DNA of 64,000 nt from Limnomonas spitsbergensis (Eukaryota; Chlorophyta; Chlorophyceae; Chlamydomonadales). Below the pieces are notes generated by a model that was not told where the DNA came from, did not search any database, and worked only from the letters and a program-made list of their open reading frames with translations. Each line of letters begins with the position of its first letter. The stretch's first letter is position 1. The position numbers and the translations under genes were made by a program. Below are positions 1 to 64,000 of the stretch, piece after piece. Location: assembly GCA_037349105.1 (NCBI GenBank), contig JAYJMM010000025.1, positions 1,178,001 to 1,242,000 of the forward strand, read 5' to 3'.

Positions 1-199
1 AACCTTATATAGGGGAGGATTTACCATCGGTAAAGGATTCAGGGTTAAGGATTAACCACAGCTCCATGTACTGCGCAGGAATCATGTTCAGAAAATGGCG
101 CAATGCTTCCCGATAGTTCCTGGATTTGACCTCATACCCTGCATGCACTTCCGCAAGTGTTTCATCAGGAATCTCCTGTGTTTGTTTTCGGTATCTTGT

Positions 200-262
200 C
201 TCTCTCTGGTGACCCGCAGGTCTTCCTCATGCTGCAGTCGTTCCGGATATTGAAATTGCCTC
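200..262 (+). repeat. Extra copy of the acceptor and start of SAT exon 1
   Basis: The stretch CTCTGGTGACCCGCAG followed by a diverged exon-like start (AG at 218-219) matches CTCTGGTGACTCGCAG plus the real exon start (AG 326-327), 108 bp downstream. The exon-like part keeps CTGCAGTCG against CTACAGTCG but does not keep the SAT protein sequence. It is one copied acceptor edge inside the intron. Confidence 0.7.
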
Positions 263-327
263 AAAGCATTAAGTGGGTGCCTCGCAGCAGATGTATTCCA
301 CTGGCGTGTCTCTCTGGTGACTCGCAG

Positions 328-3300
328 GGTTTTCTTGGGCTACAGTCGTGGCGGATCGCCAACTCGCTGTGGCTTCAGGGCAGGAAGGATGTGGTGAGCT
401 AAGGATTATGCGTCCCTGTCTGGTGCTGTGATTCGTTTAGTCAGTAATCAGTTTGAATCGTTAGGAATGTGCGGCCTGGAGCTGTGATTCTTTTAGATTG
501 AGCTGAGTTCAAATCGTAACAGATGTGCAGCCTCGTGCTATGATTCCTTTAATCGGTGCTGAGTTCAAATCGTAGGGGATGTGCAGCCTGGTGCTGTGAT
601 TCATTTATACGGTGCTGAGTTCAAATCGTAAGCGATGTGCGGCCTGGTGCTGTGATTCTCTTAGACAGGTATGAGTTCAAGTCGTGAGGAATGTTTGGCC
701 TAGTGCTTTGATTCTTTTAGTCAGTGCTGAGTTTAATCCTAAGAATGCGTAGCCTTGTGCTGTGAGTCTTTTAGACAGTGCTGTGTTCAAACCGTAAGGG
801 ATGTGTGGCCCTGGTGCTGTGATTCTTTTAGTTGCAGCTGAGTTCAACCTGTAAGGGATGTGTGGCCTGGTGCTGTGATTTTTTAGTCAGAGCTGAGTTC
901 AAACCAAAAGGGTTGGGCAGCTTGGTGCTGTGATTCTTTTAGGTGCAGCTGAGTTCAACCTGTAAGGGATGTGTGGCCTGGTGCTGTGATTCTTGTAGTT
1001 GCAGCTGAGTGCAACCTGTAAGGGATGTGCGGCCTGGTGCTGTGATTCTTTTAGTCAGAGCTGAGTTCAAACCAAAAGGGGTGGGCAGCCTGGTGCTGTG
1101 ATTATTTTAGGCGCAGCTGAGTTCAACCTGTAAGGGATGTGTGGCCTGGTGCTGTGATTATTTTAGGTGCAGCTGAGTTCAACCTGTAAGGGATGTGTGG
1201 CCCTGGTGCTGTGATTCTTTTAGTTGGTACCTCCACGCCCCATGAGGGCGCAGTTTCTTTGTTTCTGTTTAAAACTTCTCGTCCTCTTGTGATCCAGGCA
1301 CGACTGCTTCAGTCCCGTATCTCCACCATATTCCACATGGACATCCATCCGGCCGCCACCATCGGCGCCGGCATCATGTTCGACCATGCGTCAGGAGTGG
1401 TGATCGGAGAGACCGCGGTGGTCGGGGACGGCTGCTCCTTCCTGCACAATGTCACGCTGGGGGGGACAGGTGAGGATGCTGAAATCTGTTGTGAGAGATG
1501 GTTGCTCTTTCCTGCACAATGCCACGCAGTGGGGGACAGGTGAGTATCATATACTGAAATTTGTGGTGGGAGACGGCTGTGCTCCTTCCTGCACAATGTC
1601 ACGCTGGGGGGGACAGGTGAGGATGCTGAAATCTGTTGTGAGAGATGGTTGCTCTTTCCTGCACAATGCCACGCAGTGGGGGACAGGTGAGTATCATATA
1701 CTGAAATTTGTGGTGGGAGACGGCTGTGCTCCTTCCTGCACAATGACGAGCTGGGGGGGACAGGTGGGGATATAGAAACCCACAGTGACCAGGTTCTATA
1801 TTCAACTTTGGCGCAACTTGGGCTGGGGGGGACAGGTGAGCACGCTGAAATCTGCGACTACGTCCCATATCCATCTGATGTACTCAGGCCTGGACTAATG
1901 TAAAGAACCGGTAAACAACCCCAAACCCCAAACCCTAAACCCTAAATTAGGCTATGTATGTAACCAGACCTGGGCGCACATAAGGAATGCTATTTTGGAT
2001 CCCTTATACCAATTATGGAGTTTCCAACCTGTTGGGGTCAGTCTTTGTCTCACAGTGACTGAGACGCAAATCCGCTAGATCAGGGCTAATGGCCGAGGAT
2101 GGCCTTTTGCAGTAAGCCCTGCAGTTTGGGTTGTTCGCTGTAGGGTTGTAAACCTTGAATCCCCAACCATAAGCCCCTAAAATCTGGTGCAGTAAGCTCT
2201 GCAGTTTGGGTCGTTTGATGCAGACCAAGTTATTTTCCCAGCGGCCGCCAAAGGCTTGATTAGGACCATAACTGGACCGATCTATGACTGATGGCCAAAG
2301 CAGCAAGGCTGGCTACAAATGTTGTCTCCGGCCAGCGGCCGGGGTTTAGCTGACATGTAGCTGAGTCGGGAAAAAGAAGCACTGGACGCAGACCTGTCAA
2401 GCTTTGGTCTTTTCAGCCTTTTGGGTGTCTGCTGCCCAATGGCCTGCCAAAGGTGGTCTGGTTAACACCACTATACAGTGGTGTGGACTGTCTGTACCTT
2501 TCTCCTGGATCTTGCCCTGTTCAGACAGGCTTCATATGACCAACACACCGATCTGTTGTTTCTTATCCATACGGAGCTTGGTATGGATATTTTACTTACT
2601 TACTGTCATATGGTCCCGAGGCGAAAGTGTATGATAAGTGTAGCGAAATCCTATTTGTTTCCGCCGTCTCGCGTCTTGCTGTGTTCCACGCGTCCTTGGC
2701 TTTGATTCAAATTGCCTTAAGATGAAGGGAAAGAAAACAGGCCTCCTCGCTAGCTTTGGGGGGCTGCACCCCCGACCCTCCTTTTTTATTGGGGGCTTGG
2801 GGGGTCTCAAGAAGAAGTTATTTTTTGTACCACCGTATGGATCTTAAATGGTTATGGATACACATATGAACATGACTGGACAACACCCCAAACAGATTAT
2901 CAATATGTTAGCCCTTCCGGATCCCATCCCCGCCAGGAAAGGCTTCCAGTGACTGCCACGCCAACAGGATGATCAAAACAAAATCCTTTATTACTGGATG
3001 TCTCCCATCTGTCTGTAACTGTCACCCTACCTGCTGGATCCCTTTTCTTCTGAAAGCAAGGCTTCTGGTTATCTTCATCCCTACTGTTTCCACAGATTTC
3101 CCTTGGAAGCCCGGCCCCCAAGGGAAATATTTGGGAGGCCCTCCCACCTGTCAAACAATTGCACCCTTTCACCCTCCGACTATCAGGCAAACGCCTTTGG
3201 TGACCGGCATCCCTAATATTTTCAGACTTATCATGCCAGGTCCCTTTTAGATCTGTTAGAAACCGCTCCTACTCCCCTTCATCCCTCCCTCCATTAGGCA

Positions 3301-4814
3301 AGGCTTCTGTTGACCGGCACCCATACTGAATAGACAAAATGCATCCGAGGATCCTTCTATCTATCTATCAAAAAGTGTCCTCTTTCACCCTCCGACTATC
3401 GGGCAAGGCCTCTGGTGACCGGCACCCCTAACTTCTACAGAGTTTTCATGCCAGGTCCTTTTTGCATCTATCAAAAAATTGTCCCTACTCCCCTTCATCC
3501 CTCCCTCCATCAGGCAAGGCTTCTGTTCACCAACACCCCTATTTTATTGATTTACAGATTTCATCCCAGGATCCCTCCCACCAGTAAAAAATCAATACAC
3601 TGAATACCTACCTCCTTTAGGTAAGGCTTCTGGTGACCGGCACCCCTGTTTTACTAACAGATTTCATCCCTGGATCCCTCCCACCACTCCCACCTGTCAA
3701 ATAATGAACCTGGAACCCCTGTTCCTCCATCAGGCAAGGCCTCTGGTGACCGGCACCCAAAGCTCGGCAAGGACATCTCAGTCGGCGCGGGTGTGTCTAT
3801 CCTTGGAAACGTCCGCATAGGGAACGGGGCCAAGGTGAGGTTTGGATGCGAATTAAGCCACGAATGGGACAGGGTCAAGATGAGGTTCAGATGGGAATTC
3901 ATCCACGAATGGGACAGGGTCGAGATGAGGTTTAGATGGGAATTCATCCACGAATGGGACAGGGTCAAGATGAGGTTTGGATGGGAATTCATCAGAAATC
4001 GGGTTGGCCTTAAGAGTGCCAGACCGTTTATATTTGGTATCCATGCTTTAGAGGTCGGTCAGACTGCGTTACGTTTGAGGTTGCGTCACGAAAAAGTGCG
4101 AACGCGACGCTGGTCACACTTGCCCAAACGCAAACGCAACGCAGTGTGACCGACCTCTTAGCTACCGTAATACCGCACTCACCTGCTTGCCTGTCAATGA
4201 CATTATTACACCTCTGGGCCCTGCTCAAAAAGGCTCGGCTGGGTGGGCGCCCCGTTGCTGGGTGGGCGCCCCGTTGGGAGGAAAGATAAGGAACTTCAGG
4301 GGAAATGGAAAGAAGGAGAAGAACACAAAGGAGAAGAAATATCCCCCCCCCAAAAGGGAAAAGGCAGTTCGAAGTATCCCCGCCTCTCTCAAGCCTTTAA
4401 CAAGAAAGCAAGAGGGAAACAAAACCTGCTTGCCTTCAGGTTGGTGCCTTCAGGTTGGTGTCGGGTCAGTGGTGCTCATCCCCCAGACTATAGGTATATT
4501 GTCCCAGTTGCCGGGTCAGTGGTGCGCATTGACCAGACCACCGGTATGTTGCCCATGGACCAGACTAACGGTATTTTGTATCCATGCTTGTAGGTAACAT
4601 AACACCCACCTGCTTGCTCCTGTGGTGCCTCCAGGTTGGTGCCGGCTCAGTGGTGCTCATCGATGTGCCTGACCATGCAACCGTGGTAGGCATTCCAGCT
4701 CGGATCGTTATGCCGAAAGTGGAGTCGCAGCCCGTACTGGCGACAGAGGCGAAGTTGCACGCACTCCCCCAGGCCTGGCCGCTGGGAACAGCAGACGTGG
4801 CGAAGGAGCAATAG
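328..4814 (+). CDS. SAT: Serine O-acetyltransferase, 3' half of gene (four exons, 5' end outside window)
   Basis: Serine acetyltransferase transfers acetyl from acetyl-CoA to L-serine, giving O-acetylserine for cysteine synthesis. Exons by splice signal and phase are 328-393, 1298-1469, 3734-3834 and 4635-4814 (TAG 4812-4814). Exon 1 encodes [15 protein letters not shown], the helical region before the catalytic domain. Exon 2 encodes LQSRIS, then DIHPAA and [12 protein letters not shown] of the left-handed beta-helix, ending LGGTG. Exon 3 carries [12 protein letters not shown] and [13 protein letters not shown]. Exon 4 carries VGAGSVVL and the GIPARIV end. All junctions are in phase (0, 1, 0). 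The catalytic His-Asp area lies in exon 2. The final 25 or so residues after the hexapeptide domain are variable, as is usual for the family's C-terminal tail. Every exon edge seen here has extra tandem copies in the adjoining intron, or past the stop codon for exon 4. Upstream exons should lie left of the window. Family assignment is very secure; exact exon ends are inferred from consensus. Confidence 0.93.
422..1226 (+). repeat. 56-58 bp tandem repeat filling the SAT intron
   Basis: About fourteen diverged copies of a unit containing GGTGCTGTGATTCTTTTAG, a variable stretch, GCTGAGTTCAA and GGGATGTGTGGCCTG. Copies differ by base changes and small indels. The array occupies most of the 904-bp intron between SAT exons 1 and 2. 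The GGATGTG part of the unit resembles the end of exon 1 (AAGGATGTGGTGAG), so this array may also derive from the exon 1 donor; that link is weak. Confidence 0.85.
1426..1850 (+). repeat. Tandem copies of the SAT exon 2 donor edge
   Basis: The exon 2 end (CTTCCTGCACAATGTCACG, then GGGGACAG and GTGAG) recurs down the intron. The real GT is at 1470. Equivalent GTs occur at 1540, 1617, 1687, 1764 and 1836. Spacing alternates between about 70 and 77 bp, so the array has a two-unit higher-order structure of about 147 bp. All five extra copies keep GACAG|GTG and therefore look like usable donors. Confidence 0.88.
1880..2930. other. SAT intron interior, no gene
   Basis: No coding exon seen. It holds a short CCCTAAA-type stretch at about 1919-1950 (AAACCCTAAACCCTAAA) and a copy of a dispersed element at 2230-2375, described separately. 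Confidence 0.6.
2230..2375 (+). mobile_element. Dispersed element family A, copy 1 (non-autonomous type unknown)
   Basis: Shares an ordered set of motifs with 20100-20250 and 22145-22310, and in reverse with about 40125-40290: GCGGCCGCCAAAGGC or similar, ATTAGGACCA, GGCCAAAGCAG, CCGGCCAGCGGCCGG, then TAGCTGACATGTAGCTGAG near its end. There is no open reading frame. Length is about 140 bp. No terminal inverted repeat or poly-A was recognised, so SINE or MITE is undecided. Confidence 0.55.
2925..3760 (+). repeat. Tandem copies of the SAT exon 3 acceptor edge
   Basis: The real acceptor and exon start (CCATCAG|GCAAGGCCTCTGG, AG 3732-3733) is preceded by seven diverged copies. Junctions fall at about 2936, 3056, 3186, 3297, 3403, 3523 and 3620, spaced 97-130 bp. 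Copies retain CAAGGCTTCTGGTGACCGG, which is exon sequence, and also upstream intron motifs such as CTCCCTCCAT. The copy near 3403 has GG in place of AG. After about 25 nt each copy leaves the exon sequence, so only the edge is repeated. Confidence 0.92.
3820..3995 (+). repeat. 45-bp tandem copies of the SAT exon 3 donor edge, donors inactivated
   Basis: The exon end and donor are GGGGCCAAG|GTGAGGTTTGG with GT at 3835. Three further 45-bp copies read AGGGTCAAG|ATGAGGTTTGG or similar, with AT at 3880, 3925 and 3970. Every extra copy has lost the G of the donor in the same way. The simplest reading is that one mutated copy was then amplified, or that selection removed competing donors. Confidence 0.88.
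4180..4345 (-). mobile_element. 3' end fragment of the non-LTR retroelement family
   Basis: Contains CACCTCTGGGCCCTGCTC, AAAAAGGCTCGG and a GTGGGCGCCCCG block, followed by a purine-rich GGAAAG/GAAGGAG run and a C-homopolymer. The same order occurs beside retroelement coding remnants at 14.7 and 54.1 kb, where it corresponds to the element's 3' untranslated end on the minus strand. The GTGGGCGCCCCGTTG block is itself duplicated here. Confidence 0.6.
4425..4660 (+). repeat. Copies of the SAT exon 4 acceptor edge
   Basis: The real junction is CCTCCAG|GTTGGTGCCGGC with AG at 4633-4634. Earlier copies are CCTTCAG|GTTGGTGCC (AG 4438-4439) and CCTTCAG|GTTGGTGTCGG (AG 4452-4453). The second continues GGGTCAGTGGTGCTCATC, the same exon sequence. 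Another diverged copy starts at about 4507 (TTGCCGGGTCAGTGG). Confidence 0.8.
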
Positions 4815-4854
4815 CAATTACGACCGAAAATGTAGTCACAAGTATAAAATGGAT

Positions 4855-5150
4855 TCCCAGGGAGCGACTGAAAGCAGCACTTTTGCAGGCCTGGCCCCTG
4901 GGTCCAGCATATGAAGCACTCTAAATTGTGTCCGAAGGTGGCGTTGCAGCCTATACTGGCGAGAGAGGGGCCACCGCAAGTTGCACTCCAGACATGGCCC
5001 CCCCGGGGACCAGCAGCAGCAGACGTGGCAGCAGACGTGGCAGTAGACATGGCCCCCCCGGGGGCCAGCAGCAGCAGACGTGGCAGCAGATGTGGCAGCA
5101 GACGCGGCAGCAGACATGGCCTCCCCATGGGCAGCAGACGTCAGGGTTAC
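4855..5150 (+). repeat. Degenerate copy of the SAT terminal exon beyond the stop codon
   Basis: The end of exon 4 (CCGAAAGTGGAGTCGCAGCC, GTACTGGCGACAGAG, GCAGACGTGGC) reappears at about 4926-5095 as CCGAAGGTGGCGTTGCAGCC, ATACTGGCGAGAGAG and repeated CAGCAGACGTGGCAG. An earlier partial copy near 4885-4910 keeps GCAGGCCTGGCCCCTGGG. The last part has expanded into a CAGACGTGG mini-repeat. Confidence 0.75.
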
Positions 5151-5394
5151 CCAGTATGACCGTTTGGCTCCAAATCCCGTACCGTTAACCGTGTCGTGTC
5201 GCACCGTTTAACAATACGGTACCGTGTTAAACACCTTGTCGGCCATTTTCTTACCTGTCCAATCATTTTGACCGTATCGTGTTTTTATCATGAGGGGGTC
5301 GCCACCCTTGTTGCTGTGTCTGGAAACTTCACCAGCAACGTCGCCAGGCATATGCTCATCTGGCGAAAACAACAAATGTGTAGCTGTTGCAATG
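5151..5394. other. Spacer, no gene
   Basis: Several short inverted or repeated ACGGTACCGTGTTAAAC-type words at 5175-5240. No exon recognised. Related TACGGCACAATAC words occur in the 73-bp satellite at 24-25 kb. Confidence 0.4.
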
Positions 5395-5400
5395 CCCCGG

Positions 5401-5437
<37 letters not shown>

Positions 5438-6285
5438 ACAGGCAGCCAGTTGCAGCTGATGCGAGGCACCTGCCTTTTGCTGCTGCTGCTGCTGCTCCTG
5501 TCAGGCAGCCAGCTGCTGCTGTGGTGAGGCTCCAGCCTGCTGCTCCTGCTGTTAATGCTGCTGCCATGCACCCAGTTGCGGCGGTTGTGAGTTCCAGCCT
5601 GCTGCAGTTGCTGCTGTTGCTTCTGCTGCCGGGCAGCCAGCTGTGGCAGTTGCGAGGCTCCAGCATGCTGCTGTTGTTGATGCTGCTGCCAGGCACCCAG
5701 TTGCGGCGGTTGTGAGTTCCAGCCTGCTACAGTTGCTGCTGTTGCTTCTGCTGCCGGGCAGCCAGCTGTGGCAGTTGCGAGGCTCCAGCCTGCTGCTCCT
5801 GCTGTTAATGCTGCTGCCAGGCACCCAGTTGCGGCGGTTGTGAGTTCCAGCCTGCTGCAGTTGCTGCTGTTGCTTCTGCTGCCGGGCAGCCAGCTGTGGC
5901 AGTTGCGAGGCTCCAGCATGCTGCTGCTGTTGATGCTGCTGCCAGGCACCCAATTGCGGCGGTTGCGAGGCACCAGCCTGCTGCTGTTGCTGCTGCTGCC
6001 TGGCAGAACTGTGGCGGTTGTGAGGCTCCATCCTGCTGCTGCTGCTGTTGATGCTGCTGCCGGGCACCCGATTGCGGCGGTTGCGAGGCCTCTGTCTGCT
6101 GCTGTTGCTGCTGCTGCTACTGCTGCCGGGAAGCCAGCTGCGGCTGCGGTGCTGCACTTGCCAGCTGCTGCTGCTGCTCCTGCCGCTGCTGCTGCCGGAC
6201 AGACAGCTGCAGTTGTGGCCAGGTACATGCCTGTTGCTGATGTTCGAAGGCAGTCACCTGCTGTTGTTGATGTCGTTGCTGTTGA
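5395..6285 (+). repeat. CTG/GCT-rich repeat with a ~126-bp higher-order unit
   Basis: Runs of CTG broken by a longer unit containing CCAGTTGCGGCGGTTG, GAGTTCCAGCCTGCTG, CCGGGCAGCCAGCTGTGG and CAGTTGCGAGGCTCCAG. The longer unit recurs about every 126 bp. Since 126 is a multiple of three, several frames stay open on both strands (poly-Leu, Ala, Gln, Ser). I see no splice-bounded exon or domain, so I read it as non-coding. The word GCAGACGTGG just upstream links it to the repeated end of SAT. Confidence 0.85.
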
Positions 6286-6289
6286 GGCA

Positions 6290-7255
6290 GAGCAGGAGGC
6301 AGGGCAGGGCAGGGCAGGGCAGGACGCGGGACAGGAGGTAGGACAGGAGGCAGGACAGGAGGCAGGGCAGGAGGCGGGGCAGGAGGCAGGGCAAGAGGCA
6401 GGGCAGGAGGCAGGGCAGGAGGCACGGCAGGGCAGGGCAGGGCAGGAGGCAGGGCAGGAGACAGGGCAGGGCAGGGCAGGGCAGGAGGCAGGACAGAAGG
6501 CAGGACAGGAGCAGGGCAGGAGGCAGGGCAGGAGGCAGGACAGGAGGCAGGAGAGAAGGCATGACTGGAAGCAGGACAGGAGGCGGGGCAGGTGGCAGGG
6601 CAGGAGGCAGGGCAGGAGGCGGGGCAGGAGGCGGGGCAGGAGGCGGGGCAGGTGGCAGGACAGGAGGCAGGGCAGGAGGCAGGACAGGACAGGGCAGGTG
6701 GCAGGGCAGGAGGCAGGGCAGGAGGCGGGGCAGGAGGCGGGGCAGGTGGCAGGACAGGAGGCGGGGCAGGAGGCAGGGCAGGGCAGGAGGCAGGGCAGGA
6801 CAGGGCAGGGCAGGAGGCAGGACAGGAGGCAGGAGAGAAGTTGGGACGGGAGGTATGACAGGAGTCAGGAGAGAAGGCATGGCTGGAAGCAGGACAGGAG
6901 GCAGGACAGGTGGCAGGGCAGGAGGCAGGGCAGGAGGCAGGGCAGGAGGCAGGGCAGGTGGCAGGACAGGAGGCAGGGCAGGAGGCAGGGCAGGTGGCAG
7001 GGCAGGTGGCAGGACAGGTAGCAGGGCAGGAGGCATGGCTGGAGTCAGGAGAGAAGGCAGGGCAGGAGGCAAAACAGGAGGCGGGGCAGGTCGCATGGAA
7101 GGAGGCAGGACAGGACAGGGCAGGGCAGGAGGTAGGACAGAAGGCAGGACATGAGGCAGGGCAGGGAGGCATGGCAGGAGGCATGACTGATGGCAGGGCA
7201 GGGGGCAGTGCAGGGGGCAGGGCAGGAGGCAGTAAAGATGGCACGGCAGGAGGGC
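6290..7255 (+). repeat. 12-bp G-rich minisatellite
   Basis: Roughly eighty copies of GGCAGGGCAGGA and close variants (GGCGGGGCAGGA, GGCAGGACAGGA, GGCAGGTGGCAGGG). The + strand has almost no C-rich stretch. Because the unit is a multiple of three, reading frames of 200-400 codons exist on both strands; these are artefacts of periodicity. Frequent GGG/GG runs could form G-quadruplexes. Confidence 0.93.
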
Positions 7256-8148
7256 GGTTGTGCCTTCCCACAGAGCGTCTGTCAGCTGCGAGTCCCTAAG
7301 CCCATGCTGGGCACCTAGCGCCCATGCTGGCCACAAGGTCGGCTGAGGCCGCCCCGTGCAGTCGCATGTGGGGTCTGCTCTCTGCGCTTGCATGCAGTCA
7401 TACTTGAATAGGACACGCAGCTCTTCCCTGCCTGGCATTCTTTCCCTCATGCGCATCACGATGAGCTTGCCGGGGCAGTTGTTGGCCATCATCATGGAGC
7501 AACTGTAGCAGCTGTACCACTCAGCGCCACATTGGATCCAGCCACCTATGATTGTGCAAGTCCTTGTTACACGCCGGCTACTCTCTGCTGGCCACCTAAG
7601 CAGTTAAACTCGCCTGCCTCCGGCGCTGCTGCTGCACCAGGTGGTCCTGAGTGCCCTCTGGGTCTTGTCGATGACTCCAGTATCAGCGCATCCCCCCCCC
7701 TCATCTGTCGTCCCCTCCCATTCCGTCCCGTCTGGGGATTTCACAGGGAACGCCATCTTAGCCTTGCTGCTGCTGGGCTTTGCTAAGCTTATTTGCGGCT
7801 GGGCGGTTCCCTGTGACATCCCTAGACATCCCTGTGACATCCCTAGACATCCCTGTGACATCCCTAGACATCCCTGTGACATCCCCATGTGCCGTGAGGT
7901 CTTCAGCGCACCATCAGACGAGACTATGAACTTATTATCTTGGGGATTGAGTACCTGAGAGTCTATGAAGGTATAACATGGGGCTGATCCAGCACCCCGG
8001 CCTGCATTGGAGGCCGTCATCCAATATATCACTTTGACGTGTCACTGTGATTTATTAGCCGCTTAAACCCCGCGACATTCAGAGAGCAACCTGAAGGCTG
8101 GCTGAGGAGCCCCCTACACGACTCCAGGCAGCAGCAGCATACGAACGC
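7256..8148. other. Spacer with a short 20-bp tandem repeat, no gene
   Basis: At 7808-7890 the unit CCTGTGACATCCCTAGACAT is repeated four times. Nothing else recognisable. Short open frames on both strands show no family signature. Confidence 0.6.
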
Positions 8149-8518
8149 ATGCGAACGAAGAAGATTCAGATCAATCTATCGGAAACGCGATTCGCCCAAC
8201 CGACTCCAAGGCTGAGTTGTCACAGTATCGAGCTGAGCTGGCAAGCGCGACGCTGTACAAGCGCGACTCTTGTGACACGAGGGCATGTTCAGGCCGGTAT
8301 GGTCGTTGCCGGGCCTCCATCTCCAGCGGCTGACACCAAAAGCAATACCGCCGGCACATGTTTGCCACGACCAGAATATGCCATAAGTCACGCCCGTATA
8401 TTTACGAGTCACTTGGAATATTCGCAGCCCTTGCCCACCCAGCAGTCGTCCAATACATTTAAATTGGAATACTGGCAGTATTTGTGCGAATATTGTACAG
8501 CATCTTCGATTAATCATC

Positions 8519-8680
8519 ATGGATCCCTACACGGTGGCTGCACCCTGCACCCTGGTTGGTTGGCCCAACATCGCGCAATACAAAGAAGCCGAATTTGCCA
8601 GGAATAGGCATTGGGGATTTAAAAGCTTTCAAGCAGCAAAATCCGCCATCCGTTGGCAACAGTGGCATCTAGCTTTGTAG
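8519..8680 (+). other. Possible upstream ORF in the phosphate transporter leader
   Basis: An ATG at 8519 opens a 53-codon frame (starts MDPYTVAAPCTLVGW) that closes with TAG at 8678-8680, 76 bp before the transporter ATG. No family recognised. If transcription starts upstream of 8519, this frame would be met first by scanning ribosomes and could repress translation. A conserved function is not shown. Confidence 0.3.
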
Positions 8681-8756
8681 TACCATTCTCCCGACACCCC
8701 GTCAGACACAATAATCGCTACCCCCAACCCCCTCACTCACCGTTTCCTACATCGAC

Positions 8757-11700
8757 ATGGCTGGTGCTCCCGAGCTTGATGCTGTGTGGGATGATTACTT
8801 GTGGATCGTGGTATGCGGTGGCCTAGCATGTTTCTACATGGCGTGGGGCATCGGTGCCAACGACGTGGCCAACTCCTTCGCGACGTCGGTTGGCTCCAGG
8901 ACGCTCAAGCTGTGGCAGGCCGTCATTGTGAGTTTGCCAGCCGACTTCAGCAAAATATGCCGAAATACTGGTTGGGGCTTTCTGAAATTGTAGGAACATG
9001 TGTGCCATCGATTTCATTGCACTCGACGACCCGATATGGAGGACGGTCGCGACCGGGTCCGAATGAAATGTTTTACTATGCTGGAAACATGACGTGCCGC
9101 TGCATATATACTCATGTGCACCGAAGTATCAGCATCGTTTCATAAGATTTACTCACCTGCCCAGTGCTATACCTGATCGCCCCGCGTTCAACGACCACCC
9201 TTGCAGATTGCGGGCACCTTCGAATTTGTTGGCGCTATCGCTCTGGGCGGAGAAACCACCAAGACCGTGGCCAGCGACATCGCCAATGTGGAATTATTCC
9301 AGGTGGGAGCTAGGCAACAAATAAAGAAGGCAGACAACAGCACATGCCATCATTCGGACGGCTTCGAGATAAAGCCCTGGATGGTGCAATTTTTGCTGAC
9401 CTCCCCGACAATTAGTGTTGTTTTATGTGTCTCACCCTCTATCTATCCTCCCGGCACTATGCGTAGCACATTGGTACACTGCACTTCCACCTTCCTTCCT
9501 TTTGCAGGCTTTCATCTAGATTAATTTTGCCGCTGCCTCTCGTTGCAGGATGTTCCTGAGATCTACATGTACGGCATGCTTTGTTCCTTGGCTGTGGCCG
9601 GCACCTGGCTGCTAGTTGCCACCTACTGGTGCTACCCTGTCTCCACCACACACTCCATCAGTGAGTTGAATACACAGTGCTCAGAACGTGACCAGGCCTT
9701 CCTGGCCATAACCAGCCAAACTTTGCCCTGGACTTGACGTCCCCTCTAGCTGCATGGGCGTGTACACTATTTAAGGTGTGTATACAGTGATGTATCAGGA
9801 ACAATTGGTGCTGAACTGCCAATTGTGTGTCTAAAGATGCCAGAAGAAGGGTGTGTGGCATGCATAGTAGACTTTCAGCAGAGATACTGCCTGCGTCCAT
9901 TAAAGTTTACGTATTTCCCCCCTCTCTAGTGTCCACTTACACTCCGCCCTGTCCTCTTGCCCTCGCAGTTGGATCTGTCATGGGCTTTGGCCTCGCTTAC
10001 GGAGGCTCAAATGGAGTTTTGTGGCATGAGGAGAAGGGTGGCTTCCCCTTCACCAGGGTAAGCTGCTGCTACTAGAATGAAGGAAAGCTACGCCCCGTGA
10101 GGGGCGTGAGAGCTAAGGAAACAGCTAGCGCAGCCTGGGCCAACGCCACGTCCGCGCCGTTACCGTCGCTACTCCCAGAATGAAACAAAGCTTTTGACTT
10201 CTTGACAGATCTTTTCCTTATAAAGCTGCTTCTAACTCCCAGAGGATTTTGCATAACCCGCTAATTCAATTGGGCTGCGCTAGGTTGAAATCGACCCGGT
10301 TTTTGTGTCATGTATCACCTTCACTTACATTCCTCCTCTGCTACCTCTGCTGTCTGCAGGGATTCATTCTTGTCGTGCTGTCCTTGTTCACCTTAACTTA
10401 CTTCCCTCTTCTGCTACCTCTACTAATTTTCTGCTGCCTCTGCTGCCCTCAGGGTTTCCTCCCCGTTGTCCTATCCTGGTTCTTCTCGCCCATCATCGGT
10501 AGCATCCTGTCAGCCATCTTCTTCTTCACCATCCGCATCTGCATCCTGCGCCGCCAGAACTCCACCAACCTGGCCATCTACTGCCTGCCGCTGCTCATCT
10601 TCATCACCATCTTCATCAACCTCATGTTCGTCATCATCAAGGGACACTTCCAGGAACTCAAGGTAGGTGACGCCATAAAGCCTGTTAGCACAATATAGCG
10701 CAAAATGGTACAGGTTAAGTCTGATTGTACTACTTCACGGTACATGTCCTGCCGGATTGTGCTACCTGGTATACCTGGCCATGCCTGAAAGCACTGTCTG
10801 CAGACAATGCCTTGCATTATTGATCCAAATCGAGCGCCTGAGCGTTGACTTGATGCCGGGCCTGTGACCTGATCATGAACGGATTTCAGAACTACTAGAA
10901 CACCTCATTTTTACTAAATGGACTAAATGAATGTATGCCCCCCTCTGTCCTCTTGCTTAACAGGATAAGTACCCGTGCGTTACGGTCAATGGCTTCCATG
11001 ACCTTCCCTTCAGCGATTGCACCAATCTGAACAACGCAGCTGCATGGATTGCTGCGGCTGTTGCCGGTGGCTTGGCTGTTGTAGGAGGCGCCGTCGGAAT
11101 CCCCCTCCTCAAGAGGAAGGTGGCTCGCGACCTGGAAGAGTGAGTGATGGCTCTGCGCTCTTTCCTCCTGTAATTGAAAATAGTGATGAGCGGCTTATCC
11201 CTGAAACTGAAGTTTGAAGAGTGACCGATGGCTGTGTGCTCTTCCCTCCTGTGGCCTATGTTGTCCATGATTGGAAAGAGTGACAAGTGGCTTATCCCTG
11301 AAGTGTAAACAGTAAAGGCACGCAACCTGGAAGAGTGAGTGGTGGCTCTCTGCTGACATCTCCAATCGTCTCAATTGATAGACCATGTGGCCTTCGACAT
11401 ACGGAGATGGTGACTGTGTGACTGATCCCTCTTGTCCACTACTGATCTAGGGTGTTGAACTGAGAACCTGATTCCTCTCTGGCGTGTCTGAACTCCCTCA
11501 TGACTATGCCCTACTTCCTTTGCATGCGCAGGGCTGAGGCTACTGAGGCCAATGCATCCAACGCTGAGCACAAGGTGCAAGTGGCCCTGGACGGCGATGT
11601 GGAGGGTGCTGGCGGTGAGAAGCATGGCCTTGACGTCACCCCTGCAACCACGGTCCGTCACGAGGACAAGATCAAGATCCACGAGATCCCTGAGGAGTGC

Positions 11701-13565
11701 CCTGCCTACATGATCCCCTACCACTACCCCTGGCACATTGCCACCCGGATTGCGCATCAGACCGTCAAGGGCATTTTCTACGAGGTGCACGAGGCCGGGA
11801 TGGCTGGAGACGAGGCAGTTCAGGACATGCATGCCCGGGCCGAGGTCTTCACAGTGCCCACGGAGACGGTCTTCAAGTACCTGCAGGTGAAAGGCCACTA
11901 CGGCAAATTTACCTGTATTGACCATGTGCCGGAAAAGGTTTTGTTCAGGGGATAAAGATTCTTTTTTTGTTAGTCGCATGCATGAAGGAAGTAAGGAAGC
12001 GCCTCTCTTGATGCCTTTTCAGATTGCTGTCCGAGAAGTCCGATTTGAAACATATGAAAAGCTGACACGTCTACACCCATCAAAGATTTACCAATTGATC
12101 GTCTGTCATTGGATCGGAGAATTGACGGTGATATGTCCTTAACCTTGATCCTGACTGCCTAGGGCTGACAATATGCCTCGACCCTGACCCTCACCTTCTA
12201 CCCCTGCCTCTGTCCCCTCATCTCCAGGTCTTCTCTGCTTGTATGGTGGCCTTTGCACATGGTGCCAACGATGTGGCCAACAGCATTGGCCCTTTCTCAG
12301 CCATCTACAGCACGTACAAGACTCATGCTGTGCCCTCCAGCAAGTCTGAAACCCCCAAGTGGATCTTCGTCCTGGGAGGCGTCGGAATCGTGCTCGGCCT
12401 TGCCACGTACGGCTACAACATCATCATGCAGTTGGGAGTCAAGATGCTTCACTTGACACCCAGCCGCGGCTTCTGCGCTGAGCTGGCTGCTGGCCTCACC
12501 ATCTCCCTGGCCTCTTTCTACGGCATCCCCGTCTCCACCACTCAGATCATTGTCGGCGCGGAGATTGGAGTTGGCCTCACGGAGAATATCATGACCGGCC
12601 TCAACTTCCCCATTCTCATGCGCACCTTCATGGGCTGGATCTGGACCATCCTGCTGGCCCTCTGCTTCTGTGCTGCGCTATTTTCCATGGGTGGCTACGC
12701 ACCCTCCATCGTCATGGCCAACGAGATCCGCTACTACCGCAGCGCTGCGTTTGAGAGGTCTGATGCTGCTTACAGCCAGATGCAGGCCACCAACAACATG
12801 TTCAAGACTGACGCTGCCTGGATGAATGGCACCACTGTCAACCCCAACGGTACTACGCTGAACGCGCTGATCACCAGCCAGGCCAGCACTTACAAGAAAG
12901 CCATGTTTAAGTACGACAAGAAGAAGAAGACGTACAGCTACAACCTGTACATGACCAAGGAGCAGGTGGGCTTATTAGCCTCTTTCATCATTCCCTTTGA
13001 TATCCAAGTAATACACATGTTGGAATTATCGCATTCGTCTTGCACGCATAAATTAAGTATGCTCTCAGCTAACAACCTGTACATGACCAACGAGCAGGTG
13101 GGGGGACATGTCCTTTATGACTGCTTGACCTAGCTGACGCACAGGCTGCCAGATTGTGCATAAATGCTGAGCTGCTGCAGTTACTGATGCAGCGGCTGAC
13201 GCTTTCACAATGGTTTTGAAACTACAAGCGTTCTCCTGTGATCAGACACTCATAAAAGTCTCACAATCGCTCTATTTCTGAACTGCTTTTATTTCTGCGA
13301 GATGTTATGTTCCTTAACCAAAATGAATGGATTTCCAACCCAGCCTTTCATATGGTCCTGTCCACTGTCTCCCCCTTTCTCTGCCGTGGTGGAGTACTAG
13401 TACTACCTGACCCCTGCAGTCTGTACCTCTGCCTAAATTCGAATGCAGAAACTTACCTTCGCCGCTCCCCGCCCCCTTTTCCCTGCCCAGGTGGAGTACT
13501 ACTTGAGCCAGGCCCTGGACCTCCAGGCCACGACGTCCAACACGACCATCGGTGTGCTGCCATAA
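8757..13565 (+). CDS. PHO4/PiT-family phosphate transporter, nine exons, 673 aa
   Basis: Inorganic phosphate symporter (cation-coupled) of the PHO4/PiT family, an integral membrane protein. Exons: 8757-8927, 9207-9302, 9549-9660, 9969-10057, 10453-10662, 10964-11139, 11532-11886, 12228-12965 and 13491-13565 (TAA 13563-13565). All junction phases agree and the model reads through to 673 aa, within the family range. The two inverted-repeat signatures are present: GIGANDVANSFATSVGS in exon 1 (residues about 31-47) and HGANDVANSIGPFSA in exon 8. Both halves also carry PVSTTHSI (exon 3) and PVSTTQIIVGA (exon 8). Exon 5 is a pair of hydrophobic helices with RRQNSTN between. Exon 7 is the large hydrophilic central loop. 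The start is the first ATG before the first membrane helix. Edges of exons 5, 6, 8 and 9 have extra copies in the introns. It could import phosphate at the plasma membrane or an organelle; location is not visible. Confidence 0.95.
10074..10175 (+). mobile_element. Dispersed element family B in transporter intron 4
   Basis: Reads GGAAAGCTACGCCCCGTG, AGGGGCGTGAGAGCTAAGG, GCGCAGCCTGGGCCAACGCC and GTCCGCGCCGTTACCGT. The same block occurs at 20774-20860 and 21090-21170, and in reverse at about 22755-22845, 22880-22965 and 22995-23105. A central CGCCCC...GGGGCG inverted repeat could form a small hairpin. It is about 100 bp with no open frame. Confidence 0.65.
10330..10480 (+). repeat. Copied acceptor edge of transporter exon 5
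   Basis: CTCTGCTGTCTGCAG|GGATTCATTCTTG with AG at 10358-10359 copies the real CTCTGCTGCCCTCAG|GGTTTCCTCCCCG with AG at 10451-10452, 93 bp away. The copy continues TCGTGCTGTCCTTGTTC against TTGTCCTATCCTGGTTC of the exon. A further polypyrimidine block CTGCTACCTCTACTAA lies between them. Confidence 0.85.
11120..11350 (+). repeat. Copied donor edges of transporter exon 6
   Basis: The exon end and donor CGACCTGGAAGA|GTGAGTGATGG (GT 11140) recurs as TTTGAAGAGTGACCGATGG (about 11211), TTGGAAAGAGTGACAAGTGG (about 11270) and CAACCTGGAAGAGTGAGTGG (about 11327). The last copy is nearly identical to the real donor. The intervening intron words GGCTTATCCCTGAA also repeat. Confidence 0.85.
13069..13110 (+). 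repeat. Copied donor edge of transporter exon 8
   Basis: AACAACCTGTACATGACCAA then CGAGCAG|GTGGG (GT 13099) copies the exon 8 end TACAACCTGTACATGACCAA then GGAGCAG|GTGGG (GT 12966) 133 bp downstream. The donor is intact, so splicing from it would insert an extra peptide in some transcripts. Confidence 0.88.
13365..13500 (+). repeat. Copied acceptor edge of transporter exon 9
   Basis: TCTGCCGTG|GTGGAGTACTAG at 13380-13400 copies the real CCTGCCCAG|GTGGAGTACTAC (AG 13489-13490). The copy has lost AG and gained an in-frame stop. Confidence 0.78.
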
Positions 13566-13589
13566 ACAACCAAGCGCTGAATTGCTCCC

Positions 13590-13702
13590 CTGGAATTTCA
13601 GCTGCTCTGGAGTTTCAGCTGCTCTGGAGTTTCAGCTGCCCTGGAGTTTTAGCTGCCCTGGAGTTTCAGCTGCTCTGGAGTTTCAGCTGCCTTGGAGTTT
13701 CA
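13590..13702 (+). repeat. 18-bp tandem repeat just after the transporter stop codon
   Basis: About six copies of CTGGAGTTTCAGCTGCTC with variants (GCCCTGG, TTTTAGC). It begins about 25 bp past the TAA and is probably in the 3' UTR. Confidence 0.8.
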
Positions 13703-14720
13703 TAAGATAAATGAAAAATAAACCTTGTCTGCGTTGTTGCCTGTCCAAACCAGTGCATGCCTCACTGGGAATAAGTGAAGGCGCCTCGTTATTGAGGTAT
13801 CATAAATCCGGCCTGACTGCCAGCCTGACTTGAGCCCGACTGCTTTTGCCTTCTGCCCTTGACTAGTAGTCGGCTGTGGCCCATAAAAATTATACCGCTG
13901 ATAAATACCGTGTGATTCCCATGCTCAGTCATAAATGTGTGCAGCTCATAAAAGCTCTGTCTCCATGCCCATGATACAATTGTGGTACTCATGAAGTGGT
14001 TGTTCAGTTGTGGTAGGTCGTGGACAACAGAGAATTAGGGTTTCAGCCATTCGCACAGTGATAGTTTTGTTGATAAAAGTGTGAACTGCCTGCACACATA
14101 ACCGTGCCAGTTTGATTAGTTAAATATTGTGGTATCTTTGATTTACCTGCATAAATTTCGAATTGTTTCGAGCAATTCGGTAGTTTTTCAAGACTGTTTT
14201 TTCATGAAGATGTGGCATGTGGACACACTATGATGTGTCGATTTGTAGCCTGATTGCTGTGGTCGAAGGCGATAAATAATCCCATGGGTATTAGTCATAT
14301 AACATCTAATGGACACAAATCAGCACCTAATGTCCGTCCATGTCAGCCACTGGGTGGCACTTAAAAGTAACTGACAAAACGACTAACACCTCTACCTGAC
14401 TTCATAACTTCATGATTTCCGACATTTTATAAGCCGGACCCAGAGGTGTAAAAGTACTAATACCTCTACCAGGTTTCATACGCAGTCCTGTCAACTGTTC
14501 AAGCCCCATTAGTTATGATAGTTACGACACGGGCCAGGAACTGTGGTACAGTCATCAGCGAGCAATGTACCTTGCCATGGAAAACTACAAAGTACACGAT
14601 GGATGCATGTTGTACTCCATCCAAGACACATGACCATACCGCCATGGTTCAGACTTGTCTACCATGACACAAATAACAACCATCCCTCTCCTTTAATGCC
14701 CACCGTTTGTTTCTAGCAAG
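13703..14720. other. Intergenic, no gene seen
   Basis: No splice-bounded exon or domain found. Near 14440 the words CCCAGAGGTGTAA recall, in + orientation, the 3' end of the retroelement family, but too little is shared to call a copy. Confidence 0.5.
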
Positions 14721-14724
14721 TCAA

Positions 14725-15780
14725 CGACGTCACACATCTGGGCCCTGCTCAAAAAGGCTTGGCCGCGTGGGCGCCTGAGGGAAAAAGCGAAGGGGGTAGG
14801 AAAGTGGGGAATCAAGTGAAGGGACAGATAGACAAAAGGCTGGGAAATAAAGACAAAGGAAGGTCCAGACTCTGAAAACGTCTACGCCTCAACAATATAT
14901 ACCATGTCGTCCACAAAAGCCAAGGCATCCCACCCAAGCCTGCTCGAACTCGAAGAAGTCTGTAGCACCGTTCGGAGGACCTGCCCAGCCATCACCGCTC
15001 CCAAAGTTGATCATGCACGCTGATCATGCACGCATTGGGGCACTCAAAGCATGCATGCAACGCGTCCTCCACATGCTTGCCGTCTCCCCGAGCCCAACAT
15101 CGCTGGCAGCACTGTCTGTCACCCTGCTGAACGCTGCACCGTCCTCTAGTGCCAGCTGTGCTGACGGCGCCGAGCCGCAGCCTGATGTGCGTGGGCACGC
15201 AAGCACACTCCCTTCGGCTAGTGCGGCCCCTGGCCTGCGCCAGCACGGCACCTGCGGCACTGGCTAGTGCGGCAGGCGACTGCAAGCCTGCGTTCAGCGG
15301 CAGGATTTCTGGGGTCCACTCTGCAAGCTGCATGTTGCTGTGCCCGATCGTATGTTGCATGAACTAGCGCAAGCACCTCTATGACAGTTAGCGGCGGTAA
15401 TTCAATCCCCGTCTGACGCAGTTTGGAGACGGCTGATCCCAGCTCTAGATCCCGCAAGGTACTTAGCAATTCACTGCACAAATTGCGCCCTCCACTGCCC
15501 TGCCTGACAGCGACTTGCATGTCGGCCGCCATGGCTGCCGCCATGAGTGGGCTCTCTTGCTGTGCTACTGGAGCGATCGCTGCGTTGTAGAAGCGAAGTA
15601 CATGCTACCACCAACTTCGTTGTAACGGCTGGATCTGTAGCATCATGACCCCCTAGCTGGCAGCAGCCGGAGGTAGCCATGCAGCCTGGTGCAGATGCTG
15701 GATGAATCAGGACAGCATCCTGTTCATGAGGCAATGCCGCGGCCTGAGGTGATCGGTGGCCCACACCACATCAACCTTAC
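14725..15780 (-). pseudogene. Decayed non-LTR retroelement, C-terminal part and 3' end
   Basis: Minus-strand fragments in shifting frames match the better copy at 54.5-55.4 kb: MAADMQVAVRQGSGGRN against MTADMQLAISQGTGGRT, SALVHATYD/VDAAYE blocks, and CCQRCWARGDGKHVEDALH against CCQRCWARGDSEQIEDELH. The last is a Cys-Cys-His-Cys type finger common at the C-terminus of LINE-type ORF2 proteins (family knowledge). Several frameshifts and stops break it. The 3' part at 14725-14880 carries the CATCTGGGCCCTGCTC and purine-rich tail block. No reverse transcriptase catalytic motif is present, so it is a 5'-truncated copy. Confidence 0.7.
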
Positions 15781-16165
15781 CCCTCTGACTGGATACCGGT
15801 ACTCTGGATAGGACTAGAGTGCACTAAAGCATTTCAATAATTGCAAGGCAGTTAATACGGTTAATACGAAAGTGATTGCGGAAGGGAGAAGCCATCAGTG
15901 GCTATATTATTGCATGCATTTTCGCGTGCCACTTCAACCAACTCTGGTATCTGTTTTAATAACATAATGCGGAAGTGCCCTAGATGACGCAGATGTATAA
16001 TAAAATCTCGATAAATCAATCAGAGAAGACTGACACCTTTGAGTGTGATGGGACTGGGACTGGGACTGGGAGAAAGTGTACTAAAGTTTTGACCATGGTT
16101 TGCGGGCGGCTCACATTTCTTGTAATTCAGTCCCATACCAAGTTTACCAGCGTCAGGTTCAGTAA
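15781..16165. other. Intergenic, no gene
   Basis: Only a short GGGACT hexamer run near 16048-16070 stands out. Confidence 0.5.
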
Positions 16166-16330
16166 AAAACATGACACCTCTGGGCCATGCTGAAAAAGCT
16201 CGGTCGCATGGGCACCCGGCATTGTGAGGTCGGGAGGAAAAGAAACAAATGGCAAGAAGAGAGAGGAAAGGAACAGACGGAGAATGGACATGAAAAAAAA
16301 CACCCCCCCCCAAAGGAAGTCTAGTTTAGT
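16165..16330 (-). mobile_element. Retroelement 3' end fragment
   Basis: ACACCTCTGGGCCATGCTG, AAAAAGCTCGG, a GGGAGGAAAAGAAAC purine run and a C-homopolymer appear in the same order as at 4.2, 14.7 and 54.1 kb. A shorter piece (CATCTCTGGGCCATGCTG) follows at about 17320. Confidence 0.55.
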
Positions 16331-16907
16331 GTGCATCGGGCCACGTTTGGCAGGCTGCAGGGCAGCCATAACTGTGTCGACTATGACCTAACCTAGAAAG
16401 AAGTTTGTCTGTGGCCTGAGCAGAAAGGCTTGCTGAACGACCCCCCCGGCCGCTGGCCATGCTTTAGTACACTGTAGCTGGAGCAGTTTCGGACTTGTAC
16501 AGTTTCCCGTATTAAGCAGTGGGCTTAGCCTGGCTACCCCTACCCCACTCCTTGCCCCTCCTTTGTTGAAGTTATCATTTTCCTGATGCCACGCCCAAGA
16601 CCTGGATTCCCCCGTTCTCGCCATGAATTACTTAGCGCTCTTTGGCTGAGCATTTCTGCTACAACCCGACCTACGGCCTGCAGAGACAGGTTTAGCAAGA
16701 CCCGCCGCTTTGGCCTCCACCCGTAGGCCGCGGGATGGCTGCCCGTTCACACCCTAAAGGTGGCCTACTGGCCAGGTGTGCAAACACATAAACTTTGCTT
16801 GCCGCTGTCTTTCCTCTCTCAATAGTACTGAGTAGTGCCTCGGTGCCACCTGGCTTTTTTTACATCCAGTTTTTAAATCCAGCGAAGCATCACATCTGAT
16901 GCAGTTG

Positions 16908-17085
16908 CTAGCCCAGTATTACTTGAGCCAAGCCCTGGACCTTATGGCTCTTACCCGAATTTACCCTGCTTCCCCTACCTTCTCATCAGGTGCCCCATTT
17001 ATCCCCCCAGCCAAGCGAATCATCATGTCTCATGCAAGTGCTATCCCAGTTTAGCTTGAGACAAACTCTGGACCTTCGAGCATTC
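16908..17085 (+). repeat. Distant copies of transporter exon 9 start
   Basis: TATTACTTGAGCCAAGCCC (from about 16916) and TTTAGCTTGAGACAAACTC (from about 17049), each preceded by CCCAG, copy the exon 9 start TACTACTTGAGCCAGGCCC at 13496. They lie 3.4-3.6 kb past the gene's stop codon. Spacing between the two is about 133 bp. Confidence 0.7.
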
Positions 17086-17974
17086 ATTCCCACGCTACTG
17101 CTCGGTGGTTGTGTGCTGGTTGCTTGCCCAGGGGGGTCACTGGTTTTCGCTCGCTGTCCTAGCGTATATAGTGCTGGCATCTGTTGACAGACACGTCCCA
17201 TGCATCAGATATAATGCCCCGCTGGACTATAAAAAGATCACAAACTTCATATTGACCAGGCTCCTGGCAGTGCAGGCCCCACATTCAGTCTCTGCCCCAT
17301 GTCACATGTCAATAACATAACATCTCTGGGCCATGCTGATAAGGTCAAATGCATGCCACTGGTTTTCGCTCGCTTTCCTAGCGTATTTAGTGCTTGTATC
17401 TGTTTACAGACACATGTACCATGCATCAAATATAATGCTCTGTTTGACTCAACAACTTCACATGACACCATGATGTAGCTGAATAATAGCTGAAACATGT
17501 TGCTGAATAATAGCTGAAACATGACATGTCGCAAGCAACAGTGGTGAAGATGGTGTGGCATAGCTTCAGGAAAGAAGATAAACAAATGCACAGACAAAAA
17601 AACGTTGTAAGCATCGTCCATAGATCGGACCAACAGCATCCAGTAAACGCCAGATAGTAACCTCTCTAGCTCGCCAAGCAGATTAGCCCCCACCCTCCCG
17701 TTCTTCCTTGGCATAGTCAGATAAAGAAGGAGTTATCTGTACAACGCTAGTATTTTGTTTTTTTGAAACAATGAATGGAACCATGAAAGCAAACCACCGA
17801 GACAGGGGGACATAACAGACAGGAGGCAGGAGAAGCCAAACAGGGCAAGAAACCTACCCGGATATACACGTGAGATTGCCATGATTCCCATGGGCAAGTT
17901 AAAGTTGTGTATGCAGGGGAAAGTCAAGCACCTAGAAGCAGTGTCATGCCTTAGGGATCGAGTGGAGAAGTGCA
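17086..17974. other. Intergenic with a possible degenerate copy of the HD gene end
   Basis: GCTGAATAATAGCTGAAACATG is partly duplicated at 17477-17523. At about 17875-17942 the order GAT..CCC..GGCAA..AGAAGCA loosely resembles the last coding bases of the HD-domain gene (18000-18060), as seen after other stop codons in this window. That resemblance is weak. Confidence 0.35.
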
Positions 17975-18688
17975 TCACCACTTGAAGATGCTGGAGATCT
18001 GGAAGATCCCCTTTGGCAAATTCCACCCATGTAGGCGAGGGAAGAACTCGAGAAGCTTCAGGTGGAACCCTGCCTCGGGAATCATGCCATATACCTCGTT
18101 AATGTGTGCCCACGGCATGCCCTTGGTGATGAAGCCGAACGAGAAGTCAACCATGTCAGCCATGCGGACCGCATCCACTGCATCCTCCTTGGTCTTGATG
18201 GTCAAGGTGAGCATCGACTTGGGTTTGGTCTCCTTCTTCTTGAAAGATGTGACCTTGTGGTGGTTTACAATCATGTCGCGCACGAGTTGTGTATCCTCGA
18301 GCGTAAATCCGATCTCCGTGGCCATGGCCTGTGCGGCCAGGCTCGAGGGCTCCAAGTAAGCTAGGTCGGCATCGGTCCAGAGGCCAACGTCGTGGTACAC
18401 CAGTGCCAGCTCTATCATGGGTCGGAATCGCACGGCATCCTTTCCGAGGAAATGTAGAGCATACGTAAGAACTCGGTAGACATGGCCTCGGTACGCCTCG
18501 TAGTCGACACCAATCTGATCTTTGAGTGGCAGCAGGAACTTCTCCACTCCCTCGGACTCCATCACCACGGTTATCGGCTTCTGATACGCGAAATCACCGT
18601 CCTTCCCCAGGTACCAGACGCCAGCGAGGTTGGCCAGTGCCAGCCCCGAAAGAAGCGATAATATCATCATCCTGTCAATAAAGCCCAT
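17975..18688 (-). CDS. HD-domain hydrolase-like protein with N-terminal membrane anchor, intronless, 237 aa
   Basis: HD-superfamily proteins are metal-dependent phosphohydrolases and related enzymes. The metal-binding pattern is visible: H69 (YRGHVYRV), H99-D100 (LVYHDVGLW), H143-H144 (VNHHKV) and D178/D181 (RMADMVDF). Residues about 7-28 are hydrophobic (MMILSLLSGLALANLAGVW) and form either a signal peptide or an anchor. The overall order resembles small HD proteins of the cyanamide-hydratase-like group, but substrate cannot be told. The stop TGA is at 17975-17977. The frame is uninterrupted, unlike the split genes around it, so retrocopy or transfer from an intron-poor source is possible. 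It lies downstream of the metallophosphatase gene on the same strand, separated by the 17-bp minisatellite. Confidence 0.82.
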   Translation of the reverse strand: MGFIDRMMILSLLSGLALANLAGVWYLGKDGDFAYQKPITVVMESEGVEKFLLPLKDQIGVDYEAYRGHVYRVLTYALHFLGKDAVRFRPMIELALVYHDVGLWTDADLAYLEPSSLAAQAMATEIGFTLEDTQLVRDMIVNHHKVTSFKKKETKPKSMLTLTIKTKEDAVDAVRMADMVDFSFGFITKGMPWAHINEVYGMIPEAGFHLKLLEFFPRLHGWNLPKGIFQISSIFKW

Positions 18689-18911
18689 TATTGAGGCGAT
18701 AGCTGATCTCTAGCAGCGCGTCGCAGTGAAGTCAGTAGAGGATTTTGCAAAATGTTGTGGTGCACAAGTAATCGAGGTATAGTGTCATGTCGTACCTCCT
18801 TGGTGTACATCAGGTGGGCATTTCACAGTATGGCCCTCCTAGATTTATTAGTGAACTCAGTGAGCTGTTGCCTCGTTGCTTCGGATGTAAAAATATAGTA
18901 AGATTTTCTTT

Positions 18912-19715
18912 AAACAGCCCATGGATCCATGCAATCCAGGGATCCATGCAGCCCAAGGAGCCATGCAGCCCATGGATCCGTCCATTGAGCCCAGGGATCC
19001 ATGCAGCCTAGGGATCCATGCAGTCTAGGGATTCATACAGTCTAGGGATCCATGCTGCCCAGGGAACATGTATTCCAGGGATCCATGCAGTCCAGGGATA
19101 AATGTATTCCAGGGATCCATGCAGCCCAGGGATCCATGCAGTCCAGGGATCCATGCAGCCCAGGGATCCATGCAGTCTAGGGATCCATGCAGCCCAGGGT
19201 TCCATGCAGCCCAGGGATCCATGCAGTCCAGGGATCCATGCAGTCCAGGGATCCATGCAGCCCAGGGATCCATGCAGCCCAGGGATCCATGCAGTCCAGG
19301 GGTCCATGCAGCCCAGGGATCCATGCAGCCCAGGGATCCATGCAGTCCAGGGATCCATGCAGTCCAGGGATCCATGCAGCTCAGGGATCCATGCAGTCCA
19401 GGGATCCATGCAGCCCAGGGATCCATGCAGCCCAGGGATCCATGCAGTCCAGGGATCCATGCAGTCCAGGGATCCATGCAGTCCAGGGATCCATGCAGCC
19501 CAGGGATCCATGCAGTCCAGGGATCCATGCAGTCCAGGGATCCATGCAGCCCAGAGATCCCAGCAGTCCAGGGATCCATGCAGCCCAGGGATCCATGCAG
19601 CCCAGGGATCCATGCAGTCCAGAGGTCCATGCAGCCTAGGGATCCATGCAGTCCAGGGATCCATGCAGTCCTATCATTCCAAGGATCCATGCAGTCCAGG
19701 GATCCATGCAGTCTT
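18912..19715 (+). repeat. 17-bp minisatellite
   Basis: About 47 copies of GGGATCCATGCAGYCCA, with C/T at one site splitting copies into two subtypes (GCCCA and GTCCA). A 17-bp unit cycles through all three frames every 51 bp, and none of the phases contains a stop. Open frames of about 150-240 codons therefore exist in every direction and are not evidence of genes. Confidence 0.95.
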
Positions 19716-20300
19716 CGCACATGTGATGCTCTGGAATCGAAGGTGTCCACCAACAGAGCTCATGAGCAGAGCATATTTTGCTGAGACCTTACAAGGTGTG
19801 ACGCCGGCCGCCCAAGCCTGAGAGCTAACACAAAAAAACAGCCCGAGTGCGCATGTGGTCCTCGTCGGCAGCTGAGACAAGGCGAGCAGGAACAGGAAAG
19901 GCACAGCTCATGGGCCGAGTATGCAGCTTCTGCTAGAAAGTTGGCCAAAGGCTCCCCAAATAAAGACCTCCCAAAAGGCTCCCAGGGGAAAGCCTCCAAA
20001 AACGCTTCTAAAAGCCAGGCAAAAGGCTCTCCAAGCAAAAGCCTAGAACACCCATTCTAATTCGAAATGCCAGTGCTTCATTTTTCGGCTACCACTCCAC
20101 CTTTGTCAGGCCGCTTTGCGGCCGCTGAAGGCCCGAGACGGACCAAACCTGGACTGGCCTACAAGTGGTGGCCAAAGTAGATGCCATGGCAGGCCACAAA
20201 TGGGGCCTCCGGTAAGAGGCCGGAGTGTAGCTGACATGTAGCTGAGCCACTTAAGAAATAAAAAAACGAAAAATACATACTAGTACAGAGTACTCGGCAT
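19716..20300. other. Spacer with dispersed repeats, no gene
   Basis: At 19826-19895 a block GCTAACACAAAAAAACAGCC then CCTCGTCGGCAGCTGAGA is shared with 41197-41262 (GCTAACACGAAAAAAACAGCC then CCTCGTCGGCAGCTAAGA). At 20100-20250 lies a copy of dispersed family A ending TAGCTGACATGTAGCTGAG. Confidence 0.6.
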
Positions 20301-20535
20301 CTCTTAGGGAGCTAGAAAATGCTTCAGAGAGACAAAAATTACATCACACTGGGGCTTCAGGGTTGATAAAGTGCGGCCTTGGCCGAGGTAGCCGAGGCGG
20401 TATGCTGGGAAAAAGCTGCATACCTCTTTCACTTGTTCGTCTTCCAGCACCTCACTGCCTTGAGTCATGCGCTTAAAATTTATCTTCGGCTTTCCTCCAC
20501 CAGCTGGCAGAAGCACGTCCACACGCGTCAGATCC

Positions 20536-21310
20536 CTGGAGAGGATAAAATTGACGGGCGATGACGAATTCCATGCAGAGGAGCATGAAGGAAAGAAGGA
20601 AGGAAAGCTGTGTCATATTCTCCATTGGAGGATTGGGAAACAACACAGCTTGGGGCCGTAGCCACATCCGCACTGTAAACATCAGGCAGCAGCGTGAAAT
20701 ACTGTGATGACGTTTATAATACGGATCCTTGGAAATGATTAAATTGGCGGGCAATGGCGAAAGAAAGAAAAAAGGAAGCTACGCCCCGTGGGGGGCGTGA
20801 GAGTTAAGGAAACAACGCAGCCTGGGATGAAGCCACATCCGCGCCGTTACCGTGATTCCGAGCAGTGACGAGTTATATTGCAGTCCAGCATGAAGGAAAG
20901 AAGGAAGGAAAGCTGTGCCACATTTTCCCTCCAACTGGGGATTGGAGGATTGGGAAACAACACAGCTTGGGGCCGTAGCCACATCCGCACTGTAAACATC
21001 AGGCAGCAGCGTGAAATACTGTGATGAGGTTTATAATACGGATCCTTGGAAATGATTAAATTGGCGGGCAATGGCGAAAGAATGAAAAAAGGAAGCTACG
21101 CCCTGTGGGGGCTGTGAGAGTTAAGGAAACGGCGCAGCCTGGGCCAAAGCCACATCCGCGCCATTACCGTGATTCCGAGCAGTGACGAGTTATATTGCAG
21201 TCCAGCATGAAGGAAAGAGGGAAAAAGCTACCACTATGTCCTGCTGGGGATTGGAGGTTAAGGAACAACGCAGCTTGGGGCCGGAGACACATCCGCGCTG
21301 TAACCACTTT
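20536..21310 (-). repeat. ~310-bp tandem repeat in the metallophosphatase intron, including copied acceptor edge
   Basis: Two and a half units share GCATGAAGGAAAGAAGGAAG (20583, 20889, 21207), CTTGGGGCCGTAGCCACATC and a family B element. The unit also contains GGATCCTTGGAAATGATTAA (20724, 21044). This resembles the real acceptor region of the last exon, AGATCCCTGGAGAGGATAAA at 20530. Each unit also contains two diverged half-units sharing GAAGCTACGCC/GAAAGCTGTGCC and GCAGC..GGG.CCACATCCGC. Confidence 0.75.
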
Positions 21311-21542
21311 TTCTGTTTCAGCAATTAATTCTTTGTAGCCCAAAGTGTGAATAAAGCGTGAAGACGCTAACACCGCGGCGATGCATCGCCTACACAAAAA
21401 ATATGGCTGTATCATCAGGAAGCAACGTGAAAAGACAGAGATGACGTGTCTAATTCGGTGCACACCTTATGAACCTTGAATAGTTCCTATAAAACAATGG
21501 GGATCCACGAGCCTCATTATGTTCCAAACATTACTCCATGCA

Positions 21543-21660
21543 TTATTCCCCCTCATACCTGAAGTCAGTGCCTGACTTGACCATCAGCACGTTATGCAGC
21601 TGGCTGGATGAACTCTGTCTCATAATGGTGGCCGCTCCCCCCCATGAATTATTCCATGAA
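21543..21660 (-). repeat. Copied donor edge of metallophosphatase exon 4
   Basis: CTCATACCTGAAGTCAGTGC with ACTTGACCATCAGCACGTTA repeats the exon 4 end 126 bp further into the intron (in gene orientation). The copied donor GT (minus strand) at 21557-21558 is intact, like the real one at 21683-21684. The copy extends about 75 nt into exon sequence. Confidence 0.9.
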
Positions 21661-21897
21661 TCATCCCCCCCCCTCCCCTCATACCTGAAGTCAGTGCCTG
21701 ACTTGACTATCAGCACGTTATGTGGCTGGATGAACTCGGTCTCATATTGGTGGTCATGGCCTCCCATCACGATGTCGAACTCGGGGACCTGAGAGGCAGG
21801 CCAGCTTGCGGTCATTGGGCACCCGCATATGCGTAATGGCGACCACAACCTCAGCACCATCAGCCTGAGGACAGAACAAGCAGGGGGGTAGAAGGGT

Positions 21898-21904
21898 GTA
21901 CATG

Positions 21905-21942
<38 letters not shown>

Positions 21943-22550
21943 TGTGAGCTAGGGCAGAACGTCAACACCATCCTGAGAAATTAAATTCAAAAATAAATAT
22001 ATCCATCCTGAGAGGCCAGCTGGGGGTCATTGGGTAGCCGCATATGTGTGATCGCCACCAGGACCTCAGCACCATTAGCCCGAGGACGGAACAAGCGAGG
22101 GGGCGCAAGCAGTTTTTTCTTCCGACTACAAGACCAACTTCTACAGACAGCCTTGCCGCCGCCATAGGCTGATTAGGACCAAACCTGGGCCAGCCGGCAG
22201 CCGGCGGCCCAAGCAGCTTGGCTCGCCACCCCCACGGCCTTTGGCGGGGAGCTGGGTTGTAGCTGAAATGTAGCCGAGACATGGAAGAAAAAGGCGCTGG
22301 GCACAAGGGTATAAATATAACATCAATAAAACCTATTGTATTTCTTTTTTACTTACTATATATATATATATATATATATATTTGGGGTGTGAGCTAGGGC
22401 AGAATGTCAGCACCATCGGCCTGAGACGATGTGACACGATTTTAAATAAATCAATAAATATATATCAATCCTGAGAGGCCAGCTTGCGGTCATTGGGCAC
22501 CCGCAACCGCGAGATCGCCACTAGAACCGCAGCACCATAAGCATGAGGAG
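21898..22550 (-). repeat. Copied acceptor edges of metallophosphatase exon 4 plus (TA)n tracts
   Basis: Two further copies of the exon 4 start lie upstream in gene orientation. At 22012-22085 the copy includes AGGCCAGCTGGGGGTCATTG and CGCATATGTGTGATCGCCAC. At 22472-22545 it includes AGGCCAGCTTGCGGTCATTG. Their coding sense gives VAITHMRLPNDPQLASQ and VAISRLRVPNDRKLASQ. These show that the original reading was LASQ without the 4-bp insertion now in the real exon. TA microsatellites stand at 21908-21937 and 22358-22381. A family A element lies at 22145-22310. Confidence 0.85.
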
Positions 22551-22724
22551 AGCACAAGGGTACAGTCAATGTGACCTTTTAGGGGGGGGGGGGCTAGGTC
22601 AGAAATCCAGTTATTTTGCAAGAAAAAATCACGGGAAGTAGAAGGAGCATTCAACAGGAATCGCCCGACAAGACATCGCCCTGCTGCGCAATGCTGGATG
22701 CATAGTCCGTCCACAAAGTCAGTG

Positions 22725-23245
22725 GCGGGTTGCTGACTTTCAGCTTCTTGGCCAATGGTGATGGTAACGGCGCGGATGCGTCATAGGCCCATGCCGCGCT
22801 GATTCCTTAAACCTCACGCCCCTGCCGGGCGTAGTTTTCGTCCTTCTCCCTGGCTCACCTTCAGCTTCTTGGCAAAAGGTAATGGTAACGGCGTGGACGC
22901 GTCATAGGCCCATGCCGCGCTGTTTCCTCAACCCTCACTCCCCTGCCGGGCGTAGTTTTCGTCCTTCTCTCCGGCTCACTTTCAGCTTCTTGGCCAATGG
23001 TTATGGTGACGGCGTGGACGAGTCATAGGCCCATGCCGCGCTGCTCCCTTAAACCACACGCCCCTACACCCTAAACCCTTAACCCTGCGGGACGTAGTTT
23101 TCTTTCTTCTTTCTTGCTCACCTTCAGCTTCTTGGCCAAGCGCCTGCCCCCCCCCACAAAAGCCAGTGGCGGGTTGCTCACCTTCAGCGCAATGTTGGAT
23201 GAGGTCTGTCCTTCACAAAAGCCAGTGGCAGGTGACTCACCTTCA
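22725..23245 (-). repeat. Tandem copies of metallophosphatase exon 3 donor edge mixed with family B elements
   Basis: The real exon end (plus-strand CTCACCTTCAGCTTCTTGGC from 23236) is repeated at about 23117, 22978, 22856 and 22736. Plus-strand readings are GCTCACCTTCAGCTTCTTGG, GCTCACTTTCAGCTTCTTGG, GCTCACCTTCAGCTTCTTGG and CTGACTTTCAGCTTCTTGG. An extra copy with CTCACCTTCAGCGCAATG is at 23176. In the 22736 copy the minus-strand donor reads GTCAG rather than GTGAG. The three outer copies alternate with reverse family B blocks at a period of about 120 bp. Confidence 0.88.
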
Positions 23246-23439
23246 GCTTCTTGGCCAGGCGCCTCCCCTCCTCCACAAAGTCGATGTACTCCAGCTCGGC
23301 TGGGTTGACTGCGCCCAGGGTCTCCAGCCACTCCTCCTCCACTAGTCATGCAAAGCCAACCTGCCAAATAAAGGAAAGCAGCAGGGCTCAGCATTATGTA
23401 CCTAGTATTGGAAATCTGATATACTTATATACCGGTAGC

Positions 23440-23615
23440 TCGGCTGTGTTCACGGCAGAGTTCACGGCTGGGTTCACGGCACCCAGGGTCTCCAGCCACT
23501 CCTCTTTCATAAGTCCTACAAGGCCAACATGCAACAAAAAAAGACAGCAGGGCTTCGCATTATGCACCTCGTATTGAATTCCACACGTCCAGCAAAATCA
23601 ACCTGCCAAAGACAG
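23440..23615 (-). repeat. Copied acceptor edges of metallophosphatase exon 3
   Basis: A copy at 23455-23535 encodes, on the minus strand, VGLVGLMKEEWLETLGAVNP, with no stop at the position where the real exon has TGA. It lacks AG at its own junction (CAT). A second copy at about 23585-23612 keeps TTTGGCAG|GTTGATTTTGCTGG. The real junction is TTTGGCAG|GTTGGC at 23360/23361. Confidence 0.85.
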
Positions 23616-23759
23616 CAGGACTCAGCATCCTGCATCTAGATTGAGATTCCATGTACCGGTACAAATTAATATACCCTAAATTTGAATTAAATATTCCCTT
23701 CCCATGTTCCATGGTGGACTCCTCAGGCGCAGTCAAGTGCAACACTGGTTTTCTCATGC

Positions 23760-25100
23760 ACTGATCATCAGGTGTCACTAAAGTAGCACGATACGGCACG
23801 ATACGGCTCATGTGTAAGCGGAATGCACTACTATGGTAGCACAATACGGTACAATACGTCACAGTCAAGTGCAACACAGGTTTTCTCACTTCCCCCCTTT
23901 ACCTATCACACCTGCCCCTCCTGCCTCAAGTGCAACACAGGTTTTCTCATGCACTGATCAGGTATCACCAAGGCAGAACAGCCCAGCACGATGAGGCACA
24001 TCTTTATCCGGAATGCACTACCATAGTGGCACAAAACCGCACAGGTTTCGGCCCGATTCGGCACAGCTTAAGCCAGATTGTGCTGCCAAGGTAGCACTGT
24101 ACGGCACAATATGGCCCGATTCGGCACAGATTTGGCCAGATTGTGCTGCCAAGGTAGCACTGTACGGCACAATATGGCCCGATTCGGCACAGATTTAGCC
24201 GGATTGTGCTACCAAGGAAGCACTGTACGGCACAATATGGCCCGATTCGGCTTGACACAGCACAGATTTAGCCGGCTTGTGCTACCAAGGAAGCACTGTA
24301 CGGCACAATATGGCCCGATTCGGCTTGACACAGCACAGATTTAGCCGGATTGTGCTACCAAGGAAGCACTGTACGGCACAATATGGCCCGATTCGGCTTG
24401 ACACAGCACAGATTTAGCCGGATTGTGCTACCAAGGAAGCACTGTACGGCACAATATGGCCCGATTCGGCTTGACACAGCACAGATTTAGCCGGATTGTG
24501 CTACCAAGGAAGCACTGTACGGCACAATATGGCCCGATTCGGCTTGACACAGCACAGATTTAGCCGGATTGTGCTACCAAGGAAGCACTGTACGGCACAA
24601 TATGGCCCGATTCGGCTTGACACAGCACAGATTTAGCCGGATTGTGCTACCAAGGAAGCACTGTACGGCACAATATGGCCCGATTCGGCTTGACACAGCA
24701 CAGATTTAGCCGGATTGTGCTACCAAGGAAGCACTGTACGGCACAATATGGCCCGATTCGGCTTGACACAGCACAGATTTAGCCGGATTGTGCTACCAAG
24801 GAAGCACTGTACGGCACAATATGGCCCGATTCGGCTTGACACAGCACAGATTTAGCCGGATTGTGCTACCAAGGAAGCACTGTACGGCACAAAATCACAG
24901 GTCAAGCCGGATTGTGCTTCCAAGGTAGCACTGTATGGCACAATACGGACCACTTCGGCACAGGTTTAGCCGGATTGTGCTACCAAGGTATCACACTACA
25001 GCACAAAATCACAGGTCAAGCCGGATTGTGCTTCCAAGGTAGCACTGTATGGCACAATACGGACCACTTCGGCACAGGTTAAGCCAGATTGTGCTACCAA
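23760..25100 (+). repeat. 60-73 bp satellite with GTGCTACCAAGG / TACGGCACAATA motifs
   Basis: A 73-bp unit starting CCGGATTGTGCTACCAAGGA and including AGCACTGTACGGCACAATAT and CGATTCGGCTTGACACAGC is repeated about nine times at 24200-24890. It is flanked by shorter, more diverged units. Related single copies occur at 23780-23870 and at 46495-46560. No coding evidence. Confidence 0.92.
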
Positions 25101-25640
25101 CTCCAACACTCATATGTTTCTCACCAGGAATGAAATGGGGGTGCACTTCAGCTTTTTTGTGTGCATGAAAAGCCTCTATTTGAAGACTGTCTTGTGCTCC
25201 TTGCTGGGTCCCCCATGCACAGCCAAGTCCATCACTAGATTTATCATGCATGCTGGTAGCTCACCTGGTGCAACGACCGGACGAGTGGCTTCCTTGATCC
25301 ACACCCCGGGGCGTATCGTTGTTTATTTATTTGATATTTATTCCCATGCATGCATCGCTCCAGGAAGGTCATAGGTGTGCAATTGCACATCCCTCGGCGC
25401 ATCCCCCATGCACAGTCAAGTCCAGAACTAGTTTTCTCAAGCAGCATCGCTCCAGGAATTAAATGGGTGCGCAATTGCGCATTCCTTGGTGCAAGAACAG
25501 CCATTATTTGACAACCTTCTTGTGTTCGTAACTCGAAACTCCAGTGAATGAGATGACCATATGCAATAAACGAGTTATAAACTGGTAATGATGTATGTCG
25601 CAAGTCTGATGAGTTAAAGGAAGAGTGCCGATCACCATTA
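25101..25640. other. Intron interior with a two-copy repeat, no gene
   Basis: CCCCCATGCACAGCCAAGTCC (25210) and CCCCCATGCACAGTCAAGTCC (25406), with CATCGCTCCAGGAA blocks near 25353 and 25446, indicate one diverged duplication of about 195 bp. Confidence 0.5.
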
Positions 25641-25780
25641 CCGAGCTGTTACTTATGTTTGGAGCTGTTACTTATGTTTGGAGCTGTTACTTATGTTTGG
25701 AGCTGTTACTTATGTTTGGAGCTGTTACTTATGTTTGGAGCTGTTACTTATGTTTGGAGCTGTTACTTATGTTTGGAGTA
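25641..25780 (+). repeat. 19-bp tandem repeat
   Basis: Seven near-identical copies of GAGCTGTTACTTATGTTTG. The array stops about 40 bp before the metallophosphatase exon at 25818-25873, on its donor side. Confidence 0.92.
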
Positions 25781-25894
25781 TTAACAGTAGGTTGCCCATC
25801 ATGCCGAAATTTAGTACCTTGACACCATGCCAGTCCAGCATGAAGGTGGCCAATGAGTGTACGTACGGTTTCTCTGCAAATAGCAGCAGGGGGG

Positions 25895-26345
25895 GGCATT
25901 TAGGGTTCAGATCTGGGTTCGGATGTGGGGGCATCAAGGGTTCAGATGTGGGTGCATCAGGGTTCAGATGTGGAGGTTCAGATGCGGATTCAGATGTGGG
26001 AGCATCAAGGTTCAGATGTGTGGGTTCAGATGTGGGTTCGGATGTGTGGGCATCAAGGGTTCAGACATGGGGGGCATTTAGGGTTCAGTCGTGGGGGCAA
26101 CAGGGTTCAGATGTGGGGGTTCAGATATGTGGGTTCAGATGTAAGGGCATCAAGGGTTCAGAAATTGGGGGCCATTCAGGGTTCAGATGTGGGTTCAGAT
26201 GTAAGGGCATCAAGGGTTCAGATGTGGGGGTTTAGATGTAGCCATGTAGGGGTTCAGATGTGGGGGTATCAAGGGTTCAGATGGGGGGGCATCAAGGGTT
26301 CTGATGTGGGTTCAGAGATGGGAGGCATCAAGGGTGCAGATGACC
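25895..26345 (+). repeat. Degenerate GGTTCAGATGTGGG minisatellite
   Basis: Imperfect units of GGGTTCAGATGTGGG and GGGCATCAAGGGTTCAGATG with variable spacing. In gene (minus) orientation it lies just before the acceptor of the exon at 25873. No coding evidence. Confidence 0.8.
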
Positions 26346-26899
26346 TCAAGCAACTCTCGAAAATTGGGGGGGGGAATAAAGGGCAACGGTCCGGGCATAA
26401 GCGAATTAAGGGCCTAGCAATGAAATAGTTACGGTAAGGGCGTAGCAATATAATAGTTTTGAAATGGGAACTCACTTGTTTCTCTATCCATCACATTGGC
26501 AATGAGCCAAGGGAAGTTGCACTGCCTGACGAGCTTGACCAGCTGCTGTGTCCCAAAGTCCAGGTCATGGTTCCCGACACATGCAACATGCACGCCGATG
26601 GCATTCAGCACAGGTGGCATGTGAGCTCCGAGCGTGATTGTTGACAGCAAAGATGGTTTGAAGGCATCACCGGAGAAGACGAACAAAGGGTGGTCGCCAT
26701 GCAAGGATTTCACATAGGAAGGGGATGCAAAATGGATGGGAACGGAAAATCGTACGAGTACTATGGAACATCGTGCTAGAACGCAGGCCTCATATCGGCA
26801 GGATCAGCATGGTCAATTGATGCTCAGCATATGAATGTCTCACTGTATGCGTCAGTCGCGCCGCTCCCCCAGCTCCCGTTTTCGAAGGCTATCCTCCCA

Positions 26900-27895
26900 A
26901 ACGTCGGGGAAACTGTGCGTGGGTGTACCCACGGCCACCCAGTGGGGATGCCACCCGACAACTGTGGGTCCCCCCACGTGGGTCCATCCCCCTCCCGCGT
27001 GGGTGTACGCGTGGGGTACACCATTGGGTGAACACGCGTGGGTGTCGCCACGGTGGGCGGACCCGCGTGGTGTAACCCAGATGTGTGACCCCGCATGGGT
27101 GACCGCGACGATGGAACCCCGCGTGGGTAGACCCACGCGCACCCCCGCGTGGGTATACCCAAGGGGTACACCATTGGGTGAACACGCGTGGGTGTCGCCA
27201 CGGTGGGCGGACCCGCGTGGTGTAACCCAGATGTGTGACCCCGCATGGGTGACCGCGACGATGGAACCCCGCGTGGGTAGACCCACGCGCAACTCCCGCG
27301 TGGGTATACCCAAGGGGTACACCATTGGGTGAACACGCGTGGGTGTCGCCACGGTGGGCGGACCCGCGTGGTGTAACCCAGATGTGTGACCCCGCATGGG
27401 TGACCGCGACGATGGAACCCCGCGTGGGTAGACCCACGCGCACCCCCGCGTGGGTATACCCAAGGGGTACACCATTGGGTGAACACGCGTGGGTGTCGCC
27501 ACGGTGGGCGGACCCGCGTGGTGTAACCCAGATGTGTGACCCCGCATGGGTGACCGCGACGATGGAACCCTGCGTGGGTAGACCCACGCGCATCCCCGCG
27601 TGGGTATACCCAAGGGGTACACCATTGGGTGAACACGCGTGGGTGTCGCCACGGTGGGCGGACCCGCGTGGTGTAACCCAGATGTGTGACCCCGCATGGG
27701 TGACCGCGACGATGGAACCCCGCGTGGGTAGACCCACGCGCACCCCCGCGTGGGTATACCCAAGGGGTACACCATTGGGTGGACACGCGTGGGTGTCGCC
27801 ACGGTGGGCGGACCCGCGTGGTGTGACCCCGCATGGGTGACCGCGACGATGGGACCCCGCGTGGGAGATGCCACAGTGGGTGAACACGCGTGGGA
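26900..27895 (+). repeat. 150-bp satellite rich in CGCGTGGGT inverted motifs
   Basis: Six copies with AACACGCGTGGGTGTCGCC at 27031, 27181, 27332, 27482, 27632 and (changed) 27782. Each unit contains several CGCGTGGGT words and their complement ACCCACGCG, including the hairpin CGCGTGGGTAGACCCACGCG. A 150-bp unit keeps frames open for over 300 codons on both strands; no domain is present, so I do not call a gene. It occupies the space where the missing 5' exon of the metallophosphatase would be expected. Confidence 0.93.
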
Positions 27896-28340
27896 TTCCA
27901 ATAGTCAGTTCCCCCATTAAGGACTCCTTACTGTTGTTTCCATTTGTGGGATTTCCGAATTGTGTGAACCCCCATTCTGGGCTACCACGGTGGGTTTTTC
28001 AAGACGTGTTTCCCCATTTAGGGCTTGCTTGATTTGTTTCCATACCAGGGTTTTCCCAATGCGTGTCGACCCATTCAGGGTTTCCTCTATTTGTTTCCAT
28101 GCATGGTTATCCTATATTAAATTGTTGTAAAAAGGCCTGATTCCTATATTCAACATCAAATCGTTGTTTAAAGGCCTAATTCGTCCGTACTTGTACTCCA
28201 GAAGAAAACGACTGAATTCCTCAACTAATTCCAAATCCACATTCAACATTAAATAATTGAAAAACGCAATATAGAGTCTTGAGTCAAAATATATGATACG
28301 GAACATATTGATGCCTGATTTCTGAGTTGAAATAGGCACA
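27896..28340. other. Spacer, no gene
   Basis: Diverged GTTTCCAT..GGGTTTTCC words at 27925-28100 are the only structure. AT-rich from 28110. Confidence 0.4.
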
Positions 28341-28369
28341 CACTTGAAGCAAGCCATCAGCGATGCCCT

Positions 28370-28740
28370 CAAGTTATGCAATCATAGAAGACACACGCTA
28401 CTCAATCAGAAAGCTCATTTCTCAATCAGAAAGCTCGGCATGGCCGCTGTTCCTTTATTCGAGAGCTCACAAGTCAATCAGAATCCTCCCGTTGCCAACA
28501 GAAAGCTCAGTCCTCCATCACGAAACACACTACTCAAACAGGCAGCTCAGTCCTCCATCAGGAAGCATGCTAGTACTCAAACAGGCCGCTCAGTCCTCCA
28601 TCAGGAAGCAAGCTAGAACTCAAAAAGGCAGCTCAGTACTCCATCATGAAGCACATTTCTCAAACAGCCAGCTCATTACTCCATCAGGAATCACACTACC
28701 CAAACAAGCAGCTCAGTACTCCATCAAGAAGCACACTACT
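28370..28740 (-). repeat. Tandem repeat derived from the coding end of the adjacent minus-strand gene
   Basis: The gene at 28736-31181 ends with plus-strand CTACTCAATCAGAGAGTTCAG. Downstream of its stop codon, CTACTCAATCAGAAAGCTCA and CTCAATCAGAAAGCTCGG (28398-28438) are near-copies. Between them runs a 40-50 bp repeat CTCAAACAGGCAGCTCAGT plus CCATCAGGAAGCA. The repeated module therefore matches the last codons of the gene. Confidence 0.8.
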
Positions 28741-31181
28741 CAATCAGAGAGTTCAGCGGCTGCTCGAGGAGCAGTTTGATGGAAAGGGGGGGCCCTGAGC
28801 ATGGCCACAGCGAGTCGCCCGAGCCGTTGTCATCGTTGTCCTCCATCACCTTGAAGGCTTTGACATCCCTCAGCATGCGCTCGGTAAGAAAGCAGCGCAG
28901 AGATCGGGTGTGGTCATTAAAGATCAGCTCATCTCCCATGGAGACGTCCTTGCTACCTCCAGGTCCAGCCTTCCCCTTCAGCCACTTCTTGATGGCAAAC
29001 GAAATCAACGACACAAAGTGCAGAGGTACTTCTGTAGGCAATGAAGTGGCCGGAATATAGGTTAGGATGGGATTTCAGCAGGGATGTCATTCAGTCACTG
29101 ACATCGGCATGAGATTGGCAATATCGGTGAACACACATAAGAAGACGATTAATGCGGTACATAATTGGTTGTTTAATTTGTGTGGATTTACCTGGAGTGC
29201 CCGCATGCTCAAAGCCCAGGAACATCAGGCCAGCCTGAACTGCAGCTACGAATGCAGGGTGACCGAGAGGATCAGTCCCATTGCCCATGAAGGCGAACGA
29301 CTACTTCTCCTTGGCAATGGCCGTGCCAATTGGCAGCCTGGTGAAGGCCCTCACTCCGTCCTATGAGCCAGGAAATGTGAAATTAGCATGTTCCGCTCAG
29401 CAAGCTAGGAGAAAATTAAGCCTAGGCAAGTCGAAGCACCAGTCGGATAAAATACGAAAGGTAAATATTAGGTTCATTGGTGAGTTCTTCATTATAAGCG
29501 TAACAGTTGGTCACACAGTGCACATACCCGGACAACGACCACGTGTCTCCTGTATTCGGGGTTGCTCGTGTTGTGAGCCATGCCCACAATGGCTGAGGCA
29601 GCCCTGTCGATCTGACCAATACGCTCGAGATCCCCCGTGTAGACGAGGGGGTCAGACTTGTTACTGATGCCTAATGTCAAGTTGTTGATGTACACCACCC
29701 TGACATGGCCATTCAGCAACTGCGCATAAGGGAGGTGGCTCGACTTCGGTACTGTTTTCAGCCAATTCGATTGCATGTTCACATGTGCAACCTGTATCAT
29801 GCTAATCATGCGCATGTAAGTGCTTCAAATTACTGATGCACAACTATTGGAAGCGCCCCGAAGCAGTGGAGCATGGGCATACATAGCATTTTTTCGGTTG
29901 GCAGGTTGCTAGAAAGAGGTACCTTGCGCAAATCCGATAGCTTTCTCAGGAGAAGTTGGATTCCGCCCAAAACGTCCTGGCTTCCTTGGCCACCGGCAGT
30001 CCCTGGGGCCTTGTAGGTCAACCACTCGGAGGGCCATGGGCAGACAGGGATTTCATTAATCCAACATTTATATTTAAAGACTAGCAATATAATGGTAATT
30101 TATTTCTCAATTTAAACTCAGTTTGTGCAAAAAATTTGACAGGCAGGAAAGAAAGGAAGGGGCCGGATAAAGAAAGGTTGAGGAAGCCATGACGGAAAGG
30201 CATGGGGGGAAAAGGAAGGGGAAGGAAAGGCAGAGGAAGGACCAGCAGGGGGGAGGAAACCTTACCGTGGCGTACGTGAGCATCTCGGGGTCGTGCTGTT
30301 TCACGGCGCCAGATGACAAGCACGCGTGGGTCAGCAGCCTCCGGCCTCCATCTTCTGGCCGATAGGCGACCTTATAGAGGCATTCCTTTATGGACACGTT
30401 CAAGCGAGCCTGCAAAGAGGGACACAAGGGAGCGTTGAGAATCAGTGCCCTAGACTGTCATGATAAAGGAGTGGATTGAGCCATACCAATGGGACTGGCT
30501 GAGGCAACTTAAGTATGAGTGATGAGTGTAGCTAGTATCACTCCGTCATTGAAGTAGGAGAACTAGTAAGTGATCAGGTACGAAGTACTTGTAGCAACTG
30601 AGTGAGGCTTGAGAGAGTTGGGGTCATTCTGTACTCACCCGGACATCTCCAGAGGAGAACGCTGCGAGCATCTGGTCGCCACTTGCAGGGCGGTGTGCCA
30701 AGGCATCGTCGAACTTTCGCCTCTGGATTGCAGTCATCTTGGCTTTGACCGAGCGTGCGACCTCGAGGAGACCTAAGGCAAACAGAAAACAAAGTGCTGC
30801 ATACTTCAAGCATAGCCAATGATGTAAATTAACAATAGAGAGCTGATTGACGACTGCTGCTGAGTCCAGTCATACCAGGTCAAACTCGTAATTCGTAACC
30901 GGCAGTGTGACTGGCAGTCCGCGTGAATAAACGACAACTACGGTAGTGAACTTGCCTGATTCTGCCGCTCTGCGCTTCTGTTCTTGGCGCGGTGTCGGTG
31001 TCGGAGTCGGAGCCTCACGGTGGTCAGCTCCCATTAAGGCCAGAAATTGTTCTTTGGCCTCGGGTGCCATCTTGACGAAGGCACTCATCGCCTCCATGAT
31101 GTCTGTCGACCTCACGGCACGTGCGGCTTCGGGGGTAATTTGATAGGGTGAAGGCCCAGCGGTTCCCTCGACAGCTTCCAT
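28736..31181 (-). CDS. Unknown seven-exon protein, 444 aa, one in-frame TAG
   Basis: Not recognised. Exons in order: 31181-30956, 30772-30639, 30409-30266, 30024-29923, 29791-29528, 29360-29192 and 29031-28736. All six junctions are in phase and the model ends at a natural TAG (28736-28738), so it is coherent without any homology. Intron 1 uses a GC-AG pair: the donor reads CAG|GCAAGT and gives phase 1, matching the two-base lead of exon 2; the neighbouring GT choices do not fit. Notable sequence: residues 1-75 are acidic with a TPTPTPRQEQKRR stretch; exon 5 has YINNLTLGISNKSDP and GMAHNTSNPEYRR; exon 6 has FMGNGTDPLGHPAFV and GFEHAGTP; exon 7 has LISFAIKKWLKGK and MGDELIFNDHTRS. No signal peptide or clear membrane helix. 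An in-frame TAG at 29301-29303 (codon 310) interrupts exon 6, unless the acceptor AG ending at that TAG is used instead. Confidence 0.72.
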
Positions 31182-31360
31182 TTGTATACGAAATAGACAA
31201 ATCCATGAGGCGACGAAGTTGACGAGGGGGTGGCTAATTCATCTTCTTCTTCAGTTTGTGTGAAATAGTGTGGATGAAAACCTGGTCAGGGTTTCTTCCG
31301 CGCTGCACACTCCCCGAAATAGCCAGGCACAGTCCTACTGTTTAAGACATTCTATCTGTG
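31182..31360. promoter_or_regulatory. Probable shared promoter between two divergent genes
   Basis: Only 179 bp separate the start codons of the minus-strand seven-exon gene (31181) and the small plus-strand gene (31361). Any promoter and 5' leaders must lie here or overlap. No TATA box or other element is obvious. Inferred from spacing alone. Confidence 0.4.
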
Positions 31361-31909
31361 ATGGTTGCAAACCCGTGGATCCTATATTTAGTGTCGTTTC
31401 TGTTTCTTTCTGTCGCCAGCGTTTCAATGAGTGGCAACAAGGGACCAATGCGCAACATAGCTAAGGCAACCAGGCGTATAGATCAAGCAAATAAGACAGC
31501 TGCTATGCTACGCCTGACCTCGGATCAGGCAAAAGAATATCCTCCGTTTGCAACAAGAGGTCAGTATTTGAATGGATATACTAGGTTTTCATTGGAGCAC
31601 TGCTTAATTATAATGAAGTCACTTATCATGAGCGAAGTAGCCAAATAAGTATGTTGATACGTTTTGCAACCAGCTACCCAACTGATTTTAACATAGATTT
31701 CAGACCATGGCAGCGCTGCAATCTCACCAACAGCTTCACCCGCCCCGGGCACATCTTTGCGAGCAAATAGTTGTTGTTCCATCAGCACAGCATGGCAAGG
31801 AGACATTGGCGCAGGAAGCGGCACCTACAGCGGAGTGCAACTCGATGATGGCGTCATGCCAGAGATTCAGCAAGATGGCATGAGTGAGGAAATACCAGAT
31901 GTTGCATGA
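31361..31909 (+). CDS. Small secreted protein candidate, two exons, 134 aa
   Basis: Not recognised. ATG at 31361 opens a signal-peptide-like N-terminus (MVANPWILYLVSFLFLSVAS), then MSGNKGPMRNIAKATRR and QANKTAAMLRL. Exon 1 is 31361-31559 with donor GAG|GTCAGT. Exon 2 is 31704-31909, after acceptor GATTTCAG, phase 1, ending TGA at 31907. The joined frame stays open for 68 more codons. It is Ser/Ala/Gly-rich and then acidic at the end (MSEEIPDVA). Support is the signal peptide, good splice signals and phase match. The absence of a known family keeps confidence moderate. Confidence 0.48.
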
Positions 31910-32199
31910 GTAAAAATTAATGACACCCCAAAAACTTTGAGTGATATTTACTAAGTGCTGCCTGGGTTGAGCTCAGTCAGCGGCACTCTGAGTTAGTGAG
32001 TAAAGTGCATGGTCTAGTGCGCACGAATTCAGCCAAGGGCAATTGACTGCTTGTACTATTGTAAAATGCTCCACTTACAAGTAGATGGCACTTATTACAA
32101 CATTTACTGATCTCGCTATCCATACATGGAGATTATGAAGATTGTGGCCACACCGTCTACTTCTTCTGGACTGTTGATCGATTGACTGTTGACCTTTAG

Positions 32200-32388
32200 T
32201 ATCCTCCCCTTGACAACGAGCGCCACGGTGTCATCCCCTTGGAGTGGGTTCTGCAAGTGGTGCACCTGTCACCATCAATGCCTCATGTCTACCCTGACTG
32301 GAAGGCCAAGAAGAAAAATGAGGCTGCGAAGAAGAAATTCGCAGGGAAGCAGGCAGCACATGTTAATAAATATTGCTGGGGGTTGTGA
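32200..32388 (+). pseudogene. Isolated C-terminal exon, possibly from a transposon protein
   Basis: After acceptor GACCTTTAG a frame of 62 codons runs to TGA (32386). It begins YPPLDNERHGVIPLEWVLQ, then VVHLSPSMPHVYPDW, a Lys-rich run, and AAHVNKYCW. The order 'IPLE.VL..VHL.P ... VN.Y' recalls the C-terminal end of some fungal/algal transposase-like proteins, but that is a loose impression. No matching upstream exon was found on this strand. Confidence 0.35.
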
Positions 32389-32524
32389 ATAGCTCAACAA
32401 TTTCACCATCACTTTTACTATTCAATAGCTCTACAGTCTCACCATCGCTTTACTTTTTTCTCAGAAGACATGAGTCTTGATGACCAGTGACTAATTCACA
32501 CACTTCACATTACTACATTAGTGC

Positions 32525-35500
32525 ATTCCGTACGCGCGCTATGGTGACATGTGATTGGTACCTGCTTCGGTACATTTATGTTCATGCAATGGTGTGATAG
32601 CATGGTGAAATAACATAGGCCGGCTTTTGAAAGCACGCCATGGTGTAATAGTGACATATGCTTGGTATCTGCCTCGATAAATGTTTGTTTATGCAATGGT
32701 GTGATTGCATGCGAAGGATTGCGGAGACTGAGGCATCATGGTTGGTTCCCTCAACTGCTTTAGGCATGGCCACGCGATAAGCATTCTACACCATTCACTG
32801 AGAAAACATAGGCCGGCTTTTGAAAGCACGCCATGGTGACATATGCTTGATATCTGCCTCGAAACATGTCTGTTCATGCAATGATGTGATTGCATGCGAA
32901 GGATTGCGGGAGACTGAGGCATCCTGCCTGGTTGGTTCCCTCAACCGCTCTAGGCAAGGCCACGCGATAAGCATTCTACACCATTCACTGAGATAACATA
33001 GGCCGGCTTTTAAAAGCACGCCATGGTGACATATGCTTGGTATCTGCCTCGATACATGTCTGTTCATGCAATGGTGTGATTGCATGCGAAGGATTGCGGA
33101 GACTGAGGCATCTTGGTTGGTTTCCTCAACCGCTCTAGGCAAGGCCACGCGATAAGCATTCTACACCATTCACTGAGATAACATAGGCCGGCTTTTAAAA
33201 GCACGCCATGGTGACATATGCTTGGTATCTGCCTCGATACATGTCTGTTCATGCAATGGTGTGATTGCATGCGAAGGTTTGCGGAGACTGAGGCATCTTG
33301 GTTGGTTCCCTCAACCGCTCTAGGCAAGGCCACGCGATAAGCATTCTACACCATTCACTGAAATAACATAGGCCGGCTTTTGATTGCACGCCATGGTGAC
33401 ATATGCTTGGTATCTGCCTCGATACATGTCTGTTCATGCAATGGTGTGATTGCATGCGAAGGATTGCGGAGACTGAGGCATCCGGGTTGGTTCCCTCAAC
33501 CGCTCTAGTAGGCAAGGCCACGCGATCAACATTCTACACCATTCACTGAAATAACATAGGCCGGCTTTTGAAAGCACGCCATGGTGACATATGCTTGGTA
33601 TCTGCCTCGATACATGTCTGTTCATGCAATGGTGTGATTGCATGCGAAGGATTGCGGAGACTGAGGCATCCGGGTTGGTTCCCTCAACCGCTCTAGGCAA
33701 GGCCACGCGATAAGCATTCTACACCATTCACTGAGATAACATAGGCCGGCTTTTAAAGGTACGCCATGGTGACATATGCTTGGTATCTGCCTCGATACAT
33801 GTCTGTTCATGCAATGGTGTGATTGCATGCGAAGGAATGCGGAGACTGAGGCATTCTGGTTGCTTGGTTCCCTCAACTGCTCTAGGCAAGGCCACGCGAT
33901 AAGCATTCTACACCAATCACTGAAATAACATAGGCCGGCTTTTGATTGCACGCCATGGTGACATATGCTTGGTATCTGCCTCGATACATGTCTGTTCATG
34001 CAATGGTGTGATTGCAAGCGAAGGATTGCGGAGACTGAGGCATCCGGGTTGGTTCCCTCAACCGCTCTGGCTAGGCAAGGCCACGCGATCAACATTCTAC
34101 ACCATTCACTGAAATAACATAGGCCGGCTTTTGAAAGCACGCCATGGTGACATTATATGCTTGGTATCTGCCTCGATACATGTCTGTTCATGCAATGGTG
34201 TGATTGCATGCGAAGGATTGCGGAGACTGAGGCATCCGGGTTGGTTCCCTCAACCGCTCTAGGCAAGGCCACGCGATAAGCATTCTACACCATTCACTGA
34301 GATAACATAGGCCGGCTTTTAAAGGTACGCCATGGTGACATATGCTTGGTATCTGCCTCGATACATGTCTGTTCATGCAATGGTGTGATTGCATGCGAAG
34401 GAATGCGGAGACTGAGGCATTCTGGTTGCTTGGTTCCCTCAACCGCTCGAGGCAAGGCCACGCGATAAGCATTCTACACCATTCACTGAGATAACATAGG
34501 CCGGCTTTTGATTGCACGCCATGGTGACATATGCTTGGTATCTGCCTCGATACATGTCTGTTCATGCAATAGTGTGATTGCAAGCGAAGGATTGCGGAGA
34601 CTGAGGCATCCGGGTTGGTTCCCTCAACCGCTCTAGGCAAGGCCACGCGATAAGCATTCTACACCATTCACTGAGATAACATAGGCCGGCTTTTGAAAGC
34701 ACGCCATGGTGACATATGCTTGGTATCTGCCTCGATACATGTCTGTTCATGCAATGGTGTGATTGCATGCGAAGGATTGCGGAGACTGAGGCATCCTGGT
34801 TGGTTCCCTCAACCGCTCTAGGCAAGGCCACGCGATCAGCATTCTACACCATTCACTGAGATAACATAGGCCGGCTTTTGATTGCACGCCATGGTGACAT
34901 ATGCTTGGTATCTGCCTCGATACATGTCTGTTCATGCAATGGTGTGATTGCATGCGAAGGATTGCGGAGACTGAGGCATCCCGGTTGGTTCCCTCAACCG
35001 CTCTAGGCAAGGCCATGCGATAAGCATTCTACACCATTCACTGAAATAACATTGATAGGCCGGCTTTTAGAAGCGCGCTATGGTGACATATGATTGGTGC
35101 CTGCTTCAGTAAATGTATGTTCATGCAATGGTGTGATTGCATGTGAAGGATTGCGAGATACTAAGGCATCCCGGTTGGTTCCCTCAACCGCTCTAGGCAT
35201 GGCCACGCAATACGCATTGTACACCATTCACTAACATAACATAGGCCGGCTTTGAAGGCACACCATGGTGACATATGCTTGGTATCTGCCTCGATAAATG
35301 TCTGTTCATGCAATGGTGTGATTGCATGCGAAGGATTGCAGGAGATTGAGGCATCCAGTCCCGGTTGGTTTACTCAACCGCTCTAGGCATGGCCACGCGA
35401 TAAGCATTCTACACCATTCACTGAGATAGATAACATAGGCCGGCTTTTGAAAGCGCGCAATGGTGATATGTGATTGGTATCTGCTTCAGTAAATGTCTGT

Positions 35501-35908
35501 TCATGCAATGGTGTGATTACATGCTAAGGATTGCGGAGACTGAGGCATCCCGGTTGGTTCCCTCAACTAACCGCTCTAGGCATGGCCACGCGACAAGCAT
35601 TCTTAAACACCATTCACTGAGATAACATAGGCCGGCTTTTAAAAGCATGCCATGGTGACATATACATGGTATATGTCTCTATACATGTATGTTCATGCAA
35701 TGGTGTGATTGCATGCGAAGGATTGCGGGAGACTGAGGCATCCCGGTTGTAGTTGATTCCCTTAACCGCTCTAGGCATGAGTGGCCATGCGATAAGCATT
35801 CTACACCATTCACTGAGGTAACATTTACCGGCTTTTGAAAGCACGCTATGGTGACATATGCTTGGTATCTGCCTCGATAAATGTATGTTCATGCAATGGT
35901 GTGATTGC
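32525..35908 (+). repeat. 185-bp satellite, about 18 copies
   Basis: The unit includes GCACGCCATGGTGACATATG, CTTGGTATCTGCCTCGATAC, TTCATGCAATGGTGTGATTG, GGTTCCCTCAACCGCTCTAG and ATTCACTGAGATAACATAGG. The GCCATGGTGACA word recurs every 183-193 bp from 32829 to 35845. The array's edges are more diverged than its centre. On the minus strand each unit carries an open frame of about 90 codons (for example IPSICHHG and CMNRHVSRQ), with no recognised domain. Its right end abuts an ORF at 35915-36135. Confidence 0.95.
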
Positions 35909-35911
35909 CTC

Positions 35912-36135
35912 ATCCACCGAGAAATGTCCGCTAAATGCCAGTAAGAACCAGCATTTTTGTGTGGTGGCACAAGATAGATGCTGAATGACTGAGAGTCATC
36001 TTCCTTCCTATTAAGATCGATAATGCTTCCCGATGCAGGCGTATTGTTTTTGAAAGCGTCAGGTGCATCACCACTCTCGGCTATCTCGGCATGGCGTATA
36101 TATAATCCAAGGTCAACATCCAAGGTCAACTTCAT
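35912..36135 (-). CDS. Possible first exon of an unknown protein, truncated by the satellite
   Basis: ATG at 36135 starts MKLTLDVDLGLYIRHAEIAE, then GDAPDAFKNNTPASGS, FSIYLVPPHKNAGSYW and LADISRW. The composition is protein-like until about residue 75. The frame then continues into the 185-bp satellite. No clear donor is visible at the boundary. It may be a gene broken or overgrown by the satellite. Family unknown. Confidence 0.3.
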
Positions 36136-36278
36136 AATTCATCGTTCCTTGTGGCATCTAGCACGATTTCACATAATCACGACGAAAGAATTGGGTTAGG
36201 GCGACGTCTTCCCTGCAGGCTTCAAATCACACGGGTACATGGCATCGACGTACAACAGGGTACACAGGGTGTACAGCT

Positions 36279-36310
36279 GACGATAGACGCTGAATTCAGC
36301 GTCTATCGTC
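36279..36310. other. Perfect 32-bp palindrome centred on GAATTC
   Basis: Left arm GACGATAGACGCTGAA (36279-36294) and right arm TTCAGCGTCTATCGTC (36295-36310) are exact reverse complements with no spacer. Could be a cruciform site, a protein-binding site or the scar of an insertion. Confidence 0.9.
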
Positions 36311-36437
36311 GGGCTCGGGGTGTGGAATTGGTGTGGAGTTGACAGTTCCTGTCTGTACTCGAAATATTTGGGAAGCTGCGCAATAAATTAGTCCCCTTGT
36401 ATCTTATGCATTACACCAGCCCTGTGTATGATTCGAA

Positions 36438-37203
36438 ATGGTGAAACAAGACCAAGTCTCACGCGACTCCGACCTCGAAGTTGAATTTGAGCATCTCTCC
36501 TACGACACGAGCAAGACTGTAAGTCTCTTGCCTCATGAACATGTACAAATGAGTAGGCATGCTGCATGTTCAATAATATAAACAATCTCATGAATCTGTG
36601 CTCTTCTCTAACTGTATTTAGGTATTTCGATCATGGGCCCTGATCACGCCTTCTACCGGCTGGGGCTGCACGAATTGGGAGGGAACGTTTGCATGTTGCA
36701 GCTCGTGATGGACCTCGCAGCAGCATTTGGCTCTCCCAATATGCAGCAGGTAATTCATCAGCATCCTGCATGACATGTTCATTGGGTATTAGCCTGGGGA
36801 AGGGCGCATGGGTGCGTGGGGAAGAGTGCATGAAAAGATTGCTTAAGCGCATGGGAAGGGGGCATCAGAAGATTGCTTGAGCGCATGGTAAGGGGACATG
36901 CGTGCATGGGAGGGATGCATGGGCACAAGGGAATGGCATACACATGTAAGCATTTGTCAGGGCCATGCTTTGAAAATGTATGCTTTTAAAAAATTGCTTG
37001 CAGCGATACATTTTCTCTGCAGGTTGGTGCAAGGAGGATTTGCTCACGCTGGGCTGGTTATTCCTCCAGCCGACTACCAGCACCGCTCTGCCTGTGGTGG
37101 ATAGGGGCAGTGCGCCCCTCATGGAGAATCTTGGCTTCACAGCGGCAGATGTCGTGGACCAGGCCCTGGGGCCCGTCAAGACACAAGGCAGTGGCGAGTA
37201 ATT
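36438..37203 (+). other. Putative exons of an unresolved plus-strand gene
   Basis: Three splice-bounded stretches are visible: 36438-36518 (MVKQDQVSRDSDLEVEF ..., donor ACT|GTAAGT), 36622-36749 (MGPDHAFYRLGLHELGG, MDLAAAFGSPNMQQ, donor CAG|GTAATT) and 37023-37203 (acceptor CTCTGCAG; MENLGFTAADVVDQALG, stop TAA). The most protein-like frame of each stretch does not join in phase with the next. The model is therefore incomplete, frameshifted or composed of remnants. They could belong to the 5' part of the Ulp1-like gene that follows, but nothing shows it. Confidence 0.3.
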
Positions 37204-37309
37204 CCAAGCTCATCTTCTGCAGAAAGTTTCCGGTATGCTAGACAAAAATAGATGACAAACCTTGGAGATATCCGCACACTTGGAATCCATGGTTAAGGCG
37301 CTTGTTCCA

Positions 37310-37440
37310 GAGGGGCGCATGGGGGATCCCTGGAAACTGCACACCCTTAACCCCTTAACCCCTGATCCCCTGAACCCCTGAACCCTGGACACTGAACACC
37401 TGAACCCTGAACACCCTTAACCCATGGAAACTGCACACCT
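37310..37440 (+). repeat. CCTGAACCC / CCTTAACCC degenerate repeat before the Ulp1-like exon
   Basis: Short units of CCCTGAACCCCTGAACC and CCCTTAACCC lie between two copies of TGGAAACTGCACACC (37330 and 37426). The duplicated word is the start of the exon-like stretch, so this is another copied edge. It resembles, but is not, a telomere repeat. Confidence 0.65.
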
Positions 37441-38433
37441 TGGCTGAGGTCAGCTCAGCGGTAGCAGGGACCTGGCGAGAGACTTTTGAGACAGAAAGGA
37501 GCTTCATGGAGCCGGATGCCGTCAAGTCAACTCAAAGCAGGTTCACATGGGGCGCCCTCCTCAGCCTCGCACCAAGGCAATGGCTCAAGTGCGATGTCAT
37601 GAACGCCTACATGAACCTCCTTCATGTTAATGTCATCCATGTTTTTTTCACTTGTCTGTATTGAGGCTGTATTAGACTGCAATGTTTTGTTGAGTGCATA
37701 TGATTGCTTCATGCTTTGCCCTTATCCTTTCGTATGAGAAATGCAGCCTTGATCCGGTATAATTCAGTAGCTTATTGGACAGTAAGAAAATTATGGGAAT
37801 CTGTTATTTCCTCCGCTATGTAGGTGCGCAACAAGGAGACGTCGTTACCAAGCGTTGTATCCTTCAAACACCCAGTTTGCGGGGTTGTTGGTCCCGGAGC
37901 TAGCAGGCTCCTACGTGTACCCGAAGTTCAAATGGGCAGTGCTGGAGGTCACACAGCTTTTCTTCTTCCTTGTGAACGTGAACAAGAACCACGGATCGGA
38001 GATGTGGTGGATGTTATGGGCGAGAGGCTATTCGTCATGGACCCACTTGACGAGGTAAATTTAAACATGTGGTACACTTGCGTTTTGCTACATGCGCCCA
38101 TGCACCCTTCCCATGTGCCCATGCACCGTTCCCCTCGACTCATGCACCCCTCACCATGCACCCTTCCCCATGGGCCCATATGATCTTCCCCTGCGCCCAT
38201 GCATCCTTCATTCCTTCCCCATGCGCCCCTGCCCCCTTCACGTGCATCCATGCATTCTTCCCATTCGCCCATGCAACCGTCCCATGTGCCCACGAACATT
38301 CCCGTGCGCCCATGCTATCATGCCATGCGCCCATGCACCCTCCCCTTCAGGAGTGCAGAAATTCAGCTTCACCCAGAAGGACATGCCCCGACTACGAGTT
38401 GAAGTGCTTGACGAACTCTTGACTTTCTCATAG
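37430..38433 (+). pseudogene. Decayed Ulp1-like (C48) cysteine protease
   Basis: Ulp1-type peptidases cut SUMO-like modifiers; relatives also occur in transposons. Exon 37440-37625 carries RQWLKCDVMNAYMNLL, the substrate-groove motif. Exon 37824-38054 carries VRNKETSLPSV, then in a second frame VNVNKNH (catalytic His region) and back in the first frame DVMGERLFVMDPLDE (catalytic Asp region). Two compensating frameshifts therefore lie inside this exon. The last exon, 38351-38433, encodes FSFTQKDMPRLR and ends TAG (38431). The part with the catalytic Gln and Cys (normally ..DCGVF..) is absent. Family is well supported; an active product is not possible as written. Confidence 0.7.
38090..38350 (+). 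repeat. CGCCCATGCACCCTTCCC repeat ending at an acceptor
   Basis: About thirteen imperfect 17-22 bp units of the type TGCGCCCATGCACCCTTCCC. The last unit is the polypyrimidine tract and AG of the exon at 38351. The intron thus appears built from copies of its own 3' end. Confidence 0.85.
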
Positions 38434-38560
38434 ATTTCTGTCATGCCTTGTGACTTCGGTCGTGCCTGCTGATTTCAGTCATGCCTAGTGACTTCGGTCC
38501 TGTCTGACTTCAGTCTTGCCTAGAAGTGACATCAAGCATGATGGAACCTGGCGATCTACG
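38434..38560 (+). repeat. GTGACTTCGGTC / TCAGTCATGCC short repeat
   Basis: Five to six imperfect 20-24 bp units after the Ulp1-like stop codon. The same words recur at 39255-39335, next to the tandem array there. Confidence 0.7.
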
Positions 38561-39335
38561 AGAGGCGCATTCATAGGTGTCTTATGTTGCTGTTTTACCC
38601 ATGGCCTGATTTTGATTTACTTGCTCATAACAGTCTGAATTTATCTGGTACTTATTCTTACTTGGTCCTAAAGTAGTTACTTATAATGAACAGTTTATCA
38701 TGGGGTTTATTATGTCTTTTGAAGAGGGCTGAATGAATGCGATGTTGTCGTTGTTCAAGCGCGCAAATTCAGAAGGAGGATATGTGTACATGTTTAGACC
38801 CGCGTGGGGCTGGTAGGGAACGTCCGAACGGTGTGAAGGTTAGAGAAGTAAGGATAAAAACCGGTCAACTTGGAATAGTCCAGGCATATGAATTGTCATC
38901 TTTGTTGAACACGATTAATTTGTTATACGCTGCCACCTACCAGCATCGGTATCACACCCATGCCATCTCAACCGGTGCTCTCAACTTTTAGCCGTGGCGA
39001 ACGTATCCAGCTCACTTGAACTGTCTAAAACAAGCATTCGAAAGCACATTGCTATGGCCATCGCCTAGTGGCGACAAGTACTAGTTGAAAATCAAGGATG
39101 CAGACGTCCGCCTGGAAGCTGCAAGGTCGTGGACCGGCCGTGATGTTTACTAGTACTTACAAGGCGAGGGTAAATCGAGGTACCACGGTAGCTTGCCTTG
39201 TATCACGGTAAGGAAAAACGACCATGGTTGCTAGGATGGCTCCCCCCATGCTGTATCGTAGTGACTTGGGTCCTGTCTAGTGACGTCGGTCCTGCTTGAC
39301 TTTAGTCATGTCCGTGACTTCGGTCCGGCCTGCTT
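38561..39335. other. Intergenic, no gene
   Basis: No recognised exon. Short open frames without family features. Confidence 0.5.
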
Positions 39336-39795
39336 AACAACGGTGGCCTTTCCCACTCGATGGTGCCTAAGGTGGGGATTCCCGCGCGTGGGGGGATACG
39401 TCGTGGGTCAGCAACGTGTGGAAATCCCCACGACGGGTCCACCGCGGTGGCGTGTCCCACTCGATGGCGCCATGCGTGGGGATTCCCGTTTGGGGGGACA
39501 CTTCTCGGGTCAGCAACGTGTGTGAATCCCCACGACGGGTCCACCCCAGTGGCTTTTCCCACTCGATGGTACCCTGCGTGGGAATTCCCGTGTGGGTATG
39601 CACGGCGTGGGTCAGCAACGTGTGGGATTCCCCACGACGGGTCCACCGCAGTGGCTTTTCCCACTCGATGGTAACCTGCGTGGGAATTCCCGTGTGGGAG
39701 TATAGTAGTGGGTTATCCCACTGGGTGGTGACAATCCCCAATGGGTAACCCCACGGCGGGTCTGCCCATTGACTGCACCCCACGCACAGTTTCCC
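39336..39795 (+). repeat. ~100-bp tandem repeat with inverted GGGGATTCCC / CGTGGG motifs
   Basis: Four units, each with TTTCCCACTCGATGGT, GGGGATTCCCG or GGGAATTCCCG, GTGGGTCAGCAACGTGTG and CCCCACGACGGGTCCACC. GTGGGGATTCCC and its complement make hairpins. The style (CGTGGG words in both orientations) resembles the 150-bp satellite at 27 kb. Confidence 0.9.
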
Positions 39796-41970
39796 CGACG
39801 AACTCTTGATTACTGACTGAAAACTGGCGTCGACAATCTATAAGTAGTATATTCATGGATCTCTCAACCCCAAGCAACGGTAATTATGAGGGAAGACAAA
39901 GCAAATCTACTGCAAGTGACAAGATGCTGTTGCGCATGTAGACCTCTTGGGGAGTCGTGTATACCAATTGTACGAGGGCGTCCAGAATCAAAGCCTCAAT
40001 GTACCGGTATACGGTACTTGTTTGCCTAAATCTCTCGGCTATGCTTGCTCCATGACCTGTGTGTGGGCGTGTGGCGGGTTTGCTATGTCATGAAGCATTC
40101 CAGCCACTGTTTATGGTGCACATTCAGCTTCAATTCAGCTACATGACGGCCCCCGGCTGGGTGGCTTGGTTTTGCATGCACGGCTGCTTGAGCTGCCGGC
40201 CTTAGGCCGGTCAAGATTCGGCCCCCCCATTGGCCCAGTGGATGGTGGCTGCCCGACAGCCTCCCAAAGGCAGTCTGGTGTAGCCTAAAAGAAACACGGA
40301 ATCAAACGTCATGTAAGCTTACAGGATACAAGTCTCAAAGTACCATTTATTTTTACCTACATTACTTTATACCTAAATTTCACCTACATTTCACCTAAAT
40401 TACTTGTTACCCAAATTGCATTTGCTCCAGGACCTGTGTTTGGCGGGTTCGTAACGCGATAAGGCATGCCGGCGTCTCTTATGCTTCCAGAATGAGAGGG
40501 ATGTCCGAGCCCTCTCATGCTCGTGTGATTAAAAACAACGGTTGATCTCCTGCTCTTGCTCATGTGTGATTCTACTCTGCACTGCTGCAGGAAACGAAAG
40601 GGTTACTCAGGTGTGGGGTCATGCCGGGGCAAGATGACTAGAATCCAGCGCAACAGGTCATGCCATGGCATAATCACTGGAATTCAATCCAGGGCAACTG
40701 TGGCTGGGGTACTCGGGGTACAGGGCAGCTAGATGTACATCCGCATTGGAGGCTATCAGCTACGTCGGAAATCACCTGGTCTCTCGATAATCAAACGGTG
40801 TTTATTTTGTTCAATGCGCACCAGGCCAACTTGTGGGGTGGCTGCCGAGCAGCCACCACGGGGTCGATGAGGGGACCTACCTCAACTGGCCTACTGACGG
40901 TTCCACGCTGGCCCACCAGGCCGGGCATCTCCTCTGAGGACCCTGTCACCACGAAACAACAGCGCTGAGTCAGGGAGGCGCCAAGGCACTGAGTGGGGAT
41001 GGCCGGACACGGCTGCTGCGCGGCGGGCGCTTGGGCAGATGATGTTCCTGTGGGCCACTGCCGAGCACGACAGTGGCCGCATAGGACCTACTCTGAGCCG
41101 CAGATGTGGGCGTAGCATGCGCAGCAGGCGGGGGCTGCTTTTTCTTTTGCTTGGACTTGACAAAATGGGAGGCAGGCCGTCCAACCCTGGAAAACCTGAG
41201 ACGCTAACACGAAAAAAACAGCCCGGGTGTGCCTGGGGCCCTCGTCGGCAGCTAAGAGAAGGCGGGAGAGCCCCGATGGCTCCAGTTGGGTGTGGACTGA
41301 GGACTAAAAGTTCGGACTCTGGATGCTAGATTAGGGGACGGCCCCGAGGATCGGACACTGTACAGAGACGCACCCTTATTTCCTCTTTGTCTCCCCACAT
41401 CGCATCTATTGCGAAATATATATATGAATATTGTGAAGAATAAATCGTGACGAATCTGGAAGTTCCGAGGTGGGATGCTTTCTTGTCATGGATAGCTTTC
41501 TGACTCCTGATTGTGTTGTGGGAAAGCTTGTATGTTAGACTAACTGGCCCCAGTGCTTCCTTCTGGCTTTCGACCGTTGCGTCGTAAAGGTTGCGGCGAA
41601 CACTTGCATATTATATTGGAATGGACATTTTGCTTGCATTTATAGCTCTGGATAATTCGACGAGTTGTCTGTTTCGCAACCTATTTGCGAAGTCCTTACC
41701 AGCAGAAATATCCAGCCCTGTTGTCTACTGGTTCCCAATTGTGAGAGACTTGCTCACCTATGGAAACTAGGAGTTCCTACGGCTCAGCTTCTGGACGAAG
41801 ATCTTGCAATGGATAGGCGAAGGACAGTGCGAATTGAGTAACGCGGCGAGGTCGAGCATATCGAGTAGAGCGTATCCTGGTCTGAGGGAGAGATTATGGT
41901 TCAGCCACTCTTCCCAATCTCATATGCAGTCACATGGTTGCATTGTTGCATGTGATGACCACTGCAGAAG
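39796..41970. other. Intergenic with dispersed repeats, no gene
   Basis: A reverse family A copy lies at about 40125-40290 (CAGCTACATG, GGCCGGTCAAG, TGGCTGCCCGACAGCC). The block GCTAACACGAAAAAAACAGCC at 41197 matches 19826. GGTCATGCCGGGGCAAGATG and GGTCATGCCATGGCATAATC (40618, 40656) are a short duplication. No splice-bounded exon seen. Confidence 0.5.
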
Positions 41971-41973
41971 GCA

Positions 41974-44900
41974 ATGGCCCAAGACTATAGGGCTGTAGTG
42001 CGAAGTCTCCCCGACAACGGCCATGGAGGGTTCAGCGATGAAGAAAAGGAGGCAGCCATTGTCAACCTCAACAACAAGTCCGAAGGGGATGCTGGAAGGA
42101 TTATTGCATATCTGGAGGACCTCAACATGCCTGAGATAGGGGAAATCAAACAAGTCCGGGCTTTGCTGAACCCTGGTGAGTGCTTAGGGTTAATTACTTG
42201 TGAGACCTGGCACACTGGCCATCTTGCCTTGCCTAGCCGATCCTCAATTGTGCACACCTGGATCCCTCCGAAGTCCGCGTGCCCCACTTGCGCCTGTTAC
42301 TGTGCAGATGAGGCTAGGATAGGGCGCCGAAGGGACCTTGAACAGGGATTCCGCTGTGGCCCTTGACTGGCCAGGGCTGTTGATCGGCGGGTGGTGCCCC
42401 AATACACCCCCATGCGCCCCCTCCAAAGCTGCCGCCGGGCCCACATGCCCTGGAGCATGAGCCCTGTTTCTTTCAACACCCGCCTTTGTTGGGGTTAAAG
42501 GTTGGGGGTCCGAAGGGTTCCTCAACGTGGCCCGACGCCGCAAGGCTGAGAGCTTAACCCCGCTTCAATGCTCCCAAGAACCCAAGCACTATCCCTTGGC
42601 CTCCCATAGTGCAACTTCTGTTCTATTTTTGAAATGTATTCATTGTCTGACACCCTCTGTTTTGCTTGCTGAGTGCAGCTGCAACAGTGGTGGCGGCGGC
42701 ACCGGTGGCGGCCGCAGGTGGGCTCTTGGGTGTGGAGGTGCTGGTGGGTGGGAGGTGGGTCTGAACTGCTGCTGCTGGCATTGCGCTGCTTTCGCACGGG
42801 CAGACGGTGCGCTTGTGGGCATGCGGGCGACGCAGTTTGTCAACCAGCGGCAAGAAGGAGGCGCGCATTGCATGTTCCTCGGGTCCTGCCTTTGGATCTC
42901 GCTTTTGAAGCTTGCTTCAAGCTGGTATTGCAGACTGGCGCTGCAGGGTGCTGTGGCAGCGGTGCAGAGATTGTTGGTCTGCAGCTAGGCGGCCACTTTT
43001 CTGGGGAGAAGTTCAAGCACAGCGCCTTCCTGACTGTGCAGCAATGAACACCAGTTTTCTTCTAGTCACTGCGCATTACCGTTGGACCACCTTTGGCAGG
43101 CCTGCCTGCAGCTGCCAAAAGCCCGTTCGGCCGCAAACAGCCTGTTGACACGCCCTCTCTGCCCCGATTTGTCTGAGCCCATGCTGGCTCTGCCCTGGAC
43201 CCGCGATCTGGCATGTAGAGCCACCTCTTTTATAATCCCCCTCATGCATATTCACTGCTTGCCTTGTGCTTGTTCTTACACAAGGTCCCATGACAAGAGC
43301 ACACTGGGCTGCATCACCATGCATGCACCTTAGTGCAACCCACACTCTCCAACCTCTCCCGGGGAAGCGATACCTCAGCCTCGCCTAGCCATTTATCATG
43401 CACGCAGCACCTGCCGGCCTACAAGGCCTTCGGCATGGCACCAGGCTTTGTGCGTCTGCGCGCAGCAGCTCTGCACGAGTCCTGACCCTTACCCAAACCT
43501 GAACCCTAGCCCCGGGAGGATACCCTTATTTGATCATCTGTGTTTCGGGCAGGGGGCTGTTGGCTTGCCGCACAACAACGATAGCCGTGTGCCCGGAAGA
43601 TAAATGTGTGTACCATGTAAATCACTGTGGATGTTGGAAGGTCTCCCAGTCACGACGACCTCCAGGGGGGGGTGGGATAGGGGAAAACCGTCCCCCTCCC
43701 ACATCCCCTCCCTGTATTTTCCAGATCGCCTAACCCTTTGCTCGTTTTGAACACGTATGCTTCTACATGCGTACCTACTTGTATGCAGGTTGTTAACTCC
43801 AGGTTGTTAACTCGAAAACCCCCAAACGTAAACCCAAGGCATAAACCCTAAAACCGTTAGAGATGAATGATATGCTGTGTACAATGGGGACTGAGCTCTT
43901 GGCGATCTTGAGGGATATGCTGCCGCCGCACAGTTGCATATGCATGCTACAGCGATCCCATCGCATATTCATGGGTGCGGAGCATGCAATTTTGATGCCC
44001 TTTGACGGGCATTGTGACCTTTAAGGCCACCCCTCAAGAGCCGCATCATGCATGTCCACTGCTTGCCCCTTCCATCTGCGAGTTCTCCCGCCCTGCTTGC
44101 GCCGTTACTGCAAACCACGGCATGCTTGCCGCTAGGTGGTTCTGCCTTCCCCTCTCTTTTCTGGTTGGTGCTGACTTTCTCTATCCAGAGTTTGCTTAGC
44201 TCACTCTGAACTGCAGCCCGACACATTGTTTGTTTACCATGTTTGTAGGTGCAGCAACGATGGGCACCGACACTGACGAACCAGGTATGTGGGCGTTGAA
44301 TGACCCTTACACCGTGAATATGAAGGTAATATGTAAGGCTGTTAGGCTCTTTAGGTTTTGCTCCCTTCGCGCACTGCCTCGCCATGCACCTCACCTGTAG
44401 ACCCAGTGTGTAAAGCCCGGCCGGTCCAGCCTATGTCATCGGCCCAGCCCCTCCTCGTGTGGGCACTGCATCCCTCATCCTTACACTTACACGTCTCGCT
44501 CATACTTATTTCTCCGCTTCTGCTGTCCGCCATTCTCCCCTATTGAGATACCTTTATCTAGCAACACTGCCTCCCATTGAGAAGCCCTACCCCCCACTTG
44601 TCCTCGCCCTGAGCCGGGTCGGGTAGCACGAGAAATGTGCACTTTGTATGCACGTGGCCATGTTTTTATTGTCTTAAGCGGGGTTATGACGCATGGATCA
44701 TGCATGGGTAAAGGTGGGGCATGATGCCTGGGCTTTGTGTTAAGTATCGCTTAAAAACTGCTATCTTGTATGTCTCTGCTACTCCACAGCGTGGACGCGC
44801 GTGGAGTCCACCAAGCAGCTCTTGTATGTGGCGTTCGTGCCCTCCATGCATCAAGTGGGCGTGATGTGTCAACTATTGACAGCCGTCTTCACAAGGGTGG

Positions 44901-47900
44901 GGTATCCTCTGTGGCTCTCTGTCGTGACCGCCATCCTTGCATATGTCTTCACCTTCCCCTACACTTACGCGAACGGCACGGAGGCGGGTGCAAAGAACAG
45001 CGCCTTCATAACCTCATGAAGGCGCTGTTCTTTGCACCCGCCTCCGTGCCGTTCGCGTAAGTGTAGGGGAAGGTGAAGACATATGCAAGGATGGCGGTCA
45101 CGACAGAGAGCCACGGAGGACACCCCACCCTTGTGAAGACATCATTTGTGGGGTGTGCGTGGAGTATTTTTTCCGACACCAAATATAAAATGTCCAGCTG
45201 CATATACGCATAGTATGGTAATTTTTGCCTTCGCGACGAATCTGATATTATAGTTATCAACAGGGGTGAGCGCATGAGCGCACCTTATCCCGTTTTACCC
45301 CCTTGGTTTCACGGTACACATTCTTTTTGTTCAAGGTTTTCAAAATATCCAACTTGAGCCTGGCCTGCCACACGCCACCTGGCTAGCCTACACAGTGGGC
45401 ACATGTATTCCCTTCACACTTGGCTTTAACTGGTTGCATCTGGCGTCACCTACTTGCACCTGGTTGCACCTGATATCACACTCACATACAACCACACACC
45501 CGTCCCTTGATCTCCCGCCACAGCGGACATAGCAATTGGTCGTTGCACCTGGCTACATATGGCTTCATCTGGTAACACCTGGTTACACTTGACCTACCTG
45601 GTTACACCTGATATCACTCACACACACACACACCCACACCTGTCCCTTGATCTCCAGCCACAGCGGACATGGCAATGGGTCGTTGCACTCATAGCGCTTG
45701 CGAATCACATCATCGATCTGGTTTACGTATGGTTGGGGAAATGGGACAGGGATGGGATCCCATCATCGATCTGTCGAACGTAGGACAGCGAAAATGGGAC
45801 TGGGATGGGATGGTTGTTGCATAATAAAATGAATAGATAGGCATGGGCAGTGGCTATCGGGCACTCATACCCTTTGCGGATGACATCATATATATGGTGA
45901 CAGCAAGGCAGGAAAAATGGGACAGGGATGGGATGGTTCAACAGGAGAAAGGAATAGATAGGCCGGGGCAGTGGGCCAGTGGCCATTGGGCACTTATAGC
46001 GTTAGCGGATGAAATCATTTATCCGGTGATGCGTCAGGCGAAAGGGAAGAAATAGGCATGGGCAGTGGCCATTGGGCACTAGTAGTGCTTGTGGATGACG
46101 TCATCTACTTGGTGATATGAGGGCAGGGAAATGAGGACAGGGATGGGATGGTTGCAGCAATAGAAAGGGAAGAGATAGGCCTGGGCAATGGCCATTGGGC
46201 ACTCATAGCGCTTGCGGAAAATATCATCTATCTTGTGATATCAGAACAGGGGGGAAGTGGGACAGGGATGGGATTGACGCTAGAGGCGAAATGGAAGAGA
46301 TAGGCCGGGACACACACATCGCTTGCATACTGTATCATCCATCTATTGGACCGGACTGGAAGCAAGACTTGAAAAGTGGGATAAGGCAGAGGATCGAGGG
46401 TTCTGGGGGATTGGGGATGGGTTTTCACGATCATGGCATGAATCTGTGGTGGTAGCATGACAGACGAGGGGGAGGAGGGGCTTCTGGAACCTTGCATGGT
46501 AGCACGATACGGCATGATACGTTGCAATACGGCACAGGTTCAGCCGGTTTGTCCTACAAAAGTGCCACGATACAGATTGTTCACAGGCTGTCTATCAAGG
46601 TGACAGCTTGACTGGTAAGGTAGATGGGGTCAATTAACCGCGCTGGAAAGTATCGAGGAGGCAACCCTGATGTGGAGGTTGCAGCGGTTCATAGCTAGCT
46701 CAGCAGCCGATAGTCTGATGGTGACCATCACGTCGACGGAGATATGCTTTGATTCCAGCAAACAGTGAGATTTGAACCAGCAGTTCAAACAGTGGGATTT
46801 GAACCAGCAGTTTAAACAATGGGATTTGTACCAGCAGTTCAAACAGTGGGATTTGAACCAGCATGTCAAACAGTGGGATTTGAACCAGCAGTTCAAACAG
46901 TGGGATTTGAACCAGCAGTTCAACCAGTGGGATTTGAACCAGCAGTTCAAACAGTGGGATTTGAACCAGCAGTTCGAATAGTGGGATTGGAACCAGCATT
47001 TCAAACAGTGGGATTTGAACCAGGAGTTCAAACAGTGGGATTTGAACCAGCAGTTCAAACAGTGGGATTTGAACCGGCAGTTCAAACAGTGGGATTTGAA
47101 CCAGCAGTTCAACCAGTGGGATTTGAACCAGCAGTTCACTCTGTAGGATTTGACCCAGCTGTTTAACCACTGGGATTTGACCCAGCAGTTCAAAAAGTGG
47201 GATTTGCACCAGCAGTTCATGCAATGGGATTCGAACCAACAGTTCAAAAAGTGGGATTTGCACCAGCAATTCATGCAATGGGATTTGAACCAGCAGTTCA
47301 ACCAGTGGGATTTGAACCAGCAGATCAAACAGTGGGATTTGAACCAGCAATTCAAACAGGGGGATTTGAACCAGCAGTTCAAAAATGTTCAAGCCACCTC
47401 CTGAATTCAGACCAGCAGTTGGGTATGGGGGATATCGGTATCCACACATTTTGCTTTGTGCCAGGTGTTGGGGCCAGGCCAACAACAGGGTTTATATGAG
47501 CTGTTGAATTTGTAACATCAGCTTCTGTTGTGCCGAAACAGCCAAACCAACAGTTGGGTTTGTAAAATCAATTTGTTTTGTGCCAACAGTTGAGTTCAGG
47601 CACAACCGTTGAATGAGTCCTCTGAACACTGCTCCTTCCCTGAACGACACTCCGTCACTCCCCCATGCATCTGAGCATATCTGGGATGCATGGTAGACGA
47701 GTGTACACTTAAGTGTTACACCATTTTACATGAATTGCTTCAACACCTACGCCAAGCTGCGGGGCCACCTGCATCAGCCGCCAGTTGGGGAGTCCTAAGA
47801 GAGCTGCAGCTCCAGCCACTACAGCGAGACTGGTGGGCACATTTCCTCCGCTTCTACAATGCAGCGGTGGCACCGGAGGCACAGCAATACAGCCCTCTCA

Positions 47901-50900
47901 TGGCTCAAGCCATGGCAGCAGATATGATTTGAACTGCATTTTATGAGACTCCCCTTGAGCCTCATATGCTCGCACGGTCACCGCACTGTTGCCGCCATCC
48001 CCCTTGCCGACCTCCCCTGTCTCTACCGCTTCAAACCCTCACCATGTACCGCCTGCGTTCTACCCCCTCAAAAGATGCACTGCCGGCCTCCCATAGTGCA
48101 ACTCCTGTTCTATTTTTGAAATTTAATCATTGTCTGACACCCTCTGTTTTGCTTGCTGAGTGCAGATGCAACAAGGGTGGCGGCGGCACCGGTGGCGGCC
48201 GCAGGTGGGCTCTTGGGTGTGGCGGGAGGGGCAGGTGGGTGGGAGGTGGGTCTGAACTGCTGTTGTTGGCATTGCGCTGCCATCGCATGTGAGACATGGC
48301 ACTCTGGCCATCTTGCCTTGCCTAGCCGATCCTCAATTGTGCACACCTGGATCCCTCCGAAGGCCCCGCGCGCGCTTCGAACCCTCACCATGTACCGCTT
48401 GCGCTCTACCCCCTCAAAAGATGCACTGCCGGCCTCCCATAGTGCAACTCCTGTTCCATTTTTGAAATTAATTAATTGTCTGATATCCTATGTTTTGCTT
48501 GCTGAGTACAGCTGCGACAATGGTGGTGGCGGCACCGGTGGCGGCCGCAGGTGGGCTTTTGGGTGGTGGGATGCACCATGAGGCCCTGCATGGACCCTGG
48601 GATGCAACCTGAGGCCCTGCATGGACATGGTGGCGGGAATGGAGACAGCATCTCGCTCCCTCTCACTCTCTTTTTTGCCGCGGCACTGCCACTCACCCTC
48701 CCCTGTTGCTGCCCTACCCCTGACACTTGCCCTCCCTTGTTGCAGCCCCATTGCCCCCAGCCCGCCCTTGTTGCTGCCCCACACCCACTCACCCGCCCTT
48801 GTCGCTGCCCCGCACCCACTCGCCCGCCCTTGTCGCTGTCCCGCACCCAATCACCCGCCCTTGTCGCTGCCCCACGCCCTCTCACTCGCCCTTGTCGCTG
48901 CCATATTGCCACTGGCTCTCCTTAGAAATGATGCATAGGCCCCTGCCTTGCCTCTTTCTGCCACATCTGTGTGCCCTCTTGTCGCATAGTATGTCAGCCC
49001 CCTGTGTTGCGGATGAGCAGGGTCACTCATCCCCGGAATAAGTCGCAATTTACCTCACCTACGCCTCCCCTAGAGCCCGAAGACCAGAGTGCGGCAAGCG
49101 TGGTGCGTCTGAAGGATCTCTTCTCCTTGAAAGTCTGGCGAGCGCTGCCGAAGGCGAAAGTCTACTGACGGTTCGGGACAGGTGGGTAGTCAGGCTGGAG
49201 AGTGGTGCCACTGTCATGGGCTGACATCTGTGTGTGGCTCAGCTGGCACGAGTGCAGTGCCCCCTGCAAAAGTTGTCCCTTTGGTGCTTTGTTGCCCTAA
49301 ATCTGACCATTAGTACGTCCAGGGCTAATTAGGGGTATATACTTAACCCTACACCCTAATTTCAAACCTTGCACTATAAACCCTTTTGCAGGTGTCTTGG
49401 TGGTGCTGTGTTACTCAGTTACCCAGGCCATGCTGTTGACAAAGTGGAGGGGGAACCTGTCTGTGCTCTTCCGGCAGTTGATCTGCCTTGGCATCATCGT
49501 CTTCGTGAATGCGGTGTCGCTGCTGGTGTCGACTGAGGAAGGTGAGTTGATTAGTTGATTGGGTGGTTGGGTAACCAACTCTCGAAGGTGAGTTGGTTTC
49601 TGGACTAAAACATTGTCAACCCGATGTCTTGGCCGAAGCTATGCACTCAGCAGCTGACCTTGGTCCCCCAACCTGCTGATGAAGGTCTTGAGTCTGGATG
49701 CTGGTTTTGGAGGATGTTCATTGGTCAGCGGGCGCCGATTGGGTGGTCACGTTACTGGTAAGTTCTACCATGCAGCTCTTCAATGCTCAGACCGTGCTAG
49801 TATTTCGGGTTTGACTGGGCCATTGCTTGTGAGTTGTGACGCACAGCTTGACCAAGCCCTCGCTCTGTCATCATATTGACAGGGTCCTCTGTCTTGCGCA
49901 CCCTTTGGGGTGTCACAGATCGCCCCCAACCTTACCCCCTCGTTCCCTCCCCCCCTCGTCCCCCCCTCGTTCCCTCCCCCGACTCGTTCTCTTACACAAA
50001 CTTGGTGTCCCCTTCCTAGGCTCCCCTCAAGGCCCGAAGAGAACCCCTGGCTGTTGGGGGGGCGCATCCCCATTGTTGTGGCGGAGGGTGCCTGGTGGGC
50101 GGTGGTGTTGCTGGTGGGTGTCGTCCCCGGAGGCGTTCTGGCGGTGGCCCTCTTCTTCCTCGGGCAGCGGGGTCTGACGAACATAAGGTATGACGGGCGT
50201 GGCGGCCACCGGGGCGGGTGCACCATTGGGGGCCGTTGCCCGTGAAGAGGTTGGTGGGAAGTTGACCAGAAGGTGTTGGGTGGGGCACAACATTGCTGAG
50301 TGGATAACAAGACAATATCACAAATGTGGAAGTAGGGATCTATGTTCCTTGAGCTAGACGCTGCCTCTCCTTTCCTTACGCACCCCTTAGCCTCATCCCC
50401 CCTCACTGCCCCCTTGCCTCTTCCTCCCTCAACCACCCCCTGCCCTTACCCCCCTCACCGCCCTCCTGCCTCTATTTCCCTTACCCGCCCCCCCCTGTTT
50501 CTGCCTCCCTTACTCGACCCCCCGCCTCTTCCTCACTCTCCCACCCCTACGTTTTTCCCCCCATCCCGCCCCCTATCTCTACCAACCCTTAACTCAACTC
50601 CCCCCTGTCTCAAACAACCCTCACTTCCTCCCTTTACCTATCACACCTGCCCCTCCTGCCTAGACCTCCTGCACTTGCCCCCCTCCCTGCCTGTAGCTCC
50701 CTCATGTGCCCGCCTGCCTGTACCTCCCTCACTCGCCCCTCACGTCTCTACCGGCCTCCTCCGCCCCCCTGCCTTTTCCTCCTTTACCCCTCCCCCCTTC
50801 CTATGCACCCTTTTTCACCCTCACCCCTACCTCCACCTCCCTCACCCGCCCCCCCTGTTTCTGCCCCCCCCCCCCCCCCCTGCCTGTCCCTCCCTCAACC

Positions 50901-53501
50901 GTACCCCCCTGCCTTAACCCCCCCCTGACAGTACCTCACTCATTCGCCCCCCTGCCTCTACCTCCCTCACCGCCCCCTGCATGTACCCCCCCCCCTGCCA
51001 GTACATCACTCATTCGCCCCCCTGCCTCTACCTCCCTCACCGCCCCCTGCCTGTACCCCCCCCCTGCCAGTACCTCACTCTTTCGCCCCCCCTGCCTCTA
51101 CCTCCCTCACCGCCCCCTGCCTGTACCCCCCCCCCTGCCAGTACATCACTCATTCGCCCCCCTGCCTCTACCTCCCTCACCGCCCCCTGCCTGTACCCCC
51201 CCCCCTGCCAGTACCTCACTCTTTCGCCCCCCCTGCCTCTACCTCCCTCACCGCTCCCTGCCTGTACCCCCCCCCCTGCCAGTACCTCACTCATTCGCCC
51301 CCCTGCCTCTACCTCCCTCACCGCCCCCTGCCTGTACCCCCCCCCCTGCCAGTACCTCACTCATTCGCCCCCCTGCCTCTACCTCCCTCACCGCTCCCTG
51401 CCTGTACCCCCCCCCCTGCCAGTACCTCACTCATTCGCCCCCCCTGCCTCTATCTCCCTCACCGCCTCCTGCCTGTACTTCCCTCACCCGCCCCCGTGCC
51501 TCTTGGCCCCTTTTTTGTCAAGTGAGTTTCTTCCTTGTGCAACTGCCCCTCCAGGTATCGAAAGGAAGGGGGAGCAGCCATCTTCTACCACTCGCTGTGG
51601 CAGTGGTTCACCGCGCTGCCAACTTGGGTGTAGCCCTCTGGTATAACTTTGCTGTTCTCAAGCTGTGGTTCACCCAGCACGATGACCCTGGCGCCCCCAC
51701 GGGCCTGCCCCTCTACCTCCTGGTGGCGAGCTCATACTTCGTTCTGGTGTCAGCAGTCACGGCCTTCCTGAAGGTGGGTGTGGGCACTAATGCACACTCT
51801 TTTAGTGCTTGGGACACTTTGGGGCATGTTTGAAGTCCTAGCGTGACTGTCCTCCTCCATTGGCCTCTTTGTTGTGTGAAGAGGATCGCACTTAGGTTGT
51901 ATGCGCAACCTCACCTGCAGGGTCCGTACGACGCCGAAAAGAAGTTTGGGGTCGTCTTCCTGGACTTCCAGTGGTGTAACGATGCTTACCACTGCGGCAG
52001 GGTGTCGTTGATCGACGGGCTCACTTCCCTGGGTTTCATCTTTCCGTTCGACATGGTCATGTGTTTGCTCTGCATGTTGGTCATCTCGGCTACTTCTGCT
52101 GTGGTTGTGCATTTTGTAGATGCCGCGGAGGCGGCTTCAAAAGGTAAGCAATCTTGATTCGGTTGCTAAGCGGCCACCTGCTTGCCCGCCCGCCTGCATG
52201 CATGCTCGTTACTCGTTAGCTGTTTTCATTGTTTTATCTCCCACACACACATTTGTAATTGTAAAGCGTGGATGGTAACTGTAACGCCATAGCATTGTAG
52301 CCCTAACATTGTGTGCACACTTTGAGATGTGTCTATGTCCGGCCTGTCAGCTACCTCTTCGTCTCTGCCTGTCTGCCTGCTCGTCCTTCTTTTGTTTGCT
52401 GCCTAAGATTGTCTCTCTCCCCCGTGATGCCAGGGCCTGTTACAGAGGTCGCCGAGGAGCCCAACGGCCGTCCTCTCCCCACATCACCTCAGGTGGGTGC
52501 AGTGAGGGTTACGGGAGAGGGTGTAAATGAGGCATTACGCACGCGGCATAATCGGTGATTAATCAGAGACTGTCTCAGCCTAAAATCCCCTCGTCGCATC
52601 GACACAGAGATTTTTGCAAATTGGTGTTGCCATTGAGTATTCGAGATTTTGTTGGATGAGAGCACCCGGTGAACTTCACTGTGAAGGTATGTGTGTCACT
52701 CTTCTGATGATTCATTTTCTTCTGTTTTCAACAGCCTACGCTCACATAGTTGGGCCTCACAGCAGTTGCAGTTTGATCTGCAAAAACAGTTATCAGCTTA
52801 AAAAACACCATGACGGTAGCCATCAGGCGCCCCTGGTAGCCATGTTGAAAATTAAGTTGGACAGGTCTACATCTAGGTGTATATAAAAGAACTTTTATAG
52901 GGTTGAGTCTCTGCATGCCTTTTGTGGCCTATAATTTATTACCCGTCTCGTTTTTGAATTCATTCGGGTGAGAATATTATCTTGTGCTCATTGTTTGGGT
53001 CCTTTGACATGAATGGCACGTATACAACTAGAAATGGAATGCCAATTATTTTGATCTTAACATGTAAGCGACAGGCTTAATTAAGGTGCGTGTGGCAAGA
53101 TGAACTGATTGACTGTTAAAAAAAAACTGTTGTGTTTGTGTGGCGCCCCGATTATCATCCCTCACCATTTCATTGCTATGCAGACATTTGGAGATGTGAC
53201 TCCCGTCAGGACAGGAGCCACCTGCTGTGAGTTCGTTCCCGAAGAGGCCCGGCTGCAAGCCACCCCCACACACGAGCGCCCCCAGCTGCCAACCGCGAGA
53301 GGTCCGCGATGTTTAGGCCGTGTGACTACGACAGGAATTTGTAGTTCAGTTCAGGGATGGGGGAGCAGGGAGGGACGGTGCTGTTTATCGGGATCCGGCG
53401 CAGAGGCTCCCCAGGGGGGTGACACTTCTTTCCCGCCCGTGACCTGGTTTATTTTGTGCTCAAACTGGTTTTCAAGCACATGTACCATACATCAAATGTG
53501 A
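41974..53501 (+). CDS. Unknown multi-pass membrane protein, at least nine exons
   Basis: Not recognised. Exon chain: 41974-42175 (ATG; FSDEEKEAAIVNLNNKS, NMPEIGEIKQVRALLNP), microexons 42679-42717 (ATVVAAAPVAAAG) and 44249-44284 (ATMGTDTDEP), 44790-44987 (ESTKQLLYVAFVPSMHQ, WLSVVTAILAYVFTFPY), 49392-49541 (VLVVLCYSVTQAMLL, LICLGIIVFVNAVSLL), 50020-50187 (EGAWWAVVLLVGVVPGG), 51555-51773 (ALWYNFAVLKLWFTQ, LYLLVASSYFVLVSAV), 51921-52143 (FPFDMVMCLLCMLVIS), 52434-52492 and 53184-53501 (FGDVTPVRTGATCCEF). Exons 1-5 all join in phase 1, and exons from 51555 on also join in phase. The junction 49541/50020 is one base out and exon 51555-51773 seems to change frame near 51610, so one or two small lesions or a missed exon exist. 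At least seven hydrophobic helices. The long introns hold the arrays described separately. Confidence 0.62.
44884..45141. repeat. Near-perfect 126-bp foldback inverted repeat spanning an exon donor
   Basis: Left arm 44884-45009 and right arm 45016-45141 are reverse complements with about two mismatches (TATCCTCTG against TGTCCTCCG) and a 6-nt spacer. The left arm holds the last 104 nt of the membrane-protein exon, its donor (GT 44988) and 22 nt of intron. The pre-mRNA would form a very stable hairpin burying the donor. Confidence 0.9.
45142..45659. other. Intron interior with CACCTGGTTACACC words
   Basis: A block around CCCTTGATCTCC.GCCACAGCGGACAT, GCAATGGGTCGTTGCAC occurs at 45510-45548 and 45645-45690, a 135-bp duplication. 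Short CACCTGGTTACACTTG and CA-repeat words fill the rest. Confidence 0.6.
45660..46330 (+). repeat. ~120-bp tandem repeat
   Basis: Six diverged units with GGCAGTGGCCATTGGGCAC, TCATAGCGCTTGCGGATGA, CATCATCTATCTGGTGATA and AAATGGGACAGGGATGGGAT. It lies in the largest intron of the membrane-protein gene. Confidence 0.9.
46765..47395 (-). repeat. 27-bp tandem array carrying a Pol III B-box-like word in each unit
   Basis: About 23 copies of AGTGGGATTTGAACCAGCAG plus TTCAAAC. The minus strand of most units reads GGTTCAAATCC, which fits the B-box consensus GWTCRANNC bound by TFIIIC (established for tRNA genes). No A-box or tRNA fold accompanies it. Since the unit is a multiple of three, frames on both strands stay open (for example NQQFKQWDL repeated) and are not taken as genes. 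Confidence 0.9.
47396..47690. other. Intron interior with CAACAGTTGGGTTTGTAA words
   Basis: Two to three diverged copies of CCAACAGTTG.GTT.TG. No exon. Confidence 0.45.
47715..47935 (+). mobile_element. Retroelement coding fragment, opposite orientation
   Basis: Encodes LLQHLRQAAGPPASAASWG, LQPLQRDWWAHFLRFYNAA and AQQYSPLMAQAMAADM. Nearly identical to the N-terminal part of the minus-strand copy at 54.5-55.4 kb (LLQHLRQAAGLPASAASWG and so on). Only about 220 bp is present; it sits inside the intron of the membrane-protein gene. Confidence 0.75.
48060..48600 (+). repeat. Two extra copies of microexon 2 and its flanks from the membrane-protein gene
   Basis: The 39-nt exon at 42679-42717 with about 90 nt of upstream intron (GGCCTCCCATAGTGCAACT, TTTTGCTTGCTGAGTGCAG) recurs at 48075-48220 and 48433-48565. 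Each copy keeps AG acceptor and CCGCAG|GTGGG donor. Sequence from just after the exon 1 donor (GCCTTGCCTAGCCGATCCTC, 42227) also recurs at 48315. These copies stand 5.4-5.8 kb away, in a later intron of the same gene, and keep phase 1. Confidence 0.88.
48700..48905 (+). repeat. CACCCGCCCTTGTCGCTGCC tandem repeat
   Basis: Six to seven units of about 26-29 bp, all pyrimidine-rich. Like other arrays here it looks like amplified intron 3' end, although no exon follows directly. Confidence 0.8.
49542..49600 (+). repeat. Copied donor edge of the exon ending at 49541
   Basis: GAGGAAG|GTGAGTTGATTAG (GT 49542) is followed by CTCGAAG|GTGAGTTGGTTTC at 49583-49600. One short extra copy with intact donor. 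Confidence 0.65.
50384..51500 (+). repeat. 1.1-kb pyrimidine-only tract with ~70-bp tandem units before an acceptor
   Basis: Almost no purine apart from scattered A and G on the + strand. From about 50930 to 51440 a 70-bp unit (CCAGTACCTCACTCATTCG, CCTCTACCTCCCTCACCG, CCCCTGCCTGTACCC plus a C-run) is repeated seven times. The tract ends 55 bp before the acceptor AG at 51553-51554. It is a greatly expanded polypyrimidine tract. It could form triplex (H-DNA) structures; that is inference. Confidence 0.9.
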
Positions 53502-54105
53502 TACCCGCTGGACTGTAAAAGAAAAAGTTGTAACCCACCTGTACATGCAAAAAGGGAGGCCATACAACTTATCTCTTTTGTTTGACACTACCGGGTAATA
53601 TATTTCCGGTATGTCCCTCCCCCCCCCCATTTCTTAGCTGGTCTTTTGAACCCCTTTGTCAACCTGATGCACTACCTGGTCCTCTGATAAAGACTACTGA
53701 ATTGATACGGGGAAAAGCATTGTGCTCGGGGCATTTTCGGGACCTAAATGTCAAAAGAATTGCATCTTGGTAGGATCTTCTTGTACATCTCGTCGTCCTA
53801 GCCTTGCTTCTTATTGGGATTTGTGTTTACACTTTCTTGCACACCTCCGTCACAGAAAGTTTGAGTGACCCAATGTGACGCCTACCAAATATATCCACGT
53901 CACCTCTCCACCCTGCCTTCCGTTCCACAAGGTTTTGCAAACAATATTCCCAGACGGGCACGAACTATATCTCCACCTCACTGCCCCAGAGATGGCCTTC
54001 AGCGTGCTTAAATACAAAAAAAACATAATCCCTGGCATCTTCTGTCACCATCGGCTTCACAGTAGCCTGAGGGGGTACAGCACGCACAGCATCTAGCGAA
54101 ACAAG
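53502..54105. other. Intergenic, no gene
   Basis: No recognised exon. A short frame at 53583-53773 has no features. Confidence 0.45.
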
Positions 54106-54107
54106 TC

Positions 54108-55394
54108 AATAACGTTACACCTCTGGGCCCGCTCAAAGCTCGGCCGCGTGGGCGCCCAACTGTTCAGAAGGGAGTAATGAAGGAACTCAAAGAACGAGAG
54201 GGGGAAAGGAACAAAAGGAGAGGCCGGAAAGGTAACGAAGACCAAATCCAACACCTGAGTTCCACTAGAGACTAACCCTCAACAAAGCCTATAAAAAAAA
54301 GGTAAGTCCAGAAAATAAAGTGTATCCCACCCCTGCTTGGCCGCAAGGGCGCCCCACTGATCAGAAGGGAGAAGAGAATAAACTAAAAAGGGGGCAAACA
54401 ACAACAACCCCCCCCCCCAAAACGGACCAAAAGAGAAGGTCGGAAAGGCCAAAGACACCAGCCTCAGAAACCCTGGAGACTAACCCTCAATAATGCCCAC
54501 AGCACAGTCCACAAAAGCAAGTGCGTCCCACCCATGCTCAGCCTTGTACAACTGGTGAAAGTTAGTGGCAGCGCCCAGAGGACCTGCCCACCCCTGCTCC
54601 CGTAACTGCTCCCTGACACTAGGGCAGTGGAAGCACACATGCAGCTCATCCTCTATCTGCTCGCTATCCCCCCGTGCCCAACACCGCTGGCAGCAGCGTG
54701 CCTGTCGCCGCTGACCGTTGCGCCGTCCTCTGGTATCAGCAGTGCTGATCGCGCCAAGCCGCAGTCGCAAATTGATGCGCACACAAGCACACTCCTTCTG
54801 ACTAATGCGGCTCTTGGCTTGCGCCAGCACGGCACCCGCCGTGGACTGGAACCAGGCGCGGTAGGTCGCCGCAGATCTGTGCTCGGTGGTAGGGTCCCTG
54901 GGGTCCCCACCGCCGCTTGCGTCCAACCGTGCTTGCTCGTAGGCTGCGTCAACGAGTGCCGACACCTCTGTGACGGGTAGGCGCTGTAGGGCAGCTGCTG
55001 CTTCGCGCAAGGTGGGGGTGGCTGCCCCCCGCTCCAGCTCCTCTAATGCACCCAGCAGATCAGAGCACCATGTGCGGCCGCCAGTGCCCTGGCTGATTGC
55101 AAGCTGCATATCTGCCGTCATGGCTTGAGCCATGAGAGGGCTGTATTGCTGTGCCTCCGGTGCCACCGCTGCATTGTAGAAGCGGAGGAAATGGGCCCAC
55201 CAGTCTCGCTGTAGTGGCTGGAGCTGCAGCTCTCTTAGGACTCCCCAACTGGCGGCTGATGCAGGTAGCCCCGCAGCCTGGCGTAGGTGTTGAAGCAAGC
55301 TGGACTGCATTTTGCTGGAGAGACATTGCCGCGGCCGAAACAAGTATGGCCAACATGTGCTCCATTGTATTATGTGAGGACCAAGCCGGGCCAA
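54108..55394 (-). mobile_element. 5'-truncated non-LTR retroelement with intact C-terminal ORF, 304 codons
   Basis: The minus-strand frame 55394-54480 encodes LRQAAGLPASAASWGVLRE, ECACVRINLRLRLGA, then CCQRCWARGDSEQIEDELH followed by VCFHC, a Cys-Cys-His-Cys finger in the position usual for the end of LINE-type ORF2. About 370 bp of 3' untranslated sequence follow, with a duplicated CGGCCGCGTGGGCGCCCA type block and GAGGTGTAACGTTATTGAC at the very end. No reverse transcriptase or endonuclease motif lies in this piece. It is the least damaged of the copies in the window (others 4.2, 14.7, 16.2 and 47.7 kb). Assignment as LINE rests on finger, truncation pattern and shared 3' ends; another mobile class cannot be excluded. 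Confidence 0.68.
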
Positions 55395-55479
55395 ACTGTT
55401 TCCCTAGTAATCTGTGACGACAGGGCAGGGACAACATCATGGTCGCTGCCTGCTGGAGCTGCTGTACTGCACAACCTGC

Positions 55480-55605
55480 TGCACTGCTGTACTGGAAGTG
55501 TACTGCTCTGCTGTAAGTATAATTTTGTACTGGAAGTGTACAGCTACATTATAAGTGTACTGCTGTACTGCAAGCATACTGATATACTGGAAGTGGGCTG
55601 CTGTT
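55480..55605 (+). repeat. TACTGGAAGTGTACTGCT short tandem repeat
   Basis: Five imperfect units of about 20-25 bp with CTGCTGTACTGGAAGTGTAC. It lies just past the stop codon of the LYR-motif gene on the other strand. Confidence 0.75.
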
Positions 55606-55633
55606 CCCTCATGGTACCGGCAGCCTTCCGTCC

Positions 55634-57028
55634 TCATTTAGGTCCCTTGAGGTTGCCCTGCTCAGCCAGCTCGTTGAGGTGCACTCTCTGATGGATCACG
55701 TTGTCTAACTGGACCTCCTGAGGGGCAGAGAGGCAGCCATGTTGTTATGCAGGAAAACGGCAAAATAGCAGATGAAGGGGCCGGCAGAATAACTGCGGAT
55801 AGCGCACTATTGAGTGACATGCACTCTCTGATAGGTCACATTATCCAACTGAACCTCCTGAGGGGCAGGGGGGCAGCCACGTTGTTATGCAGGAAAACGA
55901 AAGAAGGGCAGAAGAAGGGGCCAGCAGAATAACTGGAGATAGCACACTAGTCGGTGAGGTGCACTCTCTGATGGATCACACTGTCTAACTGACCCCCCTG
56001 AGGGGCAGGGTTGCAATCAAGTTTGATATGGAAACGGAACGGCAACAAACCTGGGAGATGAAATACAGGGGTGGGCAGAACAATGAGAGACAGCGTACGA
56101 CTAATGGAGGTGCGCTCACTAATGAATTATGCTGCCCTACTGGACCTCCCGAGAGCAAGGTTGGATCCAAGTTTTGTCACGCAAAGATATTATTGGGGAG
56201 ACATATGTTGGGGTAGTCAGCACATTTGGAGATAGGCAGATAGCGTGACGGTGGTGCAGTCGCTGGTGAAGCGCATCATGCAAATTACATTTTGCCACTT
56301 TTAGGTTATGTGCGTCACTCACCAGCCTTTGAATGGTTGCGTCATTTGTTAACTACAACTCAGCATGAGCTGCAGATGGAGGTTGATCTCCTCGGGGTCC
56401 GTGACACCGCTGTGGATTCGCACCTCATGCCAAAGTTAGGTAGTGCAAGCCACACTGCTTTATATACTTGGCGATTAGGTTACCGACACTTGTTTTCGGG
56501 GGGGGAGGCTGCTTTATTTCATACACTTGGTTATTCTTGTTTTACGTTTGTCACTCACCACAAGCTGCAGATGGAAGTTGATCTCCTCGGGGTCAGTCAC
56601 GCTCCGGCCCCAAACTGAGCCATTCCCTCAACACACACCCCCTTAAAAGGCACAGATGCCATCATTTTTTTCTCTGCTTTGGGTCCGTACCGCCGCTGTC
56701 AGTGAGTCTGCCCCTCTTGGAAAGCTTGATAGTGTACAACACCCTGCTTCTAAGTTCTGTACATCACTCACACACTGTCTTACTCACTCACCATGAGCTG
56801 CAGATGGAAGTTGATCTCCTCGGGGTCCTTGACGCCGCTGTGCGTCCGCACCTCATGCCGCAACTTGTTCACGATGAAGTTGCGTCGGCTACTGGTTGGC
56901 ATCTGCCGCGCCTCTCGCAGAAACTGACGGAAGAGCGACAGGATGGTTGCTGATGCAGCAGCGGCCGATGAGGGGGTGGCCAGCTGATGAGCTGTGGCTG
57001 CTGCTGCTAATGCAGATGAACCCGCCAT
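55634..57028 (-). CDS. LYR-motif (Complex1_LYR family) mitochondrial protein, two exons, 106 aa
   Basis: LYR-motif proteins are small mitochondrial helical adaptors that bind acyl carrier protein and help Fe-S or respiratory-complex assembly. Exon 1 is 57028-56792: an Ala/Ser-rich N-terminus (MAGSSALAAAATAHQLA) of targeting-peptide type, then LFRQFLREARQMP, where LFR stands in the LYR position, and RRNFIVNKLRHEVR. Exon 2 is 55717-55634: EVQLDNVIHQRVHL and the end GNLKGPK, stop TGA 55634-55636. Phase 0 at the 1-kb intron, donor ATG|GTGAGT and acceptor CCTCAG. Length and basic helices fit the family; which of its subgroups is not clear. Both intron edges have tandem extra copies. Confidence 0.82.
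55800..56165 (-). repeat. Copied acceptor edges of LYR-gene exon 2
   Basis: The real junction (plus strand AACTGGACCTC|CTGAGGGGCAG, 55717/55718) is repeated at about 55854 (AACTGAACCTCCTGAGGGG), 55990 (AACTGACCCCCCTGAGGGG) and 56139 (TACTGGACCTCCCGAGAGC). Each is preceded (plus strand) by exon-like GTGCACTCTCTGATGGATCA or variants. Spacing is about 135-150 bp. The outermost copy has lost the AG. Confidence 0.88.
56360..56620 (-). repeat. Copied donor edges of LYR-gene exon 1
   Basis: The exon end (plus strand ATGAGCTGCAGATGGAAGTT and GATCTCCTCGGGGTCC) is repeated at 56365-56430 and 56555-56605; the real one starts at 56792. In the 56365 copy the minus-strand donor GT reads CT. In the 56555 copy it is intact. 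The first copy reaches about 70 nt into exon sequence. Confidence 0.88.
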
Positions 57029-58095
57029 GCTGCTCCTGTTGCGCCACTGTTCCCTTTTCCAGGTTTTGGCTTCGCCAGGGCTGCGGAAGTGCCATGTGTT
57101 TGAAAGGGCCAGGCAGCGTGGCGGTCAGAAGAAACTGGTTGAAAATAATACTTCAAAGAAATACCTCACATGCATACCGGTATACATTTGTAACCTCTGA
57201 ACCTGAGCATTCATGCATGCATGCATGCTTGGTGGTTTGACTCCATGACCTCCAGTCTAGTGCCAGATGAGGTGCATGGTTGCATGGGTGCATGGGACAT
57301 AAGTCCATCATGGCCCATACACAAAATCGCACTCCCAGCCTGGTTCACATACCTGAACGTAGGGATAAGGGAAGAAGCTGCTGAAGCGCTCCTATCTTTC
57401 CGCCTGGGACTATGGGAAAGCCAGCTAAAGCCCTGATGTAATGGACGGGAGGAAGGCTCTCCACGGAAATTGATTTATGCGGTGTAAGGGACTAGGGCTG
57501 AATAGGGGTAGTTATCCCACCCCCCAGGCGAGGTCGGATCTCACTCAAATGTGGATTTCGAGATGTCCATTCCTCCTACGTCACGAAATCATAATGAAAC
57601 GACCTGTCCTTCTGGACAATGGTTTAAATATATATAAGCTTGAATTTAATTGAGTCCAGCAGCCAGTAATACATGCGTCGATACATATCGGAGTTGTTGT
57701 CCTGTCGCGCCTCGGCTCTAACGCCTCAGACGCCCTCAAAAGCAGACACGAACGCGTCAAATCCGTATGTTTACACTTCCTTAGCTTGCTTGGCGCTCTG
57801 GACAGACTTCAGCTTCCGTCTTGTGGGGACCGAGCGGTCTTCACTGGTAGCAGGTCGCTCATGCCAGTACCAGTCGGACTATCAGTCCTTTCTGCATGCA
57901 TGACATCAAGTCATTAAAAACTGTTGAATTACAGTAGCGGCAGGCTTCATGCATTGATGTCTCTGAATACATGCACGAGACACAAACAGCGACACACGCA
58001 GTCATGCACGCAGCTCCTTCTTGCATGCAACAAGCATGGTCACTGCGTCACTGTTTCGACTTGAAAGCCACTGAATCATTGTGGCGAGGGCTTCA
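57029..58095. other. Intergenic, no gene recognised
   Basis: Tetranucleotide ATGC run at 57210-57232. The rest shows short frames only. Confidence 0.45.
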
Positions 58096-58100
58096 TCCGG

Positions 58101-58927
58101 ATGGCCATGCTCCTGACTGTCATGGGACGTGCATGGCTAGCAGAGAGGAAGGTGCAGTTGTCTTTGACATGGCGCCTGGCAGCCTTCAGCCAGTGCATCG
58201 TGGTGGTCCAGCTTCTGGTCCAAGATCATGCCCTCGCCAGCCGCACGTTCCCTATGCAAACCATGGGCATTACAACTGCAGGCTTGTTGGACATCATGTA
58301 CAACTGCAAACTGAACCACCAGCTGCTGCTCGGGCTTGCCATCGAGGATGCCCTTCCCAACCTGCCTTCAACCATGGCCGCCCCCTGCCAGACGGGCAGG
58401 TGAATCCAGCAGCTGCACCCTGGTCCACCATTCCTCTGCACACCCTGTGCCCACACCTGATGGAGGGGCCCAGCCCAGTAGTAGCAGCAACAGCAGCAGC
58501 AACAGCTGGCCGGCAGACTGTAGTTGCCCCCCGTGGTGATGCCTTCAACATGGAGAGCACCGACTCCAATGGCTGTGAGATTCATTTCAGCCAGCTTCAG
58601 GCTCACAATCTGGGTTACAAGCCTCAGGCCAAGGATGTGATGTGCGTGTTGGGCAAGGTGGAGTTCTGCACCGTCACCCGCATGCAGGTAGAGGGGGATC
58701 GCCCCTTCCACCTGGATATGTATTCCCGTGGCACCTATGCGGTCAAGTCATGCACGGCGGCTGCTCCCCACCCCCATTCAGCCAAGCAATATATCAGCCA
58801 GGTTGGGGTAGACCGGGACCGCATCAACGCAGCTTCTCGCACCCAGCCGTCCGCGACCATTTCCGTCATGTTTACAAGCATGAGTGACGTGGCACAAACA
58901 TGGTCTCTGAACCTTGTGCAAACATAA
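58101..58927 (+). CDS. Unrecognised gene, probably two exons
   Basis: The segment 58101-58401 encodes MAMLLTVMGRAWLAERKVQ, a hydrophobic LAAFSQCIVVVQLLVQ helix, TTAGLLDIMYNCKLNHQLL and ALPNLPST, and meets a good donor (GGGCAG|GTGAAT, GT 58402). From about 58543 a protein-like frame encodes GDAFNMESTDSNGCEI, AHNLGYKPQAKDVMCV, FHLDMYSRGTYAVKS and ends TAA at 58925-58927. A CAG-rich stretch (58482-58506) lies between. A second frame is open over the whole span from 57971 but its first half reads poorly. No domain recognised. The exon 2 acceptor is unresolved. Confidence 0.4.
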
Positions 58928-60200
58928 TGCATTAGCGTCACTGTGCATGGGATGGCTCTTCTGCCTTTTGAGCATGCTGGATAACGCTGTTATTGCGTTG
59001 GCTGAATGCGGTGTGTGTACTAGTGTTTATGGGCTGTGCATGTCGGGTAATGCTTGAGTGCGAGTGCCTGGCTGTTGCTGATCTGCAAATGAGAGCGATT
59101 GTCACTAACATGTCTGTTTTTACTGTCCAGCCAATCCTTTTAAGATGGGCCTGCATGGCTGTCCTGCATGGCTGGTGTCCAAGACGAAGATAAACAGAAA
59201 TCCTTTTAGTACGGTACATGGCTTTGTTGCATGGCCCAGTGGTGTAACGTCATTGACATGGCATGATGAGTTAGGAGCCACAGTGTAGAGTGAAACCGAG
59301 TTGGAGAACATGCTGATCCGATGAGCCAAACATGGGCCGATTTGGACCCGTTTTCAGGTCATATCGTGTCAGGCGTGCATCTAATCACACCCGCGCGAGA
59401 CCAAATGATGTACTAGTGCTTAAATATGACACTCAATGTTATTTACACTTTCACTTGTGTCGCTGGCACACGCGAGCGAGGAAATCGCCTCTGGCAGTGG
59501 TTTTGCTGCCGTACTCTCCGTACACGCAAATCTCCCATTTTTGGGGGATTGATAAATAATTGTACCCTTTGAGGAACATGTAACCGGAAGCGATTTCAAA
59601 ACCGAGTTGGAGAACAGGATGGAACACCTTTTTCGGCTCCCCACACTGTCGCCTGGGGGGTGGGGGTAGTTATAGTTTGTATGATTGATTACAGCTGCAT
59701 GCGTAGAAGCTCCGTCGTGGGACCTCGCCGATGAAATGAATGGGTGCCTCGAACCCTTGATGATAATGGCCTGGTGAACGAGCTGCTATTTGATTCTCAA
59801 GCTCTGCCAACGTGTGGTTTCGACGCAAATTCTTTGCTCAAAAATTGAGTGACGGGAAAGTGTGGAACGACAGTTGGATCCATTGTGGAACAGCTTCCGT
59901 TGTGGAACTGATTCCTCTGGATCTGGCTCGCCGATCTAGAGGATGACTCCGAATTTCTGATTCCGCAAGACATGCTCTGGCGTTGTCTCTATTTCTTTCT
60001 TCCCCACTCCTTTCGAATATCCCCCCCGTGGCCTTCCCCATACATCGCCCACCGCCGTGAAGCTCCAATCGGAATTGCGCGCCTTCGGTATTCGACAATT
60101 AGTGCACCGGTATCCACGCCTTCATTGCACCAGTATTCTACCGGTTTCTCCTGCATTTACTTGCGACTCTAGCTGAACAGGCCAGGGCAGTCTTTACTCG
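58928..60200. other. Intergenic, no gene recognised
   Basis: ACCGAGTTGGAGAACA occurs twice (59295, 59602). TGGCCCAGTGGTGTAACGTC at 59233 resembles the retroelement 3' end in + orientation. No exon seen. Confidence 0.45.
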
Positions 60201-60202
60201 AC

Positions 60203-62384
60203 ATGGAGGACAGCAATAAGAAGCGTGCCTTCCCTTATTACTCCGAGGTGATGATTGAAGAGGGGATGTGGCGACATCTGGTTCCATGCAATCAGATTGG
60301 CTGTAGCTGTCCATGCAGCTTGTGCAGGCCATGTGACTCAGGCATCCATCTCGCACGTCCCATGCAGCGATGCAAATCATGCTAGCATGCAGCTGCGCCA
60401 TCTCATGCAGACCATGCAACATTTTCAGCAATACAGTTTCCCAGTATGTAGGTATGTATCCTATTCAACCAGACGTCCCAATAGCCCATGCACCGCATGC
60501 GGAGCCCATGCGACACATCCAACCATGCAGCCATGCAATCAAAACAACCCATGCAACCATGTAACCAGTGCTGTGCCAATTACGGACCTTATGGTGGCTA
60601 AATAACGTTACTGAGTGTTAGTCACCTTAATTTCAGGGCAAATTCAGCTATTTTTACCAGTAAGGGACCGTAATTACCAACACCAATTCTGAATTACGGT
60701 ACAATGCCACAGCACTGCATGGAATGCCACGCTATGTCCTAAGCCCCACGTGGCCCATGCAACCAAGTGTCAAGTCCTGCAACCCTCCCCAATCTACCGC
60801 CTGTCATGCTGATGATCAACGCTCTTAATTCCAGCCGGGTGTAGAGTGGTGCATACCTGTCGAGCCCGGCTGAACGCTCGGCCGCGTTGGGCTGGTAGGG
60901 GATGAGCAAGCTAAATACCAGCTATCATTCACGGCCAGGATCATAGTGCAGCCCTGCCCCCCTCCCATGTGAGGGCACCCGGCGAACCAGGCAGGGGGAG
61001 AGAGAGGATCGTTTGGCGGTTTTGATCCCTCAACCTTCGTTCCAGCAAGGCGTTGCTTGCTGAGATCTCTTCGCCATGTCGCTGCTCTGGAACCGATCCT
61101 GCCGTGCACCATGCCACCATGCAGGTGGCGTCCTTTGATTTGGGGAAGCGCAGCGCTTTGCGGCCCGGCTCTTCTCATCCTGGCAGGTGAGGGGCTGTAC
61201 CGAATAGTCCCTCCCCTCTTAACCAAAGGGAAGAGCATACTTGATATGCAAAATGAATGGATGAGGCCATGCTGTCCTTGGGCCATGAGAGCTGAAGGAA
61301 TAGCTCTTTGCCTCCCAGCTCCTCCTATCCTGTCAGTTAAGCGGCTGTGCAGCAACACCTTTTAGACCAAAGGGAAGAGCATGCTTGTGGAGCTAAAATA
61401 ATGGGCAAGGCCACGCTGTCATTGTTCCGTGAGAGCTGAAGGAGTAGCTCTCATTGTGACCGCCTTGCATCTACCTGGAGCATTTACTGGTGCCAGGACT
61501 GATGAACAGACCAAACTTGAATCCACCCTGGAGCATTGGACTGGCGCCAGGACTGATGAACAGGCCAAACTTGAATCCACCCTGGAGCATTGGACTGGTG
61601 CCAGGGCTGATGAACAGACTAAACTTGAATCTACCCTGGAGCATTAGACTGGTGCCAGGACTGATGAACAGACCAAACTTGAATCCACCCTGGAGCATTG
61701 GACTGGTGCCAGGGCTGATGAACAGACCAAACATGAATCTACCCTGGAGCATTAGACTGGTGCCAGGACTGATGAACAGACCAAACTTGAATCCAACCTG
61801 GAGCATTAGACTGGTGCCAGGACTGATGAACAGACTAAACTGAACAGCCTCTCTGACACCACAGACGAATGTAAGTTGTGCAGTTTTTTGTTCTCGATGG
61901 ACGGACCATGCATGACCTGTGTGGCCTTACCTTTGCAATAGTGTAGTATCCTTCTTGCGGATCAAAATGCACCACATGTGTTGGCCTTATCTTTCAGTAC
62001 CCATGACGGTGGCGATGTCCCATGCTCCTGCCCCAATGGGCCGCTTCCTTTATTCACACACGCGTTTGCGTTCCTTTAATCGTTTATTATTTGATCGCAC
62101 CTTTGCGTTTATTTACTCAATATTGATTCTTTATCGCACCTACTGGCATGCGTTTATTTACTTCTTCATTTATTTGATCTTATCTTTGCAGGGAGCAGAG
62201 CGCCCCCCGTGTGTTCCAGCAGCCCAGCGACAGCCGATCTGATGACCTGTCTACAGCTGGCAGCAACAACAGCCACAGGCGCCCTGCCTGCACGGACTTT
62301 TCCCAGTGGAGTGACCACGATATACGGCAGTTCTTAGAGGCGCGGGGCGGGGACTACGAAGACTGCAACAGCAGAGAGCATCTG
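60203..62384 (+). CDS. Gene with a SAP-like C-terminal motif, partial exon set
   Basis: Possible start ATG 60203 (MEDSNKKRAFPYYSE, donor GAG|GTGATG at 60248). A short exon 61821-61870 encodes TDEQTKLNSLSDTTDE. Exon 62192-62384, after TTTGCAG, encodes VFQQPSDSRSDDLSTAG then WSDHDIRQFLEARGGDY and CNSREHL, donor CTG|GTGAGT. The pattern 'hxxFLExRGGDYxxCxxxxxLV' resembles SAP-like helix-extended-loop-helix motifs; the match is by eye. The three exons are not all in mutually compatible phase, so at least one exon is missing (one may start at 62000 after ATCTTTCAG). The gene probably continues right of 62384. Confidence 0.45.
60250..60600 (+). repeat. CCATGCA-rich degenerate repeat
   Basis: Many CATGCA and CCATGCAGC words with variable spacing, similar in style to the repeats at 38.1 kb. 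It follows the possible donor of the first exon. Confidence 0.55.
61480..61822 (+). repeat. 54-bp tandem array copying an exon start
   Basis: Six 54-bp units precede the exon at 61821, each with TGGTGCCAG|GACTGATGAACAG or the GGGCTGATGAACAG variant, then CCAAACTTGAATC and CACCCTGGAGCATT. GATGAACAG falls at 61501, 61555, 61609, 61663, 61717, 61771 and, in the exon itself, 61825. Because 54 is a multiple of three, units also read as an 18-residue repeat (TDEQTKLESTLEHWTGA), stopped in some units by CATTAG. Confidence 0.9.
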
Positions 62385-62419
62385 GTGAGTCATCTTCAGA
62401 TCCGCTAGATCCACCAGGT

Positions 62420-62850
62420 CTTCTAGATCTGCCGGTTTTCAGAGGCGCAGGGCGGTGACTATGATGACTGCAACAGCATTGAGCTTTTGGCTAGTGATCA
62501 TTATACCCGCTAGATCCACCATATCTGCCAGATCCGCTAGATCTGCCAGCTGTTTGTTGCAATCCAATTGACGGTGACCTGTAACGATTGCAACAGCAGA
62601 GGGCATCTAGTACGTTACGCCATCTAGATCCGCTAGATCCGCCATATGCTAGATCCGCCAATCCTTTGTGGCAGGGGTTAGGGCTTACGATGATTATGGC
62701 TGAGAGCATCTGGTGAGCGATCATCTACATCCGCTAGATCCACCATATCTGCTAGATCCGCTAGATTCGCAGGTTGTTAGTGGCAGAGGGCGGTCACTTT
62801 CATGGAAGCTGCAGCAGATAGCTGGTATCTGGTGAGCTGTTAAGATCCGG
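62420..62850 (+). repeat. Tandem copies of the SAP-like exon donor edge
   Basis: The exon end GACTGCAACAGCAGAGAGCA plus TCTG|GTGAGT (GT 62385) recurs four times at about 115-bp spacing. The ends read GCTTTTG|GCTAGT (62488), GCATCTA|GTACGT (62611), GCATCTG|GTGAGC (62713) and GTATCTG|GTGAGC (62832). The first has lost GT; the last two keep full donors. The intron part TCCGCTAGATCCACCATATC repeats with them. Confidence 0.88.
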
Positions 62851-63060
62851 GTCGTAATGAGGATTGGGATAATGTCAAGAATCAGGATCGGAATCAGGAT
62901 TGGCATCAAGATTGGGGTCAGGCTTGGTCCCAAGGATCGGGTTACGGTATGGATTGGGACCCGGATGAGGATCAGATATCAATTGGGATCAGGATCTGGA
63001 TTCAGATTAGAATCAGGTTTTGTATCTGAATACTGGGCCTGCTAGCAGATCTAGATTAAG
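62851..63060 (+). repeat. GATCAGGATTGGGAT degenerate repeat
   Basis: About a dozen imperfect 12-18 bp units of the type AGGATCGGAATCAGGATTGG. No coding evidence. Confidence 0.8.
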
Positions 63061-63074
63061 ATCCTGAGTGGCTG

Positions 63075-64000
63075 CCCTCCTTCATTGTGCCGTTGAATGC
63101 TTCAGGTGGATTGGGCTTATGAGTTGTACTCTCATACTGTGCCTGCTTACAGATCTATATCCTGATATGAATTTAGATCCAGATCCTGAGTGGATGCATG
63201 CTGCCCTCCATTGTGTGCTGAATTGCTTAGGTGACCAGGCTTACAAGGTGTACTCTCATACTGTGCCTGCTTACAGATCTATATCCAGATATGAATTTAG
63301 ATCCAGATCCTGAGTGGATGCATGCTGCCCTCCATTGTGTGCTGAATTGCTTAGGTGACCAGGCTTACAAGGTGTACTCTCATACTGTGCCTGCTTACAG
63401 ATCTATATCCTGATATGAATTTAGATCCAGATCCTGAGTGGATGCATGCTGCCCTCCATTGTGTGCTGAATTGCTTAGGTGACCAGGCTTACAAGGTGTA
63501 CTCTCATACTGTGCCTGCTTACAGATCTATATCCAGATATGAATTTAGATCCAGATCCTGAGTGGATGCATGCTGCCCTCCATTGTGTGCTGAATTGCTT
63601 AGGTGACCAGGCTTACAAGGTGTACTCTCATACTGTGCCTGCTTACAGATCTATATCCAGATATGAATTTAGATCCAGATCCTGAGTGGATGCATGCTGC
63701 CCTCCATTGTGTGCTGAATTGCTTAGGTGACCAGGCTTACAAGGTGTACTCTCATACTGTGCCTGCTTACAGATCTATATCCAGATATGAATCCAGATCC
63801 AGATCCTGAGTGGATGCATGTCGTCCTCCATTGTGTGCTGAATTGCTTAGGTGGATCGAGCGTACGAGGTGGAGGCTAATACTGGGTATGATAGCAGATC
63901 TGGATCCAGATCCTGATTGGATGCCTCCCTACACTGTGTGCTGTATGCTTAGGTGGATCGAGCGTACGAGGTGGAGGCTAATACTGGGTATGATAGCAGA
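63075..64000 (+). repeat. 124-bp tandem array running off the window
   Basis: Seven or more units, each with GTGCCTGCTTACAGATCTAT, ATGAATTTAGATCCAGATCC, TGAGTGGATGCATGCTGCCC and GAATTGCTTAGGTGACCAGG. Starts fall 124 bp apart (63231, 63355, 63479, 63603, 63727). The last two units (63850 on) are more diverged and share GGTGGATCGAGCGTACGAGG. Each unit contains an acceptor-like CTGCTTACAG. Confidence 0.94.

Follow-up and report, generated by a model that had tools for sequence, protein, structure and literature searches.

Exon edges are copied into neighboring introns of the green alga Limnomonas spitsbergensis, with splice junctions not special targets

Internal duplication within genes, including parts of introns and exons as in the alga studied here, was reportedly found to be ubiquitous by Gao and Lynch in 2009. 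Passages of a study of human genes in segmental duplications describe internal tandem repeats (ITRs) located at exon-intron boundaries (PMC2812944), and passages of a study of related algae report long introns without an agreed cause (PMC8226300). The window analyzed here is a stretch of 64,000 nt of the chlorophyte Limnomonas spitsbergensis (contig JAYJMM010000025.1, positions 1,178,001 to 1,242,000), for which a sequence-only reading had claimed that exon edges are tandemly copied into their own introns in nearly every gene. The analysis bore out the existence of such copies, but not a special role of splice junctions as their targets.

Eleven hand-picked window junctions were scanned over 1.5 kb of the intron side for copies of at least 8 exon nt plus 2 intron nt, with five shuffles each. 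Copies were present at 8 of the 11, and all shuffles gave 0. The first gene is one that we take to be serine acetyltransferase-like (SAT) from a motif (GGTGK..GDRHPK); its exon A region (1298-1480) gave a hexapeptide match (PF00132, E=2e-4) below the cut-off. The donor edge of SAT exon A (1298..1469, forward strand) is repeated downstream in an array detected by TRF (1418..1772, forward), with up to 43 exon nt plus GTGAGG, a period of 70/147, and copies at offsets of 70, 147, 217, 294, and 366 from the last exon base (1469). Exon B (3734..3834, forward; reading frame of 32 aa, edges from the copy search) is preceded by copies of its acceptor edge (3164..3734, forward; 25-26 exon nt plus AG; offsets -113, -220, -331, and -436), and its donor (3834) is followed by an array with 14 exon nt and a period of 45 (3827..3993, forward; offsets 45, 90, and 135). 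Upstream of the true exon C acceptor at 4635 lie two copies (4431..4635, forward; 27 and 9 exon nt; offsets -181 and -195). On the reverse strand, a metallophosphatase donor edge (21549..21732, last exon base 21685) has a 93% copy with 48 exon nt at 126 nt into the intron. An acceptor edge of the same gene (21798..22560, reverse; first exon base 21864; 67 exon nt) has copies upstream at -215, -556, and -678, and a second donor edge (22715..23279, reverse; last exon base 23241) has copies at 119, 261, 382, and 503. The donor edge of a SAP-like gene (62330..62725, forward; last exon base 62384) is copied at 105, 225, and 328. TRF output also supports this stretch, the two stretches flanking SAT exon B, and the one at 22715..23279. 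The claim for these genes thus stood at 8 of the hand-picked junctions and failed at three, the SAT exon A acceptor, the LYR-like exon 1 donor (42175), and the membrane-protein donor (49541), where the 8 + 2 criterion found no copies within 1.5 kb. A Pfam scan of five window ORFs assigned no family to three and weak sub-threshold names to two, the SAP-like gene giving weak Ish1/CUE matches below the cut-off; the names LYR-like, SAP-like, and metallophosphatase are presumptive, being recognized motifs or labels of the sequence-only reading.

The window also contains a PHO4 phosphate transporter gene (8757..13566, forward) with nine exons (8757-8927, 9207-9302, 9549-9660, 9969-10057, 10453-10662, 10964-11139, 11532-11886, 12228-12965, and 13491-13566), a 673-aa frame, and GT-AG borders throughout. 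Its product is 62% identical to the protein P0001, and a spliced aligner run with P0001 returned the identical 16 junctions. When at least 12 exon bases and the splice dinucleotide were demanded, copies were found at 3 of these: the exon 5 acceptor (10337..10482, forward; 30 exon nt and 23 intron nt; copy 93 nt upstream), the exon 6 donor (11122..11349, forward; 18 exon nt and 15 intron nt; copy 195 nt downstream), and the exon 8 donor (12940..13102, forward; 26 exon nt and 5 intron nt at 97%; copy 132 nt downstream), the last with no detectable similarity in its flanks. These three transporter edges had been claimed correctly, but the exon 9 acceptor had not: its best copy had 7 edits in 24 nt, was equalled by 12 of 200 shuffles, and was not significant. 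A search by edit distance with a fixed 24-nt exon edge, a method that handles short or spanning copies poorly, singled out just two of the 16 junctions, the exon 8 donor (0/200 shuffles) and the exon 6 donor (2/200).

The survey was extended to a genome sample of 181 introns with 362 junctions from five gene families (including kinesin, CCT, PHO4, HSP70, and tRNA synthetases). Junctions were called from homology and splice-site scores, not RNA, and a junction copy had to comprise no fewer than 12 exon bases together with the splice dinucleotide inside the junction's own intron, counted only as a match to the adjoining exon of that intron. Left out were two of the 75 kinesin/CCT pairs, which lacked a good splice pair; four PHO4 introns (three from L016, a recent duplicate, and one overlapping call in L017); PHO4 introns with support from under 4 of the 12 query proteins, the hand-checked window gene being exempt; and, among the 55 HSP70 pairs, 4 that lacked a good splice pair and another 3 that scored low. 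The allowed HMM overlap was raised from 6 to 16 positions for HSP70; 10 tRNA-synthetase pairs were hand-picked from 30 matches, leaving aside an intron of 6.4 kb and a pair that overlapped; and the kinesin introns L034 and L035, which have identical edges and no copy, were both retained. Copies were found at 39 of the 362 junctions (19 donors and 20 acceptors), in 35 of the 181 introns, and both the shuffled-intron control (excluding the 10 tRNA-synthetase introns) and the inverted-intron control gave 0. By an exon-side criterion, direct copies occurred at 35 of 246 edges in the first 123 introns and at 2 of 96 in 48 HSP70 introns, with no inverted copies in either set. Because blastn self-comparison misses repeats with offsets below about 50 nt, counts were taken from an ungapped diagonal scan; the totals were nearly equal (35 and 36 by blastn, 34 by the scan, of 246). 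Before HSP70 was added, at least one copy was present in 24 of 67 loci, which are mostly gene parts, and in 7 of the 8 loci with at least four tested introns. The HSP70 genes, whose introns are short and repeat-poor, had copies at 3 of 96 junctions, with 6.2% in intron interiors. "Nearly every gene" was therefore an overstatement. We also considered that the copies might be an assembly artefact, as the assembly was built from PacBio CLR reads according to passages of its description (PMC11228838), and near-perfect high-copy arrays are prone to miscounting. However, identities of the nearest copies range from 75 to 97% (a single 16-nt match reaches 100%), their distances of up to 0.7 kb are small beside a read L50 of 33 kb, and the same passages report polishing with Illumina reads (PMC11228838), so we give this explanation next to no weight.

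Are junctions duplicated more often than other sites? The sequence-only reading had proposed, as one alternative, that R-loops, spliceosome-bound sites, or AG|GT words make junctions break or slippage hot spots, with copies of exon-internal words as the contrast; duplications would then start preferentially at junctions. That contrast favors its observation, since exon edges are copied about 37-fold more often than exon interiors (10.8% vs. 0.29%). Exon interiors, however, are under selection, which makes them the wrong contrast and intron interiors the proper baseline. Compared with interior windows of equal size, junctions were copied less, at a ratio of 0.68 (95% CI 0.49-0.90), and intron windows near junctions gave 0.156 vs. 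0.138 for the junctions themselves. Junction copies instead followed the repeat content of the intron, rising from 6/190 at an interior coverage of 0 through 7/64 (0-0.2) and 12/56 (0.2-0.5) to 14/46 (>0.5). Repeat coverage showed no peak at the junction and dropped to 0-1% at a depth of 95 nt into the exon, and the nearest copies include 13-78 exon bases; the earlier statement that arrays start exactly at exon borders was not confirmed. The local repeats are not specific to introns. They make up 35.5% of the window (0.1% after shuffling), and at seven PHO4 loci their fraction was 0.192 in introns, 0.132 outside the gene, and 0.035 in exons, as for ordinary tandem repeats of non-coding DNA, which occur outside genes as in introns and are largely absent from exons.

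The expectation without any junction effect was obtained by simulating tandem duplication that is blind to position and spares exon interiors. With a uniform rate, intron coverage and the count of introns bearing repeats could not be reproduced jointly, and a gamma-varied rate was used instead. The simulation produced 32.7 +/- 5.4 junction copies in 123 introns vs. 34 observed, with 14-20 donors and 18-20 acceptors across three rate spreads (observed, 15 and 19). A doubled junction rate, run with minimum unit lengths, overshot at 48.5 copies. Two results leave some room for hot spots: a uniform rate matched on repeat-bearing introns predicted only about 18 copies, so that the fit requires a rate varying between introns, and in the 67 introns without an interior repeat (component criterion) there were 10 junction copies vs. 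4.5-5.7 simulated. A third is the number of copies limited to the exon side, described below, which also exceeded simulation. Taken with the interior ratio and the doubled-rate run, a mutational preference for junctions appears improbable. Even with the varied rate, the simulated introns differed from the real ones in having lower interior coverage (per intron, 0.16-0.17 vs. 0.195; pooled, 0.21-0.22 vs. 0.35) and a higher density of repeat components (2.7-3.0 vs. 1.9 per kb), and in lacking spacing, which is usual among background two-copy repeats (21% contiguous).

Exon-limited copies, with an intron match of at most 12 nt and an exon match of at least 18 nt, numbered 13 of 34 vs. 5.75 +/- 2.2 simulated, and 9 were without flank similarity vs. 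2.4 +/- 1.4; four further indel/time settings gave simulated means of 5.0-7.8 and 2.2-3.8, respectively. This excess could point to a second process, spaced direct duplication or templated repair, that copies the exon edge and splice site alone (about 20-80 nt) to a place about 100-145 nt away. PHO4 intron 8 serves as an illustration, with 26 nearly identical exon nt between unrelated flanks, and the clustering of single-copy junction offsets at 100-145 nt (11/20 vs. 17/56 in the background, p = 0.06) would also fit such a process. Background non-coding repeats are likewise short (median 37 nt) and spaced, however, which argues against anything specific to junctions, and one-sided decay together with intron indels accounts for part of the exon-limited class. 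Templated end-joining repair is expected to leave inverted copies, and there were none. We regard a second process as possible but rather unlikely.

The offsets themselves hint at a constraint imposed by the branch point. None of 20 acceptor offsets was below 79 nt, a cut set post hoc at the observed acceptor minimum, vs. 6 of 19 donor offsets; below 60 nt the counts were 0/20 and 5/19 (Fisher p = 0.02), and all offsets taken together did not differ significantly between 16 donors and 20 acceptors (Mann-Whitney p = 0.49). Interior periods were mostly 8-300 nt, many below 45, while junction offsets were at least 30 and acceptor offsets at least 79, the criterion itself barring units below 14 nt. 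We tentatively suggest, with more doubt than conviction, that duplications across junctions are a main road of intron lengthening in this lineage and are filtered by splicing, the 3' site needing a unit of at least about 80 nt that brings along a branch point and a polypyrimidine tract, and the 5' site tolerating shorter units.

Introns with junction copies were longer (median 633 vs. 346.5 nt, p = 8e-8). Local repeats made up 36.5% of intron bases and junction-linked repeats 16.2% (133 introns), and length correlated with repeat coverage (Spearman 0.61), which is partly expected as longer introns hold more repeats. These values support the earlier proposal that introns grow by duplications, some of them across splice junctions. 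By a looser exon-side criterion, GT was intact in the nearest copy at 13 of 15 donors and AG at 16 of 23 acceptors, in line with the prediction of many decoy sites per transcript, decoys here being defined by sequence. The intact dinucleotides might suggest that selection keeps the copies as decoys with a function or as alternative splice sites. Squaring the match rates on the exon side, 0.87 and 0.80, already gives about 11/15 and 15/23 under neutral decay, and the PHO4 copies are mostly private to one paralogue, making selection for such a function very unlikely.

The PHO4 paralogues also bear on the origin of the introns. Introns lie at common protein positions (95, 127, 164, 194, 322, and 537 of P0001) in several paralogues, and the copies at these positions are mostly private to one paralogue; the introns are therefore old and the duplications young. 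Origin of the introns by exon duplication, as in the tandem-duplication intron gain of Rogers and Hellsten, would explain why they contain exon-derived sequence with intact splice dinucleotides, but PHO4 paralogues without copies share the intron positions. That model would also tie the two intron ends together, and the small number of introns with copies at both ends (4, vs. 2.1 under independence) may speak against it. We consider it highly improbable overall, and for PHO4 it is largely refuted.

Collectively, these observations are best explained, with a probability of roughly 0.8, by frequent direct duplication of short segments nearby in non-coding DNA, a process that is blind to gene structure and filtered by selection. 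Units of about 10-200 nt would arise anywhere in non-coding DNA, presumably by replication slippage or template switching; those within exons would be purged and those within introns tolerated. A duplication straddling a junction would mostly be tolerated because one intact exon edge, which is the upstream copy for donors and the downstream copy for acceptors, still adjoins the body of the exon, and the second copy would turn into intron, the choice between the sites at splicing being likewise inferred. Some straddling duplications may later expand into arrays, and conservation of the true partner would keep their exon-derived part recognizable for longer.

If the sampled rate were to hold genome-wide, by extrapolation thousands of introns would contain at least two similar splice sites at measured spacings, providing natural material for testing how splice sites are chosen, which the published IsoSeq data would make readable; were the splicing filter true, the genome would naturally record the choices that the spliceosome makes among adjoining sites of nearly identical sequence. 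For annotators, exon edges within introns need not signify alternative exons or new introns here.

Among known systems, the core-Reinhardtinia green algae share common satellite DNA and unusually long introns with this alga, and the passages concerned leave the cause of intron length open and do not describe repeats crossing junctions (PMC8226300). Human ITRs, in the passages describing them, resemble the algal copies in being direct tandem repeats across exon-intron boundaries, in adding splice sites, and in varying in copy state among paralogues (PMC2812944). In the alga, direct repeats cross the junctions counted above, and copy state differs among PHO4 paralogues at common intron positions. 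The human cases comprise 27 modified introns, supported by transcripts, in primate paralogues of recent origin (PMC2812944), whereas the algal cases involve about one-fifth of the sampled introns (35/181) of conserved genes, with mostly diverged copies known here from sequence alone. Tandem-duplication intron gain (Hellsten; potato RdRp, in passages of PMC4974935) is similar in that the duplication takes in splice signals and the exon edge, lending exon bases to the intron; by contrast, in the alga pre-existing introns were lengthened, as in PHO4.

The PHO4 transporter gene was modelled by hand as nine exons encoding 673 aa, every intron being GT-AG. When its best homologue, a Chlamydomonas eustigma protein (62%), was run through an in-house spliced aligner, all 16 junctions of this model were reproduced. 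Copies of the exon edge and splice dinucleotide, repeated inside their own intron, were found at three of these 16 junctions (exon 5 acceptor, exon 6 donor, and exon 8 donor); a copy claimed for the exon 9 acceptor by the sequence-only reading, which had proposed such copies in nearly every gene, failed the test. Under a slightly looser criterion, copies were present at 8 of 11 further junctions listed in that reading and at none in shuffled sequence, so what it saw was real there; the SAT exon A acceptor, the LYR-like donor, and one membrane-protein donor fell below threshold.

Other features of the window were recorded alongside, with gene contexts judged by eye. A near-perfect palindrome (44885–45140; arms of 125 nt, 98% complementary, 6-nt loop) lies in or beside the coding sequence of the membrane-protein gene, and an inverted pair 7.2 kb apart (47735–47926 and 55107–55298; 192 nt, 97% complementary) resembles fragments of a dispersed element. 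Plant-type telomere words (AAACCCTAA) occur at 1930–1946 in a SAT intron and at 43843 in the LYR-like/membrane-protein region. An exon-like module (GTGGCGGCGGCACCGGTGGCGGCCGCAG and near variants), identified by eye in the membrane-protein region, recurs three times over 6 kb (42679, 48165, and 48512), a spacing too wide for a local junction copy. Two GTGGGT-rich satellites 12 kb apart (26992–27842, period 150 nt; 39343–39698, period 102 nt) have by eye similar words despite their differing periods. On the minus strand, the metallophosphatase frame, followed by eye, shifts within the region of the ADGAEVVV exon (about 21757–21800), where two reading frames each hold part of the conserved sequence, reflecting a splice that went unseen or else a damaged copy.

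The sampled genome comprises 260,226,709 bases in 124 contigs; for Limnomonas spitsbergensis, an Arctic snow alga, the genome paper gives 260,248,090 bp in 124 contigs (longest 10.736 Mb), built from PacBio CLR reads and polished with Illumina, and a mean intron of 788 bp (PMC11228838). Families were chosen by conservation, blind to repeats, except PHO4, which was picked as the family of the window gene. Kinesin and CCT/cpn60 introns were taken between pairs of exon matches that follow one another without a break in the Pfam model, 73 of the 75 such pairs being kept, and PHO4 introns from paralogues spliced-aligned with 12 query proteins; 10 tRNA-synthetase introns were added, and 48 HSP70 introns served as a later replicate with unchanged copy thresholds. 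Sample junctions are predicted positions, placed by homology and splice-site scores. A copy was a single ungapped same-strand match scoring at least 30 (+2/−3) with its partner in the same intron, and at a junction it had to span no fewer than 12 bases of the exon and 2 of the intron.

In the first set of 123 introns, copies were present at 15 donors and 19 acceptors, compared with 0/246 in each of three shuffles, and the exon-side criterion gave 35 direct matches versus 0 with the intron inverted. HSP70 had copies at 3/96 junctions (0 in three shuffles; exon side, 2 direct versus 0 inverted), and the tRNA synthetases, for which shuffle controls were not run, at 2/20. Overall, 19/181 donors, 20/181 acceptors, and 35/181 introns carried copies. 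Equal-size intron-interior windows were copied at 0.160 (mean per intron), and exon windows at least 60 nt from a junction at 0.0029 (3071 windows). The junction/interior ratio was 0.68 (bootstrap 95% CI 0.49–0.90, 178 introns), which speaks against splice junctions being hot spots, as had been proposed. Coverage at +100, +20, the junction, −15, and beyond −60 was 0.20, 0.14, 0.14, 0.10, and 0.01–0.02 for donors and 0.21, 0.14, 0.155, 0.13, and 0–0.03 for acceptors. Junction copies instead tracked interior repeat coverage, numbering 6/190, 7/64, 12/56, and 14/46 as coverage of the intron rose; by family, they numbered 17/92 in kinesin (interior 0.27), 7/54 in CCT (0.19), 10/100 in PHO4 (0.13), 2/20 in tRNA synthetases (0.22), and 3/96 in HSP70 (0.06). 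These counts match what is predicted by position-blind duplication with exon interiors protected and junction-crossing events mostly tolerated.

Introns were also evolved in a simulation that applied point mutations, indels, and tandem duplications, the last with periods drawn from observed interiors, while exons were held almost unchanged. When the rate differed from intron to intron and junctions had no effect of their own, the model predicted 14–20 donor and 18–20 acceptor copies (observed, 15 and 19) and 57–69 introns with any interior repeat (observed, 56); twelve more runs without a junction effect gave 32.7 ± 5.4 copies. Doubling the junction rate, with minimum unit lengths, gave 48.5 copies versus 34 observed. 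A uniform rate predicted about 18, 25, or 44 copies depending on the quantity matched (read between or just beyond grid points). Real introns had higher interior coverage per intron (0.195 versus 0.16–0.17) and fewer repeat components per kb (1.9 versus 2.7–3.0) than simulated ones, perhaps through stronger expansion of real arrays. The simulation is therefore a sufficiency argument and does not fit everything.

Copies holding only the exon edge and the opening bases of the splice site exceeded the simulation (13 versus 5.75 ± 2.2), as did those among them without flank similarity (9 versus 2.4 ± 1.4), and both gaps persisted under four other indel and time settings. One-sided decay, with the exon partner conserved, accounts for part of this excess. 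Background two-copy repeats of this genome also tend to be short, with their units apart (68 components with a median of 37 nt, of which 21% are contiguous), and are mainly direct: spaced direct matches occurred in 27/30 pieces versus inverted in 14/30, and matches numbered 1785 direct versus 37 inverted, the former count being inflated by arrays and the latter taken after merging. The excess may therefore reflect the general look of local duplications in this genome, and nothing specific to exons. Separately, offsets at single-copy junctions (sample introns L009–L090) bunched at 100–145 nt (11/20 versus 17/56 in the background, p = 0.06).

The nearest copy lay at least 79 nt from the junction at all 20 acceptors, and closer than this at 6 of 19 donors (30, 35, 43, 51, 59, and 78 nt). 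The contrast at a 60-nt cut, chosen after the fact, gave p = 0.02; a rank test on the whole offset distributions found no difference between donors and acceptors (p = 0.49). When two AGs share one branch point, the first tends to be used. A short acceptor duplication would thus bring its unit into the mRNA, and a longer unit would carry its own branch point; at donors, where the genuine site lies upstream of the copy, short units may harm less. It is possible that splicing filters the unit length of acceptor-crossing duplications. Distant decoy sites seem tolerated, since splice dinucleotides in the copies were not depleted.

Several PHO4 paralogues have introns at common protein positions (95, 127, 164, 194, 322, and 537 of P0001, the C. 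eustigma homologue), and their copies differ: at position 127 only 1/6 paralogues has an acceptor copy, and at positions 164 and 194 the copies are unlike in side or offset. These introns thus predate their copies, which for this family speaks against a gain of introns and in favour of ongoing turnover. Several cases of new introns arising by tandem duplication are described elsewhere (PMC4974935). Junction-crossing repeats receive no mention in the sections consulted of the L. spitsbergensis genome paper (PMC11228838), and a limited literature search, covering sources in part, found no algal or genome-wide account. Like L. spitsbergensis, human duplicated genes have tandem repeats crossing exon-intron junctions, as already described in an earlier report (PMC2812944); as far as our limited search shows, the novelty here lies in how widespread they are in a single alga, in the measured lack of any preference for junctions, in the connection with intron length, and in the lead given by copy spacing.
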